NCBI RefSeq assembly: GCF_005862235.1
Contig: NZ_VCEK01000001.1
Location: 1 to 64,000, forward strand
Direction: 5' to 3'
Source: Saccharomonospora piscinae
GTDB taxonomy: Bacteria; Actinomycetota; Actinomycetes; Mycobacteriales; Pseudonocardiaceae
DNA: 64,000 nucleotides
Shown: in pieces, positions 1-64,000 of the stretch
Position numbering within the stretch: the first letter of the stretch is position 1
Layout: each line of letters begins with the position of its first letter
Notes under the pieces: generated by a model
Seen by the model: the letters and a program-made list of their open reading frames with translations, nothing else
Told to the model about the DNA's origin: nothing
Databases searched by the model: none
Translations under genes and position numbers: made by a program

Positions 1-126
1 GACTTGCGGACACGACTCCCTGACTTGCGGACACGACTCCCTGACTTGCGGACACGACTCCCTGACTTGCGGACACGACTCCCTGACTTGCGGACACGGC
101 TCCCTGACTTGCGGACACGGCTTCGA
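1..126 (-). repeat. 21-bp tandem repeat array, locus 1
   Basis: Six head-to-tail copies of a 21-bp unit fill the left edge: four identical units (1-84), then two with one A-to-G change. On the minus strand the core reads GTGTCCGCA. The array begins 10 nt after the stop codon of the EF-G-like gene (stop at 129-131) and has the same orientation as that gene. It may continue beyond the left edge. It is the most homogeneous of five such arrays in the window. Confidence 0.95.
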
Positions 127-128
127 CG

Positions 129-2243
129 TCAGGCTCGGGTCTTCTGCGGGGCGGGTTCGTAGCGGGCGTGCCGTCGCGTGAAGCTCGCCGTGCCCGACGT
201 GAGCGATCGCAGGTCGACGGCGTAGCGCACCAGCTCGCTCGCGGGCACCTCCGCGCGCACGACGCTGCTGGGGCCGGTGCCGCCCTCGCGTGATTCGGTC
301 CCGAGCACCCGGCCCCGGCGGGAGGACAGGTCGCCGAGCACCGCGCCGAGGAAAGAGTCGGGCAGCAGGACGGTCACCTCGTCGAGCGGCTCCAGCGTCA
401 CCAGCCCCGCCGCGGCGGCGGCGTCCTTCACGGCCAGCGCACCCGCGGTGGCGAACGCGGCGTCGGAAGAGTCCACGCTGTGTGCCTTGCCGTCGATCAG
501 GGTGACCCGGACGTCCACCACGGGGTCGGCCGAGCCGATGCCGTGATCGAGCTGTGCCCGGACCCCCTTCTCGACACTGGGGATGAACTGGTGGGGCACG
601 ACCCCGCCGACGATCCGGTCGGCGAACTCCACGCCGGCGCCGCGTTCCAGCGGCTCCACCGACACGTCGCACACGGCGTACTGCCCGTGCCCGCCGGACT
701 GCTTGACGTGCCGCCCGTGCCCGGTGGCCGGGCCCGCGAAGGTCGTCCGCCTGCTGACGCGCACGGGCTCGGTGGTCACGTCGGCGCCGCCCGAGCGCAG
801 CGCCGACAGCACGACGTCGGCGTGCGCCTCACCCATGCACCACAGCACGAGCTGGTGGGTGTCGGCGTTGCGTTCGAGCCGCAGGGTCGGGTCGCCCGCG
901 ACGAGCCGGGCGAGGTTGCGGGCGAGGGCGTCCTCGTCGCTGCGGGTCTGCGCGGCGACCGCCACCGGCAGGAGGGGTTCCGGCATCTCCCACGGCCGGA
1001 TGAGCAGTGGTTCGTCCGGTGCGGACACGGTGTCGCCCGTCTCGGCCGAGGTCAGTTTGGTCAGGGCGCACACGTCGCCGGCCACGCAGTGCGACACCTC
1101 CCGCAGTGCCGCGCCGAGTGGCGAGTACAGGTGGGCGACGCGCTCGTCGGCATCGTGGTCGTCGTGGCCCCGCTCGGCGAATCCGTGCCCGCTGACATGC
1201 ACGGCGCGCTCGGCCCGCAGCGTTCCGGAGAAAACCCGCACCAGCGACACCCGGCCGACGTAGGAGTCGACGGCGGTGTGGACGACCTCCGCCGCGAGCG
1301 GGCCGTCGGGGTCGGTGGCCAGGCGGGGACGGGGGACTCCCGTCGGCGACGTCGCCTCGGGCGGCGGATGTTCCAGCGGCGAGGGGAAGGCGCGGGCGAT
1401 CCCGTCGAGGATCTCGGCGGTGCCGAGGCCCGTCTCCGCGCACGCCGGGATCACCGGGTGGAACGTGCCTTTGGCCACGGCCCGCTCCAGATCGGCGATC
1501 AGGGTGTCCTCGGTGATCACCTCGCCCGCGAGGTAGCGATCGAGCAGCGTCTCGTCCTCGCTCTCGGCGATGATCCCCTCGATCAGGGTGTCGCGGGCGT
1601 CGTCGGCCCGGTCGGCCTCCGCCTCCGCCAGCGGTCCGCGCGCCGGCGGAGCCCCGGCCGAGTAGTCGTAGCGCGTGCGCGTGATGAGTCCGAGCAGCGC
1701 CGTCGGATCACCGGCCGAGGGCAGATAGAGCGGCAGGACGCCGCTGCCGAACGCCTCCTGGCACGCTGCCACGGTCGCACCGACGTCGGCACGTGCGTGG
1801 TCGAGCCGGGACACGACGACCGCGCGGGGCAGGTTCACGGCCGCGCACTCCTCCCACAGCGAGACGGTGGCGGGGTCGATGCCGTGCCCTGCGCTGACGA
1901 CGAACAGCGCGGCGTCGGCCGCACGGAGCCCGGCCCGGACCTCGCCGACGAAGTCGGCATAGCCGGGAGTGTCGACGAGGTTGATCTTGACGTCGCCGTG
2001 GACCACGGGAGCCACGGCCACGCCGACCGAGCGTTGTTGCCGGACGGCTGCGGGGTCGTGGTCGCACACGGTGGTGCCGTCGGCGACCGAGCCGGGCCGG
2101 TTCACGGCACCGGCGGTCACGAGCAGAGCCTCGGTGAGCGTGGTCTTGCCCGAGCCCGACGGTCCCACGAGTGCGACGTTGCGTACGTTGCCGGGATCGT
2201 CGACGGCGACCCCGGCCGAGTTTCTCGGGTTCCTGTCGGCCAT
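129..2243 (-). CDS. elongation factor G-like GTPase (FusA2-type)
   Basis: Translation-factor GTPase of about 704 residues, the size of EF-G. The P-loop GPSGSGKT is at about residues 27-34 and the switch II motif is DTPGYADF (canonical EF-G has DTPGH). The guanine-specificity motif reads SRLD rather than NKxD. Domains II to V follow, including the QFIPSVEKG stretch typical of domain IV. This matches the actinobacterial EF-G-like paralogues rather than the main EF-G, and no rpsL/rpsG/tuf genes are nearby. Its exact role, whether ribosome rescue or recycling, is not settled by sequence. I chose the ATG at 2243 because GGAGG lies 8 nt upstream; the longest open frame starts at 2267. A 21-bp repeat array follows its stop. 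Confidence 0.88.
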
Positions 2244-2451
2244 CGTGGCCACCTCCGACTCTCGCACACGTCGTGTCCTCCATCACACGCCCGAACGGTT
2301 CCCGGGGCAAGGCGGGCGTCGTGGTCCGCCCCGAGGGGCGGCGAAAGTGGCCTTCCGGAATACGCGGTCAATGGACACCGGTAGCGGTCCACGTCGGGCC
2401 TACGCTGGAGGTGTCCCGTTGGAGAGAACCGTGCCGTGGAAAGGCCCTGCC

Positions 2452-3366
2452 GTGTCGAACGCCCAGCCCAGCGACGTTGTCGAACCCCGGACCGGTACCG
2501 CGCGGGTCAAGCGCGGGATGGCGGAGATGCTCAAGGGCGGCGTGATCATGGATGTCGTCACCCCCGACCAGGCGAAGATCGCCGAGGACGCCGGGGCGGT
2601 CGCCGTGATGGCGCTGGAGCGGGTGCCCGCCGACATCCGCGCCCAGGGCGGGGTGGCGCGGATGAGCGACCCCGACCTGATCGACGGCATCGTGTCCGCC
2701 GTGTCGATCCCGGTCATGGCGAAGGCGCGGATCGGCCACTTCATGGAGGCGCGGGTCCTGCAGTCCCTCGGTGTGGACTACGTCGACGAGTCCGAGGTAC
2801 TCACCCCGGCCGACTACGCCAACCACATCGACAAGTGGGCCTTCACGGTGCCGTTCGTCTGTGGTGCCACGAACCTCGGCGAGGCGTTGCGCCGCATCAC
2901 CGAGGGCGCTGCCATGATCCGCTCGAAGGGTGAGGCCGGGACCGGTGACGTGTCCAACGCGACCACGCACATGCGGCAGATCCGTGCCCAGTTGCGCGGG
3001 CTCGCGGCCCTGCCGGAGGACGAGCTCTACGTCGCGGCCAAGGAGTTGCAGGCGCCGTACGAGCTGGTCAGGGAGGTCGCCGCGACGGGTTCACTGCCCG
3101 TGGTCCTGTTCACCGCGGGTGGGATCGCCACCCCGGCCGATGCGGCGATGATGATGCAGCTCGGCGCCGAGGGCGTGTTCGTCGGGTCGGGCATCTTCAA
3201 GTCGGGTGACCCCGCCCGGCGCGCCGAGGCCATCGTGAAGGCGACGACGTTCCACGACGACCCCGACGTCATCGCCAAGGTCTCGCGCGGGCTGGGTGAG
3301 GCGATGGTGGGCATCAACGTGGACGACGTGCCGGAGCCGCACCGCCTGGCCGAACGCGGCTGGTGA
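2452..3366 (+). CDS. pdxS: pyridoxal 5'-phosphate synthase lyase subunit PdxS
   Basis: Synthase subunit of the ribose-5-phosphate-dependent PLP synthase. It condenses R5P, glyceraldehyde-3-phosphate and ammonia delivered by PdxT. The protein is about 304 residues and very well conserved. Both catalytic lysines are visible, in MAKARIGHF and in RSKGEAGTG, as are the phosphate-binding segments FTAGGIATP and GVFVGSGIF. The GTG at 2452 gives the usual family N-terminus (VSNAQPS...); a GTG at 2431 with GGAG 6 nt upstream is an alternative adding 7 residues. Its partner pdxT lies about 4.8 kb downstream instead of adjacent. A strong inverted repeat at 3411-3451 follows the gene. Confidence 0.96.
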
Positions 3367-3410
3367 ACGAGGCGAGTCGCCCATCCCGCCGTATGTGACG
3401 CGCGGCATGA

Positions 3411-3451
3411 TCTCGCAGCCTGGTTACAACAGGGGTGGCCAGGCTGCGAGA
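3411..3451. terminator. stem-loop between convergent pdxS and toxin remnant
   Basis: Perfect 13-bp inverted repeat with arms 3411-3423 (TCTCGCAGCCTGG) and 3439-3451 and a 15-nt loop. It lies between the stop of pdxS and the stop of the convergent minus-strand toxin-antitoxin pair. There is no T-tract on either side, so bidirectional termination is inferred from position and stem strength. Confidence 0.6.
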
Positions 3452-3493
3452 CGCCGCTCGTCGCACAGTGAGGAAAGCTGCCCTCACCGCGGT

Positions 3494-3649
3494 CTACTTC
3501 GTCTCGTTCGGGTTGCTGGTGTGCACCTGCTCCAGGAAGACCGTGCGGCCATGGACGTAGAACCAGATGCGCGCGGTGGCGAAGCGGATCTCGTACTCGC
3601 TCTTCCTCGCCGGTCGGGGTACCAGTTCACCCTTCTTCGCGGCCGCCAC
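3494..3649 (-). pseudogene. shortened toxin of a type II TA pair (probable internal deletion)
   Basis: A 51-codon frame starting at a GTG three bases past the stop of the upstream antitoxin, hence translationally linked. Its N-terminal part (KKGELVPRPARKSEYEIRF) and C-terminal part (IWFYVHGRTVF, then SNPNETK) look like the two ends of an actinobacterial RelE-like toxin family that is normally about 130-140 residues. From memory, full-length members start with a PPRP..W..RF stretch and end with IWY..D...V.V....GHPKxT. Here the ends are joined directly, so about 80 residues including the core appear to be missing in frame. It could instead be an intact small protein. The deletion reading is inference from family memory. 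Confidence 0.5.
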
Positions 3650-3651
3650 GA

Positions 3652-4107
3652 CTACGGACGCTCCACGGTCTCGTCGTCGAGCCACTCTGCCTCGGCGCTG
3701 CGGAGCCCGGCAGCGATGGCGGTCGCCGTCTCCTTCCAGGACGTCAGCTCCGCGATCGCGAGGTGGGGCTGGTCGGTGGAGAACGAGGCGCGGGCAGCGT
3801 TCACCAGGTCCTGCGCGCAGGCTTCTCGGTCCGCCGGCGACAGCGCACGCATCCAGGGGAAGACCCTGGACATGCGCTCGGCGAACGGCCCGTTGTCGTC
3901 GAGGGTGACGGTGATGAGCTGTGCGGCGAAGTTTAGCAGCTGAGACCGGCCCTCGGCCTCGCGCTGCGACATCAGCACCAGTGACTCGTCGTCGCGCCGG
4001 GTCACCGTCACAGGGTGCTCCTCGGCCTCGGCGAAGACCTCGGCGGAGTGCTTGCTCAGATCCGAGGAGCGTCGGGTCCAGGCGGGGAGGTCTGCTGCGA
4101 TGGACAT
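3652..4107 (-). CDS. Phd/YefM-like antitoxin (prevent-host-death family)
   Basis: Predicted DNA-binding antitoxin of 151 residues from the ATG at 4107. The N-terminal part (SSDLSKHSAEVFAEAEEHP, then VTVTRRDDESLVLMS) is the Phd/YefM fold signature of a DNA-binding strand-helix unit followed by a beta strand. The C-terminal half is helical and would bind the toxin. The open frame extends to 4152, but I prefer 4107 because a palindrome at 4121-4136, the likely self-regulatory operator, lies just upstream. The toxin frame follows after 2 nt. The partner toxin looks deleted, so this may now be an orphan regulator. Downstream is the convergent pdxS. Confidence 0.72.
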   Translation of the reverse strand: MSIAADLPAWTRRSSDLSKHSAEVFAEAEEHPVTVTRRDDESLVLMSQREAEGRSQLLNFAAQLITVTLDDNGPFAERMSRVFPWMRALSPADREACAQDLVNAARASFSTDQPHLAIAELTSWKETATAIAAGLRSAEAEWLDDETVERP

Positions 4108-4120
4108 GGATCTGTAGTGT

Positions 4121-4136
4121 TCCGAACACGTTCGGA
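4121..4136. promoter_or_regulatory. palindromic operator upstream of antitoxin
   Basis: Perfect inverted repeat TCCGAAC-AC-GTTCGGA ending 13 nt before the antitoxin ATG at 4107. The position fits autorepression by the Phd-type protein. Assignment rests on position and symmetry. Confidence 0.55.
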
Positions 4137-4189
4137 AGTCCACATCGGCCACCGGAATCGCTGGTGCCCCGGCCTCCCGGCGGCGGCCG

Positions 4190-4846
4190 TCACGTGTGCA
4201 GCGGATGGGTCGGTGAGTCGCCCCCGGCTTCGCGGGCGTGGGCGAGCAGGGCGGGGTAGTCGGTGGCGATGCCCTGGAGCAGCGTCTCCACCGCCGTCTC
4301 GATGTCCCGTTCCGTGACGGGCGCGTGCCCGAACAGGATCCGGTAGTGGACGAGTGAGCCGAGCAGGTCCACCGCGAGGTCGAGGTCGACGTCGTCGCGC
4401 AGGTCGCCGCGGTCCCTGGCGGAGCGCAGCATGTGCCCGACGGCGCAGCGGGGCGGCTCGAACAGGGTGTTCAGCAGCTCCGCCCGCAGTTCGGGACGTC
4501 CGGCGCAGTCGGCCAGCAGCGAGCCGAGGACGTCGGGTGGCATCCGGCCGAAGGCCGCCACGAACACGCTGAGCCCCTCTCCGAGATCGCACAGGGTGCA
4601 GCCGGTGTCCGGCACCGTGACGTCGCCGAGCTGGCGGGCCAGGGCGGCGAGCACGAGGTGCTGCCGGGTGGGCCATCGCCGGTAGATCGACGGCTTGGTC
4701 GTTCCGGCGCGCCGGGCCACCTGTTCGAGCGTGAGGCGGCTGTAGCCGACCTCGCCAAGGACGGCGAGGGTGGCGTTGAGCAGTGCCGTGTCGAGGTGGG
4801 TGTCGCGCGGTCTGCCCGAGCCGCCGTGGCGCTGAGGGGCTTGCAT
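4190..4846 (-). CDS. TetR/AcrR family transcriptional regulator
   Basis: Regulator of 218 residues. The N-terminal TetR helix-turn-helix is clear at about residues 37-65 (VARRAGTTKPSIYRRW), after a basic lead (GSGRPRD). The C-terminal ligand-binding region resembles the TetR_C class of actinobacterial regulators. It is divergent from the MFS exporter at 4904, with a 57-nt gap containing a perfect inverted repeat (4868-4887). It therefore probably represses itself and the exporter until a substrate drug binds. The ligand cannot be told from the sequence. Confidence 0.9.
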   Translation of the reverse strand: MQAPQRHGGSGRPRDTHLDTALLNATLAVLGEVGYSRLTLEQVARRAGTTKPSIYRRWPTRQHLVLAALARQLGDVTVPDTGCTLCDLGEGLSVFVAAFGRMPPDVLGSLLADCAGRPELRAELLNTLFEPPRCAVGHMLRSARDRGDLRDDVDLDLAVDLLGSLVHYRILFGHAPVTERDIETAVETLLQGIATDYPALLAHAREAGGDSPTHPLHT

Positions 4847-4867
4847 GGAAACTCATCCTAGCTTTAG

Positions 4868-4887
4868 GTTACGAGTCGTATCGTAAC
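4868..4887. promoter_or_regulatory. probable TetR operator in the TetR/MFS divergent region
   Basis: Inverted repeat GTTACGA-N6-TCGTAAC in the 57-nt gap between the divergent TetR and MFS genes. Perfect 7-bp arms and a 20-bp span are typical of TetR-family operators. Inference from symmetry and position. Confidence 0.7.
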
Positions 4888-4903
4888 TGAAAGGCGAACG
4901 CCC

Positions 4904-6430
4904 ATGCGACCGAATCCCACGGCCGCCGGAGCACGCGAGTGGACGGCGCTGGCCGTGCTCACGCTGCCGGCCCTCCTGCTGTCCATCGACAACACCGTGC
5001 TCGTCCTCGCGCTGCCCGAGCTCAGCGCCGACCTGCGCCCGAGTCCGACCCAGCAGCTGTGGATCATGGACAGCTACGGCTTCCTCATCGCCGGATTCCT
5101 GGTCACGATGGGTGCGCTGGGCGATCGGGTCGGCAGGCGGCGGGTCCTGCTCACCGGTGCCGCGGCGTTCGGGGTGGCGTCCGTGGTGGCGGCCTACTCG
5201 GGAAGCGCGGAAATGCTCATCGCGGCGCGCATGGCGCTCGGGATCGCGGCGGCCACGCTGATGCCGTCGTCACTGGCCCTGCTCACCACCGTGTTCGTCG
5301 ACGCGAAGCAGCGTGGCCTCGCCGTCGGGGTGTTCATCGGCGGCTTCATGGCGGGTGCGGCGCTCGGTCCGCTGGTCGGGGGCGCGCTGCTGGAGTCCTT
5401 CTGGTGGGGCGCGGTCTTTCTCGTCAACGTGCCGGTGATGCTGTTGCTGCTGCTCGTCGGGCCCGCCCTGCTGCCGGAGGGGCGGGGCAGCGGGACCGGC
5501 TCGCTCGACCCCCTCAGCGTGCTGCTGTCGCTCGCCACGGTCCTCCCGGTCGTCTACGGCCTCAAGGAGCTGGCCACCGAGCCGGGCGTGCTCGCCGTGG
5601 TGGCCCTGCTCGCGGGACTGGTCACGGGCGCGGTGTTCGTGCGCAGGCAGCGGCGGCTGGCCGAACCGCTGCTGGACCTTCGCCTGCTCGAACGGCCCGC
5701 CGTGCGCGCCGTCGTCGGGCTCTCGGTGGCCGTCATGCTCGTGCAGGGCGGTGCCTACCTGCTGATGGGCCAGTTTCTCCAGCTCGTCCGGGGCCTGACG
5801 CCCTGGGAATCGGGTCTGGTCCTGGTCGCTCCCGCGCTGGCACTGGTGGCGGGTTCCCTGCTCTCTCCCGTGCTGGCGCGGCGGTGGCGTCCCGGCACGG
5901 TGCTGGCCTGCGGGCTGGCCGTGGCGGCGGCCGGGTTCGCCGGACTGGCCACGGTCGACGTCACCGGGTCGCTGACCATGACGGTCGTCGCGCTCGCCGT
6001 GGCCTTCGGCGGGATGGCGCCGGTCGGCGCGCTCGGTGCCGACCTGGTGCTCGGGTCCGCGCCGCCCTCGCGAGCCGGGGGTGCGTCGTCGGTGGTGGAG
6101 ACGGCGGGGGAGCTGGGCATCGCGCTCGGCATGGCCGCACTCGGCACCGTCTCCGCCGTGCTCTACCGGTCCGCGCTCGCCCCGTCGGAGGGCGCGGGGA
6201 CGTTGGCCGACGTGGTGGCCGATGCGGGAGCGAGCCCGGCGGCGGCGGCCCTGCTGCCCGCGGCGCGGGAGGCGTTCACCGGGGCTCTCGCCACGGTGGC
6301 CGTGGGCATCGCGGTGCTGTGTGTCGTCCTCGCGGCCGTCGTGCCGCGAGCGCTGCGCACCGTGGCTCCGGTCGGTGCCACGCCCGACACGACCGACACC
6401 GCCGACACCGCCGACGCCCGTGCCGAGTGA
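4904..6430 (+). CDS. MFS drug exporter, DHA2 (14-TM) family
   Basis: Integral membrane proton-driven exporter of 508 residues with about 14 hydrophobic segments. The first helix carries the charged motif LLSIDNTVLVLALP seen in QacA/SmvA-like exporters. Motif A after helix 2 reads GALGDRVGRRR, and motif C-like MAGAALGPLVGG is near residue 150. The C-terminus ends in a DTTDTADTADA low-complexity tail. It is divergent from a TetR gene and separated from it only by a likely operator, so substrate-induced export of a cationic drug or antiseptic is a reasonable inference. The substrate is unknown. Confidence 0.9.
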   Translation: MRPNPTAAGAREWTALAVLTLPALLLSIDNTVLVLALPELSADLRPSPTQQLWIMDSYGFLIAGFLVTMGALGDRVGRRRVLLTGAAAFGVASVVAAYSGSAEMLIAARMALGIAAATLMPSSLALLTTVFVDAKQRGLAVGVFIGGFMAGAALGPLVGGALLESFWWGAVFLVNVPVMLLLLLVGPALLPEGRGSGTGSLDPLSVLLSLATVLPVVYGLKELATEPGVLAVVALLAGLVTGAVFVRRQRRLAEPLLDLRLLERPAVRAVVGLSVAVMLVQGGAYLLMGQFLQLVRGLTPWESGLVLVAPALALVAGSLLSPVLARRWRPGTVLACGLAVAAAGFAGLATVDVTGSLTMTVVALAVAFGGMAPVGALGADLVLGSAPPSRAGGASSVVETAGELGIALGMAALGTVSAVLYRSALAPSEGAGTLADVVADAGASPAAAALLPAAREAFTGALATVAVGIAVLCVVLAAVVPRALRTVAPVGATPDTTDTADTADARAE

Positions 6431-6451
6431 TGCGGGGCGGGCTCGGGGTGC

Positions 6452-7054
6452 TCAGCCGTGTTCGGACACCATCACGGCGAGTGTGCCGGGCTCCAGTGCC
6501 TTGAAGACATGGCCGACATCGCCGGGATAGGCGATGTAGTCGCCGGGGCCCAGCTCGACGGGGTCGTCGAGCAGCCCCACCAGGGCGCGGCCCGCCGACA
6601 GCACGACGTGCTCCACGGTGCCCGGGGGATGTGGGTCGGACTCCCTCGGGCGGCCGGGCTCGGCCTGGATGAGGTACAGATCCCTGCGGGCGTGGGGCGG
6701 GGTAGGGGACAGCAGCGTGGCGACGTAGTCGGCGCGCTCGGCGGCGAATCGCGGGCCCTCACCCGCCCGCACCAGCCGCACCGACGGCCTCGGCGGCTGC
6801 ACGAGCTGGGTGAACGGAACGCTCAGCGCGGTGCTCAGTGCCCAGATGGTCTCGACGCTGGGGTTTCCCGTCCCCGATTCGAGCTGGGACAGCGTCGACT
6901 TGGCGATGCCGGCTCTGCGGGCCAGCTCGGTCAGCGAGAGTCCCGCCCTGGCGCGTTCCTTCTGCAGTGAGGCCGCGATGGCCGCGAGCGGCGCGCCACC
7001 ACCGCCGGTCGCGTGCTGCGTGTCTTCCGCCACGTCGTTCGCTCCACAAGTCAT
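6452..7054 (-). CDS. XRE-family regulator with C-terminal cupin domain
   Basis: About 200 residues. An N-terminal XRE helix-turn-helix (LARRAGIAKSTLSQLES, with GNPSVETIWALSTALSV) is followed by a cupin domain around the stretches HPPGTVEHVVLSAG and LGPGDYIAYPGDVGHVF. Such regulators sense small metabolites through the cupin. It is divergent from azlC. Two identical inverted repeats, GTTCG-N6-CGAAC, flank the shared promoter region, one just upstream of this start and one over the azlC start, so it probably controls both. The ATG at 7054 is chosen; 7075 (ATG) and a GTG at 7033 with GTGGAG upstream are alternatives. Confidence 0.85.
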   Translation of the reverse strand: MTCGANDVAEDTQHATGGGGAPLAAIAASLQKERARAGLSLTELARRAGIAKSTLSQLESGTGNPSVETIWALSTALSVPFTQLVQPPRPSVRLVRAGEGPRFAAERADYVATLLSPTPPHARRDLYLIQAEPGRPRESDPHPPGTVEHVVLSAGRALVGLLDDPVELGPGDYIAYPGDVGHVFKALEPGTLAVMVSEHG

Positions 7055-7057
7055 ATC

Positions 7058-7073
7058 GTTCGGCTTGACGAAC
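7058..7073. promoter_or_regulatory. XRE-cupin operator, copy 1
   Basis: GTTCG-N6-CGAAC located 3 nt upstream of the XRE start at 7054. The same 16-bp architecture recurs exactly 48 bp away at 7106-7121. Function inferred from the duplication. Confidence 0.6.
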
Positions 7074-7101
7074 ACCTGCCCGTGTGTTCAGTATAGAAGC
7101 C

Positions 7102-7836
7102 GTGCGTTCGATATGGCGAACCCTGGACCGGGACCTCGCGCGCGACATCGCGCTGGTGTGTCTCGCCGACGCGATCGTCGGCCTCTCGTTCGGGGCGATC
7201 ACGGTCGGTGCCGACCTGCCGGTGTGGCTGCCGATGCTGCTCTCTCTGGTGGTCTTCGCCGGAGCCGCGCAGTTCCTGTTCGTCGGTCTCGTGGCCTCGG
7301 GTGGCAACCCCGTGGCGGCCGTGGTCGCGGGCCTGCTCGTCAACGCCCGGCACGTGCCGTTCGGATTCGCCGTGAGCGACCTGCTCGGCACCAGGACACT
7401 CACCCGCCTCGCCGGGACCCACCTCATGATCGACGAGACCGTGGCGTTCGCGCTCGCCCAGCGCGAGCCCGCCCGTCGCAGAGCCGCCTACTGGGCCTGC
7501 GGCATCGGGCTGTTCGTCACGTGGAATCTGGGCGTACTCGCGGGCGCCTTCCTCGGTGCGGCGGTCTCCGACACCGCCGCACTCGGCCTCGACGCGGCGT
7601 TCCCCGCCGTCCTGCTCGCCCTGGTCCTGCCGTCGTTGCGAGACGCGGGCACGCGCCGCGCGGTGCTCGTGGGCGTGGCCGTGGCCCTGGCCACCGCGCC
7701 GTTCGTCCCGGCGGGGCTGCCGGTCCTGTTCGGGCTGATCGGCATCGTGGCCGTGCTGCGCCGCGACGCCGACCGGCCAGCCCCGGCGAGTCCGGCGTCG
7801 GAGCGCCCCGTGCGAGAGGACTCGACGTCATGCTGA
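7102..7836 (+). CDS. azlC: AzlC family amino-acid exporter, large subunit
   Basis: Integral membrane protein of about 244 residues with several hydrophobic helices. The AzlC signatures are visible: GLSFGAITVG near residue 29, FAGAAQFLFVGL, NARHVPFGFAVSDLLG, and the TWNLGVLAGAFLG helix. AzlC pairs with the small AzlD subunit, which follows here in a 7-nt overlap, to export branched-chain or related amino acids. Start chosen at GTG 7102 (VRSIWRTLDRD, family-like); the frame opens at GTG 7084. Upstream is the divergent XRE-cupin regulator, its probable controller. Confidence 0.9.
   Translation: MRSIWRTLDRDLARDIALVCLADAIVGLSFGAITVGADLPVWLPMLLSLVVFAGAAQFLFVGLVASGGNPVAAVVAGLLVNARHVPFGFAVSDLLGTRTLTRLAGTHLMIDETVAFALAQREPARRRAAYWACGIGLFVTWNLGVLAGAFLGAAVSDTAALGLDAAFPAVLLALVLPSLRDAGTRRAVLVGVAVALATAPFVPAGLPVLFGLIGIVAVLRRDADRPAPASPASERPVREDSTSC
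7106..7121. promoter_or_regulatory. XRE-cupin operator, copy 2
   Basis: Second GTTCG-N6-CGAAC inverted repeat, overlapping the first codons of azlC. Binding here would block azlC initiation. Inferred as the partner of the copy at 7058-7073. Confidence 0.55.
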
Positions 7837-8153
7837 GCCCTGCCTCCCTGCTCGCGGCCACCGCCGTGCTCGGCGCGGGGACGTTCGCGTTCCGCGCCGC
7901 GGGACCGTTGCTCCGTGCCCGCGTCCGGCTCTCGCCGAGGCTGGAACGCCTCTTCGCCGTGTCGGCCGTCGTGCTGCTGGCTTCGCTCGTGGCGACGTCG
8001 GCGCTGCTGGAGGGTGCCGAGTTCGCGGGCTGGGCCCGGCCCGCCGGCGTCGCCGTCGGCGGCGTCCTCGCGTGGCGCAAGGCGCCCTTCGTGGTGGTCG
8101 TGCTGGCCGCGGCGGCGACCGCGGCCGGGCTGCGCCTGCTGGGTGTGCCCTGA
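7830..8153 (+). CDS. azlD: AzlD family amino-acid exporter, small subunit
   Basis: Small membrane protein of 107 residues with four hydrophobic segments and the AzlD pattern FAFRAAGPLL near the N-terminus and GVLAWRKAPFVVVVL near the C-terminus. The ATG at 7830 overlaps the azlC stop, with GAGAGGA just upstream, indicating translational coupling. It completes an AzlCD permease, presumably exporting branched-chain amino acids or analogues. It ends the accessory stretch lying between pdxS and pdxT. Confidence 0.88.
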   Translation: MLSPASLLAATAVLGAGTFAFRAAGPLLRARVRLSPRLERLFAVSAVVLLASLVATSALLEGAEFAGWARPAGVAVGGVLAWRKAPFVVVVLAAAATAAGLRLLGVP

Positions 8154-8218
8154 CGGGTGGTCTCCCTCCCGCGACCACTAGGCTTGACCAGCAGTGATCG
8201 TCGGAAGAGGTGGCGCCG

Positions 8219-8839
8219 GTGTCCCAGCAGCCCCGGATCGGGGTGCTCGCACTCCAGGGTGACGTGCGCGAGCACACCGCCATGCTGCACCGCGCGGGCG
8301 CCGCGGTGCGGCCTGTCCGCAGGCCCGCCGAACTCGCCGAGGTCGACGGACTGGTGCTGCCCGGCGGCGAGTCGACCGCGATGTCCCGGCTGCTCGCGTC
8401 GTTCGACCTGCTCGACCCGCTGCGCGACCGCCTCAGGGCCGGGCTCCCGGTCTTCGGGTCGTGCGCCGGGATGGTGCTGCTGGCCAGACAGGTGCTCGAC
8501 GGCAGGCCCGACCAGCACCAGCTCGACGCGCTCGACGTCGTCGTCCGGCGCAACGCCTTCGGCAGGCAGGTCGACTCGTTCGAGGCGGACCTCGACGTCA
8601 CGGGCGTCGAGGGGGGAGCGGTCCACGCCGTGTTCATCCGGGCTCCGTGGGTGGAGAAGGTGGGAGAGGGCGTCGAGATCCTGGCGAGGGTGGGCGACGA
8701 CACCGCAGCCGGTGGGGCTGCCGATAGGATCGTGGCCGTTCGGCAGGGGACGGTGCTCGCCACCTCGTTCCATCCCGAGCTGACCGGGGACGACCGGATT
8801 CATCGGCTTTTCGTTCGTACCGTGTCCGACGTCGCGTGA
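8219..8839 (+). CDS. pdxT: pyridoxal 5'-phosphate synthase glutaminase subunit PdxT
   Basis: Class I glutamine amidotransferase (206 residues) that hydrolyses glutamine and channels ammonia to PdxS. The catalytic triad is visible: Cys in [11 protein letters not shown] and the His/Glu pair in SFHPEL. The [11 protein letters not shown] motif specific to PdxT is present. I chose GTG 8219, 8 nt after AGAGG; the frame also opens at GTG 8210, which would overlap that Shine-Dalgarno. A -10-like TAGGCT is at 8180-8185. The next gene is yebC after 24 nt, so pdxT-yebC probably form a unit. Its separation from pdxS is noted as a finding. Confidence 0.95.
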
Positions 8840-8863
8840 ACGCGCAGGAGAGTTGGAGGAGAG

Positions 8864-9613
8864 ATGAGCGGCCACTCCAAGTGGGCCACCACCAAGCACA
8901 AGAAGGCCGCCCTCGATGCCAAGCGTGGCAAGCTGTTCGCGAAGCTCATCAAGAACATCGAGGTCGCCGCGCGGACGGGCGGGGGTGACCCCGACGCCAA
9001 TCCGACGCTGTACGACGCCATCCAGAAGGCCAAGCGCAACTCCGTTCCGCAGGACAACATCGAGCGGGCACGCAAGCGTGGCGCCGGCGAGGAGGCCGGT
9101 GGCGCCGAGTGGCAGAACACCATGTACGAGGGCTACGCGCCCGGTGGTGTCGCGGTGCTGATCGAGTGCCTGACCGACAACAAGAACCGCGCGGCCTCCG
9201 AGGTGCGCACGGCTCTGACACGCAACGGCGGGTCGCTGGCCGACGCCGGGTCGGTGTCCTATCTGTTCACCCGCAAGGGCGTCGTGCTCATGCCGAAGAA
9301 CTCCCTGTCCGAGGACGACGTCCTGCTGGCCGTGCTCGACGCGGGCGCCGAGGAGGTCAACGACCTCGGCGAGAGTTTCGAGATCGTGTCGGAGGCGGGT
9401 GACATGGTCGCCGTGCGCACCGCGTTGCAGGAGGCGGGCTACGAGTACGAGTCGGCGGACGCCAACTTCCTGCCGTCGGTCACCGTGCCGCTCGACGCCG
9501 ACCACGCCCGCAAGGTGTTCCGGCTCATCGACGCGCTCGAGGACTGCGACGACGTGCAGAACGTCTACTCCAATTTCGACGTCAGCGACGAGGTGCTGGC
9601 CGAAGTCGGCTGA
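8864..9613 (+). CDS. yebC: YebC/PmpR family regulatory protein
   Basis: A 249-residue member of the YebC/PmpR family, which act as transcriptional regulators or, in recent work on the family, as translation factors relieving stalling. The N-terminus [20 protein letters not shown] is the family signature. The ATG is preceded by GGAGGAG. It follows pdxT closely and precedes the ruvCAB region, the position expected in actinobacteria (here with a DUF4262 gene and a repeat array in between). Length and sequence show no defects. Confidence 0.93.
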
Positions 9614-9646
9614 GGTGGTGGGCGAAGCACGGGGGGATACGGCACA

Positions 9647-10186
9647 ATGTCGGCCGTGACTGCGGAGACCGGCCTCGACAGCGACCACGAACTCGCCTCG
9701 GACGAGGAACTCAGGGAGTGGATCGTCGCGCAGGCCGAGCAACGCGGCAACGCGGTGATCACCGTGCCCACCGACGACCACGGTGCCGGATACGCCTTCA
9801 CGGTGTGCGCCTGGGCCATGCACGGCGTCCCGGAGGCGGTGGTCGTCGGGCTCCCGGTCGAGTGGGCGACGGTGTTGCTCGACGCCTACGTCGACCGTGC
9901 GGCCACGGGGGAGCGGTTCGAGTACGGGGGCCGCTACGACGACTTCTTCGACGGTGTTCCGGTGACGTTCGAGAAGGTCGCGACGGGGCACTACCCGGAG
10001 TTCTTCGGCAGCGCGTTCCTCGTCTACCCGGAGGGCGAGTTCCCCGCGGTCCAGATCATCGTGCCGACGCCCGACGGTCACTGGCCCTGGTCCCCGGACG
10101 CACCCGAGGGGTTCCGGGCATGGCAACCGGTGCTGACGGTCAGCGGCGCGCCGGAGAGCTGGACGCCGGGCACCGACGGTCCCTGA
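9647..10186 (+). CDS. DUF4262-like domain protein
   Basis: Hypothetical acidic protein of 179 residues resembling the DUF4262 family: stretches AYTVCAW-like (GYAFTVCAWAMHGVPE), a central GERFEYGGRYDDFF segment and a C-terminal WPWSPDAPEGFRAWQPVL. No catalytic motif or membrane segment is evident and no biochemical function is known for the family. It lies between yebC and ruvC, 33 nt after yebC. Its stop is followed at once by a 21-bp repeat array. GTG at 9656 is an alternative start. Confidence 0.75.
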   Translation: MSAVTAETGLDSDHELASDEELREWIVAQAEQRGNAVITVPTDDHGAGYAFTVCAWAMHGVPEAVVVGLPVEWATVLLDAYVDRAATGERFEYGGRYDDFFDGVPVTFEKVATGHYPEFFGSAFLVYPEGEFPAVQIIVPTPDGHWPWSPDAPEGFRAWQPVLTVSGAPESWTPGTDGP

Positions 10187-10189
10187 GCC

Positions 10190-10300
10190 CGGTGTCCACA
10201 CGGGACGCCGGCCGTGTCCGCAGCCCGCGTAGCCGTGTCCGCAGTTCCCGTAGCTGTGTCCGCAGCTCACGTCGTCGTGTCCGCGTTTCCCGTCGCTCCG
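10190..10300 (+). repeat. 21-bp tandem repeat array, locus 2
   Basis: Units with core GTGTCCGCA begin at 10214, 10235, 10256 and 10277 (exactly 21 bp apart), preceded by a degenerate unit at 10192. It starts 5 nt (degenerate unit) or 27 nt (first good unit) after the stop of the DUF4262 gene and is oriented with it. The units have diverged at several positions, so this array is older or less homogenised than locus 1. It accounts for most of the 194-nt gap before ruvC. Confidence 0.9.
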
Positions 10301-10380
10301 GCGTGTTCCGGGGCGGCGGGGTGGGGGCGGAACGGTAGCCTTCGACATCGAACTGGTGTTCGCGGGAAAGGACGGCCTCG

Positions 10381-10965
10381 GTGCGCGTGCTGGGTGTGGA
10401 CCCCGGGCTGACCCGGTGCGGCCTGGGGGTCGTCGACGGGGGCCTCGGGAGGTCGGTCACGTGCGTGGCCGTGGACGTGGTGCGCACGCCCGCGGAGGCG
10501 GAACTCTCGCAGCGGCTGCTGCGGATCGCCGACGCCGTGGAAGAGTGGCTCGACTTCCACCGCCCCGACGTCGTCGCGGTGGAGCGGGTCTTCAGCCAGC
10601 ACAACGTCAGGACGGTGATGGGCACGGCACAGGCCGGTGGAGTGGTCGCGTTGTGCGCGGCCCGGCGGGACCTCCCGGTCGCGTTCCACACCCCCAGCGA
10701 GGTGAAGGCGGCGATCACGGGGTCGGGCCGCGCGGACAAGGCCCAGGTGACCACCATGGTGACGCGGGTGCTGCGGTTGGCGCGGAAGCCGAGTCCGGCC
10801 GACGCCGCCGACGCGCTCGCACTGGGGATCTGTCACCTGTGGCGGGAACCGATGCGGGCGCGCCTCGCGGAGGCCGAGGCCAGGGCTGCCGAGCTGGCCC
10901 GCACCCATCGGGCGCGCCTGGCCGCGGCGGCCCGCAGAAAACGGGAGACGGGAGCGACATCGTGA
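10381..10965 (+). CDS. ruvC: crossover junction endodeoxyribonuclease RuvC
   Basis: Holliday junction resolvase of 194 residues. The acidic active-site residues are all visible: [10 protein letters not shown] at the N-terminus, the Glu in [11 protein letters not shown], and the paired acidic residues in [12 protein letters not shown]. It has a C-terminal Ala/Arg-rich tail (after residue 165) that is longer than in E. coli. Start at GTG 10381, with GGAAAGGA upstream. It heads ruvCAB, overlapping ruvA by 4 nt (GTGA). Confidence 0.96.
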
Positions 10966-11558
10966 TTTCCTCGATCCGGGGCGAGGTGCTGTCCGTCGGG
11001 CTCGATCATGCGGTGATCGAGGTCGGCGGCATGGGCTTCGCCGTGCAGGCGACGCCGGCGACACTGGCGACGCTGCGCAGGGGCACCGAGGCCCAGCTGC
11101 ACACCGCGCTGGTGGTGCGCGAGGACGCGCTGACCCTGTTCGGCTTCGCGGGCGCCGAGGCGCGGGAGCTGTTCGGACTGCTCCAGACGGTCTCGGGCAT
11201 CGGGCCCCGGCTCGCGCTGGCCGCGCTCGCGGTGCTGGAACCGGAGAAGCTGTGCGCCGCGCTGTCGGACGGCAACGTCACGGTACTCACCCAGGTTCCC
11301 GGCATCGGTCGGAAAGGCGCCGAACGTCTGATCATCGAGCTGAGGGACAAGGTCGCCGCGCTGGGCGGTGAGCCCGAGCCGTCGGCACCGGCGGGCGCGG
11401 CCGGTGCCGTGCGCGCCGACGTCGTCGAGGCGCTGGTGGGGCTCGGTTTCGCGGCCAGACAGGCCGAGCAGGCGGTCGACCGGGTCGCACCCGACGGCGC
11501 GGGGGACACCGCCGGGGTACTGCGGGCCGCGCTGGCCACGCTCGGCAGGAAGAAGTGA
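10962..11558 (+). CDS. ruvA: Holliday junction branch migration protein RuvA
   Basis: DNA-binding tetramer subunit (198 residues) that loads RuvB on four-way junctions. Domain order is the N-terminal OB fold ([12 protein letters not shown]), helix-hairpin-helix motifs ([17 protein letters not shown] and [16 protein letters not shown]) and the C-terminal RuvB-binding three-helix domain ([18 protein letters not shown]). The GTG at 10962 overlaps the ruvC stop as GTGA. ruvB starts 9 nt downstream. Confidence 0.96.
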
Positions 11559-11567
11559 GGCGGCTCC

Positions 11568-12650
11568 GTGCACGACGATGACCTGGATGACGCGCCCGCC
11601 ACCGCGGCGGCCGACGAGGCGCCGTTGTCGGCCGTGGCCCAGCACGGCGAGCGGGAGGTCGAGACGGCGCTGCGGCCCCGCACCCTCGCGGACTTCGTCG
11701 GGCAGCCCCGGGTGCGCGAGCAGCTCCAGCTCGTGCTGGAAAGCGCACGCAGGCGCGGCGTGCCGCCGGATCACGTCCTGTTGTCGGGCCCGCCCGGGCT
11801 CGGCAAGACCAGCCTCGCCATGATCGTCGCCTCGGAGCTGGACCGGGCCATCCGCATCACGTCGGGGCCCGCGTTGGAGAAGGCGGGCGATCTCGCGGCG
11901 ATGCTGTCGAACCTCGCCGAGGGCGACGTCCTGTTCATCGACGAGATCCACCGCATCGCCCGGCCTGCCGAGGAGATGCTGTACCTGGCCATGGAGGACT
12001 TCCGGGTCGACGTCGTGGTCGGCAAGGGCCCCGGCGCGACGAGTATTCCGCTCGAGATTCCGCCGTTCACCCTGGTCGGTGCCACGACGAGGTCGGGGGC
12101 GCTGACGGGGCCGCTGCGCGACCGGTTCGGTTTCACCGGCCAGATGGAGTTCTACAGCTCCGGGGAGCTGGAGCAGGTCCTGGCCCGCTCGGCCGCCATC
12201 CTCGACATCGCACTCGACGCCGAGGGCCGCGCCGAGGTCGCGCGGCGCTCCCGGGGCACCCCCCGCATCGCCAACCGCCTGCTGCGGCGCGTGCGCGACT
12301 ACGCCGAGGTGCGCGCCGACGGCCGGGCGACGCTGCCCGTGGTGCGTGCGGCGCTGGAGGTCTACGACGTCGACGAACTCGGCCTCGACCGGCTTGACCG
12401 GGCGGTGCTCGGCGCGCTCGTGCGTTCCTTCGGCGGCGGGCCCGTGGGCGTGTCGACACTCGCGGTCGCGGTGGGTGAGGAGCCCGGCACGGTCGAGGAG
12501 GTGTGTGAGCCCTATCTCGTCCGGGCGGGTATGCTCGCTCGGACGCCACGCGGCCGGGTCGCCACCGGGTTGGCGTGGGAGCACCTCGGATTGGGGCCTC
12601 CGGCCGAACCGGGAGGGGTTGACGTCACGTCGGCGTCCCTGTTCGACTGA
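11568..12650 (+). CDS. ruvB: Holliday junction branch migration ATPase RuvB
   Basis: AAA+ motor of 360 residues that drives branch migration with RuvA. Walker [12 protein letters not shown], Walker [10 protein letters not shown], sensor 1 in VGATTRSG, the arginine-finger region DRFGFT and sensor 2 [12 protein letters not shown] are all intact, followed by the winged-helix domain. The first about 25 residues are an acidic Asp/Ala extension. GTG start at 11568, 9 nt after ruvA. A long imperfect stem-loop lies just past its stop. Confidence 0.96.
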
Positions 12651-12662
12651 GAGAACGCCGAG

Positions 12663-12706
12663 GTGTGCGCCACCGGTGCTCGATTTCTCGACAGCACCTG
12701 GCACAC
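12663..12706 (+). terminator. imperfect stem-loop between ruvB and yajC
   Basis: Bulged hairpin with paired blocks GTGT/ACAC, GCCA/TGGC, GGTGCT/AGCACC and CGA/TCG around a short loop, about 17 pairs in all. It starts 12 nt past the ruvB stop. There is no T-tract, so it could terminate or attenuate transcription into yajC, or protect the ruvCAB transcript 3' end. Role inferred. Confidence 0.45.
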
Positions 12707-12779
12707 TCGAGAACAGCACATCCGGACACAACTCGGACGTCACACGGCCCTCGGGGGGGTGTGGCGCGAATGGAGAACC

Positions 12780-13205
12780 ATGGACGGCCTTATCCTGCCG
12801 CTGCTGTTGATGCTTGTCGTCGCGCTGCCGCTCATTCTGAGCACGCGCAAGCAGAAGCGGCTCATGGCCGAGCAGCAGGAGATGCAGAACGCGCTGAGCG
12901 AGGGCGACCGCGTGATGACCACGTCTGGTCTCTACGCCACGGTCGCGGACGCGAGCGACGACACCACCATCGACCTCGAGATCGCCGAGGGTGTGGTGAC
13001 GACCTGGCTGCGGCAGGGCGTGCGTGAGCGGATCGTCCCGACGACGGAGGCCGACGAGGCCGACGAGGCCGACGCCGACGAGGCCGGGGACATCGCCGAG
13101 CCGGTCGAGACCGCGCAGGACGACACCACCGCCAAGGCCACCGCCTCCGCCGACGACGCCACGGGTGCCCAGGTCGCGGCCCCGCTGGAACACGGCAAGA
13201 AGTAG
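12780..13205 (+). CDS. yajC: preprotein translocase subunit YajC
   Basis: Accessory membrane subunit of the Sec translocon (141 residues). One N-terminal membrane helix (LILPLLLMLVVALPLIL) is followed by the YajC core RKQKRLMAEQQEM and GDRVMTTSGLYATV. The C-terminal third is a low-complexity acidic tail made of ADEADEA-like repeats. Start at ATG 12780, with GGAG 6 nt upstream. secD and secF follow, but two strong hairpins in the 163-nt gap suggest yajC and secDF are partly separate transcripts. Confidence 0.93.
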   Translation: MDGLILPLLLMLVVALPLILSTRKQKRLMAEQQEMQNALSEGDRVMTTSGLYATVADASDDTTIDLEIAEGVVTTWLRQGVRERIVPTTEADEADEADADEAGDIAEPVETAQDDTTAKATASADDATGAQVAAPLEHGKK

Positions 13206-13220
13206 TCCCAAAGCGGGAGA

Positions 13221-13256
13221 GCACCGGCGTCGCGGACGCCGGTGCGGGTCACCTTT
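13221..13256 (+). terminator. Rho-independent-type terminator after yajC
   Basis: Perfect 11-bp stem, arms 13221-13231 (GCACCGGCGTC) and 13235-13245, with a 3-nt loop, followed by a CCTTTT stretch at 13252-13257. It lies 15 nt past the yajC stop and is the clearest intrinsic terminator in the window. Confidence 0.75.
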
Positions 13257-13262
13257 TGCGTT

Positions 13263-13296
13263 CGCCCAGCGCCGAGTAGGGTCTCGGTGCTGGGCG
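13263..13296 (+). promoter_or_regulatory. second hairpin in the secD leader
   Basis: Inverted repeat with arms 13263-13270 (CGCCCAGC) and 13289-13296 (GCTGGGCG), extended inward by CCGA/TCGG. It is about 70 nt upstream of the secD start. It may be a second terminator or part of a secD leader structure; no T-tract follows. Confidence 0.5.
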
Positions 13297-13368
13297 CGTT
13301 CGTGACCTCGCGGTCCGTGAACCGCCCGCCGAACTGACAAGCCGTCGAATCGAGGAGAGCGACCGACC

Positions 13369-15210
13369 GTGGCACCACCGGCCGGGCAGATTCGCCCGGG
13401 ACGCTACTTCGCGTTTTTCGTCGTGATCGTCGCCGCGCTGTACTCGCTGGTGTTCTTCACCGGTGACGGCAGCCCGACGCCGAAACTCGGAATCGATCTG
13501 AAGGGTGGCACGCGGGTCACGCTGACGGCGCGGACCCCCGACGGGTCGGACCCCTCGCGCGAGCAGCTCCAGCAGGCGCGGCAGATCATCGAGAACCGGG
13601 TCAACGGCATCGGTGTCAGCGGCGCCGAGGTGCTGCTCGACGGCAGCAACGTCGTCATCACGGTGCCGGGCGAGGAGGGCGAGCAGGCCAAGACACTCGG
13701 CCAGACCGCCCAGCTCGCGTTCCGGCAGGTGATCGCGGCGGTGCCGGCCGGTGCGGCAGGCAACCAGCAGCCCGATCCCGGGGCGGGCTCCGGTGACGAG
13801 GGTGATGCCGGTGACGAGGGTGCGCCGCCGGGTTCGGGAAGCGGCGACGGCGAGCAGGGCTCGGGTGACCAGGGCTCCGCTGACGAGGCCGACGGCGCCG
13901 ACACCGGTGACAGCGCCAACGACGGCGAGCAGGGTCAGGGTGGCGGTGGCAGCCCGCCGGGCGTCGTGCCCGCGCAGCAGCCCGACGACCCTGACGGTGA
14001 CGGTCAGGGCGGCGACAACGGTCAGGACGGGCAGGGGCAGTCGCTCCAGGACGAGACGGCCCAGCAGATCCAGGAGGCCCGGCAGTGGCGGCAGGCACCG
14101 GATCTCGTGCCCGCCGATCCCACCGACCAGGCCGCGATGCAGCAGGCGCAGCAGGTGCAGCAGCAGGCACTCGCCCGCCTGAACTGTGACCCCGGCACGC
14201 TGGACCCGCTGGCGGGTAACGACGCGCCGGACCGTCCGCTGGTCGCCTGTAACCAGGACGGCACCGAGAAGTACGTGCTCTCGCCGGTGTTCCTCGAGGG
14301 CACCAACATCCAGGATGCGACGGCGACCTACAACCAGCAGCAGGGCGGCTGGGTGGTCAACCTGTCGTTCGACTCGCGCGGTGCCGACATCTGGGCCGAC
14401 TTCACGGCCCAGAACATCGGCTCGCAGGCCGCCTTCGTGCTGGACACCGAGGTGGTCTCCGCACCGTCGATCAACGAGGCCATCGCGGGTGGCGACACCC
14501 AGATCAGCGGCCAGTTCGGACAGAGTGAGGCGCAGGATCTCGCCGACGTGCTGAAGTACGGCTCGCTGCCGCTGTCGTTCGAGTCGTCCGACGCCACCAC
14601 GGTCTCGGCCACGCTCGGGTTGGCCACGCTGCAGGCGGGGCTCATCGCGGGCGCGGTCGGGCTGGCGCTCGTGTTCGTGTACTGCCTGTTCTACTACCGC
14701 ATTCTCGGTGTGCTGACGGTGTTGTCGCTGGCACTGTCGGCGACCATCGTCTATGCCATGCTGGTGCTGCTGGGGCGCTGGATCGGGTACACGCTCGACA
14801 TCGCGGGAGTGGTCGGCTTCATCGTCGCCATCGGTGTCACGGCCGACTCGTTCGTCGTGTACTTCGAGCGGCTGAAGGACGAAATGCGGGAGGGCAGAAC
14901 CTTCCGCTCCGCGGTCCCGAGGGGCTGGGCGAAGGCCCGGCGCACGATTCTCGCCTCCGACGCGGTCATGTTCCTCGCGGCCGGTGTGCTCTACGTGCTC
15001 GCGGTCGGTGAGGTGAAGGGCTTCGCGTTCACGCTGGGCATGTCCACGGTCCTCGACCTGATCGTCGTGTTCCTCGTGACGCACCCGCTGGTGGCGATGG
15101 TGTCCCGGTCGAAGCGGCTGTCGAGCCCCAAGCTCTCCGGTCTCGGCGCGGTGCAGCAGATCGGCACCAGCCGCAGGACCACGGTCCGCACCAGCATGAA
15201 GGAGGCGTGA
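13369..15210 (+). CDS. secD: protein translocase subunit SecD
   Basis: RND-like accessory subunit of the Sec translocon that uses proton motive force to complete export. It has an N-terminal membrane helix (residues about 9-26), a large extracytoplasmic P1 region starting with LGIDLKGGTRVTL, and five C-terminal helices including the VGFIVAIGVTADSFVVYFER motif. At 613 residues it carries an extra stretch at about residues 130-225 made almost only of Gly, Asp, Glu, Gln, Ser and Pro inside the exported domain. GTG start at 13369 with AGGAGAG upstream. secF follows 1 nt later. Confidence 0.95.
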   Translation: MAPPAGQIRPGRYFAFFVVIVAALYSLVFFTGDGSPTPKLGIDLKGGTRVTLTARTPDGSDPSREQLQQARQIIENRVNGIGVSGAEVLLDGSNVVITVPGEEGEQAKTLGQTAQLAFRQVIAAVPAGAAGNQQPDPGAGSGDEGDAGDEGAPPGSGSGDGEQGSGDQGSADEADGADTGDSANDGEQGQGGGGSPPGVVPAQQPDDPDGDGQGGDNGQDGQGQSLQDETAQQIQEARQWRQAPDLVPADPTDQAAMQQAQQVQQQALARLNCDPGTLDPLAGNDAPDRPLVACNQDGTEKYVLSPVFLEGTNIQDATATYNQQQGGWVVNLSFDSRGADIWADFTAQNIGSQAAFVLDTEVVSAPSINEAIAGGDTQISGQFGQSEAQDLADVLKYGSLPLSFESSDATTVSATLGLATLQAGLIAGAVGLALVFVYCLFYYRILGVLTVLSLALSATIVYAMLVLLGRWIGYTLDIAGVVGFIVAIGVTADSFVVYFERLKDEMREGRTFRSAVPRGWAKARRTILASDAVMFLAAGVLYVLAVGEVKGFAFTLGMSTVLDLIVVFLVTHPLVAMVSRSKRLSSPKLSGLGAVQQIGTSRRTTVRTSMKEA

Positions 15211-15211
15211 C

Positions 15212-16480
15212 GTGGGCGAGACCCCGAACACCATGAACGCCACGGGCGAGGTGCCCGTGAAGCAGTCCGTCTTCCAGCGTCTCTACACCGGCACCGGGGC
15301 CTTCGACATCGTCGGGAGCCGTCGCCGCTGGTTCGTCTTCTTCGGCCTGCTGATGCTGATCAGCGTCGGCTCGATGGGGCTCAAGGGCTTCAACTTCGGC
15401 ATCGAGTTCGAGGGCGGTACGCAGATCCAGCTGCCCGCGCAGGGAGCGAACGGCCCGATCAGCACCGAGGACGCGGGCGACGCGTTCGCCGACGCGCTGG
15501 GCCGCAACCCGGTCGAAACCCAGCAGGTCGGAACCGGGGGCTCCGCCGCGATCCAGCTCCGGTCCTCGACCCTAGAACCGGCCGAGGTCGCGCAGGTCAA
15601 GCAGGCCATGTTCGCCGAGCTGCAGCCGATCGGCGCCGACGGGGAGCCGAGCAGGCAGGCGATCAGCGACAGCCGGGTCAGCGCGTCCTGGGGCGGTGAG
15701 ATCTCCCAGCAGGCGCTGATCGCGCTGGCGGTGTTCCTCGTGCTGGTCACCGTCTTTCTCGTGCTCTACTTCGAGAAGTGGATGGCGGTCGCCGCACTGG
15801 TGGCGCTGATTCACGACGTGGTGGTGACGGCGGGCCTCTACTCGCTCGTGGGCTTCGAGGTGACGCCCGCCACCGCGATCGGGTTGCTGACGATTCTCGG
15901 CTACTCGCTGTACGACACCGTGGTGGTGTTCGACAAGGTCAAGGAGAACACCCGCGGCATCCTCAACCTGACGCGGCGGACCTACGCCGAGGCGGCCAAC
16001 CTGGCGCTGAACCAGACGTTGATGCGCTCGATCAACACCTCGCTCATCGCCGTCCTGCCCGTGCTGGGGCTGCTGGTGGTCGGCAACCTGCTGCTGGGCT
16101 CCGGCACGCTGCAGGACCTGGCGTTGGTGCTGCTCACCGGGATTCTCGCCGGAACGCTGTCGTCGGTGTGCCTGGCGACTCCCGTGCTGGTCGGGTTCAA
16201 GATGCGGGAGCCCAAGTTCCGCAAGCAGGCGGAGAAGGTGCGCGCCCGGCGCGAACACCAGGCGCGCAGGCGTGAGGAGAACGGGACCGCTGCGGCACAG
16301 GCGGACGAGGACGACCACTTCGACCCCGGCGACGACGAGCAACTCGAGGCCGAACTCCGCCGGGAGAAGGCGTACGCCGCCGCCGCGAGCGTGCCCGCCC
16401 GCCACGAGAAGGCTGTGAAAGCGGGGAAGGATTCGGACCAGCGGCGCTCGGGCCGTCCGACGGGGAAGCGGAAGCGGTGA
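15212..16480 (+). CDS. secF: protein translocase subunit SecF
   Basis: Partner of SecD, 422 residues. A membrane helix near residue 40, the GIEFEGGTQIQ motif of the exported domain, and five C-terminal helices with GYSLYDTVVVFDKVKEN are all present. The C-terminal about 90 residues form a charged Arg/Glu/Lys-rich cytoplasmic tail. It starts at GTG 15212, 1 nt after secD, using AAGGAGG inside the secD end. The stop overlaps apt (GTGA), so secD-secF-apt are probably co-transcribed. Confidence 0.95.
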   Translation: MGETPNTMNATGEVPVKQSVFQRLYTGTGAFDIVGSRRRWFVFFGLLMLISVGSMGLKGFNFGIEFEGGTQIQLPAQGANGPISTEDAGDAFADALGRNPVETQQVGTGGSAAIQLRSSTLEPAEVAQVKQAMFAELQPIGADGEPSRQAISDSRVSASWGGEISQQALIALAVFLVLVTVFLVLYFEKWMAVAALVALIHDVVVTAGLYSLVGFEVTPATAIGLLTILGYSLYDTVVVFDKVKENTRGILNLTRRTYAEAANLALNQTLMRSINTSLIAVLPVLGLLVVGNLLLGSGTLQDLALVLLTGILAGTLSSVCLATPVLVGFKMREPKFRKQAEKVRARREHQARRREENGTAAAQADEDDHFDPGDDEQLEAELRREKAYAAAASVPARHEKAVKAGKDSDQRRSGRPTGKRKR

Positions 16481-17007
16481 CGGGCGGCAACGCACTGGAC
16501 CGAGCGCTGGACCTCATCACCGAGATTCCCGACTTCCCCGAGCCGGGCGTGCTGTTTCGTGACCTGACGCCGTTGTTCGGTGACCCGTCCGGGTTCGCGC
16601 AGGTGATCGACGCGCTCGGTGAGGCCGTCGGCGACGGAGTGGACCGGCTGGCCGCCGTGGAGGCGCGCGGGTTCGTGCTCGCGGCGGCACTCGGCTACGC
16701 GCGTGGGCTCGGTGTGGCGCTGGTGCGCAAGCCGGGCAAGCTGCCGAACGTCGCGGGCCGGGTCGACTACGACCTGGAGTACGGGACGGCCACGCTGGAG
16801 TTGCCGATCGGATCGGTGCGGCCGGGTGAGCGGGTCGCGGTCGTCGACGACGTGCTCGCCACCGGCGGGACCGTGGCCGCCACGACGGAGCTGCTGCGCA
16901 CGGCCGGGGCCGAGGTGACCGGCGTGGCGGTGGTGCTGGAGCTCACCGGGCTCGCGGGGCGCGCCCGGCTCGGTGCGGTACCGGTACACGCGCTGCGGTC
17001 GGTCTGA
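16477..17007 (+). CDS. apt: adenine phosphoribosyltransferase
   Basis: Purine salvage enzyme converting adenine and PRPP to AMP, 176 residues. The PRPP-binding motif RVAVVDDVLATGGTVAA is intact, and EIPDFPEPGVLFRDLTPL plus ARGFVLAAAL are typical of Apt. It overlaps secF by 4 nt and precedes rel by 120 nt, the conserved actinobacterial arrangement secF-apt-rel. Confidence 0.94.
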   Translation: MTGGNALDRALDLITEIPDFPEPGVLFRDLTPLFGDPSGFAQVIDALGEAVGDGVDRLAAVEARGFVLAAALGYARGLGVALVRKPGKLPNVAGRVDYDLEYGTATLELPIGSVRPGERVAVVDDVLATGGTVAATTELLRTAGAEVTGVAVVLELTGLAGRARLGAVPVHALRSV

Positions 17008-17127
17008 CCTCCCCATCTGCGGCGCGTTCGCTCCGGTGGGGCGGGGTCCGCACGCCCGCGGGCACAGCGGAGCCTGCTCCCGCGTTACGCTTGACGTCAT
17101 CAGTCGCGTGACGAGCTGGAGGTGCGG

Positions 17128-19482
17128 GTGAGCCAGGAGCTTGATTCCGTGGTCGCTGCCAGTTCGAACGCCGGCACGCCGACCCCGGCAGCCGAGGAGG
17201 CCACGAACCCTCCCGGCGCTGCCGTGCGCGCACCGTCGGCGACCCGGCGGGTCAGGGCGCGGCTGGCGCGGCGTATCACGGCGCAGCGTCCCGCGTCGGT
17301 GAAACAGGTGCTGGAACCGCTCGCCGTCATCCACCGCGAACTGCATCCGAGCGCGGACCTGGCGTTGTTGCAGCGTTCGTACGACGTCGCCGAGGAGTTG
17401 CACCGCGAGCAGCGCCGCAAGTCCGGCGATCCCTATATCACCCACCCGCTGGCCGTCGCCACCATCCTGGCGGAGCTGGGAATGGACACCACGACGCTGG
17501 TGGCCGCGCTGCTGCACGACACGGTCGAGGACACCGGGTACTCGGTGGAGCAGCTCACCGACGAGTTCGGTGAGAAGGTGGCCCAACTCGTCGACGGCGT
17601 CACCAAGCTCGACAAGGTCAAGCTCGGCACGGCGGCCGAGGCTGAGACCATTCGCAAGATGGTCATCGCCATGGCGCGTGATCCGAGGGTGCTGGTCATC
17701 AAGCTCGCCGACCGGCTGCACAACATGCGCACCATGCGCTTCCTGCCGCCGGAGAAGCAGGCGCGCAAGGCCAAGGAGACCCTGGAGGTCCTCGCCCCGC
17801 TGGCGCACCGGCTCGGCATGGCGACGGTGAAGTGGGAGCTGGAGGATCTGGCCTTCGCGATCCTGCAGCCGAAGAAGTACGACGAGATCGTGCGGCTGGT
17901 CGCCGATCGCGCGCCGTCGCGGGACACCTACCTGCGCTGGGTGATCGGGGAGCTGACCCGGCAGCTCGACGAGTCCCGCATCGGCGCGAAAGTGGAGGGC
18001 AGGCCCAAGCACTACTACTCCATCCACCAGAAGATGATCGTGCGAGGTCGCGACCTCGACGACATCCACGACCTGGTGGGCGTGCGCATCCTGGTGGAGG
18101 ACGTGCGGGACTGCTACGCGGCCATGGGCGTGGTACACGCTCTGTGGCAACCGATGCCGGGCCGGTTCAAGGACTACGTCGCCCAGCCGCGCTACGGCGT
18201 GTACCAGTCGTTGCACACCACGGTGATCGGGCCGGACGGCAAGCCGCTCGAGGTGCAGATCCGCACCCACGAGATGCACCGCACCGCCGAGTACGGCATC
18301 GCGGCGCACTGGCGTTACAAGGAGACCAAGGGCACCCACCGCGGCAACGCCGTGGACGTCGACGAGATGGCGTGGATGCGCCAGCTGCTCGACTGGCAGC
18401 GGGAGGCCGCCGATCCGGGGGAGTTCCTGGAGTCCCTGCGCTACGACCTGGCGACCCGGGAGATCTTCGTCTTCACCCCCAAGGGCGACGTGATCACGCT
18501 GCCGGTGGGCTCGACGCCGGTGGACTTCGCCTACGCCGTGCACACCGAGGTGGGGCACCGGTGTATCGGGGCCAGGGTCAACGGCAGGCTCGTCGCGCTG
18601 GAACGCAAGCTGGACAACGGCGAGGTCGTCGAGATCTTCACCTCGAAGGCCGAGGGCGCGGGCCCCACGCACGACTGGTTGTCGTTCACCGGCTCGCCGA
18701 AGGCGAAGGCGAAGATCCGGCAGTGGTTCGCCAAGGAGCGCCGCGACGAGGCCATCGAGTCGGGCAAGGAGGCCATCGCCAAGGAGGTCCGTAAGATCGG
18801 GCTGCCACTGCAGCGGCTGGTCTCGGCCGACACGATGGGTTCGGTCGCCAAGGAGCTGCGCCACGCGGACATCAGCTCGCTGTACGCGGCGGTGGGTGAG
18901 CACCAGGTCGGGGCCAAGCACGTGGTGCAGCGTCTCGTCGCGCTCATCGGCGGGGTCGAGGAGGCCGAGGAGGAACTCGCCGAGCGAGCCACCCCGTCCA
19001 CCGTCACCCAGCGCCGGAGCACGGGTGACGTCGGCGTCGTGGTCAGGGGCGGCGACACCGACATCTGGACGAAACTCGCGCGGTGCTGCACTCCCGTACC
19101 CGGTGACGAGATCCTGGGCTTCGTCACGCGCGGTGGTGGCGTGAGCGTGCACCGCACCGACTGCACCAACGCCGACGAGCTGCGCAGGCAACCGGAGCGG
19201 CTGCTGGAGGTCGAGTGGGCCCCCACGGAGTCGTCGGTCTTCCTCGTCGCCATCCAGGTCGAGGCGCTCGACCGGCACCGCCTGCTGTCCGACATCACCA
19301 AGGTGCTCGCCGACGAGCGGGTCAACATCCTGTCGGCGTCGGTGACGACCTCGCGGGACCGGGTCGCCGTCAGCCGGTTCACCTTCGAGATGGGTGACCC
19401 GAAGCACCTCGGTCACGTGCTCAAGGTCGTCCGCAACGTGGAGGGCGTCTACGACGTCTATCGCGTCACGTCGGCGTCCTGA
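17128..19482 (+). CDS. rel: bifunctional (p)ppGpp synthetase/hydrolase Rel
   Basis: Stringent-response enzyme of 784 residues that makes and degrades (p)ppGpp. Domains in order: HD hydrolase with HDTVEDT and [10 protein letters not shown], synthetase with [13 protein letters not shown] and [15 protein letters not shown] ([20 protein letters not shown]), a helical/zinc-finger-like region with [10 protein letters not shown], and a C-terminal ACT domain. The hydrolase motif is intact, so it should be bifunctional. GGAGG lies 5 nt before GTG 17128; the frame also opens at GTG 17122. It stands apart from apt by 120 nt. Confidence 0.96.
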
Positions 19483-19499
19483 CGCCAGACCGCGCACCG

Positions 19500-19505
19500 T
19501 ACTGT
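19500..19505 (+). promoter_or_regulatory. -10 element, probable leaderless start of the hydratase homologue
   Basis: TACTGT matches the actinobacterial TANNNT -10 and ends 7 nt before ATG 19513, with no Shine-Dalgarno in between. This suggests a leaderless mRNA. Confidence 0.45.
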
Positions 19506-19512
19506 GTCGATC

Positions 19513-20286
19513 ATGTACGACGGGATCGATCTCCGGGTCGACGGCGAGATCGCGACGGTGACGCTGGACCGCCCCGGCAAGATGAACGCCATCAGCCACG
19601 CCATGTGGTCGGCGGTCCCGGAACTGGTCGCGGCCGTGGACGCCGACCCGGCGGTGAAGGTCCTGCTCCTGACGGGGCAGGGCGGGCATTTCTCCGCCGG
19701 TGCCGACATCGGGGAGTTCCGCGACCTGCGGTCGACGGCCGAGGGCGCGGCGACCTACGACCGGGCGGTCACGGCGGCCGTGCGGGCGCTGACGGACCTG
19801 AGCAAGCCGAGCATCGCGATGATCCGGGGAAACTGCATCGGCGGCGGCTGCCAGTTGGCGGTGGCCTGCGACCTGCGATTCGCGGCCGAGGGAGCGCGGT
19901 TCGGCATCACTCCGGCCAAGCTCGGGATCGTCTACGACTTCACGTCGACCCGGCAGCTCGTGGCGCTGGTCGGTCCCGCCCACGCGCGGTACCTGCTGCT
20001 GTCCGCGCAGTGGGTGGACGCGGCCCGCGCCCGCGAGATGGGACTGGTCAACGAGGTCGTCGACCCCGATGCGCTGGACGAGACGACGGCCGGGTTCGCC
20101 CGCACACTCTGCTCGCGATCGCAGACGTCAGTGCGCGGGATGAACGAGATCATCGGCCGGATCCTGGCGGGCCAGCGCGAGTCGGACGCGGAGGTGGAGC
20201 GTATCCGCACCGAGGCGGTGCGCAGCGCCGACTACGCGGAGGGCGTGGCGGCCTTCCTGGACCGCCGCCCGCCGAACTTCACCTGA
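19513..20286 (+). CDS. enoyl-CoA hydratase/isomerase family protein lacking both catalytic Glu
   Basis: Crotonase-fold protein of 257 residues. The oxyanion-hole segments are present (GGHFSAGADIGEF at 58-69 and GNCIGGGC at 106-113). The two glutamates used by classical enoyl-CoA hydratases are absent: the GGGCEL position is GGGCQL (Gln114), and the usual FGxPE motif reads FGITP (Pro134). It may therefore be a crotonase with another reaction (decarboxylase, isomerase, thioesterase), or inactive. Start chosen at ATG 19513 because of the close -10 element; the frame opens at GTG 19504. A 21-bp repeat array starts 4 nt after its stop. Confidence 0.85.
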   Translation: MYDGIDLRVDGEIATVTLDRPGKMNAISHAMWSAVPELVAAVDADPAVKVLLLTGQGGHFSAGADIGEFRDLRSTAEGAATYDRAVTAAVRALTDLSKPSIAMIRGNCIGGGCQLAVACDLRFAAEGARFGITPAKLGIVYDFTSTRQLVALVGPAHARYLLLSAQWVDAARAREMGLVNEVVDPDALDETTAGFARTLCSRSQTSVRGMNEIIGRILAGQRESDAEVERIRTEAVRSADYAEGVAAFLDRRPPNFT

Positions 20287-20290
20287 CGCC

Positions 20291-20349
20291 GTGTCCGCAA
20301 GCTGGGTAGCCGTGTCCGCAGTTCGTGTCGCCGTGTCCGCAGTTCGGGA
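20291..20349 (+). repeat. 21-bp tandem repeat array, locus 3
   Basis: Three units with core GTGTCCGCA at 20291, 20312 and 20333, spaced exactly 21 bp. The first begins 4 nt after the stop of the crotonase-family gene and is oriented with it. The array ends just before the operator/promoter of the VapBC-like pair. Confidence 0.9.
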
Positions 20350-20356
20350 CCGGTCA

Positions 20357-20382
20357 GCAAGCATTGGTTATACAATGCTTGC
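20357..20382. promoter_or_regulatory. operator and -10 of the VapBC-like module
   Basis: Perfect 10-bp inverted repeat, GCAAGCATTG (20357-20366) and CAATGCTTGC (20373-20382) around a GTTATA spacer, directly abutting the antitoxin ATG at 20383. TACAAT at 20371-20376 fits a -10 six nt before the ATG, so the message would be leaderless and the antitoxin-toxin complex would block the promoter. Confidence 0.75.
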
Positions 20383-20619
20383 ATGTCGACCATTCACGTC
20401 CGAGACGTCTCCGACGACACCCTCACCACACTGAAGGTCCGGGCCGCTCGCCAGGGCCAGTCGCTGCAAGCCTTCGTGCGAGGGCTGCTGGAGTCAGAGG
20501 CCAGGATGCTGACCCCCGAGGAAGCCGCGGGTCGAGCCCGGCAATTGGCTGCGCGCGGGAGAGTCACTGCAGACGACGTGGTCGCCGCTGCGGCAGAGGC
20601 CCGCGAGAGCCGCGAGTGA
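20383..20619 (+). CDS. FitA/VapB-like ribbon-helix-helix antitoxin
   Basis: Small antitoxin of 78 residues. The N-terminus MSTIHVRDVSDDTLTTLKVR with GQSLQAFVRGLLE is the ribbon-helix-helix pattern of FitA/VapB proteins that pair with PIN toxins. The C-terminal part (after residue 40) is helical and charged, expected to wrap the toxin. It starts with no leader directly after a perfect palindrome. Its stop overlaps the toxin GTG by 3 nt. Confidence 0.85.
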   Translation: MSTIHVRDVSDDTLTTLKVRAARQGQSLQAFVRGLLESEARMLTPEEAAGRARQLAARGRVTADDVVAAAAEARESRE

Positions 20620-21008
20620 TCGTAATTGATGCGTCCGCGTTGGTGGAGTTCCTGGTGGGCAGGGACACCGTCGGGGACACACTGCGCACCGACCTAGCGC
20701 GAAGTTCCTGGGCGGCACCGCACGCAGTCGATCTGGAGTGCGTGTCGACTCTCCGGGGCCTTGTGCGAGGGAAAAAGATCTCGGCAAATGAAGCGGAAGA
20801 CGCTATTGAACTGCTCAGCGCTCTCCTGATCCGCCGGTTTGACCATGTGCCCCTTCTGCCCCGGATCTGGGAACTACGCCACAACATGTGGCCCTACGAC
20901 GCGGCGTACGTCGCGCTGGCCGAGCTGCTCACCGTCGAGCTGGTCACCATCGACGCCAAGGTCGAGCGAGTGCCGGGGCTGCGATGCTCGGTACGCACCG
21001 TCCGGTAG
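20616..21008 (+). CDS. vapC: PIN-domain ribonuclease toxin, VapC family
   Basis: Predicted Mg-dependent RNase toxin of 130 residues. The four acidic active-site residues fall where expected: Asp5 (VIVIDAS), Glu41 (DLECVS), Asp95 (PYDAAYVALAE) and Asp113 (VTIDAK). The module is therefore likely functional. GTG 20616 overlaps the antitoxin stop (GTGA), giving coupled translation. The RNA target cannot be inferred. It ends 11 nt before the convergent aminotransferase gene. Confidence 0.88.
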   Translation: MIVIDASALVEFLVGRDTVGDTLRTDLARSSWAAPHAVDLECVSTLRGLVRGKKISANEAEDAIELLSALLIRRFDHVPLLPRIWELRHNMWPYDAAYVALAELLTVELVTIDAKVERVPGLRCSVRTVR

Positions 21009-21019
21009 CACCCGGCGGC

Positions 21020-21787
21020 TCACAGCGGGTGCTCCGGTATCGCCTCGTAGGCCTCCCGCAGCGGCGCGAGAGCGTCGGAGTGGCCGGGCAGAAGCAGGTC
21101 GTCGATGCCCGTGACCGGCCGGAGCAACGTCACCGCGTTGCACACGAACGCCGCCGTGAACCCGCCGACCTCGGCGAGCGGGACGGGGCGGTGGGTCACG
21201 GGCACCGCCCGCCGCCGCAGCGCGCGGGTCAGCAGCCGACCGGTCGTCCCGGTCAGTGCCGGCCCCTGCGGCCACACCACGCCGCCCCCGGCGTCGAGCA
21301 GCCCGACGGTGCCCACCGACGTCTCGGCCACGTGGCCGCCGGAGGTGACGAACAGCGCGTCGTCGAACCCCGCCTCACGCGCGGTGCGAGCGTGGTAGTG
21401 CTGCGCGAACGTGCCGACGTGCTTGAGGTCCGGCAACGCGCGTTCGGTGTGGACGGTCCGCAGCCGCATCGGACGGCCCGGCTCGGGTGCCGCGCGCAGG
21501 GTGACGAGCACGTCGGGCTCCCGGACGGTGGGGGCGCCGACGAGCGACACTCTCGCGACCACCGTGCCGCGTCCCGGCACGGCGCGGCGAAGGCACTCGC
21601 GCACGAACTCGCCGTCGAGGCCGGTGCCGAACACCCTCCGGTTGCCGTCGGCCAGGCGCTCCAGGTGGGCGTCGAGACCCCGCGTCCGCCCTTCGGTCAC
21701 CCGCAGGGTCGTGAAGTGGCCGTAGTTGGCGACGGCGACGGCGGCGAGCTGCTCCGCCGTCGCCGTCCGCCCGTTGAGCTGGGCCAC
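21020..21787 (-). CDS. class IV (fold IV) PLP-dependent aminotransferase family protein
   Basis: PLP enzyme of 255 residues related to 4-amino-4-deoxychorismate lyase and branched-chain/D-amino acid aminotransferases. The likely PLP lysine is in LPDLKHVGTFAQ, followed by the family segment FDDALFVTSGGHVAETS and a phosphate-binding TGTTGRLL near residue 190. Short length fits the aminodeoxychorismate-lyase-like group, but the substrate is uncertain. It is convergent with vapC (11 nt apart) and 11 nt downstream of the cyclophilin gene on the same strand, so those two may be co-transcribed. Confidence 0.82.
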   Translation of the reverse strand: MAQLNGRTATAEQLAAVAVANYGHFTTLRVTEGRTRGLDAHLERLADGNRRVFGTGLDGEFVRECLRRAVPGRGTVVARVSLVGAPTVREPDVLVTLRAAPEPGRPMRLRTVHTERALPDLKHVGTFAQHYHARTAREAGFDDALFVTSGGHVAETSVGTVGLLDAGGGVVWPQGPALTGTTGRLLTRALRRRAVPVTHRPVPLAEVGGFTAAFVCNAVTLLRPVTGIDDLLLPGHSDALAPLREAYEAIPEHPL

Positions 21788-21798
21788 CGACGCGGGAC

Positions 21799-22674
21799 TC
21801 AGGCGTCCACGGTCACGTCGGTGAACGTCACCTCGGTGTTGGGCTTGCCGCCGCCGGGGCTCGGGTCGAAGCTGCCGTCGTGGCCCGCGCGGGCGATCTC
21901 GTCGATCACCTCGAGTCCGGCGTCGTCGATCGTGCCGAACACCGTGTAGTCCGGGGGCAGCGGCGCCTCACCGAACACCATGAAGAACTGGCTGCCGTTG
22001 GTGTCGGGACCGCTGTTGGCCATCGCGAGAACACCCCGGCCGTAGGTCAGCGAGTCGAACGTCTCGTCGGCGAAGCTGTAGCCGGGGCCCCCGGTTCCGC
22101 TGCCCGTCGGGTCGCCGCACTGCAGCATCTGCAGCCCCTGGGTGCCGATGCGGTGGCAGCCGGTGTCGGTGTAGTAGCCCTCCTGCGCGAGGTGGACGAA
22201 GCTGTTCACCGTGCACGGTGCCAGTGCCCGGTCGAGGTCGAGGCCGATGTCACCGGCTTCGCTGTGCAGCGTCACCTTGGCCGTGCCCTCCGAGGACACG
22301 TTCTCGCCGTCCGGCGCGGGCACCTCCTTGGCCGCCTCCCCGGACTCGGGGTATTCGCACGTGGTCGGGTTGGGCAACGGTTCCGGCCGGGACGCGGGCT
22401 CCACCCGCTCCGTGGGAATCTGCACGTCCTCCTGCGGGGCCGACGGCGGCCCAGAGGCCGACGCCGACGAATCGGCCGCGGAATCGCTGCCGTCCGCGGT
22501 GCTGTCGTCGCCGCGTGTGGCCAGGATCACCACGAGCCCGGCGACGACGACCACGGCACCTACCGTGACGCCCACCCCGACGATCCGGCGTCGCTTGGCC
22601 TGTTCGCTGCGACGGGCGAGCTGTCGTTCGAGCTTGCGTTTCGCGGCCTCGCGGCGCTGCTGGTTGGTCGCCAC
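21799..22674 (-). CDS. membrane-anchored cyclophilin-type peptidyl-prolyl isomerase
   Basis: Prolyl isomerase of 291 residues. A basic, coiled cytoplasmic N-terminus (RREAAKRKLERQLARRSEQ) precedes one membrane helix at about residues 30-50 and a Ser/Asp/Ala linker. The cyclophilin domain from about residue 130 contains CHRIGTQGLQ, CGDPTGSGTGGPGY, LAMANSGPDTNGSQFFMVF and a DYTVFGTI end. The domain should lie outside the membrane and help fold exported proteins. A cyclophilin in this position near rel and an MBL hydrolase is the common actinobacterial order. Confidence 0.92.
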   Translation of the reverse strand: MATNQQRREAAKRKLERQLARRSEQAKRRRIVGVGVTVGAVVVVAGLVVILATRGDDSTADGSDSAADSSASASGPPSAPQEDVQIPTERVEPASRPEPLPNPTTCEYPESGEAAKEVPAPDGENVSSEGTAKVTLHSEAGDIGLDLDRALAPCTVNSFVHLAQEGYYTDTGCHRIGTQGLQMLQCGDPTGSGTGGPGYSFADETFDSLTYGRGVLAMANSGPDTNGSQFFMVFGEAPLPPDYTVFGTIDDAGLEVIDEIARAGHDGSFDPSPGGGKPNTEVTFTDVTVDA

Positions 22675-22831
22675 CTGCCCTCCTTGGGTCCTCTCGGCGC
22701 ACCCGCTGCGGGTGGCGGCAGTCTATGGGCACTGTCTGTGAGGAGGCTGTGTAGGGGCGGTGTTGGGCGGTCACAGCGGTCGGCGCGGGACGGCTAAGGT
22801 GTCAGCGATCCCAGAACCGGAGGTGTCCGCC

Positions 22832-23506
22832 GTGCTCGTCGTCGGGTTCCCGGCCGGCGTGTTCCAGGCGAACTGCTACCTGATCGCCACCGGTGAGGGC
22901 CGGGAGTGTGTCGTCGTCGATCCAGGTCAGGACGCCGAGTCCGCCGTCGCCGCCGCCCTGCGGGAGCGTTCGCTGACCCCCGTGGCGGTCCTGGCCACAC
23001 ACGGGCATGTCGACCACGTGGCCTCGGCGGCGGCCGTCGCCGACGCCCACGGCGTGCCGTGCTACATCCGGCCGGAGGATCGCCACCTGCTGGCCGATCC
23101 GCTCGCGGGCCTCGGCCCCGAGCTGGCGGACGTCGCGGGGCCGCTCGCGCCGATCGAACCCGCCGCCGTGGTGCCGCTGACCGCGCCCGTGCTCGACCTC
23201 GCCGGGTTGCGAATCGAGGTCGAGCACACCCCGGGCCACACGCCGGGCTCCGTCGTCTTCCGGCTGCGCAGCGACGAGGGCGGTGTTCTCGCGCTGACCG
23301 GCGACACCCTCTTCGCCGGGTCCGTCGGCCGGACCGACCTGCCGGGCGGCGATCCGGCCGCGCTCGCGCGGTCCCTGCGGGGGCTGCTGCGCCTCCCGGA
23401 CCACACGGTCGTGCTGCCCGGGCACGGCGGGGCGACCACGCTCGGCCGCGAGCGAGCGGCCAACCCCTTTCTCACCGCCGAGACCGACAGCGAGGACGTG
23501 TCATGA
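22832..23506 (+). CDS. MBL-fold metallo-hydrolase (glyoxalase II-like)
   Basis: Zn-dependent hydrolase of 224 residues resembling the YcbL/glyoxalase II group. Metal ligands are visible in THGHVDHV, HTPGHTPGS, TGDTLFAGSVGR and the C-terminal LPGHGG. The natural substrate, a thioester or other ester, is unknown. I chose GTG 22832, 8 nt after GGAGG (22819-22823); an upstream GTG at 22799 would add 11 residues. A TAAGGT -10-like hexamer is at 22795-22800. In many actinobacteria hisS follows this gene; here it is replaced by a small membrane protein gene overlapping by 4 nt. Confidence 0.9.
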   Translation: MLVVGFPAGVFQANCYLIATGEGRECVVVDPGQDAESAVAAALRERSLTPVAVLATHGHVDHVASAAAVADAHGVPCYIRPEDRHLLADPLAGLGPELADVAGPLAPIEPAAVVPLTAPVLDLAGLRIEVEHTPGHTPGSVVFRLRSDEGGVLALTGDTLFAGSVGRTDLPGGDPAALARSLRGLLRLPDHTVVLPGHGGATTLGRERAANPFLTAETDSEDVS

Positions 23507-24171
23507 CCGAACCCGAGCCCGAGGGCGTCACTCCGGCCCGCGAACCCGACCGCATCGCGCTGTCCGGCGACGATCCCGCCGCGCGCCGGAAGCGGACGAT
23601 CTCCGGGCTGATCGCGGTGGTGCTGCTCGCGGCGGCGTTCGGCGGGCTCGCGGGCCTGCTGGGCGGGCAGGTGGCGGGGCTGGTCGTGGCCGCGGTCGTC
23701 GCGGTGCCGCTGCTGGTGCTGGTGCTGTCCACCGCGCGCCGCCGCCTGTGGTTGGAGGGCACCGAGGTCGTCGTGCGCACCTGGGGGACGCGCAGGGTGG
23801 ACCTGGTGACGGCCTCCCGGGTCGACCTGCTGCTCACCGACGTGCGTGGCGCCAGGACCGTGAGCCTGCTCGTCGGCGCGGAGCGGGGTCCGGCCGTGAA
23901 GATCGACCTGGCGGTCTACGCCGGAACCGGTGGCCGCGAGCTGGGCATTCTGGCGCTGCGGCGGCTGGCCGACGCGGTGGTGAACAACCTGAACTCCGGG
24001 GGCGTGGTCTTCTCCGAGCTGCTCGTGGCGCAGTTGCGTGCCGAGGCGCGGGGCGATGCCGCCGCCGCCCGCCCGCTCTACCGGCTGGCGTCGGCGGCGC
24101 CGTCGGCCAAGCTCGCCCAGCGTTTCAGCATGGAGGCCGTCAGCCGGTTCGTGGCGACTCTGGACGGCTGA
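23503..24171 (+). CDS. membrane protein of unknown function with two N-terminal helices
   Basis: Hypothetical protein of 222 residues. Two adjacent hydrophobic segments (about residues 33-50 and 54-72) precede a soluble beta-rich domain starting RRRLWLEGTEVVVRTWGTRRVDL, which resembles PH-like domains in layout. I recognise no catalytic motif. It overlaps the MBL gene as ATGA, so it is co-translated, and its 3' end overlaps the convergent YibE/F gene by 32 nt. The C-terminal third is helical (LASAAPSAKLAQRF). Confidence 0.7.
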   Translation: MTEPEPEGVTPAREPDRIALSGDDPAARRKRTISGLIAVVLLAAAFGGLAGLLGGQVAGLVVAAVVAVPLLVLVLSTARRRLWLEGTEVVVRTWGTRRVDLVTASRVDLLLTDVRGARTVSLLVGAERGPAVKIDLAVYAGTGGRELGILALRRLADAVVNNLNSGGVVFSELLVAQLRAEARGDAAAARPLYRLASAAPSAKLAQRFSMEAVSRFVATLDG

Positions 24172-25600
24172 GCGCCGCATCGCCTGGCACGTCGTCGCGG
24201 ATGGCGATGAGGGCGGCCAGCACCGTCGTGAGCGGGACCGCCGCCACGATGCCGATGCTGCCGGTCAGCGTGCGCACGATCTCCGACGCGATGTCCTGGG
24301 ACTGCAGGATCGGCGAGAGCCCCACGTCCGCCAGCGACGACAGCAGCAGCAGGGGCAGCGCCGCGCCCACGTAGGCCAGGACGAGTGTGTTGACCGCCGA
24401 GCCCACGTGGTCGCGACCGATCCGCAGCGCCGCCGTGTACAGGCCCCGCCAGCCCAGTGACGGGTTGGCGCGCCGGAGCTCCCACACGGCGCTGGCCTGG
24501 GTGACGGTGACGTCGTCGAGCACTCCGAGCGCACCGATCACCACCCCGGCCAGGAGCAGGCCGCGCGCGTCGACGCCCTCGCCCAGCGTCCCGATGAGGT
24601 CGCTGGTGTCGCCGCCGAGCCCGGTGAGGTTCGCGGCGGCCGAGAACACCGCCGACAGCACCCCGATCAGCGCGAGACTCGTCATCGTGCCCAGTACCGC
24701 GACCGAGGTCCGCGCCGAGAAGCCGTGCGTCGTGTACAGCGTGACGAACATGATCAGACCCGCGCCGGCGATGGCGACCAGCAGTGGATCGCGCCCCGCG
24801 AGGATGGCGGGAAGCAGGAACAACACGATGATCGCGAAGCTCACGCCCAGCGAGACCAGCGATGCGAGACCCTGCCACCGGCCCAGCAGCAACACCGCGA
24901 AGACGAACAACGCACCGAGCGCGAGTAGTGGCACTCCTCGCTGGAAGTCCCGGAGCTGGTAGGACGCCGGGTTCGAGGCGTCGGCGCCGCTGAAGGACAA
25001 CACCACCTCGTCGCCGACCGCGAAGCGCGGTGTGCTCGGTTCCAGCGGCACGGTCTTGGTGATCGCGGTACCGGCGGCGGGGCCCTCGTCGAGCATCACC
25101 TCCACGGCCAGGCACTCATCGGCACCGGGCGCGGGCGTGCCGACCTGCACCTGCCCTGGCGCCAGGCAGGGACCGGCGGTCGCGGCCGTCACCACGCCGT
25201 CGACGGGCGTGCCGACCGACCGCTGAGCCCGCTCGTCCTCGCCGCCCCACGGATAGAGCACGCCCACCGCCACCAGCGCCGCCGCCGCGACCGGTGCCAG
25301 GAGCAGGAGCAGCATCCGCCGCACCCGCCGCGACGACGGGGGGACCGGCCCGTGCCCGTGCCCGTGGCCGTGGCCGGGTTCGGGCACGGCCACGGGCGGG
25401 GTGTCGGCGTCCGCGTCGTCGCGGGTGCGCGGGCGTGACATGTCACCCGTGCGTTCGCGCGCCGTCCCCGCCGCGGGCGGCGGCGCGGTACGGCGGCGCG
25501 GTGGTTCCCGCCTGGGCGCGGGTGGTCCCGCGGGATCGGGCCGCGCACGCCGGATCCGGGGCAGCGGCGCGGTCGGGTCGTCGGGATAGTCGGATGCCAC
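24140..25600 (-). CDS. YibE/F family membrane protein
   Basis: Multi-spanning membrane protein of 486 residues. The first about 85 residues are a Pro/Arg-rich cytoplasmic leader ending in a Gly-His-rich run. One helix (about 93-115) is followed by an extracytoplasmic domain and about seven C-terminal helices with YTTHGFSARTSVAVLGT, LIGVLSAVFS, and GALGVLDDVTVTQAS, all typical of YibE/F. The function of the family is unproven. Its end overlaps the plus-strand gene ending at 24171. Start ATG 25600; no close partner upstream. Confidence 0.85.
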   Translation of the reverse strand: MASDYPDDPTAPLPRIRRARPDPAGPPAPRREPPRRRTAPPPAAGTARERTGDMSRPRTRDDADADTPPVAVPEPGHGHGHGHGPVPPSSRRVRRMLLLLLAPVAAAALVAVGVLYPWGGEDERAQRSVGTPVDGVVTAATAGPCLAPGQVQVGTPAPGADECLAVEVMLDEGPAAGTAITKTVPLEPSTPRFAVGDEVVLSFSGADASNPASYQLRDFQRGVPLLALGALFVFAVLLLGRWQGLASLVSLGVSFAIIVLFLLPAILAGRDPLLVAIAGAGLIMFVTLYTTHGFSARTSVAVLGTMTSLALIGVLSAVFSAAANLTGLGGDTSDLIGTLGEGVDARGLLLAGVVIGALGVLDDVTVTQASAVWELRRANPSLGWRGLYTAALRIGRDHVGSAVNTLVLAYVGAALPLLLLSSLADVGLSPILQSQDIASEIVRTLTGSIGIVAAVPLTTVLAALIAIRDDVPGDAALSRPESPRTG

Positions 25601-25927
25601 CCGGACATCTTCCCCGCACCGTTACCGCGACACAGCACAGGTCGGGATCGTCGCGAACGGTGGGCGCATCCGGGGGAACCGACGGCCTTCCCCTCACGTC
25701 ACAGGGTGCGAGAACGTGTCAGCGGCGGCGTGTCGAGCACCGACGCCCGTTCCGCACGTCCGGCTGGGGGTCGGACGTGGGAGACGGACGCCGACACGCC
25801 GCCCCGTTCTCGCCTCCCGCGGTGTGTCCCGCGACCGTTGTTCCGGCCGTCGAAACGCTGTCGTTGCGCGCCGACGGGCCCGGGGGGAAGCTGCCCCCCG
25901 GGGGAACAACAGGGAAAGGACCCGACT
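25601..25927. other. 327-nt divergent intergenic region (YibE/F and TPP enzyme)
   Basis: No gene supported here. It must hold promoters for both divergent genes. A 9-bp GC-only hairpin is at 25879-25902, close to the TPP enzyme start, and GGAAAGGA is just before GTG 25928. I saw no clear -35/-10 pair. Confidence 0.6.
25879..25902 (+). promoter_or_regulatory. GC-only 9-bp hairpin in the TPP enzyme leader
   Basis: Arms CCCGGGGGG (25879-25887) and CCCCCCGGG (25894-25902) around AAGCTG. It ends 25 nt before GTG 25928 and has no T-tract. It may act as a translational or attenuation control, or only a stable 5' UTR element. Confidence 0.5.
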
Positions 25928-27679
25928 GTGGGCTCGGACGCGACGACTCGCCGGAGCGGCGACGGCGGCTACACGACCAGTACCGCCTTCCTGGAGGCGC
26001 TGGCCGAGGGCGGCGTGGAGTACGTCTTCGGCAACCTCGGCAGTGACCACCCGGGCATCCTCGAGGCGTACGCGCTGGCCCGCGCCGAGGGGCGCGAGCA
26101 CACCCTGCCCCGCCTCGTGATCTGCCCGCACGAGAGCGTCGCGATGGCGGCGGCACTCGGCCATGCCCAGGTCAGCGGTGTGGCGCAGGTGGTGCTGGCG
26201 CACGTGGAGTGCGGCACCCAGAACATCGGCGGCATGCTGCACAACGCCGCCAAGGGCCGCACCGGGGTACTGATGTACGCGGGAGCGTCGCCCTTCACCC
26301 AGGACGGCGAGCTGTTCGGCAGCCGCAACGAGTTCATCCAGTGGATCCAGGACGTCCACGACCAGCGCGGCATCGTGCGCGGGTACACGAAGTACGACAA
26401 CGAGATCCGCACGGGCGCCAACGTCAAGCAGCTCGTCCGCCGTGCGGTGCAGATCGCGAGCAGCAGCCCCGCGGGGCCGGTCTACCTCGTCGGTCCCCGG
26501 GAGGTCATGGAGGCCGAGGCGCCGCCGCAGCGGGCCGACCCGGCGCAGTTCCCGCCCGTCGCCCCGGCCGCGCTCGCGCCGGACACGGTGGAGCGGGTGG
26601 CCTCCGCGCTGGCGGGCGCGCGGCAGCCGGTGGTCGTCACCTCGTACCTCGGGCGCGACCGCGCGGCCGTGCCGGAGCTGGTCCGGCTGTGCGAGGCGGC
26701 GGGTGCCGGGGTGCTGGAGTCGGTGCCCATGCACGTCAACTTCCCCGCCGACCACCCGCTGCACTGGGGCTACCAGTGGAACGACCAGCACCACAACCCG
26801 CTGCTGGAATCAGCCGACGTGGTTCTGGTACTCGGCAGCGACGTGCCGTGGATCCCGACGCGGAACCGGCCGTCGGCCGACGCGCGGGTGTTCGTCGTCG
26901 ACGAGGACCCGCTCAAGGAGCAGATGCCGCTGTGGCACGTGCCCGCCGAACTCTTCGCCCGTGCCGACCTCGCCACGGCGGTGCGGCAGCTGCGGGAGCG
27001 TGTCACGGAGCTGGCGGAGCCCTCCGCCGTGGCGGCCCGCCGGGCCACGGCGGAGGCCGAGCACGAGCGGCTGTTCGAGCAACGATCACGGTGCGAGGTC
27101 CCCGACGGCGAGACGATCACGCCGGAGTACCTGGTCGCGCTCGTCCGCGACCTCGTCGACGACGACACTCTGGTACTGACCGAGTCGATCACCAACTACC
27201 CCGCGGTGAGCTGGCACCTGCGCCGGAACACGCCCGGGTCGCTGCTCGGCTCCGGCGGTGGCTCGCTCGGGTGGGCACTCGGCGCGGCGGTGGGCGCCAA
27301 GCTCGCCGCACCGGACCGGACCGTGGTGTCCCTGGTCGGCGACGGCTCGTACCTCTTCGGTGTCCCGTCCTCGGCGTTCTGGCTGGCGCGCCGCTACGAC
27401 GCGCCGTCGTTGACGATCGTCTTCGACAACAACGGCTGGAACGCGCCCAAGGCGTCGGCGCTGGGCGTGCATCCGGACGGCACGGCCGCGCGACACGACG
27501 ACTTCGGGGTCGACTTCACCCCGCAGGCCGACCTGGCCGGCATCGCGGCCGCCGCGGGTGGCGCGTGGGGCAGGACGGTCAAGGCGGCGGGCGAGCTGCC
27601 CGGCGCGCTCGCGGAGGCGTACTCCGTCGTGCGGTCGGGCCGCGCCGCGGTCCTGGCTGTGCAGGTCCCCGGCCTCTGA
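25928..27679 (+). CDS. thiamine pyrophosphate-dependent enzyme, acetolactate synthase-like
   Basis: TPP enzyme of 583 residues with the three-domain layout of the acetolactate synthase family. The N-terminal pyrimidine-binding domain has the cofactor Glu in CPHESVAMAAALGHAQ. A central domain runs from about 200 to 340. The C-terminal domain has GDGSYLFG and FDNNGWNAP, the GDG...NN TPP/Mg motif. No small regulatory subunit is adjacent, so valine/isoleucine synthesis is unlikely; oxidase, decarboxylase or another 2-oxoacid reaction is possible. Start GTG 25928 with GGAAAGGA upstream. An IclR gene follows on the same strand and may regulate it. Confidence 0.85.
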   Translation: MGSDATTRRSGDGGYTTSTAFLEALAEGGVEYVFGNLGSDHPGILEAYALARAEGREHTLPRLVICPHESVAMAAALGHAQVSGVAQVVLAHVECGTQNIGGMLHNAAKGRTGVLMYAGASPFTQDGELFGSRNEFIQWIQDVHDQRGIVRGYTKYDNEIRTGANVKQLVRRAVQIASSSPAGPVYLVGPREVMEAEAPPQRADPAQFPPVAPAALAPDTVERVASALAGARQPVVVTSYLGRDRAAVPELVRLCEAAGAGVLESVPMHVNFPADHPLHWGYQWNDQHHNPLLESADVVLVLGSDVPWIPTRNRPSADARVFVVDEDPLKEQMPLWHVPAELFARADLATAVRQLRERVTELAEPSAVAARRATAEAEHERLFEQRSRCEVPDGETITPEYLVALVRDLVDDDTLVLTESITNYPAVSWHLRRNTPGSLLGSGGGSLGWALGAAVGAKLAAPDRTVVSLVGDGSYLFGVPSSAFWLARRYDAPSLTIVFDNNGWNAPKASALGVHPDGTAARHDDFGVDFTPQADLAGIAAAAGGAWGRTVKAAGELPGALAEAYSVVRSGRAAVLAVQVPGL

Positions 27680-27725
27680 CGCGGTCATCGGCAGGGAAGC
27701 GTCCTCACCCGGGCGGGCGAACTCG

Positions 27726-27731
27726 TACTAT
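27726..27731 (+). promoter_or_regulatory. -10 element upstream of the IclR gene
   Basis: TACTAT ends 8 nt before GTG 27740, with no Shine-Dalgarno between, suggesting a nearly leaderless transcript separate from the TPP enzyme gene. Confidence 0.4.
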
Positions 27732-27739
27732 TTCGCACC

Positions 27740-28513
27740 GTGGATGGGGAGACGAGGCAGCCTGCCCGCACGCGGTCGCGGTCGGTGCTCGCGCGCGGGC
27801 TGTCGCTGCTGGACGCGTTCACCTCCGGTGAACCCGAACTGACGCTCGCCGAGATCGCCGCCCGGACCGGGTTGCCCAAGCCCACGGCACACCGGCTGCT
27901 CGGCGATCTCGTGGAGTGGGGTGCGATCGAACGGTCGGGGCCGGGGCACTACCGGCTGGCGACCAAGCTGTTCCGGCTGGGGCAGCTGGTGCCCGTCCAC
28001 CGCGTCCTGCGGGAGGCCGCGCTGCCGCACCTGGAGCGGCTGCACGAGGTCAGCAGGGAGAACGTGCACCTCGCCGTGGCCGACAGCGTCTACACGCTGT
28101 TCGTCGAGAAGGTCACCGGGCGCGACGCCATGCCCCTGCGCTCGCGGGTGGGCTCGCGGCTGTTGTCGCACTGCACGGCCACGGGCAAGGTGTTCCTCGC
28201 CTGGGGCGGTCGCGACCGGTTCCATCGCCTGGTCACCGCGGGGCTGCCCCGGCTCACCCCGAGAACCATCGTGTTGCCGGGGCTGCTGCACCAGGATCTC
28301 ACGCGCACGGTCGAGCGGGGTGTGGGAATCAGCTACGAGGAGGCCGAGGCCGGGGTGGCTGCCGTGGCCGCTCCCGTCCACGGCAGGGCCGGGCGGGTGG
28401 TGGCCGCCCTGTCCGTGACCGGCCGGGCGCAGACCCTCGATCTGGACCGGTTCGGGCAGGCCGTGCGGGTCGCCGCGACCGCGATGTCGACCGCGCTCGG
28501 TGATGGCGTGTGA
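27740..28513 (+). CDS. IclR family transcriptional regulator
   Basis: Regulator of 257 residues. The N-terminal winged helix (LTLAEIAARTGLPKPTAHRLL at about 33-53, then WGAIERSGPGHYRL) is followed by the IclR ligand-binding domain with LSHCTATGKVFLAW and the C-terminal VAAPVHGRAGRVVAALSVTG stretch. Such proteins respond to small organic acids. The neighbour upstream is the TPP enzyme, a plausible target. It is separated from aspS by 186 nt with a 7-bp hairpin (28522-28541) that may end its transcript. Confidence 0.88.
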   Translation: MDGETRQPARTRSRSVLARGLSLLDAFTSGEPELTLAEIAARTGLPKPTAHRLLGDLVEWGAIERSGPGHYRLATKLFRLGQLVPVHRVLREAALPHLERLHEVSRENVHLAVADSVYTLFVEKVTGRDAMPLRSRVGSRLLSHCTATGKVFLAWGGRDRFHRLVTAGLPRLTPRTIVLPGLLHQDLTRTVERGVGISYEEAEAGVAAVAAPVHGRAGRVVAALSVTGRAQTLDLDRFGQAVRVAATAMSTALGDGV

Positions 28514-28521
28514 GCGCAGCG

Positions 28522-28541
28522 GATCACCGGTCCGGGTGATC
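28522..28541 (+). terminator. hairpin after the IclR gene
   Basis: GATCACC (28522-28528) and GGTGATC (28535-28541) around a 6-nt loop, 8 nt past the IclR stop. No T-tract; modest support as a terminator. Confidence 0.4.
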
Positions 28542-28699
28542 GGGGCGCGAACAGACCCGCGCACGGCAAACCTGGTGGCGTCGGCGCCGGTTGCATTGGC
28601 TAACCTGTGCTGTCGGCTGCCCGTGCCGCGCGGTGCCGTGCCGGACCACCGGGCAGCGACCACCCGTCGGACGAACGTTTGTCGAGAGGATCCCGCGAA

Positions 28700-30463
28700 G
28701 TGCTTCGCACCCACAACGCCGGCGCGCTGCGTGCCGGGCACGTTGGCCAGACAGTCACCCTCACCGGCTGGGTGGCACGGCGGCGCGATCACGGCGGGGT
28801 GATCTTCATCGATCTCCGCGACGCCAGTGGCATCGCCCAGATCGTGTTCCGCGAGGGCGAGATGGCCGAGCGCGCCCACGGGCTGCGCTCCGAGTACTGC
28901 CTGCGGATCACCGGCGAGGTCTCCCGGCGGCCCGAGGGCAACGAGAACCCCGAGATCTCCACCGGCGACATCGAGGTCTACGTCACCGACCTCGAGGTGC
29001 TGTCCGAGTCGGCGGTGCTGCCCTTCCCCATCGACGAACGCCTTGAGGTGGGGGAGGAGACCCGGCTGCGGTACCGGTATCTGGACCTGCGGCGCGGCGG
29101 GCCCGCCTCGGCCATGCGGCTGCGCAGCGAGGTCAACCGGGTGGCCCGGGACGTCCTGCACCGGCACGACTTCGTCGAGGTGGAGACTCCGACCATGACC
29201 CGCTCGACGCCCGAGGGCGCGCGGGACTTCCTGGTGCCCGCGCGGCTGCGCCCCGGAGCGTGGTACGCGCTGCCGCAGTCGCCGCAGCTGTTCAAGCAGT
29301 TGCTCATGGTCGGCGGCCTCGAACGCTATTACCAGATCGCCCGCTGCTACCGCGACGAGGACTTCCGGGCCGACCGGCAGCCCGAGTTCACCCAGCTCGA
29401 CATCGAGATGAGCTTCGTCGAGCAGGACGACGTCATCGCGCTGGCCGAGGAAGTGATCTCGGCGCTGTGGTCGCTCGCCGGTGCCGAGGTCACCGCCCCG
29501 TTCCGGCGGATGACCTACGCCGAGGCCATGAGCCGCTACGGCACCGACAAGCCCGACCTGCGGTTCGGACTGGAACTCGTCGAGCTGACCGAGTTCTTCG
29601 CCGACACGCCGTTCCGGGTGTTCCAGGCACCGTACGTGGGCGCCGTGGTGATGCCCGGTGGTGCCGACCAGCCCCGCCGAACGCTGGACGCCTGGCAGGA
29701 GTGGGCCAAGCAGCGGGGTGCCAAGGGTCTCGCCTACGTGCTCGTCGGCGAGGACGGGACGCTGGGCGGTCCGGTGGCCAAGAACCTGTCCGAGCAGGAG
29801 CGGGACTCCCTCGCCGACGCCGTCGGCGCCAAGCCGGGCGACTGCGTGTTCTTCGCTGCGGGCAGGCCGAAGGACTCCAGGGCACTGCTGGGCGCGGCCA
29901 GGGTCGAGATCGCCCACCGCCTCGGCATGGTGGACGAGAACGCGTGGTCGTTCGTGTGGGTCGTGGACGCCCCGCTGTTCGAGTCGGCCGACGAGACCGA
30001 CGACGTGGCCGTGGGCAGCGGCAAGTGGACCGCCGTACACCACGCCTTCACCTCACCGACCCCGGAGTGGATCGACAAGTTCGAGTCGGACCCCGGCAAC
30101 GCGCTCGCCTACGCCTACGACATCGTCTGCAACGGCAACGAGATCGGCGGCGGCTCCATCCGTATCCACCGCGCCGACGTGCAGAAGCGCGTGTTCGAGG
30201 TGATGGGTCTCTCGGCGGACGAGGCGCAGGAGAAGTTCGGCTTCCTGCTCGACGCCTTCCAGTACGGCCCGCCCCCGCACGGCGGCATCGCGTTCGGCTG
30301 GGACCGCATCGTGATGCTGCTGGCCCGCGCCGAGTCGCTGCGCGAGGTGATCGCGTTCCCGAAGACCGGTAACGGCTTCGACCCGCTCACCGGAGCGCCC
30401 GCGCCCATCACAGCCCAGCAGCGCAAGGAGGCCGGGGTCGACGCCAAGCCGCAGCAGCGCTGA
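28700..30463 (+). CDS. aspS: aspartyl-tRNA synthetase
   Basis: Class II synthetase of 587 residues. The order is an N-terminal OB-fold anticodon domain ([19 protein letters not shown]), the catalytic core with motif 2 ([23 protein letters not shown] region) and motif 3 near the C-terminus ([13 protein letters not shown]), with the bacterial insertion domain between. In actinobacteria this enzyme is often non-discriminating, charging tRNA-Asn too when gatCAB is present; that cannot be decided here. Start GTG 28700 with GAGAGGA 9 nt upstream; the frame is open further upstream but without family similarity. Confidence 0.95.
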
Positions 30464-30543
30464 CGCACCAGCACGGAGAAACCAGCGGCCCCGTCCGGCG
30501 CGCGTCAGCCGTTTGCCTGTGGTGGGGCCCTCTCGTCGACTAG

Positions 30544-30549
30544 TAGGGT
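30544..30549 (+). promoter_or_regulatory. -10 element of the phosphotransferase gene
   Basis: TAGGGT ends 8 nt before ATG 30558 and no Shine-Dalgarno is visible, consistent with a leaderless transcript. Confidence 0.4.
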
Positions 30550-30557
30550 CGGACACG

Positions 30558-31769
30558 ATGATTCTGGATGCCTCTTCCACCGACGATTCCCCCGTCGGCG
30601 GAGGAGTCGAACCGTCTCCGGTCGCCGCAGCGGTGGCGACCGCCGAATCCGTCCTCGCACACCGCTTCGGCAGTTCCATCCCGCTGGCGGAGCCCGAGGA
30701 CCTCGCGGGCAGCGGCCCCGCCACCGTGGTCAGGGCCAGGGTGGCCTCCTCGGCGTTCGCGCTGCCGCGCACCCTGGTGATCAAGCACTACCCGGAGGAG
30801 CCCGACGGCGGATGGCCCGACTCCTTCGCCAGGGAAGCTGCGACCTACCAGTTGTTCACCGCGTTGCCACCCGAGGACCGGGTGTGTCCCGAGCTGCTGG
30901 CTCACGACGGTGACAAGCGCATCCTGGTGCTCGACGACCTCGGCCGGGCTCCGACGCTGGAGGACAAGCTGCGCGGGTCGGACGCCCGGGCTGCCGAGAC
31001 CGCGCTGCTGTCGTGGGCGCGCGCGCTCGGCCGGATGCACGCGAGCACCGCCGGTCGCGAGCCGGACTTCGACGCGCTACTGCGCAGGCTCAGCCGCGCG
31101 CGCGGCGACGAGGCGGGACCCGACCACGACGGTGACGACATGGTGCCGCTCGCGGCGGTCGCGGAACTGCCCGCCCTGCTGCACGGCTCGTTCGGTGTCT
31201 CGACGCCCGACACCGTGCTGGACACGGTGGAACGCGCGGCAGAGGGGTCCCGTTCGGCGACCTACCGGGCGTTCAGCCCGGTGGATCTGTGGCCGGACAA
31301 CAACCTGATCACCGATGCCGGAGTGCGATTCCTCGACTTCGAGCACGGGCGCATCCGCAACGCACTGGCCGACGTCGCCCACCTGTGGGCACCGTTCGCG
31401 TCGAGCCCGCAACCGCTGGCGCTGCCCGGCGGGCTGAGCGAGGCGATGACCGCGGCCTGGCGGGCCGAGGTCGTGGAACTGTGGCCGGGCCTGGCCGACG
31501 ACGAGCGGCTCTCGTCGTTCACGCTGAACGCCCAGCTGGTGCTGGTGTGGGTGAGCACGTGGCGCGACCTGCCCAACCTGGGCGACGCCCGTGGCGCCGG
31601 ACCGGCCAGCCGTGCGGCGGCGCTCGTGAGCTGGTGGCGCGATCTCGCCGGGCGGGCGGAACTCGCGGGCGAGCAGGCCGTCGCCGACCACGCGGCGGCG
31701 GTGTCCGCCGCGCTCGACGCGCGCCTCGGCCCGGGGCTTGAGCTGGCGCTGTACCCGGCGTTCCGGTAG
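30558..31769 (+). CDS. phosphotransferase family protein (APH/choline kinase-like fold)
   Basis: Kinase-like protein of 403 residues. A nucleotide-binding Lys is likely in TLVIKHYPEEP, the Brenner-type loop reads FSPVDLWPDNNL, and the metal-binding Asp is in RFLDFEHG. The canonical HxD of the catalytic loop is PVD here, so the His is lost while Asp and Asn remain. The substrate is unknown: small-molecule hydroxyl phosphorylation is possible, antibiotic resistance is not implied. It lies between aspS and rarA on the same strand, with its own -10-like element. Confidence 0.75.
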   Translation: MILDASSTDDSPVGGGVEPSPVAAAVATAESVLAHRFGSSIPLAEPEDLAGSGPATVVRARVASSAFALPRTLVIKHYPEEPDGGWPDSFAREAATYQLFTALPPEDRVCPELLAHDGDKRILVLDDLGRAPTLEDKLRGSDARAAETALLSWARALGRMHASTAGREPDFDALLRRLSRARGDEAGPDHDGDDMVPLAAVAELPALLHGSFGVSTPDTVLDTVERAAEGSRSATYRAFSPVDLWPDNNLITDAGVRFLDFEHGRIRNALADVAHLWAPFASSPQPLALPGGLSEAMTAAWRAEVVELWPGLADDERLSSFTLNAQLVLVWVSTWRDLPNLGDARGAGPASRAAALVSWWRDLAGRAELAGEQAVADHAAAVSAALDARLGPGLELALYPAFR

Positions 31770-31817
31770 CGGCGGCACCGCGGTGACAGCGGCAACAACA
31801 CTGTCGGCGGGGCCGGT

Positions 31818-31823
31818 TACGGT
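31818..31823 (+). promoter_or_regulatory. -10 element of rarA
   Basis: TACGGT ends 6 nt before GTG 31830 with no Shine-Dalgarno, the classic spacing for a leaderless start. Confidence 0.5.
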
Positions 31824-31829
31824 CGGGGT

Positions 31830-33215
31830 GTGCACCAGGACGAACTCTTCAGGGTGAACCCGGACGTCGCCGAGTCCGGGCGCGCCGAGTCGGCGACCTC
31901 GACGGCCCCGGTCTCGACCCCGGCCCCGGCCCACGCCCCGCTCGCGGTGCGGATGCGGCCTCGGTCGCTGGACGAGGTGGCGGGGCAGCAGCACCTGCTG
32001 TCCGACGGCGCGCCACTGCGCAGGCTGGTGGAGGGCGCCACACCCGCGTCGGTGCTGCTGTACGGGCCTCCGGGCACCGGCAAGACCACTTTGGCCGGTC
32101 TCGTCTCGACGGCCACCGGGCGGCGCTTTGTCGCGCTCTCGGCGCTGTCGGCTGGTGTCAAGGAGGTCCGCGGCGTCATCGAGGAGGCACGTCGTCGCCG
32201 CCAGTACACCACCGAGGACACCGTGCTGTTCATCGACGAGGTCCACCGCTTCTCCAAGACACAGCAGGACGCGCTGCTGGGCGCGGTCGAGGACCGCACC
32301 GTGCTGCTGGTGGCGGCCACGACCGAGAACCCGTCGTTCTCGGTCGTGGCCCCGCTGTTGTCGCGGTCGCTGGTGCTGCAACTCCGGCCGCTGACCGACG
32401 ACGACGTGGCCGGGCTCGTTCGCCGGGCCGTGTCCGACGAGCGCGGTCTCGCGGGCGGTGTCGACGTCGCCGACGAGGCGGTCGAGCACCTGGTGCGGCT
32501 CGCGGCGGGGGACGCGCGCCGGGCGCTGACCGCGTTGGAGGCGGCCGCCGAGGCGGCCACGGCCACGGGCACGGGCCGGATCGACCTCGCCACCGTGGAG
32601 TCCACGGTGGACAAGGCGGCCGTGCGTTACGACCGTGACGGCGACCAGCACTACGACGTCATCAGTGCGTTCATCAAGTCGATTCGCGGCTCCGACGTCG
32701 ACGCCGCGCTGCACTATCTCGCTCGCATGATCGAGGCGGGCGAGGACCCGCGTTTCATCGCCCGCAGGCTGGTGGTGCATGCCAGTGAGGACATCGGACT
32801 GGCCGATCCGGGCGCGTTGCAGGCCGCGGTCGCCGCCGCCCACACCGTGCAGCTCATCGGTATGCCCGAGGGCAGGCTGGCGCTCGCGCAGGCGACCGTC
32901 CATCTCGCCACCGCGCCGAAGTCCAACGCCGTCATCACGGCCATCGACGCGGCGCTGGCCGACGTGCGCTCCGGCGGTGTCGGCTCGGTGCCGCCGCACC
33001 TGCGCGACGGGCACTACACGGGTGCGGCGACCCTCGGTAACGCCCAGGGCTACCGCTATCCCCACGACACAGCGGAGGGCGTGCTCGCCCAGCAGTACCC
33101 GCCGGACGAACTCGTCGGCCGGGACTACTACCACCCCGGGTGGCACGGCGCGGAACGCACCCTGGCCGAGCGGGTGCCGAAGCTGCGCCGCACTATCCGG
33201 GGAGGCGGTCGGTAG
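31830..33215 (+). CDS. rarA: replication-associated recombination protein A (RarA/MgsA)
   Basis: AAA+ ATPase of 461 residues acting at stalled replication forks. Walker [12 protein letters not shown], Walker [17 protein letters not shown], sensor AATTENPSF and the C-terminal tetramerisation region ([22 protein letters not shown], then [10 protein letters not shown]) are complete. The GTG start sits 6 nt after a TANNNT -10 element, so it is probably translated without a leader. Downstream are DUF948, DUF6167 and alaS, the standard actinobacterial order. Confidence 0.93.
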
Positions 33216-33283
33216 TGGCTGACGACGCGCGGTAGCCTGACGGCCAATCCTGGTGGTCGGTGATGAAGTTCCGAGGAGGGTAT

Positions 33284-33685
33284 GTGTCGGCAGGGCAGAT
33301 CGCCGCGTTGATCGCCGCGGGCGCCTTCGTGCTGCTGGTGTTGTTCCTGGTGATCGCGCTGGTCAAGCTCGGCCGCACGCTCGACGAGGCCACGACCGCG
33401 ATTCGCAAGGCGCACGAGAACACCGATCCGCTCCTGCACGGGGCGAATGAAACGATCACCCACGTCAACACGCAGTTGGAGCGGGTGGACGGCATCACGG
33501 CCAACGCGCAGGCGGTGTCGGGCAACGTGTCCGCCCTCTCGTCGGTGTTCACCGCCACGCTCGGAGGGCCGCTCGTGAAGACGGCCGCGCTCTCCTACGG
33601 CATCAGCAAGGCGATGCGGGCTCGCAGGCGCAAGGCCGACGAGGGCAAGCACTCCCGCCGCAGGAGGAAGAAGGGCGGTCGGTGA
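33284..33685 (+). CDS. DUF948 domain membrane protein
   Basis: Small protein of 133 residues. One N-terminal membrane helix (AALIAAGAFVLLVLFLVIALV) is followed by a helical, coiled-coil-like stretch (TLDEATTAIRKAHENTDPLL, then NTQLERVDGITANAQAVSGNV) and a very basic C-terminus (RRRRKKGGR). I chose GTG 33284, preceded by GGAGG; the frame opens at GTG 33260. It overlaps the next gene by 4 nt. Its function is unknown; it is a conserved neighbour of alaS in actinobacteria. Confidence 0.85.
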   Translation: MSAGQIAALIAAGAFVLLVLFLVIALVKLGRTLDEATTAIRKAHENTDPLLHGANETITHVNTQLERVDGITANAQAVSGNVSALSSVFTATLGGPLVKTAALSYGISKAMRARRRKADEGKHSRRRRKKGGR

Positions 33686-33999
33686 TGAAGCGACTCTTCT
33701 GGCTCGGTGTCGGTGTCGCCGCAGGGGTGACGCTGTCCCGCAAGGCGACCGAGACGGCTCGTCAGGCCTCGCCCGCCGGGTTAGCCTCGAACGTGGGTGA
33801 CGCCATCCGGGAGCTGGCGGGCGCCGTCGGCGCGTTCGGCGCCGACGTCCGTGTCGGCATGAGCGAGCGGGAGCACGAGCTGAACGACATCGTGGAGCAC
33901 CGTTCCGGACTGCCCCGGCAGCCCGCGGTCCGGGACGAGCGGGTGCGCGGGCGGCATGCCGCGCCCGAGTCCCGGCGAGCGCGCAGGGCGGAGAGCTGA
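33682..33999 (+). CDS. DUF6167-like small protein
   Basis: Hypothetical protein of about 105 residues. A short hydrophobic N-terminus (RLFWLGVGVAAGVTL) precedes a segment with LASNVGDAIRELAGAVGAF and a basic C-terminal tail. It begins with GTGATG, so either GTG 33682 or ATG 33685 may start it; both overlap the DUF948 stop. A two-gene DUF948-DUF6167 unit before alaS is common in actinobacteria. No function is known. Confidence 0.75.
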   Translation: MMKRLFWLGVGVAAGVTLSRKATETARQASPAGLASNVGDAIRELAGAVGAFGADVRVGMSEREHELNDIVEHRSGLPRQPAVRDERVRGRHAAPESRRARRAES

Positions 34000-34128
34000 C
34001 GGACGCGGTCGACACGCCGGCCCCTGCGGGTCGCCGCGGCCACGGCCTCTTCGCCGCCCCCGTTCGCATCCATCAGGACCGGTCCGCGCGATCCCGCGAG
34101 CCCGGCCGCCTCACGCCAAGGAAGACCA

Positions 34129-36795
34129 GTGGAAACACACGAGATCAACAAGCGATTTCTCGACTTCTTCGCCCGGCACGACCACACGAGGGTGCCGAGT
34201 GCGTCACTGCTCCTGGACGACCCGACGTTGCTGTTCGTGAACGCGGGCATGGTCCAGTTCAAGCCCTACTTCGTCGGTGAGGTACCCGCTCCCTACCCAC
34301 GCGCCACCAGCGTGCAGAAGTGCGTGCGCACCGGCGACATCGACGAGGTCGGCAAGACCACCCGCCACAACACGTTCTTCCAGATGGCGGGCAACTTCTC
34401 GTTCGGCGATTACTTCAAGCACGGCGCCATCAAGCAGGCGTGGGAACTGCTCACCACGTCGCAGGACGACGGTGGCTTCGGCTTCGACCCCAGCAGGTTG
34501 TGGGCCACCGTGTACGAGCACGACGCGGAGACGGCCGCCCTGTGGCGGGAGATCGCGGGCCTGCCCTCGGACCGCATCCAGTACCGCGACGCCGAGGACA
34601 ACTACTGGGACATGGGCGTACCCGGCCCGTGCGGGCCGTGCTCCGAGATCTACTACGACCGTGGGCCCGAGTACGGCCGCGAGGGCGGTCCCGCCGTGGA
34701 CGAGGACCGCTATCTGGAGATCTGGAATCTGGTCTTCATGCAGGAACTGCGGGGCGAGCTGAGCCCGAAGAAGGGCCACGCGCCCATCGGGGAGCTGCCG
34801 CAGAAGAACATCGACACCGGCATGGGTATCGAGCGTGTCGCGTACCTGTTGCAGGGTGTCGAGAACGTCTACGAGACCGACCTCGTGCGCCCGGTGATCA
34901 ACCGCGCCGAGGAGTTCTCCGGCCGTCGCTACGGCGCCGACCACACCGACGACGTCCGCTTTCGCGTCATCGCCGACCACGCGCGGTCGGGAGTCATGCT
35001 CATCGCCGACGGCGTCACGCCCGGCAACGAGGCACGGGGCTACGTGCTGCGCCGCCTGTTGCGCCGCATCGTGCGCTCGGTGCGGCTGCTCGGTGTCCAC
35101 GAGCCGGTGTTGCCGGAATTCGCCGCCGTGGTGCGCGACGCGATGGCGCCGTCGTACCCGGAGGTCGCCCGCGACTTCGACCGCATCAGCGATGTGATGC
35201 GGCTGGAGGAGGAGACGTTCCTGGCCACCCTGACCAGTGGCTCGCGCATCTTCGACCTCGCGGCGAGTCAGACCCGGGACTCCGGTGGCACGATCCTCGC
35301 GGGCGACAAGGCCTTCCAGCTGCACGACACCTACGGCTTCCCCATCGACCTGACGCTGGAGATGGCCGCGGAGCAGGGCCTCGCGGTGGACGAGGACGGC
35401 TTCCGCACGCTCATGGAGCAGCAGCGGCAGCGCGCGAAGGCCGACGCCGCCTCCCGCAAGACCGGCCGCGGCGACCTCTCGGTGTACCGCAACCTGCTGG
35501 AGGACCACGGGGAGACCCAGTTCCTCGGCTACACGGACCTGCAGGCCGACGCCAGGGTGCTGGGCCTGCTCGTCGACGGCAAACCCGTTCCCGCCGCGGC
35601 GGAGGGCACCACCGCCGAGCTCGTACTCGACCGCACCCCCTTCTACGCGGAGGGTGGTGGGCAGATCGCCGACACGGGCGTGCTCGTGGGCGAGGGTGTC
35701 GAACTCACGGTGCTCGACGTGCAGAAGCTGGTGCCTGGCCTGTTCGTCCACCGGGTGGAGGTCGTGGCGGGCGAGGTGGGCGTGGACACCCGCCTCACGG
35801 CCTCGGTGGACGGCACGCGGCGCGCGGCCGTCGCGCGGTCGCACTCGGCCACTCACCTGGTACACGCGGCGGTGCGGGGCGCCTATGGCAACCGCGCGGC
35901 CCAGGCGGGGTCGCTCAACACGCCCGGCCGGATGCGCTTCGACTTCACCACGCCGAAGTCCGTGTCGGCCGACGTTCTCACCGAGGTCGAGGAGGAGGTC
36001 AACGACTACCTCCAGACCGATGTCGAGGTGCGGTCGTACACGACGACCAAGGACCGGGCGCTCGAACTCGGCGCGGTCGCGCTGTTCGGCGAGAAGTACG
36101 GCAACGACGTGCGGGTGGTCGACATGGGCGACTACTCGCGGGAGCTCTGCGGCGGCACCCACGTCGAGCGCATCGGCCAGCTCGGGCTGGTCAAGCTGGT
36201 CGGCGACGCCTCCGTGGGCTCCGGCGTGCATCGCGTCGAGGCCCTCGTCGGCGGCGATGCCCTGCGCCACGTGCGTAAGGAGCAGCTGCTGGTGTCACAA
36301 CTGGCCGGAACGCTGAAGGTGCCCACCGACGAGTTGCCGTCGCGCGTCGAGGACGTGCTGACCCGGCTGCGCAACGCCGAGAAGGAGATCGAGCAGCTGC
36401 GGATGCGCGAGGTGCTGGGGTCGGCGGGCACGCTGGCCGACCGCGCCACCGACGTCGGCGGGGTCGCGGTCGTGGCGGAGCGGCTCGACCAGAGCATCGA
36501 CGCGGGCTCGCTGCGTGCGCTCACCGGCGAGGTGCGCAACCGGCTGGGCACCCGCCCCGGCGTCGTGGCGTTGTTCTCCCCGTCCGGCGACGGGAAGGTG
36601 AGCTTCGTGGTCGCCACCACCGCCGCCGCCCGTGACGCCGGGCTGGCGGCGGGCAAGCTCGTGCCCGCGTTCGCCGAGTCGATCGGTGGGCGAGGTGGCG
36701 GCAAGCCCGACATGGCGCAGGGCGGCGGCAGCAGGCCCGACGGCATCGGGCAGGCCGTGGAGGCCCTCCGCTCGGCCGTCGCGGCGGCCCGGTGA
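34129..36795 (+). CDS. alaS: alanyl-tRNA synthetase
   Basis: Class II synthetase of 888 residues, full length. The catalytic core includes [27 protein letters not shown] and [19 protein letters not shown]. The editing domain has [11 protein letters not shown] with the CGGTH zinc motif, and the C-terminal C-Ala domain ends [13 protein letters not shown]. It starts at GTG 34129 ([10 protein letters not shown]), with AAGGAAG upstream. I saw no T-box or other leader in the 129 nt before it. ruvX overlaps its stop by 4 nt. Confidence 0.96.
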
Positions 36796-37286
36796 GCGAC
36801 GTTCGGCCCGACCGGCCCGGGGAGCACGACCCCGGGGCCGGTCGGCGGCTCGCCGTCGACGTCGGGTCGGTCCGGGTCGGGGTCGCGCTGAGCGATCCCG
36901 CGCCGATCCTGGCGACCCCGCTCGTTACCCTGTCGCGTGATGTCGACACCGACAGCGATCTCGGCGAGCTCGCCCGGCTCGTCGCCGAACACGATGTGGT
37001 CGAGGTGATCGTGGGACTGCCGAGGACACTGGCCGACCGTCACGGCAGCGCCGCCACCGTCGCCACCGACTACGCGGGGCGGCTGGCTGAGCGGATCGCA
37101 CCCGTCGCGGTACGGCTGGCCGACGAGCGGCTGAGCACCGTGAGCGCGAGCCGGATGCTGTCTCAGCGCGGTGTGAAGGGACGTAAGCAGCGGGCGGTCG
37201 TCGACCAGGCCGCCGCCGTGGAGATTCTGCAGGGCTGGCTGGACGCGCGTGCCGCCGCTGTCGGACGGGAGGCAGGACAGCAGTGA
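36792..37286 (+). CDS. ruvX: putative pre-16S rRNA nuclease / Holliday junction resolvase-like RuvX (YqgF)
   Basis: RNase H-fold protein of 164 residues. The active-site acids are visible in [17 protein letters not shown], the Glu of [16 protein letters not shown] and DERLSTVSA, with Asp in [10 protein letters not shown] near the end. The family processes 16S rRNA 5' ends; the resolvase role is older annotation. It overlaps alaS and mltG by 4 nt each, so alaS-ruvX-mltG-aroE are translationally coupled. Confidence 0.93.
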
Positions 37287-39103
37287 GCACACCCTTCGAC
37301 GGCGCCGACGCACAGGACCCCCGCAGGCGGCGCCCCGGACCGCCCGGGCCACGTTCCCAGCGCGGCCAGCACCCCCCTCATCCGGCGCCGGGGCAGCCCC
37401 CGCAGGGGCCGAGGCCGCAGGCCCCGCCCCCGCCGCAGGCGTCGCCCCGGCCATCCCGGCGTTCGGCGACCGGGGAGAACCCGCTCCCGCCACGCCGTGC
37501 TCCCCGCACCGCGCGGCACGCGGCGCCCGAACCGAATCTGCCGCCCCCGGCGGGCGATCAGGGCGATCTGCTCGACGACTTCGGCGGTGACCCCACCCCA
37601 CCGGCTCCACCGGCCGCACAGCCTCCCGCGCCGCCCGTGCGGCCCGGGCCACCACCGGGACGCCCCCCGCGACGCCGTCGCAGGCCCTCACCCAACGACG
37701 GGGTACCACCGGACGAGAACCCCACCGAGGTGCTGCGGCTCGACGACGACGCCTACGACGACCTCTACGACGAGGAACTGGGCTACGACGGTCGCGACGA
37801 CTACGACGACTATGACGACGACTACTACTACGACGATGACGACGACCTGCTCGACGACGCGGACGACCAGCGCGACGGCAGGCGTGTGGTGTCGGCGTCG
37901 TCGGCGGAGGACGGCGACCGGGCGGAGCCCGAGTACTTCGGCGACGACCGGGACCTCGACGACGAGGAACCGCCCCGGGGCGGCCGGGGCCGAAGGCTGC
38001 TCAAGTGGATCGCCGCCCTGCTCCTGCTCGCCGTGCTCGCGGGAGGCTCGTACTTCGGGGCCCGGGAACTGCTCGGGTTCGGCTACGAGGACTACGACGG
38101 CCCCGGTGAGGGCGATGTCATCCTGCATGTCGAGGACGGCGACGTCACCAGCGTGATCGCGCGCAAGCTCGCCGAGCTCGACGCGGTGGCCAGTGCGGAG
38201 GCGTTCCTCGCGGCCGGGGAGTCGGACCAGCGCCTGCTCAGCGTGCAGCCCGGCTACTACCAGGTCAAGAGCAAGATGTCGGGTGAGTCCGCGGTGTCGG
38301 CGCTGGTCGCCGAAGAGGCGCGGGTGGGACATCTGCAGATCAGGGCGGGCACCCAGCTCTCCGACGTCATCCAGCCCGACGACTCGGTGACCCCCGGGGT
38401 GTTCAGCCTCCTGTCGAAGGCATCCTGCGCCACGGTGAACGGCGAGAGCACCTGCGTCTCGCCGGAGGAGCTGCGCGAGACCGCCGACACGGTCGACCCC
38501 GCCGAACTCGGGCTGCCCGACTGGGCGGCACGGGACGCGGCCGAGGCCGAGGAGGGCCGGACGCTCGAAGGGCTCATCGCGCCCGGCGTCTACGACGTGC
38601 GGCCGGGCTCGGACGCCCGCGAGCTGCTGTCGCAGGTGCTGGACTCCTCCGTGACGCGGCTGGAGGCGGCGGGACTGCCGGGCGCGGCGGACGATCTGGA
38701 CTACAGCCCGTACGAGGTTCTCGTGATCGCCTCGATCATCGAGAAGGAAGCGGTGAAGGCCGACTTCGGGAAGGTCTCCAGCGTGATCGACAATCGCATG
38801 GAGATCGAGATGCCCCTGGGCATGGACTCCACGGTGAACTATCTGCTCGAACGGCCCGAACTCACCACCGACGACGAGGCCAGGGCGAACCAGGGGCCCT
38901 ACAACACCTACGAGACGATAGGTCTGCCGCCGACGCCCATCGCGTCGCCGAGCGCCGAGGCGATCGCGGCGGCACTGAAGCCCGAGGACACCGACTACGT
39001 CTACTTCGTCAAGTGCGAGAAGAACGGCCTGTCGTGCTTCAACGTGGAGTACGAGGACCATCTCGCCGACCGGGACGACGCGCGGGCTCGCGATGTCTAC
39101 TGA
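37283..39103 (+). CDS. mltG: endolytic murein transglycosylase MltG
   Basis: Membrane-anchored enzyme that cleaves nascent glycan strands, 606 residues. The first about 230 residues are cytoplasmic and disordered: a Pro/Arg-rich part to about residue 150, then an Asp/Tyr-rich run ([19 protein letters not shown]). One membrane helix is at about 236-253. The YceG domain follows, with the catalytic Glu in [10 protein letters not shown] and the end motif [16 protein letters not shown]. It is far longer than E. coli MltG (about 340 residues) because of the N-terminal extension. It overlaps aroE by 11 nt. Confidence 0.93.
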
Positions 39104-39971
39104 GGCCGGTCGCGGGACCGCACGCAGGGCGGGGCTGGCGGGGTCGCCGGTGCGGCACTCGCTGTCCCCGGTCCTGCACAACGCGGCGTACGCGGCTCTC
39201 GGCCTCAGCGGGTGGCGCTACGACACGCACGAGGTCGATGCCGATTCCCTGCCGGGTTTCGTGGCGGGACTCGGCCCGGAATGGACGGGCCTGTCGGTCA
39301 CGATGCCGGGCAAACGGGTCGCGCTGGACATCGCGGACGTGGCCACCCCGAGGGCGAGGGTGGTCGGCGCGGCCAACACGCTGACCCGCGCCGCGTCCGG
39401 GCGCTGGCACGCGGACTGCACCGACGTCGACGGTGTCGCGGACGCACTGCGGGCCGCGGGCGGTCTGCGCGCGGGGGAGGGCGGCGGCACGGCACTCGTG
39501 CTCGGCGCGGGCGGAACGGCGGCGGCCGCCGTGGCCGCGCTCGCCGAACTCGGGCTGACCGAGGTGCGGCTCGTCGTGCGGGACCCGGCGAGGGCGGGGG
39601 AGGCCGAGTCGGCCGCGCGCCGCGCCGGGCTCGCCGTGCGCGTACACCGGTGGGCGGACACCGAGCTCGGCGAGCTGGCCACCGCGGCGCGGGTGCTGGT
39701 GAGCACCGCACCACCGGAGGCCGTGGCACGGGACGCCGCCGCGCTGGCCCAGGTGCCGTGCGTACTCGACGTGATCTACCACCCGTGGCCGACGCCGCTG
39801 GCCGAGACGGCGCTGGAACGTCACGGCCGGGTGGCGACGGGCCTGGACATGCTGCTGCACCAGTCTTTCGGGCAGGTCGAGCAGTTCACCGGCCTGTCCG
39901 CACCGCGTGAGGCCATGCGCGACGCGCTGCGCGAGGCCACGGGCCACACCCTGCCGCTGCCCCTGAACTGA
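39093..39971 (+). CDS. aroE: shikimate dehydrogenase
   Basis: NADP-dependent enzyme reducing 3-dehydroshikimate to shikimate, 292 residues. The substrate-binding motif LAGSPVRHSLSPVLHNAAY, the catalytic Lys in SVTMPGKR, the adjacent GAANTL and the nucleotide-binding GAGGTAAAAVAAL are present. It is the last gene of the alaS-ruvX-mltG-aroE unit. Its stop is followed after 8 nt by a 21-bp repeat array, and the expected next gene, a prepilin peptidase, lies 7.3 kb further on. Confidence 0.94.
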   Translation: MSTEAGRGTARRAGLAGSPVRHSLSPVLHNAAYAALGLSGWRYDTHEVDADSLPGFVAGLGPEWTGLSVTMPGKRVALDIADVATPRARVVGAANTLTRAASGRWHADCTDVDGVADALRAAGGLRAGEGGGTALVLGAGGTAAAAVAALAELGLTEVRLVVRDPARAGEAESAARRAGLAVRVHRWADTELGELATAARVLVSTAPPEAVARDAAALAQVPCVLDVIYHPWPTPLAETALERHGRVATGLDMLLHQSFGQVEQFTGLSAPREAMRDALREATGHTLPLPLN

Positions 39972-39979
39972 GCGCCGCC

Positions 39980-40056
39980 GTGTCCGCAGGTTGTGTAGCC
40001 GTGTCCGCAGTTCGCGTAGCCGTGTCCGCGGGTTGTGTAGCCGTGTCCGCAGCGCG
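39980..40056 (+). repeat. 21-bp tandem repeat array, locus 4
   Basis: Four units with core GTGTCCGC at 39980, 40001, 40022 and 40043, spaced exactly 21 bp. The first begins 8 nt after the aroE stop and is oriented with aroE. The last unit runs into the promoter of the next gene. Confidence 0.92.
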
Positions 40057-40063
40057 CGCACGC

Positions 40064-40069
40064 TAGCGT
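40064..40069 (+). promoter_or_regulatory. -10 element of the hydroxyacid dehydrogenase
   Basis: TAGCGT, inside the 10-bp palindrome ACGCTAGCGT (40060-40069), ends 6 nt before ATG 40076 with no Shine-Dalgarno: a leaderless-type start. Confidence 0.5.
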
Positions 40070-40075
40070 GGGCCC

Positions 40076-41020
40076 ATGCGGATCGCGATCCTCGACGACT
40101 ACCAGAACGTCGCCCTCGAACTGGCCGACTGGGCCTCCCTGAACGCCGACATCCAGGTGTTCACCGAACACATCGCCGACCACGACGAACTGGTCCCGCG
40201 CCTCGCCGGGTTCGACGTCGTCGTCGCCATGCGCGAGCGCACGCCGTTTCCCGCGTCACTGCTCGCGCGCCTGCCGGACCTCCGGCTGCTCGTCACGACC
40301 GGGCAGCGCAACGCCGCCATCGACCTCGACGCGGCGCGCGAGCACGACGTGGTGGTGTGCGGGACGGGCTACCTGCCGCATCCGACCGTGGAGCTGACGT
40401 GGGCGCTGATCCTCGCCGCACACCGGCGGCTGCCCGTGGAACTGGCGGCGATGCGGGACGGCGGGTGGCAGACGACGCTCGGGACCAGCCTGCGGGGCGC
40501 GACTCTCGGTGTGCTCGGCCTGGGACGGCTCGGGTCGCAGGTCGCCCGCGTGGGCCAGGCGTTCGGGATGCGAACCGTGGCGTGGAGCCGGAACCTCACG
40601 GCGCAGCGGGCCGCGGAACACGACGTCACGGCGGTGTCGAAGGACGAGCTGCTCGCCACCTCCGACGTGCTGACGGTGCACCTCGTGCTCAGCGATCGCA
40701 CCCGTGGCCTGCTCGGGGCCGCCGAGCTGGCGGCGATGAAGGACACGGCGCTGCTGGTCAACACCTCACGGGGACCCATCGTGGACACGGCGGCGCTGAT
40801 CGACGCGCTGCGCGGCGGGATCATCGGGGCGGCGGCCCTGGACGTCTACGACGAGGAGCCGCTGCCGGCCGACCACCCGCTGAGGACCCTGCCGAACGCG
40901 GTCCTGACCCCGCACATCGGGTTCGTCACCCGTGATGTGTACGAGGTGTTCTACCGGGACGCCGTGGCCGACATCGCCGCTTTCCAGGCGGGAGCGCCGG
41001 TGCGGGTGCTGACGTCCTGA
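40076..41020 (+). CDS. D-2-hydroxyacid dehydrogenase family protein
   Basis: NAD-dependent 2-hydroxyacid dehydrogenase-like protein of 314 residues. The nucleotide-binding motif GVLGLGRLGSQVA is at about 146-158. The catalytic Arg lies in NTSRGPIVDTAAL, Glu in YDEEPLPADHPL, and His in LTPHIGF. A 2-ketoacid or phosphoglycerate-like substrate cannot be specified. It starts without a leader just after a 21-bp repeat array and begins the accessory block between aroE and the prepilin peptidase. Confidence 0.88.
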   Translation: MRIAILDDYQNVALELADWASLNADIQVFTEHIADHDELVPRLAGFDVVVAMRERTPFPASLLARLPDLRLLVTTGQRNAAIDLDAAREHDVVVCGTGYLPHPTVELTWALILAAHRRLPVELAAMRDGGWQTTLGTSLRGATLGVLGLGRLGSQVARVGQAFGMRTVAWSRNLTAQRAAEHDVTAVSKDELLATSDVLTVHLVLSDRTRGLLGAAELAAMKDTALLVNTSRGPIVDTAALIDALRGGIIGAAALDVYDEEPLPADHPLRTLPNAVLTPHIGFVTRDVYEVFYRDAVADIAAFQAGAPVRVLTS

Positions 41021-41025
41021 GCCGC

Positions 41026-41838
41026 TCAGCCGAGTTCGGCCAGGACGGCGTCGGTGAACTCCGGCCATGCCTGCGCGGCCCACGGGCCGAAGTCGCGGTC
41101 GGTCAGCGCCACGCAGCTCACGCCTGCCTCGGGATCGACCCAGAGGAAGGTTCCAGACTGTCCGAAGTGGCCGAACGTGCGGGGCGAGCTGCGCTTACCC
41201 GTCCAGTGCGGATCCTTGTGGTCGCGCAGCTCGAAGCCGAGCCCCCAGTCGTTCGGCTTCTGGTGGCCGAACCCGGGCAGCACGCCGCTCATACCGGGAA
41301 ACGCCACGGTCGTGGCCTCGTCGAGCGTCGTCTGGTGAAGCAACGTCGGGCGCTGCAACTCGGCGGCGAACCGGACCAGATCGTTCACAGTGGACTCCGC
41401 ACCCGCGCCGACGGAGCCATTGAGCACGGTGTCACGCAGCCCGAGCGGTTGCAGCAGCGCCTCCCGCTGGTAGCGCTCGAACGCGATCCCGGTGTGCTCG
41501 CTGACCGCGTCGGCAAGCTGCTCGAAACCGGCGGTGGAGTAGAGCCTGCGCTGTCCGGGTGGGGCGAGCACGCGGTGTTCGTTGAAGCCGAGCCCGGCGG
41601 TGTGAGCCAGCAGGTGGCGAACGGTGGCGCCCTCGGGGCCGGCGGGCTGGTCGAGTTCGACCGCGCCCTCCTCGACGGCGATGAGCGTGGTGTAGGCGGT
41701 GAGCAGCTTGGTGACCGAGGCGAGCGGGAACGCCCGCGCCCGGTCGCCGTGAGCGCCGAGCAGGGTGCCGTCGGCCCGGACCACCGCCACGGCGGCGTTG
41801 TCGACGGGCCACTGGTCGATCAGGCGCACGCTGTCCAT
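41026..41838 (-). CDS. serine hydrolase of the beta-lactamase (class C/PBP4-like) family
   Basis: Penicillin-binding-fold hydrolase of 270 residues. The active-site SxxK is SVTK at about residues 42-45, the second motif Tyr is in LYSTAGFEQL, and the third motif region is near KRSSPRTFGHFGQSG. There is no signal peptide, so it is probably cytoplasmic and acts on small esters or amides; resistance is not implied. It is convergent with the dehydrogenase (5 nt between the stops). Upstream of its start, on the same strand, is a 21-bp repeat array. Confidence 0.85.
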   Translation of the reverse strand: MDSVRLIDQWPVDNAAVAVVRADGTLLGAHGDRARAFPLASVTKLLTAYTTLIAVEEGAVELDQPAGPEGATVRHLLAHTAGLGFNEHRVLAPPGQRRLYSTAGFEQLADAVSEHTGIAFERYQREALLQPLGLRDTVLNGSVGAGAESTVNDLVRFAAELQRPTLLHQTTLDEATTVAFPGMSGVLPGFGHQKPNDWGLGFELRDHKDPHWTGKRSSPRTFGHFGQSGTFLWVDPEAGVSCVALTDRDFGPWAAQAWPEFTDAVLAELG

Positions 41839-41865
41839 GCCCTCACTCTAACGCCGCCCGCGACG

Positions 41866-41942
41866 CGGCCTGCGGACACGGCGACGCGGGCTGCAGACAC
41901 TGCTACGCAGGCTGCGGACACGGCTACGCGGGCTGCGGACAC
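41866..41942 (-). repeat. 21-bp tandem repeat array, locus 5
   Basis: Four units; on the minus strand the core GTGTCCGCA begins at 41942, 41921, 41900 (as GTGTCTGCA) and 41879, exactly 21 bp apart. It starts 4 nt after the stop of the minus-strand alpha/beta hydrolase (stop 41949-41947) and follows its orientation, ending about 30 nt before the serine hydrolase start. Confidence 0.92.
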
Positions 41943-41946
41943 GGTG

Positions 41947-42585
41947 TCAGAGGTGGCGGGTGAACCACCCCGCGGCGAGGTCGCTGACCTGTTCGAGCGC
42001 GCCCGGCTCCTCGAACAGGTGGGTGGCGCCCGGGACCACCTCCAGCTCACACGGGCCGGCCAGCCGCCGGGCGGCCTGTTCGTTCAGGCGCAGCACCTGG
42101 CTGTCCTGCCCGCCGACGATGAGCAACGTCGGGCACTCCACGTCGGTCAGCGCGGCGCCCGCGAGGTCGGGGCGTCCACCCCGGGAGACGACGGCCTTCA
42201 CGAGCTCCGGCCTGCGTGCCGCCGCCACCAGCGCCGCCGCCGCACCGGTACTCGCCCCGAACAGGCCGAGGGGCAGTGTCCGGGTGGTGGCGGCACCGTT
42301 CAGCTGGTCCACGGCGGTCACGAGGCGGCCCGCGAGCAGGCCGATGTCGAAACGCAGCTCGCCGGTCGCGGCGTCGCGGCTGCCCTCCTCGGCGGTGAGC
42401 AGGTCGAACAGCAGGGTCGCGAGGCGCTGGTCCTGCAGGCTCCGGGCGACCGCGACGTTGCGGGGACTGCGCCGCGAGCTGCCGGAGCCGTGGGCGAACG
42501 CCACCACTCCTCGCGCGTCGGCCGGAACGGTCAACTCGCCCGACAGTGCGGTCGTGCCGGTCGCCACGCCGAACGGGACCGTCAC
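41947..42585 (-). CDS. alpha/beta hydrolase (dienelactone hydrolase-like)
   Basis: Serine hydrolase of 212 residues. The nucleophile elbow is GLFGASTGAAAAL, the oxyanion segment FAHGSGSSRRSPRN, the Asp is in LLIVGGQDSQVL and the His in GATHLFEEPGAL. The GTG at 42585 overlaps the stop of the phosphoribosyltransferase gene (GTGA), so they are coupled; this gene pair is common in bacteria but the joint role is unclear. A 21-bp repeat array follows its stop. Confidence 0.86.
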   Translation of the reverse strand: MTVPFGVATGTTALSGELTVPADARGVVAFAHGSGSSRRSPRNVAVARSLQDQRLATLLFDLLTAEEGSRDAATGELRFDIGLLAGRLVTAVDQLNGAATTRTLPLGLFGASTGAAAALVAAARRPELVKAVVSRGGRPDLAGAALTDVECPTLLIVGGQDSQVLRLNEQAARRLAGPCELEVVPGATHLFEEPGALEQVSDLAAGWFTRHL

Positions 42586-43253
42586 GGGTCGCCCCCGGCG
42601 TAGCGGTCCAGCAGGGTGACCACCTCGTCGTCGCCGGTCTGCGAGAAGTTGCGGTACCACTGGCCGACGGCCTGGAACTGCGGCGGCTCGGACACGCAGA
42701 CCACCGCGTCGGCCTCGGCCCGCAGCGCCGCGGCGGCCGGGGGAGCGCAGACGGGGGCGGCGAACACGAGCCTGCGGGGGCCTTCCCGGCGGAGGGCACG
42801 CAGCGCGGCGGTGGCGGTGACCCCGGTGGCCAGCCCGTCGTCGACGACGATGACGTCACGGCCCTCCAGCCGTTCGGGGTCGCGCCCGCGCTGGTAGACG
42901 CCCAGCCTGCGCAGCGCCTCCTCGCGTTGTGCGTCACCGGCCTGGTCGAGTTCGTCGTGGGTCATGCCGACCATGCGGACGCTGTACTCGTCCACGACGA
43001 CCGGACCGTGCGCGGTGACGGCACCGACGCCGAACTCCGGACGACCCGGGGCTCCGATCTTGCGGGCGACCGCGACGCCGAGTGGTGCGCCCAGCGCGGC
43101 GGCGACCTCGGCGGCCACCGGAACCCCGCCCCGCGCGAGCCCGAGCACCACGGGTTCGACCCAGTCGGCGTCGCGCAACGCCTCGGCGAGTACGCGGCCT
43201 GCCTCGCCGCGATCGGCGTAGATCCTGCCCGTGGCGGCGGCTCTGCGGCTCAT
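42582..43253 (-). CDS. phosphoribosyltransferase family protein
   Basis: Type I phosphoribosyltransferase-fold protein of 223 residues. The PRPP motif is VIVVDDGLATGVTATAAL, and LGLARGGVPVAAEVAAAL and AVARKIGAPGRPEFGVGAV are typical of the group often annotated as putative phosphoribosyl transferase next to a dienelactone hydrolase. ATG 43253 overlaps the stop of the upstream small membrane protein (ATGA), so the three minus-strand genes form one unit. Substrate unknown. Confidence 0.86.
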   Translation of the reverse strand: MSRRAAATGRIYADRGEAGRVLAEALRDADWVEPVVLGLARGGVPVAAEVAAALGAPLGVAVARKIGAPGRPEFGVGAVTAHGPVVVDEYSVRMVGMTHDELDQAGDAQREEALRRLGVYQRGRDPERLEGRDVIVVDDGLATGVTATAALRALRREGPRRLVFAAPVCAPPAAAALRAEADAVVCVSEPPQFQAVGQWYRNFSQTGDDEVVTLLDRYAGGDP

Positions 43254-43543
43254 CCGGGTTCCCCCCGCCGCTTGCGGTGGACGACCCAGGCGAGGTCCAC
43301 GGCGCTGCCGACGGCGACGAGGCCCAGTAGCACCGTGCCCCACCAGGCGTCGGCGTAGGCGAACAGGACCGCGCCGCCGATCGCCAGCACGACGGCCAGT
43401 GTGGCGAGCACGATCCGCAGCGTCAGCGCGCTGTAGGCGGGCGCGGCACCGCCGAAGCCCGCCGTCGGGTCGTGGTAGTCGGGCAGGCCCCGCGCGTAGT
43501 CCTCGCGGGAGCGAGGCCGTGAATGGTGTGCTCGTGCCTGCAT
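43250..43543 (-). CDS. small two-helix membrane protein (DUF6343-like)
   Basis: Hypothetical protein of 97 residues from ATG 43543, or 108 from GTG 43576. A hydrophilic, Arg-rich N-terminus (SRPRSREDYARGLPDY, then FGGAAPAYSALTLR) is followed by two membrane helices (about 45-65 and 70-85) and a basic end (VVHRKRRGEPG). It resembles the actinobacterial DUF6343 family from memory. It heads the unit with the phosphoribosyltransferase and the alpha/beta hydrolase. Confidence 0.65.
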   Translation of the reverse strand: MQARAHHSRPRSREDYARGLPDYHDPTAGFGGAAPAYSALTLRIVLATLAVVLAIGGAVLFAYADAWWGTVLLGLVAVGSAVDLAWVVHRKRRGEPG

Positions 43544-43617
43544 GGAGATCGAGTACCCCGGTCGGGGCGGCCACACACGCGGCCCGGCGCGGGAGCGGGG
43601 CCGCGTGTGCGGACCGG

Positions 43618-43884
43618 CTAACCGTCGAGGTCCTGGGCGACGACGTCGGCCACCGCGTCCACGGCTTCCTGTGCTCCGTCGCCCTCGGCCGCGATGACCA
43701 CCGTGTCCCCCTGGCCCGCTGCCAGAGTCATCAGGTTGAGCACGCTGGCCGCCTGCACCGGGTCACCACCGTCCTTGGCGATGGTCACCGGCACGGCCTG
43801 GGCCGCCGCCGTCTTGGCGACCAGGGCGGCGGGCCGGGCGTGCAGGCCGACCTCGCTCGCCACGGTCACTGTGCGCTCGGGCAC
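43618..43884 (-). CDS. ptsH: phosphocarrier protein HPr
   Basis: General PTS phosphocarrier of 88 residues. The phosphorylation site is His15 in VGLHARPAA. The position of the regulatory Ser in firmicute HPr is Ser47 here (QAASVLNLMTLAAG). It lies 4 nt downstream of the EIIC gene, so sugar permease and HPr are co-expressed. No ptsI (enzyme I) is in the window, so it must be elsewhere. Confidence 0.92.
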   Translation of the reverse strand: MPERTVTVASEVGLHARPAALVAKTAAAQAVPVTIAKDGGDPVQAASVLNLMTLAAGQGDTVVIAAEGDGAQEAVDAVADVVAQDLDG

Positions 43885-43888
43885 GTCG

Positions 43889-45172
43889 TCATCCCTTCGT
43901 CGTGTCGTCGGGGACAGTGCCGCCGGACGGCGACGCTGGCGGGTCGGCGGCCTGCGAGGAATCGGCGGGTCTGTCCGCGACCTCGTCCTCCTCGCGGCCG
44001 GGGGTACGCAGATTCCACTTGGTGATGGCCCACCGGAACAGCAGGTAGTAAATCACCGCGTAGACCAGCCCGATCGGGATGAGCAGCCACGCCTGACTCG
44101 CCGCGGCGGCGCCGGAGTTGAGTGCGAAGTCGATGCCGCCCGCGGAGAACGTGAAGCCGAGGTGGATGTCCAACGCGTTGACCAGGGCGTGTGAGACACC
44201 GGTGAGCAGGGCGTGGATGAGGTACAGCGGGAACGCGACGTACATGAACGTGAACTCGATCGGCTCGGTGATGCCGGTGAGGAACGCCGTCAGGGCCGCC
44301 GAGATCATGATGCCGCCGACGACCTTCTTCTGGCTGGGGCGCGCCGTCTGCCAGATCGCCAGTGCCGCGGCGGGCAGAGCGAACATGAAGATCGGGAAGA
44401 ACCCGGTCATGAAGGCGCCGGCCTCGGGGTCACCGTCGAAGAAGTTGTTGATGTCGCCACCGTCGAGGACGAACCACACGGGCACGTTGAGCAGCTGGTG
44501 CAGCCCGATCGGGATGAGCAGCCGGTTCAGCACACCGTAGATCCCACCGCCGAGGACGGCGTCGCTGGTGGCGAGCTCGCCCAGGTTCTGGATTCCGGCG
44601 TTGATCACCGGGAAGACCAGCCCGAACACGACCCCCAGCAGCAGCAGGGCGACCGAGTTGATGATGGGAACGAACCGGCGGCCACCGAAGAACGCCAGGT
44701 AGGGCGGCAGCTTGATGCGGTGGAAGCGTTGCCAGAGCACGGCGGTCACCAGCCCGACCACCACCCCCGACAGCACGCTGTAGGGCCACTTGATCGGAGC
44801 GAGCAGCCAGGCTTCGTCGAAGCCTTCCATCTCCTCGATGGGGGCGAAGACCTGGACCACCTTGTTGAACACCACGAAGCCGACCACCGCGGCCACCCCG
44901 GTGGAACCGTCACCCTTACGGGCGAACCCGACCGCGATGCCGACGGCGAACAGCAGCGGCAGCCAGTCGAACAGCCCGCCGCCCGCGGCGGCGAGGACAC
45001 TCGCGATGTCCTCGGTGGCCTCCCACCGGCCGAGCATGTCGTCCTGGCCCAGCCGCAGCAGCAGCCCGGCCGCGGGCAGCGCGGCGATGGGCAGCATGAG
45101 GCTGCGGCCGAACCGTTGCAGCCCCGCGAGTCTGTTCTTCTTGGGCTTGCCCGTGTCGGATGCGGTAATCAT
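43889..45172 (-). CDS. PTS EIIC permease, glucose/N-acetylglucosamine family
   Basis: Sugar permease domain protein of 427 residues, with about ten membrane segments and no fused EIIB or EIIA. Family motifs include GRSLMLPIAALPAAGLLL at the N-terminus, NRLLIPIGLHQLLNVPVWF, and the sugar-binding GITEPIEFTFMYVAFPLY. This resembles actinobacterial GlcNAc-specific EIIC (NagE2 type); glucose is the alternative. EIIB and EIIA are separate genes, divergently transcribed at 45504. A DasR-type operator lies in the shared promoter region, which favours GlcNAc. The last about 40 residues are a hydrophilic tail. Confidence 0.9.
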   Translation of the reverse strand: MITASDTGKPKKNRLAGLQRFGRSLMLPIAALPAAGLLLRLGQDDMLGRWEATEDIASVLAAAGGGLFDWLPLLFAVGIAVGFARKGDGSTGVAAVVGFVVFNKVVQVFAPIEEMEGFDEAWLLAPIKWPYSVLSGVVVGLVTAVLWQRFHRIKLPPYLAFFGGRRFVPIINSVALLLLGVVFGLVFPVINAGIQNLGELATSDAVLGGGIYGVLNRLLIPIGLHQLLNVPVWFVLDGGDINNFFDGDPEAGAFMTGFFPIFMFALPAAALAIWQTARPSQKKVVGGIMISAALTAFLTGITEPIEFTFMYVAFPLYLIHALLTGVSHALVNALDIHLGFTFSAGGIDFALNSGAAAASQAWLLIPIGLVYAVIYYLLFRWAITKWNLRTPGREEDEVADRPADSSQAADPPASPSGGTVPDDTTKG

Positions 45173-45503
45173 CCGTGTCCTCCCTCAGACTCCCGGATCC
45201 GGATTGCTGGTCGTGGTCTTCGCGCGGAATCCGGGCGCCCGGAACGCGGTGCTGACAGCGGTCGCCCTGTCGCGCGCGATCAGGTACGCGGCGGCCCGCG
45301 GCGCTGCGGTGTAGAGCCGGGAGGCGGCGAAGCGGCGGCATACTCGCTACGAAGGACCACAATTGGTACGTTCCGGTCTAGACCACTGATGTGATGGGGC
45401 AGAATGCTCCGCGACCCGCCCGGGTGTCAACCGCCGTGACGCGTTCGTGCCCACGGTGGCGACGCCCCGGCCGTTCGGCACGACTACTCACAGGGAGACC
45501 GCG
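45173..45503. other. 331-nt divergent promoter region of the split PTS
   Basis: No gene supported. It contains a dre-like palindrome at 45372-45387 and a second weak symmetrical stretch (GGACCACAATTGGTAC, 45354-45369) beside it. AGGGAG precedes the EIIB ATG. Confidence 0.6.
45372..45387. promoter_or_regulatory. dre-like operator (DasR/GntR family)
   Basis: TCCGGTCTAGACCACT matches the Streptomyces dre consensus (A-S-TGGTCTAGACCA-S-T) at 14 of 16 positions, with the central GGTCTAGACC intact. DasR represses GlcNAc PTS genes until glucosamine-6-phosphate binds. It lies between divergent EIIC and EIIB genes, exactly where such control is expected. A dasR gene itself is not in the window. Confidence 0.8.
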
Positions 45504-45740
45504 ATGGCGGACGACAGGCCGGAGAAGATTCTGGCGGCCCTCGGTGGCGCCGGAAACGTCGCCGAGATCGAGGGCTGCATCACGCGACTGCGCTGCGAAC
45601 TGGAGGACGCCGCCGTCGTCGACGAGGCCGCTCTCAAGCAGCTCGGCGTACACGGGGTCACGACGGTGGGCACCGTGGTGCAGGTCGTCGTGGGCCCCGA
45701 GGCCGACGCGATCGCCGAGGACATCCAGGATCTGTTGTGA
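45504..45740 (+). CDS. PTS EIIB domain protein, glucose/GlcNAc type
   Basis: Single-domain EIIB of 78 residues. The phosphorylated Cys25 is in IEGCITRLRCELED, a near-perfect family motif. It starts at ATG 45504 with AGGGAG 8 nt upstream and overlaps the EIIA gene by 4 nt. It would pass phosphate from EIIA to the sugar entering by the divergently encoded EIIC. Confidence 0.92.
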   Translation: MADDRPEKILAALGGAGNVAEIEGCITRLRCELEDAAVVDEAALKQLGVHGVTTVGTVVQVVVGPEADAIAEDIQDLL

Positions 45741-46192
45741 GCCTGGCGGTGGGCAGCCCGGTGGCGGGTACGACGCTGGAGCTGGGAGAGTTGCCCGACG
45801 CCGTGTTCGCCGAGGCGATGGTGGGCCCCGGGATCGCGGTGCGGCCCGCCGGGGGACGTGCCGACGCGGTGTCTCCGATCGACGGCACGATCGCCACGCT
45901 GCACCCGCACGCGTTCGTCGTGGCGGGCGAGCACGGCAGGGCGGTGCTGGTTCACCTGGGTATCGACACGGTCAAGCAGCAGGGTGAGGGATTCACGCCG
46001 CACGTGGTGCGCGGTGAAGCGGTGCGCGCGGGACAGCCCGTGGTCAGCTGGGATCCCGGCGCGGTGGCCGAGGCGGGGTTCTCGCCGCTGGTACCGGTGG
46101 TCGCGCTCGACGCGGCAGCCGATGCGCTGTCCACCGCGGCGACCGGGGAGCCGATCGCCGCGGGACAGCCGTTGTTCACCTGGGGCGACTGA
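45737..46192 (+). CDS. crr: PTS EIIA protein, glucose type (Crr-like)
   Basis: Single-domain EIIA of 151 residues. Active-site His73 in AVLVHLGIDTV accepts phosphate from HPr, with the second His in LHPHAFVV (His58). SPIDGTI and VRAGQPVVSWD are typical of the fold. GTG 45737 overlaps the EIIB stop (GTGA). With HPr and EIIC this completes a sugar-specific PTS set lacking only enzyme I. It is convergent with the Rieske gene, 15 nt apart. Confidence 0.93.
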   Translation: MSLAVGSPVAGTTLELGELPDAVFAEAMVGPGIAVRPAGGRADAVSPIDGTIATLHPHAFVVAGEHGRAVLVHLGIDTVKQQGEGFTPHVVRGEAVRAGQPVVSWDPGAVAEAGFSPLVPVVALDAAADALSTAATGEPIAAGQPLFTWGD

Positions 46193-46207
46193 CGGTCCTG
46201 CCGGGGT

Positions 46208-46651
46208 TCACCGGGTGACGATCCGGTCGCCCTCGATCGCGACCTCGATACCGGGCAGCGGCGCCTCCGCCGGACCGCCCCGCACCGCGCCGGTGAACGG
46301 GTCGAAGGTCGAGTTGTGGCAGGGGCAGCGGAGTTCGGACTGCTCGGCGACCACGGTGCAGCCCTGGTGGGTACACACGGCGCTGAACGCCGTGACCTCG
46401 TTCTCGGCGCGACGGGAGAGGATCGCCTCCTGGCCGTCGGGAGTGGTCACGGAGGTGGCGGAGCCGACGGGGACGTCGTCGAGCGAGGCCAGTTCGGTGC
46501 CCGGTGACACCGAACCGTCGGGCTGGTCGTTGCCGCCGGGCGAGGAGTCCTCGCCCGAACAGGCGGTGAGTGCGGCGGCGCCGAATGCGGTTCCGGCCAC
46601 GGCGGCGCCGGTGGTCAGCACGGTGCGGCGGCTGTGCGTTCGTCCGGTCAT
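46208..46651 (-). CDS. Rieske [2Fe-2S] Tat lipoprotein
   Basis: Exported Rieske protein of 147 residues. The N-terminus has twin arginines (HSRRTVLTTG) and a lipobox (ALTAC), so it should leave by Tat and be lipid-anchored. Cluster ligands are CTHQGC and CPCHNS, both complete, followed by GAVRGGPAEAPLPG. It is not linked to cytochrome b genes, so it is one of the small stand-alone Rieske lipoproteins of actinobacteria with unknown electron partners. Start at ATG 46651; ATG 46657 is equally possible. Confidence 0.87.
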   Translation of the reverse strand: MTGRTHSRRTVLTTGAAVAGTAFGAAALTACSGEDSSPGGNDQPDGSVSPGTELASLDDVPVGSATSVTTPDGQEAILSRRAENEVTAFSAVCTHQGCTVVAEQSELRCPCHNSTFDPFTGAVRGGPAEAPLPGIEVAIEGDRIVTR

Positions 46652-46784
46652 GTCCATCCCAACGTCGTCGTCCCCGAGGTGGTTCACGCTCCGGGCGAGT
46701 TGTGTGAAGATTCGATCATCTGGCGTACCGTGGCTGTGCGGAGCGTGAACACGCCGGTGTACATCGACGATACGGGGTGGCGCG

Positions 46785-47177
46785 ATGATCGGCTGGATCT
46801 TGCGGGTGCTCGTCGCGGCAGGGCTGCTCGGCTCCGCGTGGGTCCACTGGGTGGTGTGGGACGACTGGGCCGGCGACATGGCCGTGGTCGGGCCCCTGTT
46901 CCTGGTCAACGTCGTCGCCGGCGTGGTGATCGCGGTGGCCGTGCTCGTGTGGCGTCATCCGTTGCCCGCGCTCGCGGCCATCGCCTTCGGCCTCGCGACT
47001 CTCGGCGCCTACGTGTTGTCGCTGACGGTCGGCTTCTTCGGTGTGCAGGAGCAGTTCGCCACTCAGGAGGAGCTCTGGGGTGTGATCACCGAGGTGGCGT
47101 GCGTGGTCTTCGGGGCGGCGCTGCTGCTGCCCGGGGTGCGCGGCGCGCGCCGGGCGCCTTCGGGTGCGGTGCGCTGA
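46785..47177 (+). CDS. four-helix membrane protein of unknown function
   Basis: Hypothetical integral membrane protein of 130 residues with four predicted helices, starting at MIGWILRVLVAAGLLGSAWV. Helix 1 is followed by the conserved-looking HWVVWDDWAG. There is no enzymatic motif; it resembles small actinobacterial membrane proteins placed near Rieske or DoxX-like genes. It is divergent from the Rieske gene across 133 nt. Confidence 0.72.
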   Translation: MIGWILRVLVAAGLLGSAWVHWVVWDDWAGDMAVVGPLFLVNVVAGVVIAVAVLVWRHPLPALAAIAFGLATLGAYVLSLTVGFFGVQEQFATQEELWGVITEVACVVFGAALLLPGVRGARRAPSGAVR

Positions 47178-47293
47178 CGGGCCGTTTCCGCGTCACCCGG
47201 TCAGGGGTGATGTGGGGCTGCGCGAACCGGGCGGTGCCGTTCGCGCGCCGGTGAGCTTGCCGGGGCCGCAGTGGTCGCCGCACCCTCGGAGTC

Positions 47294-47950
47294 ATGCACT
47301 GGGTGATCGTGACATTACCGCTCGCTGTGATCGGGCTTGTGGTCGGATGGGCCGCGAGCCGCGCGTTGTCCCGTGCCCGCAGGCCCGCGCCCGTGCCCGT
47401 GTGGTGCGGCCCGGCCACGGGTGCCTTGTGGGGCGCCACCGGACTGCTGGCGGCGCAGGGCGTGCTGCCGGGCTGGTGGCTGCCCGTACCCCTGGCCGCC
47501 GCCGCGTTCGCGGTCCCGCTGGCGGTGGCGGACCTCCGGTACCGGCGGCTTCCCGACGTCCTCACCCTGCCCGCGTACGCGGTCGCGCTCGCGGCCGTCG
47601 GTTCCGCCGCCGCCAGCGGGCCGGGCCCGCCGCTCGCGCTGGCCGCGCTCGTGGGTGGTGCGGTCACACTGGCCTGTCACTGCGCAGTCCACGCCCTCGC
47701 GCCGGGCTCGCTCGGCCCCGGCGACGTGAAGCTCTCGGGCAGTCTCGGGGTGCTCAGCACGGCGGCGGGGTGGCCGACACTGGTGGTCTCGCTGGTGCTG
47801 GCCTCCCTGTTCACCGCGGTGCTGGGTGCCGCCGCGGCACTCGCGGGAACGCGGCGATGGCGCGACGGCGTGCCACACGGACCCGGCCTGCTGGCGGCCA
47901 CGGTGCTCGGGGTGTCACTTCCGGGAGAGGTGGTGCGTGTGGGCAGCTGA
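47294..47950 (+). CDS. A24-family prepilin peptidase
   Basis: Membrane aspartic protease of 218 residues, with several helices. The two catalytic Asp are in [10 protein letters not shown] (first) and GPGDVKLSG (second, the GxGDxK motif). It lacks the N-terminal methylase domain, the short actinobacterial type. No pilin or secretion ATPase gene is in the window, so its substrates are encoded elsewhere. It sits 34 nt before aroC, as is usual in actinobacteria. Confidence 0.9.
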
Positions 47951-47984
47951 CGGGGCGCTCGGGGCGCGTGACAACATTGGCGTT

Positions 47985-49196
47985 GTGCTGCGTTGGATAA
48001 CCGCTGGTGAATCGCATGGTCCCGCCCTCGCCGCCATCCTGGAGGGCATGGTGGCGGGCGTCGAGGTCACGTCCGCCGATCTGGGTGAGCAACTCGCGCG
48101 CAGGCGGCTCGGCTTCGGCCGCAGTCCCCGGATGGGGTTCGAGACGGACCAGGTCGAGTTCCTCGGCGGCGTCCGGCACGGACGCACCCAGGGCGGGCCG
48201 GTCGCGGTGAAGATCGACAACACCGAGTGGCCGAAGTGGGAGAAGGTGATGGCCACCGATCCCGTGGACCCGGCCGAGCTGGAGGGCCTGGCACGCAACG
48301 AGCCGCTGACCCGGCCCCGGCCGGGGCACGCCGATCTGCCGGGCATGCTCAAGTACGGCTTCGACGAGGCCAGGCCGGTCCTGGAACGGGCCAGCGCGCG
48401 CGAGACCGCCTCGCGGACAGCGCTCGGGACCGTCGCGCGGGCGTTTCTCCGGCAGCTGCTCGGAATCGAGATCGTGAGCCATGTGGTGTCGATCGGCAGG
48501 GCGAGCGCCCCCGAGGGGCCGCTGCCGGCGCCGGGTGACCTCGCGGCCGTGGACGAGAGCCCTGTGCGAGCGTTCGGTCAGCAGGCCACCGACGCGATGG
48601 TCGCCGAGGTGGATCAGGTCCGGAAGGCGGGCGACACCGTCGGTGGTGTGGTCGAGGTGATCGCGTACGGGCTTCCTCCGGGTCTCGGCTCGCACGTCCA
48701 CTGGGAGCGCAGGCTCGACTCCCGGCTCGCGGCCGCGCTGATGAGCGTGCAGGCCATGAAGGGCGTGGAGATCGGCGACGGCTTCACCACCGCGGCGCGG
48801 TGGGGTAGCGAGGCGCACGACGAGATCGACGCGGCCGCCGACGGCCGTGCTGGTCGTGGGGTGTCGCGACGCAGCAACCGGGCCGGTGGCCTGGAAGGCG
48901 GTATGACCAACGGCGAGCCGCTGCGTGTGCGGGTCGCGATGAAGCCGATCTCGACGGTGCCCAGGGCGCTGGCCACCGTGGACGTGGCGACGGGCGACGC
49001 CGCGGTGGCGATCCACCAGCGTTCGGACGTCTGTGCCGTGCCGAGGGCCGGTGTCGTGCTGGAGTCGATGGTGGCGCTCGTGCTCGCCGACGCGGCGCTG
49101 GAGAAGTTCGGTGGTGACTCCCTGGCCGAGACCCGGCGCAACGCGGAGTCCTATCTCGGCGAGCTGACGGAGTTCTGGGAGCGGTCGCGGTCGTGA
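47985..49196 (+). CDS. aroC: chorismate synthase
   Basis: FMN-dependent enzyme making chorismate from EPSP, 403 residues. Signatures [34 protein letters not shown] and [16 protein letters not shown] are intact. GTG 47985 gives the family N-terminus [12 protein letters not shown]; the frame opens earlier at 47826. Its stop overlaps aroK by 4 nt. It heads aroC-aroK-aroB-aroQ. Confidence 0.96.
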
Positions 49197-49732
49197 CGGA
49201 CACGAGCAGGGCGGAGCCGATCGTGGTGATCGGCCCGCCGGGATCGGGCAAGAGCACGGTGGGTCGGCTGCTGGCGCAGCGACTCGGCGTCGAGTTCCAC
49301 GATGCCGACACCGAGATCCAGCGGGAGCAGGGCCGCCCCATCTCGGACATCTTCGCCTCCGACGGCGAGGAGGTGTTCCGTGCGATCGAGGAAGCGGCCG
49401 TGGAGCGGGGACTGCGGGAGTGCACCGGAGTCTTCGCCCTCGGCGGAGGCGCGGTGCTGTCCGCGACCACCCGGGAGCGGCTGGCCGGGCACACCGTGGT
49501 GTTTCTGGGTGTCGGCATGGCGGAGGGCGTCCGCCGCGCCGGGCTGTCCACGGCGCGGCCCCTGCTCGCGGGGGTCAACCCGCGCGCCACCTACAAGGCC
49601 CTGCTCGACGCCCGGCTACCCCTCTACCGGGCCATCGCCACCGTGGAGGTCGACACCGACGGGCTCACCCCGGACGAGGTCACCGACACCCTGATGGCAC
49701 GACTGCCCGGCGAGGCGGCCCGCCCGCACTGA
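49193..49732 (+). CDS. aroK: shikimate kinase
   Basis: ATP-dependent kinase of 179 residues. Walker [12 protein letters not shown], shikimate-binding Asp in HDADTEIQ, and GGGAVL near residue 83 are present; the lid region has RPLLAG. GTG 49193 overlaps the aroC stop. aroB follows after 54 nt. Confidence 0.95.
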
Positions 49733-51327
<1,595 letters not shown>

Positions 51328-51357
51328 CCCGCGCGAGGGGGAGGGGCGCGGCAGAGC

Positions 51358-52893
51358 ATGGGTAGACGTCGACGATCGTCCGCGAGGTCGGCATGCGCGC
51401 TGGGGGTGGTGGCGGCACTGGTCACCGCGTGTACCGCAGGGGAGGCGGCGCCGAGGACGGGGGACGCCGCGGGAGGAGGCGATCTCGGCGGGCAGTCCCG
51501 TGCCGCCGATCCGCCACCGCAACCGCCCGCCGCGCTCGCCGTCGACGACCCGCGCGGCGGCGAGCGAGTGGTGGCACGCGGCGGGGCCGACGCCCCGTAC
51601 AACTACGGCCCGACGCTGCTCGTGGAGGACGGCACGGTGCGCATGTGGTGGTGCAGCCAGTACGGCAGTGCCGCCCCGGCCGGCGACGACATCCTCTTCG
51701 CGGAGGCCCGCTCGGTCTCGGGACCGTTCACGGGCCCCGGTGGCGGCATTCCCCGCGCGGTGCTGTCGGGTGATCCGGGCGGATTCGACGCCGTCCACAC
51801 CTGCGATCCGTCGGTGATCCGGGTGGACGGGACCTACTACCTGTACTACACGGGCGCGGCGGGCGATCACGCGCACGGCAACGCGATCGGCGTGGCCACC
51901 AGCACCGACGGGGTGAACTGGACGCGGGCGGCCGAAGGGCCCGTGGTGACCGCGGCGCACGACAACCACCGGGACAACACCTATGGCACGGGCCAGCCCG
52001 CGGCCGTCCATCTCGACGGCTGGTTCTACCTGATGTTCACGGACACGACCGGTGGTGCGGCGGGCTGGAACGGCGCGGGACAGTTCCTGCTGCGCTCGAC
52101 GGACCCGACGTTCGCCCGCGACGTGGAAGCGCTCGGCGAGGGCGGGTTCGAGGCAGTGGCCGGCACCGCGGCACCGCGCACCCGCTCGCTGGTGGACGCG
52201 TTCAGCGCGGATCTGATGTGGGTGGACGCGATAGACGCCTTCGCGATCGCGCACCAGACAGCCGAGGGCACCGGACTGACGTTCTGGAACCGTACCTTCA
52301 CCGCTTCGCCGTACCGCCCGGTGACGATCCCGAGCGAGTGGGAGGAGGGGCCCGGCCTGGTGCGCCAGCCGGACGGGCACGCGCCGACCTCGCCCCGGGA
52401 CGTATGCGGGCGGGTTCCGTTCGACGTCGTGCAGGCCACCGTGATCGGAGCGGCGAACGCGCCCACCGGCCTGCGGCACTACGGCCTCGACGCCCACGGT
52501 GTGGCGGGCTGCGACGATCCCGGCCGGGCGCTCGCGGTGCTTGACGGCATCGCCGTGCCGTCGCCACTGCGCACGATGGATCTGGTGGTGGACGGCAGGC
52601 TGCTGCGCGTGGAGCGGCGTTCGGTGGCCACCGAGCTGGCCCGGCGGGTGCTCGACGAACGGCCGCCCGTGCTCGACGAGGTCCCGGTGGCGGGGCACCT
52701 GCGTCCGGGGGCGCGTGCGGTGCGCTCGGAGGGGCACGGCCTCGGCCTGGTGCTGGACGGCACGCTGTGGCCGCTGCGGTCCCCGGCGGCGCTGGAGCCC
52801 AACGACTCGCCCGTCTCGCCGGTGAGCGACGAGCAGTGGCGACAGTATCCGGGCGGCCCGGCTCTGGGCTACCGCGCAGGCTCGGCGTCCTGA
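51358..52893 (+). CDS. lipoprotein with GH43-like five-bladed propeller fold
   Basis: Predicted secreted lipoprotein of 511 residues: basic start (MGRRRRSS), hydrophobic helix and a lipobox-like ALVTAC near residue 25. The body shows GH43-like features: an Asp early in each blade, CDPSVIRVDGTYYLYYTG, GVATSTDGVNWTRA and DGWFYLMFTDT. A glycosidase of plant or microbial polysaccharide is plausible, but no catalytic triad can be confirmed by eye. It sits 30 nt after aroQ, where actinobacterial relatives usually have no such gene. Its 3' end overlaps the convergent B-4DMT gene by 25 nt. Confidence 0.72.
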   Translation: MGRRRRSSARSACALGVVAALVTACTAGEAAPRTGDAAGGGDLGGQSRAADPPPQPPAALAVDDPRGGERVVARGGADAPYNYGPTLLVEDGTVRMWWCSQYGSAAPAGDDILFAEARSVSGPFTGPGGGIPRAVLSGDPGGFDAVHTCDPSVIRVDGTYYLYYTGAAGDHAHGNAIGVATSTDGVNWTRAAEGPVVTAAHDNHRDNTYGTGQPAAVHLDGWFYLMFTDTTGGAAGWNGAGQFLLRSTDPTFARDVEALGEGGFEAVAGTAAPRTRSLVDAFSADLMWVDAIDAFAIAHQTAEGTGLTFWNRTFTASPYRPVTIPSEWEEGPGLVRQPDGHAPTSPRDVCGRVPFDVVQATVIGAANAPTGLRHYGLDAHGVAGCDDPGRALAVLDGIAVPSPLRTMDLVVDGRLLRVERRSVATELARRVLDERPPVLDEVPVAGHLRPGARAVRSEGHGLGLVLDGTLWPLRSPAALEPNDSPVSPVSDEQWRQYPGGPALGYRAGSAS

Positions 52894-53387
52894 CGATCCC
52901 GGCGGCGCGGCCGTGGCGAGGGCCGCCACGGCGCGGTTTCGTCCCTCGGCTCGTCCCGTGGCTCGTCCGGCTCGCCGGAGTCGTCGCCGGGGCCCTGCGT
53001 GGCACGGAGCCTGCGCCCGACCAGCAGGCCGAGCCCTGCGGGAACGAGCACGAGCAGCGCGGTGAACGCCGCGCCCCCGGTGAGTGCGGAGGCCAGCGCG
53101 CTGACGCCGGTCCGGTCCACGAACACCGCCTTGCCGACCACGGTGAGCACCCCTGAGCCCACACCTCCCACGAGCGCGGCGACGAACCAGGCGCGGCCCG
53201 CTTCCGCAAGACCGGTCCAGGAGTCGATGGCGCTCCACAGGGCGGCTGTTCCCACGAGGACGGCGAGCGCGATCACGGTGACGAGCGTGACCTCGGTGGG
53301 CTGGAACACGGCGAACTTCGCGGCGGCCACGGTGGCGGCGGCATGCAGGACCGCCATGCCGAGTGCGCGCGGAATCCAGGACGGCAT
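52869..53387 (-). CDS. B-4DMT family membrane transporter-like protein
   Basis: Membrane protein of 172 residues from ATG 53387 (MPSWIPRALGMAVLHAAATV). Four hydrophobic segments are followed by a hydrophilic Pro/Arg/Asp-rich tail (RDEPRDETAPWRPSPRPRRR). It corresponds to the four-helix protein placed on the opposite strand between aroQ and pepQ in mycobacteria. Transport function is only a family label. Longer starts up to 53456 would add residues without similarity. Confidence 0.78.
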   Translation of the reverse strand: MPSWIPRALGMAVLHAAATVAAAKFAVFQPTEVTLVTVIALAVLVGTAALWSAIDSWTGLAEAGRAWFVAALVGGVGSGVLTVVGKAVFVDRTGVSALASALTGGAAFTALLVLVPAGLGLLVGRRLRATQGPGDDSGEPDEPRDEPRDETAPWRPSPRPRRRDRQDAEPAR

Positions 53388-53461
53388 CCGCGTCACTCTA
53401 CTGGCGCGTAGCGTCGTGGTGAACCGCCACGGCGGTGCGCGGGCGGGCGAACCCACGGCCC

Positions 53462-53467
53462 TAGACT
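53462..53467 (+). promoter_or_regulatory. -10 element of the Xaa-Pro peptidase gene
   Basis: TAGACT ends 6 nt before GTG 53474, with no Shine-Dalgarno; leaderless-type start. Confidence 0.5.
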
Positions 53468-53473
53468 GGGCCG

Positions 53474-54586
53474 GTGCCCGAGATCCACACCACGCGCCGC
53501 GACGCGCTGCGACAACGGCTGGCCGAGGCCGAGCTGGCCGCGTTGCTGGTCACGGACCTGCGCAACATCCGTTATCTGACCGGATTCACCGGCTCGAACG
53601 CGGCACTGCTCGTGACGGGCTCCGAGGGCGGCACGGTCTTCTGCACCGACGGCCGCTACACCGCACAGGCCGAGGCCGAGGTGCCGGAGCTGCGCCGGAT
53701 GATCGAGCGGCCCAGCGCCACGGCGCTGGTGGGCCACGCGCGGCGCGTGCTCGCCCGGGGCGGTGCCGGCGGTGTCGGTGACGTCGTCGGCTTCGAGAGC
53801 GACCACGTGAGTGTGGAACAGCACGCGACCCTGGCCGACGCCGCTGGCGAGATCACGTTGCGGCGCGCGCCCGGACTCACCGAGGCGCTGCGCGAGCGCA
53901 AGGACGAGACCGAGGTCGCGGCGCTGCGCCAGGCCTGCGCCGCCGCCGACCGAGCACTGGCGGATCTGCTGGAACACGGAGGTCTGCGCCCGGGCCGCAC
54001 CGAACGGGAGGTGGCCCGCGAGCTGGAGAACCGCATGGCCGAGCACGGTGCGCAGGCCACGGCGTTCCCGTCGATCGTCGCGGCGGGGGCGAACTCGGCG
54101 GTCCCGCACCACCGGCCCACGGCGGCGGTGCTCGCGAAGGGCGACTTCGTGAAGCTCGACTTCGGTGCCGTGGTGGACGGTTATCACTCCGACATGACGC
54201 GCACGGTGGTCCTGGGTGAGCCCGCCCAGTGGCAGCGGGAGGTCTACGAACTGGTGTCGCGTGCCCAGGCCGCCGGTGCGGCGGCGGTGCGGCCCGGCAG
54301 GGAACTCGCCGAGGTCGACCGCGCGGCCCGGGACGTGATCGCGGCGGCGGGGTACGGTGAGCGGTTCCCGCACGGGCTCGGTCACGGTGTGGGGCTGGAC
54401 GTGCATGAGGCACCGAGTCTGGCCGCGACCGCCGTCGGTACACTGTCGGCCTGCATGGCGGTCACCGTGGAGCCGGGGGTCTACCTGGCGGGGCGCGGTG
54501 GAGTCCGGATCGAGGACACGCTCGTCGTGCGGGAGGGCACTCCCGAGCTCCTCACCCTGAGCACCAAGGAACTCGTGGTCGCGTAG
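53474..54586 (+). CDS. pepQ: Xaa-Pro aminopeptidase/dipeptidase (M24B)
   Basis: Dinuclear metal aminopeptidase of 370 residues. The creatinase N-terminal domain includes [17 protein letters not shown]. The catalytic domain has metal ligands in [40 protein letters not shown] and RIEDTLVV. It is upstream of efp, as in mycobacteria, and the GTG start lies 6 nt after a TANNNT element. Confidence 0.92.
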
Positions 54587-54621
54587 CCGCGGCCCCACCC
54601 GACACAGGAGAACGCACACTC

Positions 54622-55179
54622 GTGGCCAGCACCAACGACCTCAAGAACGGCATGGTCCTCAATCTGGACGGCCAGCTGTGGTCCGTCGTGAACTTCCAGC
54701 ACGTCAAGCCCGGTAAGGGCGGCGCGTTCGTCCGTACGACGCTCAAGCACGTCATCAGCGGCAAGGTGGTGGACCGCACCTTCAACGCGGGCACCAAGGT
54801 CGACACCGCCACGGTGGACCGCAGGCAGATGACGTATCTCTACAACGACGGCACCGACTACGTGTTCATGGACGGCGAGACCTTCGAGCAGCTCGAGCTG
54901 TCGGGCGCCCTCGTGGGCGACGCGGCAGGGTTCCTGCTGGAGAACACCGAGGTGCAGATCGGCATGCACGAGGGCACCGCGCTCTACGTCGAGCTGCCGA
55001 CGACCGTGGAGCTGGTCGTGCAGCACACCGACCCGGGCCTGCAGGGCGACCGTTCGACCGGCGGCACCAAGCCGGCGATCCTGGAGACCGGCGCCGAGAT
55101 CCAGGTCCCGCTGTTCCTGAGCACCGGCGCCAAGATCAAGGTGGACACCCGCGACGGCCGCTACCTCGGCCGTGCTTGA
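54622..55179 (+). CDS. efp: translation elongation factor P
   Basis: Factor that relieves ribosome stalling at polyproline, 185 residues, three beta-barrel domains. The functional loop reads [11 protein letters not shown], with Lys32 at its tip. Actinobacterial EF-P commonly has PGKGP and works with unmodified Lys; here the second Pro is Gly34. [10 protein letters not shown] and the C-terminal [12 protein letters not shown] are standard. GTG 54622 follows CAGGAG. The stop is 10 nt before the chosen nusB start. Confidence 0.96.
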
Positions 55180-55189
55180 GGGCGGGACG

Positions 55190-55651
55190 GTGAACGACGA
55201 CGCGCGCTCCTCCCGGCCCGCCCGGCGTGGCGGCGCGGGCCGTCGCGCGTCCCGGCGCCGCGCGGTGGAGTTCCTGTACGAGGCGGCGTTGCGGGGCGAC
55301 GACCCCGTGACGTTGCTGTCGGGCCGGGTCGGCTCGGTGGAGGTCGACCCGGTCAGCGACTACACCATCACGCTGGTGGAGGGCGTCGGCCACCATCGCG
55401 AGCGCATCGACGAGGTGCTCGCGGAGCACGCGCAGGGGTGGTCGTTGCGGCGCATGCCGCCGGTCGACCTGGCCGTGCTGCGCGTCGGGCTCTACGAGCT
55501 GCTGTGGGCCGCCGACGTGCCCGACCCCGTCGCCATCGACGAGGCCGTGGGCCTGGCCAGGGAGTTGTCGACCGACGACTCGCCGCGCTTCGTCAACGGC
55601 GTCCTCGGCCGGATCGGCACGGTCGCCGACCGTCTGCGCGCGGTCCTCTGA
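55190..55651 (+). CDS. nusB: transcription antitermination protein NusB
   Basis: rRNA antitermination factor of about 153 residues that binds BoxA with NusE. The RNA-binding Arg-rich N-terminus (RRASRRRAVEFLYEA) and VDLAVLRVGLYELLW, DEAVGLARELSTDDSPRFVNGVLG are typical. I prefer GTG 55190, with GAGGG 7 nt upstream; the frame opens at GTG 55172, overlapping efp. Two hairpins after the gene separate it from convergent bldD. Confidence 0.93.
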   Translation: MNDDARSSRPARRGGAGRRASRRRAVEFLYEAALRGDDPVTLLSGRVGSVEVDPVSDYTITLVEGVGHHRERIDEVLAEHAQGWSLRRMPPVDLAVLRVGLYELLWAADVPDPVAIDEAVGLARELSTDDSPRFVNGVLGRIGTVADRLRAVL

Positions 55652-55660
55652 CGAGAGCCC

Positions 55661-55679
55661 GCACCCGCGGGACGGGTGC
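55661..55679. terminator. hairpin 1 between nusB and bldD
   Basis: GCACCCG (55661-55667) and CGGGTGC (55673-55679) with a 5-nt loop, 9 nt past the nusB stop. No T-tract; probably part of a bidirectional terminator region. Confidence 0.55.
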
Positions 55680-55695
55680 CGGTCACGAACGCCGA

Positions 55696-55732
55696 GGACC
55701 GCGCGGACCGGGGGCCGCGGGGCGCGCGGTCC
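55696..55732. terminator. hairpin 2 between nusB and bldD
   Basis: Perfect 10-bp arms GGACCGCGCG (55696-55705) and CGCGCGGTCC (55723-55732), loop 17 nt, 18 nt beyond the bldD stop on the other strand. Likely terminator for bldD. Confidence 0.6.
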
Positions 55733-55750
55733 GTCGCGGTGAGCGCCCGC

Positions 55751-56239
55751 TCATTCCTCCGCGGAAGGGCGGGCCTCGGGCGGTAGCACTCCCCACTCGA
55801 TGAGCTGCTCGGTCAGCTCACCGGGTGTCATGTCGTAGATGATCGCCAGCGAGCGCAGGTCCTCGGTGCGGATCGAGAGCACCTTGCCGTTGTAGTCGCC
55901 ACGCTGGCTCTGGATGGTCGCCGCGTAACGGGCCAGCGGACCCACCTTCTCGGCGGGGAGCTGCTGGAGCCGTTCGAGGTTGATCACTATCTTGGTGGCG
56001 GGTTCGGCGCCGGACGGCACCCTGCCCTCGGGCAGCAACTCGACCACCGGCACACCGTAGAAGTCGGCGAGCTCGGCCAGCTTCTGAACGGTGACCGCGC
56101 GGTCGCCCCGCTCGTACGAGCCGACGACGACGGCCTTCCAACGGCCGCCGGACTTCTGCTCGACCCCGTGCAGGGACAGGCCCTGTTGCTGGCGGATACC
56201 GCGGAGCTTGGCCCCGAGCGCCTTGGCGTAATCGCCCAT
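55751..56239 (-). CDS. bldD: developmental regulator BldD
   Basis: Master regulator of actinomycete development, 162 residues. The N-terminal helix-turn-helix covers KLRGIRQQQGLSLHGVEQKS and VVVGSYERGDRAVTV. The C-terminal domain carries the complete c-di-GMP signature RGD (113-115), eight residues, then RTED (124-127), the same spacing as in Streptomyces BldD. This protein should therefore dimerise on c-di-GMP and repress sporulation genes. ATG 56239 gives the family start; GGAG is 9 nt upstream. The gene is convergent with nusB and divergent from pyrR. Confidence 0.94.
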   Translation of the reverse strand: MGDYAKALGAKLRGIRQQQGLSLHGVEQKSGGRWKAVVVGSYERGDRAVTVQKLAELADFYGVPVVELLPEGRVPSGAEPATKIVINLERLQQLPAEKVGPLARYAATIQSQRGDYNGKVLSIRTEDLRSLAIIYDMTPGELTEQLIEWGVLPPEARPSAEE

Positions 56240-56314
56240 GTGGTGGTTCTCCGTTTCCTCGCCCCGATGCGGCCTCCGATGACCGACAGGGAACACTTGA
56301 GCCGAATACTCAGA

Positions 56315-56325
56315 GTAATGGTTAC
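56315..56325. promoter_or_regulatory. short palindrome upstream of bldD
   Basis: GTAA-TGG-TTAC in the bldD/pyrR divergent region, about 76 nt upstream of the bldD ATG. It could be an autoregulatory or other operator. The match to any known BldD box is not convincing. Confidence 0.3.
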
Positions 56326-56467
56326 GCCTTGTCGTCACCAGGTCAAGCAGATCATCGCCGCCTGGGGTTACTCACCGAGACAGACCACCCGTAAGGGCGA
56401 GGTCGTCGCCCTGCTACCGTCAACACGGTTCGCCTGCGAAGACGGCGAAAAAGACATCCTTTAAGGA

Positions 56468-56485
56468 CCCGTCCCGTGAGGCGGG
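56468..56485 (+). promoter_or_regulatory. PyrR-binding RNA hairpin in the pyr leader
   Basis: CCCG-T-CC paired with GG-CGGG around the loop CGTGA, immediately followed by the pyrR Shine-Dalgarno GGAAGGAG (56485-56492) and GTG 56500. Mycobacterial pyr operons have a PyrR-controlled leader in which UMP-bound PyrR stabilises a hairpin and blocks translation start. The upstream CCTTT (56458-56462) could pair with AAGG as the blocking stem. Confidence 0.7.
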
Positions 56486-56499
56486 GAAGGAGACGGACC

Positions 56500-57081
56500 G
56501 TGGCGTCACGACCACGTGGCGCGACCGGACCGGCGGGGCGGCGCGAGCTGCTTTCGGCCGGAGACGTCGCGCGCACCATCGCCCGAATGGCCCATCAGGT
56601 CATCGAGAAAACCGCGCTCGGTGCCGAGGACATGCCGCCACCCGTGTTGCTGGGCATCCCCACCCGCGGGGCGCCGCTCGCGACGAGGCTCGGCGCGCGG
56701 ATCAGCGACTTCGCCGACGTGACGGTGCCGCTGGGCACCCTCGACATCACGCTCTACCGCGACGACCTCCGGCGACGGCCGACGCGCCCGCTCGCCCAGA
56801 CCCAGCTGCCCGACAGCGGTGTCGACGACCGCGTGGTGATCCTGGTCGACGACGTGCTCTTCTCCGGCCGCACGATCCGGGCCGCGCTCGACGCGCTGCG
56901 TGATCACGGGCGGCCCCGCGCGGTGCAGCTCGCGGTCCTGGTGGACCGCGGCCACCGCGAACTGCCCATCCGGGCCGACTACGTGGGCAAGAACGTGCCC
57001 ACCTCCCGATCCGAGGACGTCTCCGTGCTGCTCGACGAGATCGACGGCCGGGACGCCGTGCTGCTGGGGGAGCGCCGATGA
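56500..57081 (+). CDS. pyrR: PyrR: pyr operon RNA-binding regulator / uracil phosphoribosyltransferase
   Basis: Bifunctional protein of 193 residues. PRPP-binding [30 protein letters not shown], and the basic RNA-binding surface including RDDLRRRP are typical. It starts at GTG 56500 (VASRPRG); the frame is open upstream but overlaps the regulatory hairpin. It heads pyrR-pyrB-pyrC-membrane protein-carA-carB with overlaps at each junction. Confidence 0.94.
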
Positions 57082-58013
57082 GGCACCTGCTGTCCACCGA
57101 CGGCCTCGACGCCGACACGGCGACGGCGGTGCTCGACACCGCCGACGAGCTCAAGCGCACGCTGCTGGGCAGGGAGGTGCGTAAGCTGCCCACGCTGCGC
57201 GGGCGCACGGTGGTGACCCTCTTCTACGAGAACTCCACGCGCACCCGGGTGTCCTTCGAGATCGCGGGCAAGTGGATGAGTGCCGACGTGGTCAACGTCT
57301 CGGCGGGCGGATCGTCGGTCGGCAAGGGGGAGTCGCTGCGCGACACCGCGCTGACACTGGCCGCCGCCGGTGCCGACTGCGTGGTGGCGCGGCATCCCGC
57401 CTCGGGTGCGCCGCACCGGCTGGCCAACTGGCTCTCCGATGCGGGGACGTCGGTGGTCAACGCGGGCGACGGCACGCACGAGCATCCGACGCAGGCACTG
57501 CTCGACGCCGCCACCCTGCGGGAGCGGCTCGGGGATCTGGCGGGACGGCGCATCGTGATCGTCGGCGACGTGCTGCACAGCCGCGTCGCACGTTCCAACG
57601 TGCACCTGCTGGCGCTGCTCGGGGCGGAGGTGACCCTGGTCGCGCCGCCGACGCTGCTGCCGGTGGGGGTGGCGGCGTGGCCGGTGAGCGTGACCCACGA
57701 TCTCGACGCGGCTCTGCCCTCGGCCGACGCGGTGATGATGCTGCGCGTGCAGGCCGAGCGCATGCACGGCGGGTTCTTCCCGTCCGCCCGGGAGTACTCG
57801 ATCGCCTATGGGCTGAACGAGACCAGGGCCTCGGCGCTGCCGGAGCACGCCGTCGTGCTCCACCCCGGCCCGATGCTGCGGGGCATGGAGATCGCGTCGG
57901 CCGTGGCCGACGCCCCGAACGCGGCGATCACCGAACAGGTCCGCAACGGGGTTCATGTGCGGATGGCGGTGCTGTACCACCTGCTCGCGGGAGACGGAGG
58001 CGACGACGCGTGA
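57078..58013 (+). CDS. pyrB: aspartate carbamoyltransferase catalytic subunit
   Basis: Transfers carbamoyl phosphate to aspartate, 311 residues. The carbamoyl phosphate site [13 protein letters not shown] and the later [14 protein letters not shown] are intact, and [11 protein letters not shown] closes the active site. No pyrI regulatory subunit is present, as in other actinobacteria. The ATG at 57078 overlaps pyrR (ATGA); the stop overlaps pyrC (GTGA). Confidence 0.96.
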
Positions 58014-59308
58014 CGACCAACGACGTCCTGCTGCGGCGGGTCAGGCCGTACGGCACGGGTGAGCCCGTCGACGTGCTGATCGCCGACGGTGTGATCGTGG
58101 AACTGGGGCCCGGCCTGGAGGCCGCCCGGGACACCGAGGTGATCGAGGGCCAGGGGCGGGTGCTGCTGCCCGGCTTCGTCGATCTGCACACCCACCTGCG
58201 GGAACCGGGCCGGGAGGACACCGAGACGATCGAGACCGGCTCGGCCGCCGCCGCGCTCGGCGGCTACACGGCGGTGTTCGCGATGGCCAACACCGACCCG
58301 GTCGCCGACAACGCCGTGATCACCGACCACGTCTGGCGCAGGGGTCGGGAGACGGGCCTGGTGGACGTGCATCCGGTGGGTGCCGTCACCGTGGGTCTCG
58401 CGGGGCAGCGGCTGGCGGAGATGGGCACCATGGCGGCCTCGGCCGCGCGGGTGCGGATGTTCTCCGACGACGGCCACTGCGTCGCCGACCCGCTGCTGAT
58501 GCGCAGGGCGCTGGAGTACTCCACCTCGCTCGGCGTCGTGGTGGCCCAGCACGCCGAGGACCCCCGGCTCACGGTGGGCGCGCAGGCTCACGAGGGCGAG
58601 CGTGCCGCGCGGCTGGGCTATCCGGGCTGGCCCGCCTCGGCCGAGGAATCGATCGTCGCGCGCGACTGCGTGCTCGCCCGGCACGCCCGGGCGCGGCTGC
58701 ACGTCTGCCACGTCTCGGCCGACGGCACGGTGGACGTGCTGCGCTGGGCCAAGGACCAGGGCACCCAGGTGTCGGCCGAGGTCACGCCCCACCACCTGCT
58801 GCTCACCGACGAGCGGTTGACCGGCTTCGATCCCGTCAACAAGGTCAACCCGCCGCTGCGCACCGAGGCGGACGCCCAGCGGATGCGCCGGGCGCTGGCC
58901 GACGGGGTGATCGACTGCGTGGCGACCGACCACGCGCCCCACGCGCCGCAGGACAAGGACTGCGAGTGGGCGGCGGCGCGGCCGGGCATGCTCGGCCTGC
59001 AGACCGCGCTGTCGGTGGTCGTGGAGACGATGGTCCGGCCGGGCCTGCTCGACTGGCGCGGTGTGGCGCGCGTGCTGAGTGAGCGGCCCGCCGAGATCGC
59101 GGGGCTGCCGGACCAGGGCAGGCCCGTCGCGGTCGGGGAGCCCGCGAACCTCGTGCTGATCGACGAGGACGCGGAGTGGACCGTGCGCGGAGACGCGCTG
59201 GCGAGCCGTGCCTCGAACACCCCCTACGAGGGGCTCCGGCTGCCTGCCGTGGTGAGCGCCACGCTGCTACGCGGGCGCGTCACCGCGCGCGAAGGGAAGA
59301 TTGTGTAA
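58010..59308 (+). CDS. pyrC: dihydroorotase
   Basis: Zn-dependent amidohydrolase (type I, 432 residues). The first metal motif [10 protein letters not shown], the substrate-binding MANTDP, HVCHVS, and the later [13 protein letters not shown] are all present. GTG 58010 gives the family start. Its TAA overlaps the ATG of the next gene by one base. Confidence 0.95.
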
Positions 59309-59799
59309 TGGACAGGCTGCTGCTGACACTGCTGTGCGTCGCGTTCTTCGCCCTGTGCCTCTACGGCATGTGGCGGGGCTGGCGGCGCAGGGCCCGCGCG
59401 CAGAGCGTGCGCGTGCCGCCCTTCCCGGAGGTGCCGGCCGATCCCGGTACACCGGCGCTGGTGACCCGCGGCATCTACGTCAGCACGACGACGGCGGGCC
59501 ACTGGCAGGACCGCATCGTGACCCGCGGCGCGGGGATGCGCGGACCGGCCGTGGTGCGGCTCTACGACGACGGTGTCGAGATCGAACGCAGCGGCGCCCC
59601 CGGGTTCTGGATCCCCAGGGAGTCCGTGATCTCGGTCGGCACGGCGAAAGGAATGGCGGGCAAGGTGATGGGTACCGACAGCCTGTTGGTGTTCACGTGG
59701 CGGATCGGCGACGTGGAACTCGACACCGGGCTGCGCGGCGACGACCTCTCCGTCTACCCGAAGTGGATCGAGCAGGTCAAGGGAGGTGCGCAGGTATGA
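59308..59799 (+). CDS. membrane-anchored protein with PH-like domain in the pyr operon
   Basis: Hypothetical protein of 163 residues. One N-terminal membrane helix (LLTLLCVAFFALCLYGMW) is followed by a basic stop-transfer (RGWRRRARAQ) and a beta-rich domain (GPAVVRLYDDGVEIERSG, then FWIPRESVISVGTAKG) resembling PH-like folds. The same position between pyrC and carA holds a conserved membrane protein in mycobacteria. Its link to pyrimidine synthesis is unknown. It overlaps pyrC by 1 nt and carA by 4 nt. Confidence 0.8.
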   Translation: MDRLLLTLLCVAFFALCLYGMWRGWRRRARAQSVRVPPFPEVPADPGTPALVTRGIYVSTTTAGHWQDRIVTRGAGMRGPAVVRLYDDGVEIERSGAPGFWIPRESVISVGTAKGMAGKVMGTDSLLVFTWRIGDVELDTGLRGDDLSVYPKWIEQVKGGAQV

Positions 59800-60932
59800 C
59801 CGGCACGCACACGGCCGCCGCGCTGGTGCTGGAGGACGGCCGGATCTTCCGGGGAACGGCGTACGGCGCGCAGGGGCGCACCCTCGGCGAGGCGGTGTTC
59901 TGCACCGGCATGACCGGTTACCAGGAGACGCTGACCGACCCGTCGTACCACCGGCAGATCGTGGTGCAGACGGCGCCGCAGATCGGCAACACCGGCTGGA
60001 ACGACGAGGACGACGAGTCCGACCGGATCTGGGTCGCGGGCTACGTCGTGCGCGACCCGGCGCGGGTGCCGTCGAACTGGCGGTCGACGCGCTCGCTGGA
60101 CGACGCGCTGGCCGACCAGGGTGTCGTGGGCATCGCCGAGGTCGACACGCGCACCCTCACCCGGCACATCCGGGAGCACGGCGCCATGCGCGCCGGGGTC
60201 TTCTCCGGTGACGCGCTGGCCGCCGACGACGAGCTGGTGCGGCAGGTCCGGGAGGGCCCCGCGATGGCGGGGGCCGACCTCGCGGGCGAGGTGACGACCG
60301 CCGCGCCGTACGTCGTGCCCGCGCAGGGGCCCGCGCGGTTCCGGGTGGCCGCCCTGGATCTGGGCATCAAGTCCAACACGCCGCGCCAGCTGGCGGCACG
60401 CGGCGTCGAGCTGCACGTCCTGCCCGCGACAAGCACGCTGGACGACGTCCTCGCCGTCGACCCGCACGGCGTGTTCCTGTCCAACGGGCCCGGCGACCCC
60501 GAGACCCAGCGTGAGGCCATCGAGCTGACCCGCGGCGTGCTGGGCCGCGAGCTGCCGTTGTTCGGCATCTGCTTCGGCAACCAGATCCTCGGCAGGGCGC
60601 TGGGACTGTCCACCTACAAGATGCGGTTCGGGCACCGGGGTATCAACATCCCCGTGCTCGACGCCGCGACCGGCAGGGTGGCGATCACCGCGCAGAACCA
60701 CGGGTTCGCCCTGGAGGGCGAGCCGGGACAGCACTTCGACTCGCCGTTCGGCAAGGCGCGGGTCAGCCACTACTGCGCCAACGACGGCACGGTGGAGGGG
60801 CTGCGCTGTGCCGACGTGCCCGCGTTCTCGGTGCAGTACCACCCCGAGGCCGCCGCCGGCCCGCACGACGCGGCGCCCCTGTTCGACGAGTTCGTGACCC
60901 TCCTGGAGGCCCGCCATGCCCAAGCGCAGTGA
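59796..60932 (+). CDS. carA: carbamoyl-phosphate synthase small subunit
   Basis: Glutaminase subunit of 378 residues supplying ammonia to CarB. N-terminal interface domain ([18 protein letters not shown]) is followed by a class I amidotransferase with nucleophile Cys in [11 protein letters not shown] and His/Glu in [11 protein letters not shown] 59796 gives the family start and overlaps the previous gene (ATGA). carB starts 17 nt before its stop. Confidence 0.96.
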
Positions 60933-63900
60933 CATCGAGCACGTGCTCGTGATCGGGTCGGGACCGATCGTCATCGGCCAGGCCGCGGAGTTCGACTACT
61001 CCGGCACCCAGGCGTGCCGCGTGCTGCGCGCGGAGGGCCTGCGCGTGAGCCTGGTGAACTCCAACCCCGCCACGATCATGACCGACCCGGAGTTCGCCGA
61101 CTCGACCTACGTCGAGCCCGTGACCCCGGAGTTCGTCGAGAAGGTCATCGTCGCCGAGCAGGAGAAGGGCAGGCCGATCGACTCGCTGCTGGCCACCCTG
61201 GGCGGCCAGACGGCGCTGAACTGCGCGGTGGCGCTGCACGAGCGTGGCGTGCTGGAGAAGTACGGCATCGAGCTGATCGGCGCCGACATCGACGCCATCC
61301 AGCGCGGGGAGGACCGGCAGAAGTTCAAGGACATCGTCCGCGCCATCGGCGGCGGCGTGCCGCGCAGCGCGGTGTGTCACTCGATGGCCGAGGTCCGCGA
61401 GACGGTGGCCGACCTGGGCCTGCCCGTCGTCATCCGCCCGTCCTTCACGATGGGCGGGCTCGGCTCCGGCATGGCGCACACCGAGGACGACCTCGAGCGT
61501 ATGGCCTCGTTCGGGCTGGAGGAGAGCCCGGTCACCGAGGTGCTCATCGAGGAGAGCGTGCTCGGCTGGAAGGAGTACGAGCTGGAGCTGATGCGCGACC
61601 GCCACGACAACGTGGTGGTCGTGTGCTCCATCGAGAACGTCGACCCGATGGGCGTCCACACGGGCGACTCGGTCACGGTCGCGCCCGCGATGACGCTGAC
61701 CGACCGCGAGTACCAGCACATGCGGGACGTGGGCATCGCGGTGCTGCGCGAGGTCGGCGTGGACACGGGCGGCTGCAACATCCAGTTCGCGATCAATCCG
61801 CGCGACGGCCGCATGGTCGTCATCGAGATGAACCCGAGGGTGTCGCGGTCGTCGGCGCTGGCGTCGAAGGCCACCGGCTTCCCGATCGCCAAGATCGCCG
61901 CGCGGCTGGCCATCGGCTACACGCTCGACGAGATCAGCAACGACATCACGGGCAAGACCCCGGCCTCGTTCGAGCCGACCCTCGACTACGTCGTCGTGAA
62001 GATGCCCCGGTTCGCGTTCGAGAAGTTCCCCGGCGCCGACCCGACGCTGACCACGACGATGAAGAGCGTCGGCGAGGCCATGTCGATGGGCCGCAGCTTC
62101 GCCGAGGCGCTCGGCAAGGCCATGCGGTCGCTGGAGACCAAGGCCGTCGGCTTCTGGACCCGGCCCGACCCGGAGGGCGCGACGCGGGAGTCCACGCTGG
62201 AGGAACTGCGCACCGCGCACGAGGGCCGCCTCTACGCCGTCGAGCGCGCACTGCGGCTCGGCGCGACCGTGGAGCAGGTCCACGAGGCCAGCGGTATCGA
62301 CCCGTGGTTCCTCGACCAGCTGTGCCACATCGGCGAGATCGGCGCGCAGGTGCGCGACGCCCCCGTGCTGGACGAGGACCTGCTGCGGCGCGCGAAGCGG
62401 ATCGGCCTGTCCGACCGGCAGCTCGCCGCGCTGCGGCCCGAGCTGGCGGGGGAGGACGGCGTGCGGTCGCTGCGCCACCGCCTCGGTGTCCGGCCCGTGT
62501 TCAAGACCGTGGACACCTGCGCCGCCGAGTTCGAGGCCACCACGCCGTACCACTACTCGGCCTACGAGTCCGACCCCGCCGCCGAGACGGAGGTGGCGCC
62601 GCAGCGCGAGAAGCCCAAGGTGCTGATCCTGGGCTCCGGCCCGAACCGCATCGGGCAGGGAATCGAGTTCGACTACTCCTGCGTCCACGCCGCGCTGGCG
62701 TTGCGCGATGCCGGGTTCGAGGCCGTGATGGTCAACTGCAACCCGGAGACGGTGTCCACCGACTACGACACCTCCGACCGGCTGTACTTCGAGCCGCTCA
62801 CGTTCGAGGACGTGCTGGAGGTCGTCCACGCCGAGCAGACCTCGGGCGAGGTCGCCGGTGTGATCGTCCAGCTCGGCGGCCAGACCCCGCTGGGCCTGGC
62901 GCAGCGGCTCGCCGACGCCGGGGTGCCCGTCGTGGGCACGGCGCCCGAGGCGATCCACCTCGCCGAGGAGCGCGGCGCGTTCGGCGACGTGCTCCAGGCC
63001 GCGGGGCTGCCCGCGCCGAAGTACGGCATGGCGACGTCGTTCGACGGAGCCCGGCGCATCGCCGACGAGATCGGCTACCCGGTGCTGGTGCGGCCGTCCT
63101 ACGTCCTCGGCGGGCGCGGGATGGAGATCGTGTACGACGAGGAGTCGCTGCGCGGCTACATCGAGCGCGCCACGGAGGTCACGCCCGAGCACCCGGTGCT
63201 GGTGGACCGGTTCCTCGACGACGCCATCGAGATCGACGTCGACGCGCTCTACGACGGCGAGCAGCTGTATCTGGGTGGCGTGATGGAGCACATCGAGGAG
63301 GCCGGGGTGCACTCGGGCGACTCGGCGTGCGCGCTGCCGCCCATCACGCTGGGCCGGACCGACCTGGAGACGGTGCGCCGCTCCACCGAGGCCATCGCCA
63401 GGGGCATCGGGGTGCGCGGGCTGCTCAACGTCCAGTACGCGCTCAAGGACGACATGCTCTACGTCCTGGAGGCCAACCCCAGGGCGTCGCGCACCGTGCC
63501 GTTCGTGTCCAAGGCCACCGCCGTGCCGCTGGCGAAGGCGGCGGCACTGCTGATGACCGGCACGTCCATCGCGCGGCTGCGCGAGCGGGGTGTCCTCCCG
63601 GCCGAGGGCGACGGCGGGCTGCTGCCCGTGGGCTCCCCGGTGGCGGTGAAGGAGGCCGTGCTGCCCTTCCACCGCTTCCGCACGCGGGAGGGACACGGGG
63701 TGGACTCGCTGCTCGGTCCCGAGATGAAGTCCACGGGCGAGGTGATGGGCGTCGACCTGTCGTTCGGGGAGGCGTTCGCGAAGTCGCAGGCCGGTGCCTA
63801 CGGCTCGCTGCCCACGCACGGCACGGTGTTCGTGTCCGTCGCCAACCGGGACAAGCGCTCGCTGGTGTTCCCCGTCAAACGGCTCGCCGACCTCGGGTTC

Positions 63901-64000
63901 ACGGTGCTCGCCACGGCGGGAACCGCCGAGGTGCTGCGCCGCAACGGCATCGAGTGCGCGGTGGTGCGCAAGCACTACCAGGGCAGCGAGCCGGACGAGC
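60916..64000 (+). CDS. carB: carbamoyl-phosphate synthase large subunit, truncated by window edge
   Basis: Synthase making carbamoyl phosphate for pyrimidines and arginine. About 1028 codons are present before the right edge; a full protein has roughly 1100. The two ATP-grasp halves are seen: [20 protein letters not shown] at the start, [16 protein letters not shown] in the first, [18 protein letters not shown] at about residue 570 and [16 protein letters not shown] in the second, then the start of the MGS allosteric domain ([14 protein letters not shown]). ATG 60916 overlaps carA by 17 nt. No internal defect is visible; the 3' end lies outside the window. Confidence 0.95.

What the first reader, a model, noticed from the sequence alone, without database searches (positions are those of the whole stretch)
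1..41942. A dispersed family of exactly 21-bp tandem repeats placed directly after stop codons
Five arrays (1-126, 10190-10300, 20291-20349, 39980-40056, 41866-41942) share the core GTGTCCGCA and an exact 21-bp period, with 3 to 6 units each. Every array starts 4-10 nt past the stop codon of a protein gene and points the same way as that gene: three after plus-strand genes, two after minus-strand genes. Five out of five is unlikely by chance and suggests a transcribed 3' UTR element, such as an RNA-processing, protein-binding or mRNA-end signal, or a repeat that only tolerates insertion at gene ends. I know of no named element matching it; mycobacterial MIRU repeats are only a loose analogue.
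Basis: seen in the sequence. Interest (0 to 1): 0.85.

Follow-up and report, generated by a model that had tools for sequence, protein, structure and literature searches.

The report
Intergenic 21-bp repeat arrays with dialects
In a soil actinomycete and some of its relatives, short arrays of an exactly 21-base repeat sit between genes, often right after a stop codon, and related lineages use different 'words' for the same repeat, which suggests an unknown DNA-reading factor at gene ends.

Summary
All five arrays are real. The own genome (Saccharomonospora, inferred) holds 321 exact adjacent pairs, none with the pattern read backwards. A motif-blind test finds self-match at lag 21 in 64 of 912 gaps, against 0, 1, 0 and 1 at lags 19, 20, 22, 23.

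The five-of-five rule fails. On the whole 1.14-Mb contig, 23 of 40 arrays lie within 12 nt after a stop in sense (shuffle mean 1.1, largest 5). Six of 15 in codirectional gaps are antisense; 8 lie in divergent gaps. By gap count the preference is for convergent genes (26 of 114, against 28 of 528 codirectional and 10 of 270 divergent).

New: facing arms keep a phase, some positions recur at orthologues, and the word differs by lineage (GTGTCCGCA, GTGTCAGCA, GTGTCCGCG, GAGTCGAC) while the 21-bp period and, in the two dialects tested, a pyrimidine-purine step at 13/14 stay. Single arrays have no RNA fold; facing pairs do.

Best reading: DNA sites two helical turns apart for an unidentified oligomeric protein, working like REP/BIME elements. 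No partner was found.

The parts
5..118 (-). Array 1: six units, all with the exact core; 10 nt after the stop of the minus-strand gene 129-2267; cut by the contig start, so it may be longer
10192..10285 (+). Array 2: five units (three exact cores; the first, GTGTCCACA, is 22 bp from the next); 5 nt after the stop of the gene ending at 10186
20291..20341 (+). Array 3: three exact units, 4 nt after the stop of the gene ending at 20286; the orthologous end has arrays in G069, G061 and G062 and a partial one in G067, none in G024 and G068
39980..40051 (+). Array 4: four units (three exact), 8 nt after the stop of the gene 39093-39971; absent at the orthologous end in the four genomes where it was read
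41871..41942 (-). Array 5: four units (three exact, one GTGTCTGCA), 4 nt after the stop of the minus-strand gene that ends at 41947; arrays at the orthologous end in G069, G062 and G024, only a degenerate trace in G061
1020..1028 (-). Lone exact core inside the gene 129-2267; about what chance gives

Best explanation
The arrays are double-stranded DNA sites for an oligomeric, sequence-specific protein that has not been identified. Each 21-bp unit puts one site exactly two helical turns from the next, so that subunits can stack head to tail on one face of the DNA. Two arrays can also face each other across a near-palindromic centre in a fixed phase. Bound arrays at gene ends, above all between convergent genes, most likely act like REP/BIME elements: they mark or insulate the boundary between transcription units, by blocking read-through or by anchoring a protein that manages supercoils or the nucleoid. 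Lineages use different recognition words on the same scaffold, so sites and reader seem to change together across the genome. Shown here: period, phase, placement bias, recurrence at some orthologous ends, dialects, the shared pyrimidine-purine step in two dialects, no RNA fold in single arrays. Inferred: the protein, its oligomerisation, its effect on transcription.
For: Motif-blind lag-21 signal in 64 of 912 gaps, 0-1 at neighbouring lags. In 100 inner units position 16 is always G, position 12 always C or T, and 79 have a pyrimidine-purine step at 13/14; in the GAGTCGAC dialect 61 of 74 units keep that step in the same register. In the own contig 45 of 46 listed facing core pairs have a gap of 8 modulo 21. 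Convergent gaps are enriched over divergent ones, p 3e-8. Shared positions among 204 orthologue triples are 3, 2 and 4 against 0.15, 0.17 and 0.21 expected. Single arrays have no fold. GTGTCCGCA is replaced by GAGTCGAC in three of four genomes of the sister clade at the same period.
Against: No reader protein was found or searched for beyond one transposase family. Facing pairs fold strongly as RNA (median z -6.5), so a bidirectional terminator is possible at those. Codirectional gaps are not enriched over divergent ones (p 0.38), and orientation bias is weak (21 to 10, p 0.07). G061 and G062 use a second facing phase, 17 modulo 21, about as often, and the exact centre is missing there. Variation at positions 12-14 is mostly C-T and A-G, so the pyrimidine-purine pattern may partly reflect mutation. 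Orthologue numbers are small, and at nine of ten listed gene ends at least one species lacks a near array.
Confidence: 0.45

Rival explanations
1. A self-spreading or drive-maintained repeat without host function. Units multiply by slippage, spread between loci by gene conversion or an unknown mobilising enzyme, and survive where they do least harm, next to stop codons and between convergent genes. Homogenisation inside each genome makes the dialects.
For: Patchy presence of the word: G168 has 191 two-mismatch pairs while six others of its genus have 2-6, and 98 kb of its neighbour G123 show no lag-21 3' flank in 40. Some arrays have near-identical units. In 4 of 41 arrays a TAG of the repeat is the called stop of the upstream gene. 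Arrays follow the remains of decayed genes near 412-413 kb of C3 (by eye).
Against: Cores stay constant while linkers vary, and some positions recur between species with 82-91% median protein identity. The exact period and facing phase are kept. No match to the element in plasmids or phages.
Confidence: 0.35
2. A transcribed 3' UTR element: the sense arrays are read as RNA by a protein or small RNA, and facing arrays act as bidirectional terminators.
For: 23 of 40 arrays lie within 12 nt after a stop in sense; the 8 paired clusters fold with median z -6.5.
Against: Six antisense arrays in codirectional gaps and eight arrays in divergent gaps of C3; single arrays do not fold; the arms' variable parts do not match.
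Confidence: 0.13
3. Signals for taking up or sorting own DNA, in the manner of Neisseria uptake sequences.
For: Hundreds of copies, lineage dialects, and inverted pairs in intergenic space, all three described for Neisseria uptake sequences (PMC3630211, passages).
Against: Uptake sequences are single words, here arrays at exact two-turn spacing. I know of no ComP-like receptor in these bacteria (recalled, not tested).
Confidence: 0.05

Closest known systems
REP / BIME repetitive extragenic palindromes (GTAG- and CGTC-tagged families; PMC3733652, passages seen)
   Same: High copy number, intergenic, mostly between convergent and unidirectional genes, some dispersed in facing pairs, and a repeat TAG that serves as the stop codon of the neighbouring gene.
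   Different: The unit is not a palindrome, single arrays do not fold, the period is fixed at 21 bp, and 10 of 15 array-rich genomes tested have no Y1 transposase.
Neisseria DNA uptake sequences and their dialects (PMC3630211, passages seen)
   Same: A short word in hundreds of copies that differs between related lineages; inverted pairs between genes.
   Different: Tandem arrays with exact spacing and a longer patterned unit; no uptake receptor known to me in this group.
Plasmid iterons (recalled)
   Same: Direct repeats of about two helical turns that let a protein bind in series.
   Different: Here dispersed over the chromosome in 32 clusters on one contig, not at one origin.
Mycobacterial MIRU repeats
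   Same: Tandem, intergenic, in an actinomycete.
   Different: Unit length, sequence and the fixed 21-bp period differ; no relation was tested.

Membership tests
REP / BIME | Each unit is a palindrome that folds into a stem-loop | tested here: not met
   25 single arrays: median z -0.68; only facing pairs fold
REP / BIME | REP-associated Y1 transposase (RAYT) in the genome | tested here: not met
   PF01797 in 6 of 20 genomes; in 5 of the 15 array-rich ones (the own genome, G060, G067, G065, G028), absent from 10 of 15
REP / BIME | Many copies between convergent or unidirectional genes | tested here: met
   lag-21 gaps: 26 of 114 convergent, 28 of 528 codirectional, 10 of 270 divergent
REP / BIME | Bound by gyrase or another nucleoid protein | not testable with these tools
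   needs a binding experiment
Neisseria-type uptake sequence | Short word with lineage dialects | tested here: met
Neisseria-type uptake sequence | Single, unspaced words | tested here: not met
   units at exact 21-bp period in arrays
Neisseria-type uptake sequence | ComP receptor and uptake preference | not tested
   no search made
CRISPR array | Constant repeats of 24-48 bp with unique spacers (size as given in PMC3733652, passage) | tested here: not met
   9-bp core with patterned 12-bp linkers; 41 arrays on one contig
Plasmid iteron | Direct repeats of about two helical turns | tested here: met
   21 bp
Plasmid iteron | Clustered at a replication origin and bound by its initiator | tested here: not met
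   dispersed, 32 clusters on 1.14 Mb; binding not testable
Known RNA family (Rfam 15) | Covariance-model match at gathering score | tested here: not met
   0 matches in window, L067 and L038
MIRU | Mycobacterial repeat sequence and length | not tested
   resemblance by recall only

The most novel reading that the evidence does not exclude
Some Pseudonocardiaceae carry a boundary code: arrays of 21-bp iterons at gene ends, read by a dedicated DNA-binding factor whose recognition word changes between lineages, with all sites in the genome following. This would be a chromosome-wide counterpart of plasmid iterons and a new class of gene-end element.
Probability: 0.35. Interest if true: 0.85.

Novelty: new variant of a known kind. 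Interest (0 to 1): 0.65.

Why it matters
How actinomycetes separate neighbouring transcription units is largely open (background knowledge). It is also a bacterial case of sites at over a hundred places changing together, which calls either for a co-evolving protein or for molecular drive, and the two can now be told apart by experiment.

Tried and rejected
The strict 'always after a stop, always sense' rule: rejected by the whole contig. RNA hairpin as the common function: rejected for single arrays. REP with RAYT: see membership. tRNA genes as hidden neighbours: in eight 20-kb stretches only one tRNA, a selenocysteine tRNA in L060 away from the arrays. Phage or plasmid origin: two exact pattern matches in viral contigs, with no called gene beside them and not followed; one two-armed element has no match in the plasmid and phage collections. 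Simple absence in the sister clade: wrong for three of four genomes, which have another word; for G066 neither word was found. Recurrence at the one GAGTCGAC array held: the three orthologues in the main clade have no array there. Matches in seven other named genomes of the capped list (one stretch each) have other linkers or lie in other settings and were set aside by eye; a Sandaracinus MAG is reported under things noticed. Print: nine listings. Searches found no paper, four on other subjects, one search listed 20 of 169 without a bacterial repeat among them; no listed title describes this repeat. One paper search was left unused.
Full report
OBSERVATION. Tandem Repeats Finder finds the five arrays with period 21. 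GTGTCCGCA occurs 19 times in the window against 1.56 expected; 18 of the 19 are in arrays. Sequences and neighbouring stops were read; my scan gives stop-to-core distances of 10, 5, 4, 8 and 4 nt.

ORGANISM AND COUNT. The window is the start of contig C3 of an unnamed 4.9-Mb genome. The own genome has 321 adjacent exact pairs and none of the control pattern. C3 was read whole: 41 arrays of 2 to 10 units in 32 clusters. Genes were called by a home-made script and are approximate; it missed at least one small frame.

PLACEMENT. One search placed 40 of the 41 arrays; the one left out is the window's first, before the first called gene. Upstream in array orientation, 26 of 40 meet a same-strand gene end and 23 of 40 meet it within 12 nt. 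Random placement gives 1.1 on average and at most 5 in 2000 trials; random placement in the same gap gives 4.45 and at most 11. The orientation count alone (26) is no more than the same-gap control (24.5), because every array in a convergent gap counts as sense. In codirectional gaps the own contig has 9 sense and 6 antisense; with G061 (3:2), G062 (3:2), G168 (5:0) and G063 (1:0) it is 21:10, p 0.07. In 34 loci of DX1.bin91 and 5 of NB11 the codirectional counts are 9:5 and 1:3, and 11 of 29 and 1 of 6 arrays with genes on both sides lie within 12 nt of a stop in sense (14 and 1 arrays without a gene on one side dropped). Antisense arrays of C3 sit 15-46 nt from the stop to the nearest core; since a 12-nt linker lies on that side, two of the six also nearly abut the stop, so the contrast in distance is weaker than it looks. 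Eight arrays lie in five divergent gaps. Proteins beside ten of the eleven exception gaps were checked: 18 of 20 have a Pfam domain. In 3 of 41 arrays the TAG of a unit is the called stop of the upstream gene, and in a fourth the stop is the TAG of a degenerate unit just before the array.

MOTIF-BLIND TEST. Without using any word, gaps of 60-600 bp in six genomes with arrays were scanned for self-match. Lag 21 appears in 64 of 912 gaps; lags 19, 20, 22 and 23 in 0, 1, 0 and 1. By type: convergent 26 of 114, codirectional 28 of 528, divergent 10 of 270; convergent against divergent p 3e-8, codirectional against divergent p 0.38. In 3' flanks the lag-21 share is 9% of 150 in the first 400 kb of C3, 18% of 130 in G168, 17% of 47 in G009, 15% of 40 in G069, 8% of 123 in G062, 4.5% of 112 in G061, 3% of 36 in G024, but 0 of 13 in the short G020 sample. 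In genomes poor in the word it is 0 of 40 (G123), 1 of 33 (G154), 0 of 25 (G036), 0 of 11 (G026) and 1 of 12 (G063). By accident a period-22 version of a three-unit pattern was run over 397 genomes of the order, the own included, with no match.

ANATOMY. In 100 inner units of C3 the core is near constant partly because the search used it, but position 16 is always G, position 12 always C or T, and 79 have a pyrimidine-purine step at 13/14. Positions 17-21 are TAGCC in the own genome and YACGC in G061 and G062 (11 and 22 units). Facing cores in the own contig are 8, 29 or 50 bases apart in 45 of 46 listed pairs, that is 8 modulo 21; one is at 42. In G061 and G062 there is a second phase, 17 modulo 21: 5 and 3 pairs in the first phase, 4 and 6 in the second, one elsewhere. 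The exact centre occurs 15 times in the own genome, once in G024, not in G061 or G062.

RELATIVES. The exact pair is in 8 of 12 genomes of the genus. With up to 2 mismatches it has 188-435 matches in these eight, 191 in G168, 154 in G009, 129 and 44 in G020 and G058, 44 in G028, and 0-11 in the rest of 249 family genomes, where the backward control reaches 6. G168 mostly uses GTGTCAGCA, G028 and G009 mostly GTGTCCGCG (listed matches; G009 only six). Four MAGs of the same genus (G063-G066) seemed empty. A motif-blind look at G063 found one array after a stop with GAGTCGAC; that word at period 21, with up to one mismatch, has 112, 132 and 104 matches in G063, G064 and G065, 0 in G066, 0 in G036, 2 in G154 and 1 in the own genome. 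Its units have C or T at position 12 in 93% and the pyrimidine-purine step at 13/14 in 61 of 74. In a class sample, 7 of the 196 other genomes have 1-2 three-unit matches. On an alanyl-tRNA synthetase tree of 30 genomes the array-rich ones are scattered; the row of G168 rests on 44% of the columns, and absence of one word is not absence of the element. G151 carries 9 of its 11 matches within 20 kb, among genes for a hydroxylase, a desaturase-reductase and regulators; G073, almost identical in that protein, has 3 matches. This looks like a transferred block that brought its arrays along (inference).

POSITIONAL RECURRENCE. Among 204 orthologue triples of the own genome, G061 and G062 (median protein identity 82-91%), 5, 6 and 7 genes have an array within 45 nt after the stop. 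Shared counts are 3, 2 and 4 against 0.15, 0.17 and 0.21 expected (p 1e-4, 0.01, 7e-6). Numbers are small and neighbours are not independent. At one end all three have one within 45 nt; at the other nine listed ends at least one species lacks a near one.

MECHANISM. Exact two-turn spacing, phase kept across the dyad, a constrained flexible step shared by two dialects, and no fold in single arrays speak for sites in double-stranded DNA for a protein that stacks on one face. Placement near gene ends and between convergent genes suggests a boundary role like REP/BIME. Protein, oligomer and effect are inferred; no candidate was found. The drive or mobile rival explains patchiness and turnover better and stays close behind.

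LITERATURE. Seen: passages of PMC3733652 and PMC3630211; other papers only as listings with the start of the abstract. No listing described this repeat; the library holds open-licence papers only, so this is weak evidence of novelty.

Noticed in passing
window 1; G000:C4:3-116: Contig C3 begins and contig C4 begins inside an array of near-identical units, so arrays probably break the assembly and the longest ones are under-counted.
   Followed up: no
L089, L099, L114, L121, L123, L124, L127 (Sandaracinus MAG NAT131): Seven stretches of a myxobacterial MAG hold three or more GTGTCCGCA units at period 21 with other linkers, six of them within about 110 bases of a contig end; no clear stop-codon link with my caller, which was not trained for it. 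A relative or an independent repeat.
   Followed up: partly
L155, L156 (G151:C1:6280001-6320000): Island with five arrays in a genome otherwise nearly free of them, among catabolic genes; looks like a block gained from an array-bearing relative.
   Followed up: partly
G000:C3:412262-413097 and 959990-960490: Remains of decayed genes (by eye a MerR-like and an aldo/keto reductase-like piece) lie between arrays, so arrays outlive their genes. Described by eye only.
   Followed up: no
G154 stretch L230-L233 near 54.1 kb; G036 stretch L221-L224 near 70 kb: Single period-21 arrays with yet other words (GTGTTG-type; TGGAAC-type) in convergent gaps: possible further dialects.
   Followed up: partly
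window about 20383 onward: An ATG soon after array 3 opens a small frame that my gene caller missed; by eye it resembles a short antitoxin. Untested.
   Followed up: no
L195, L196 (viral contigs): Two viral contigs each hold one short period-21 array with the exact core; no called genes beside it.
   Followed up: no
L060:14867-14960: A selenocysteine tRNA gene, near C3 position 594.9 kb.
   Followed up: no
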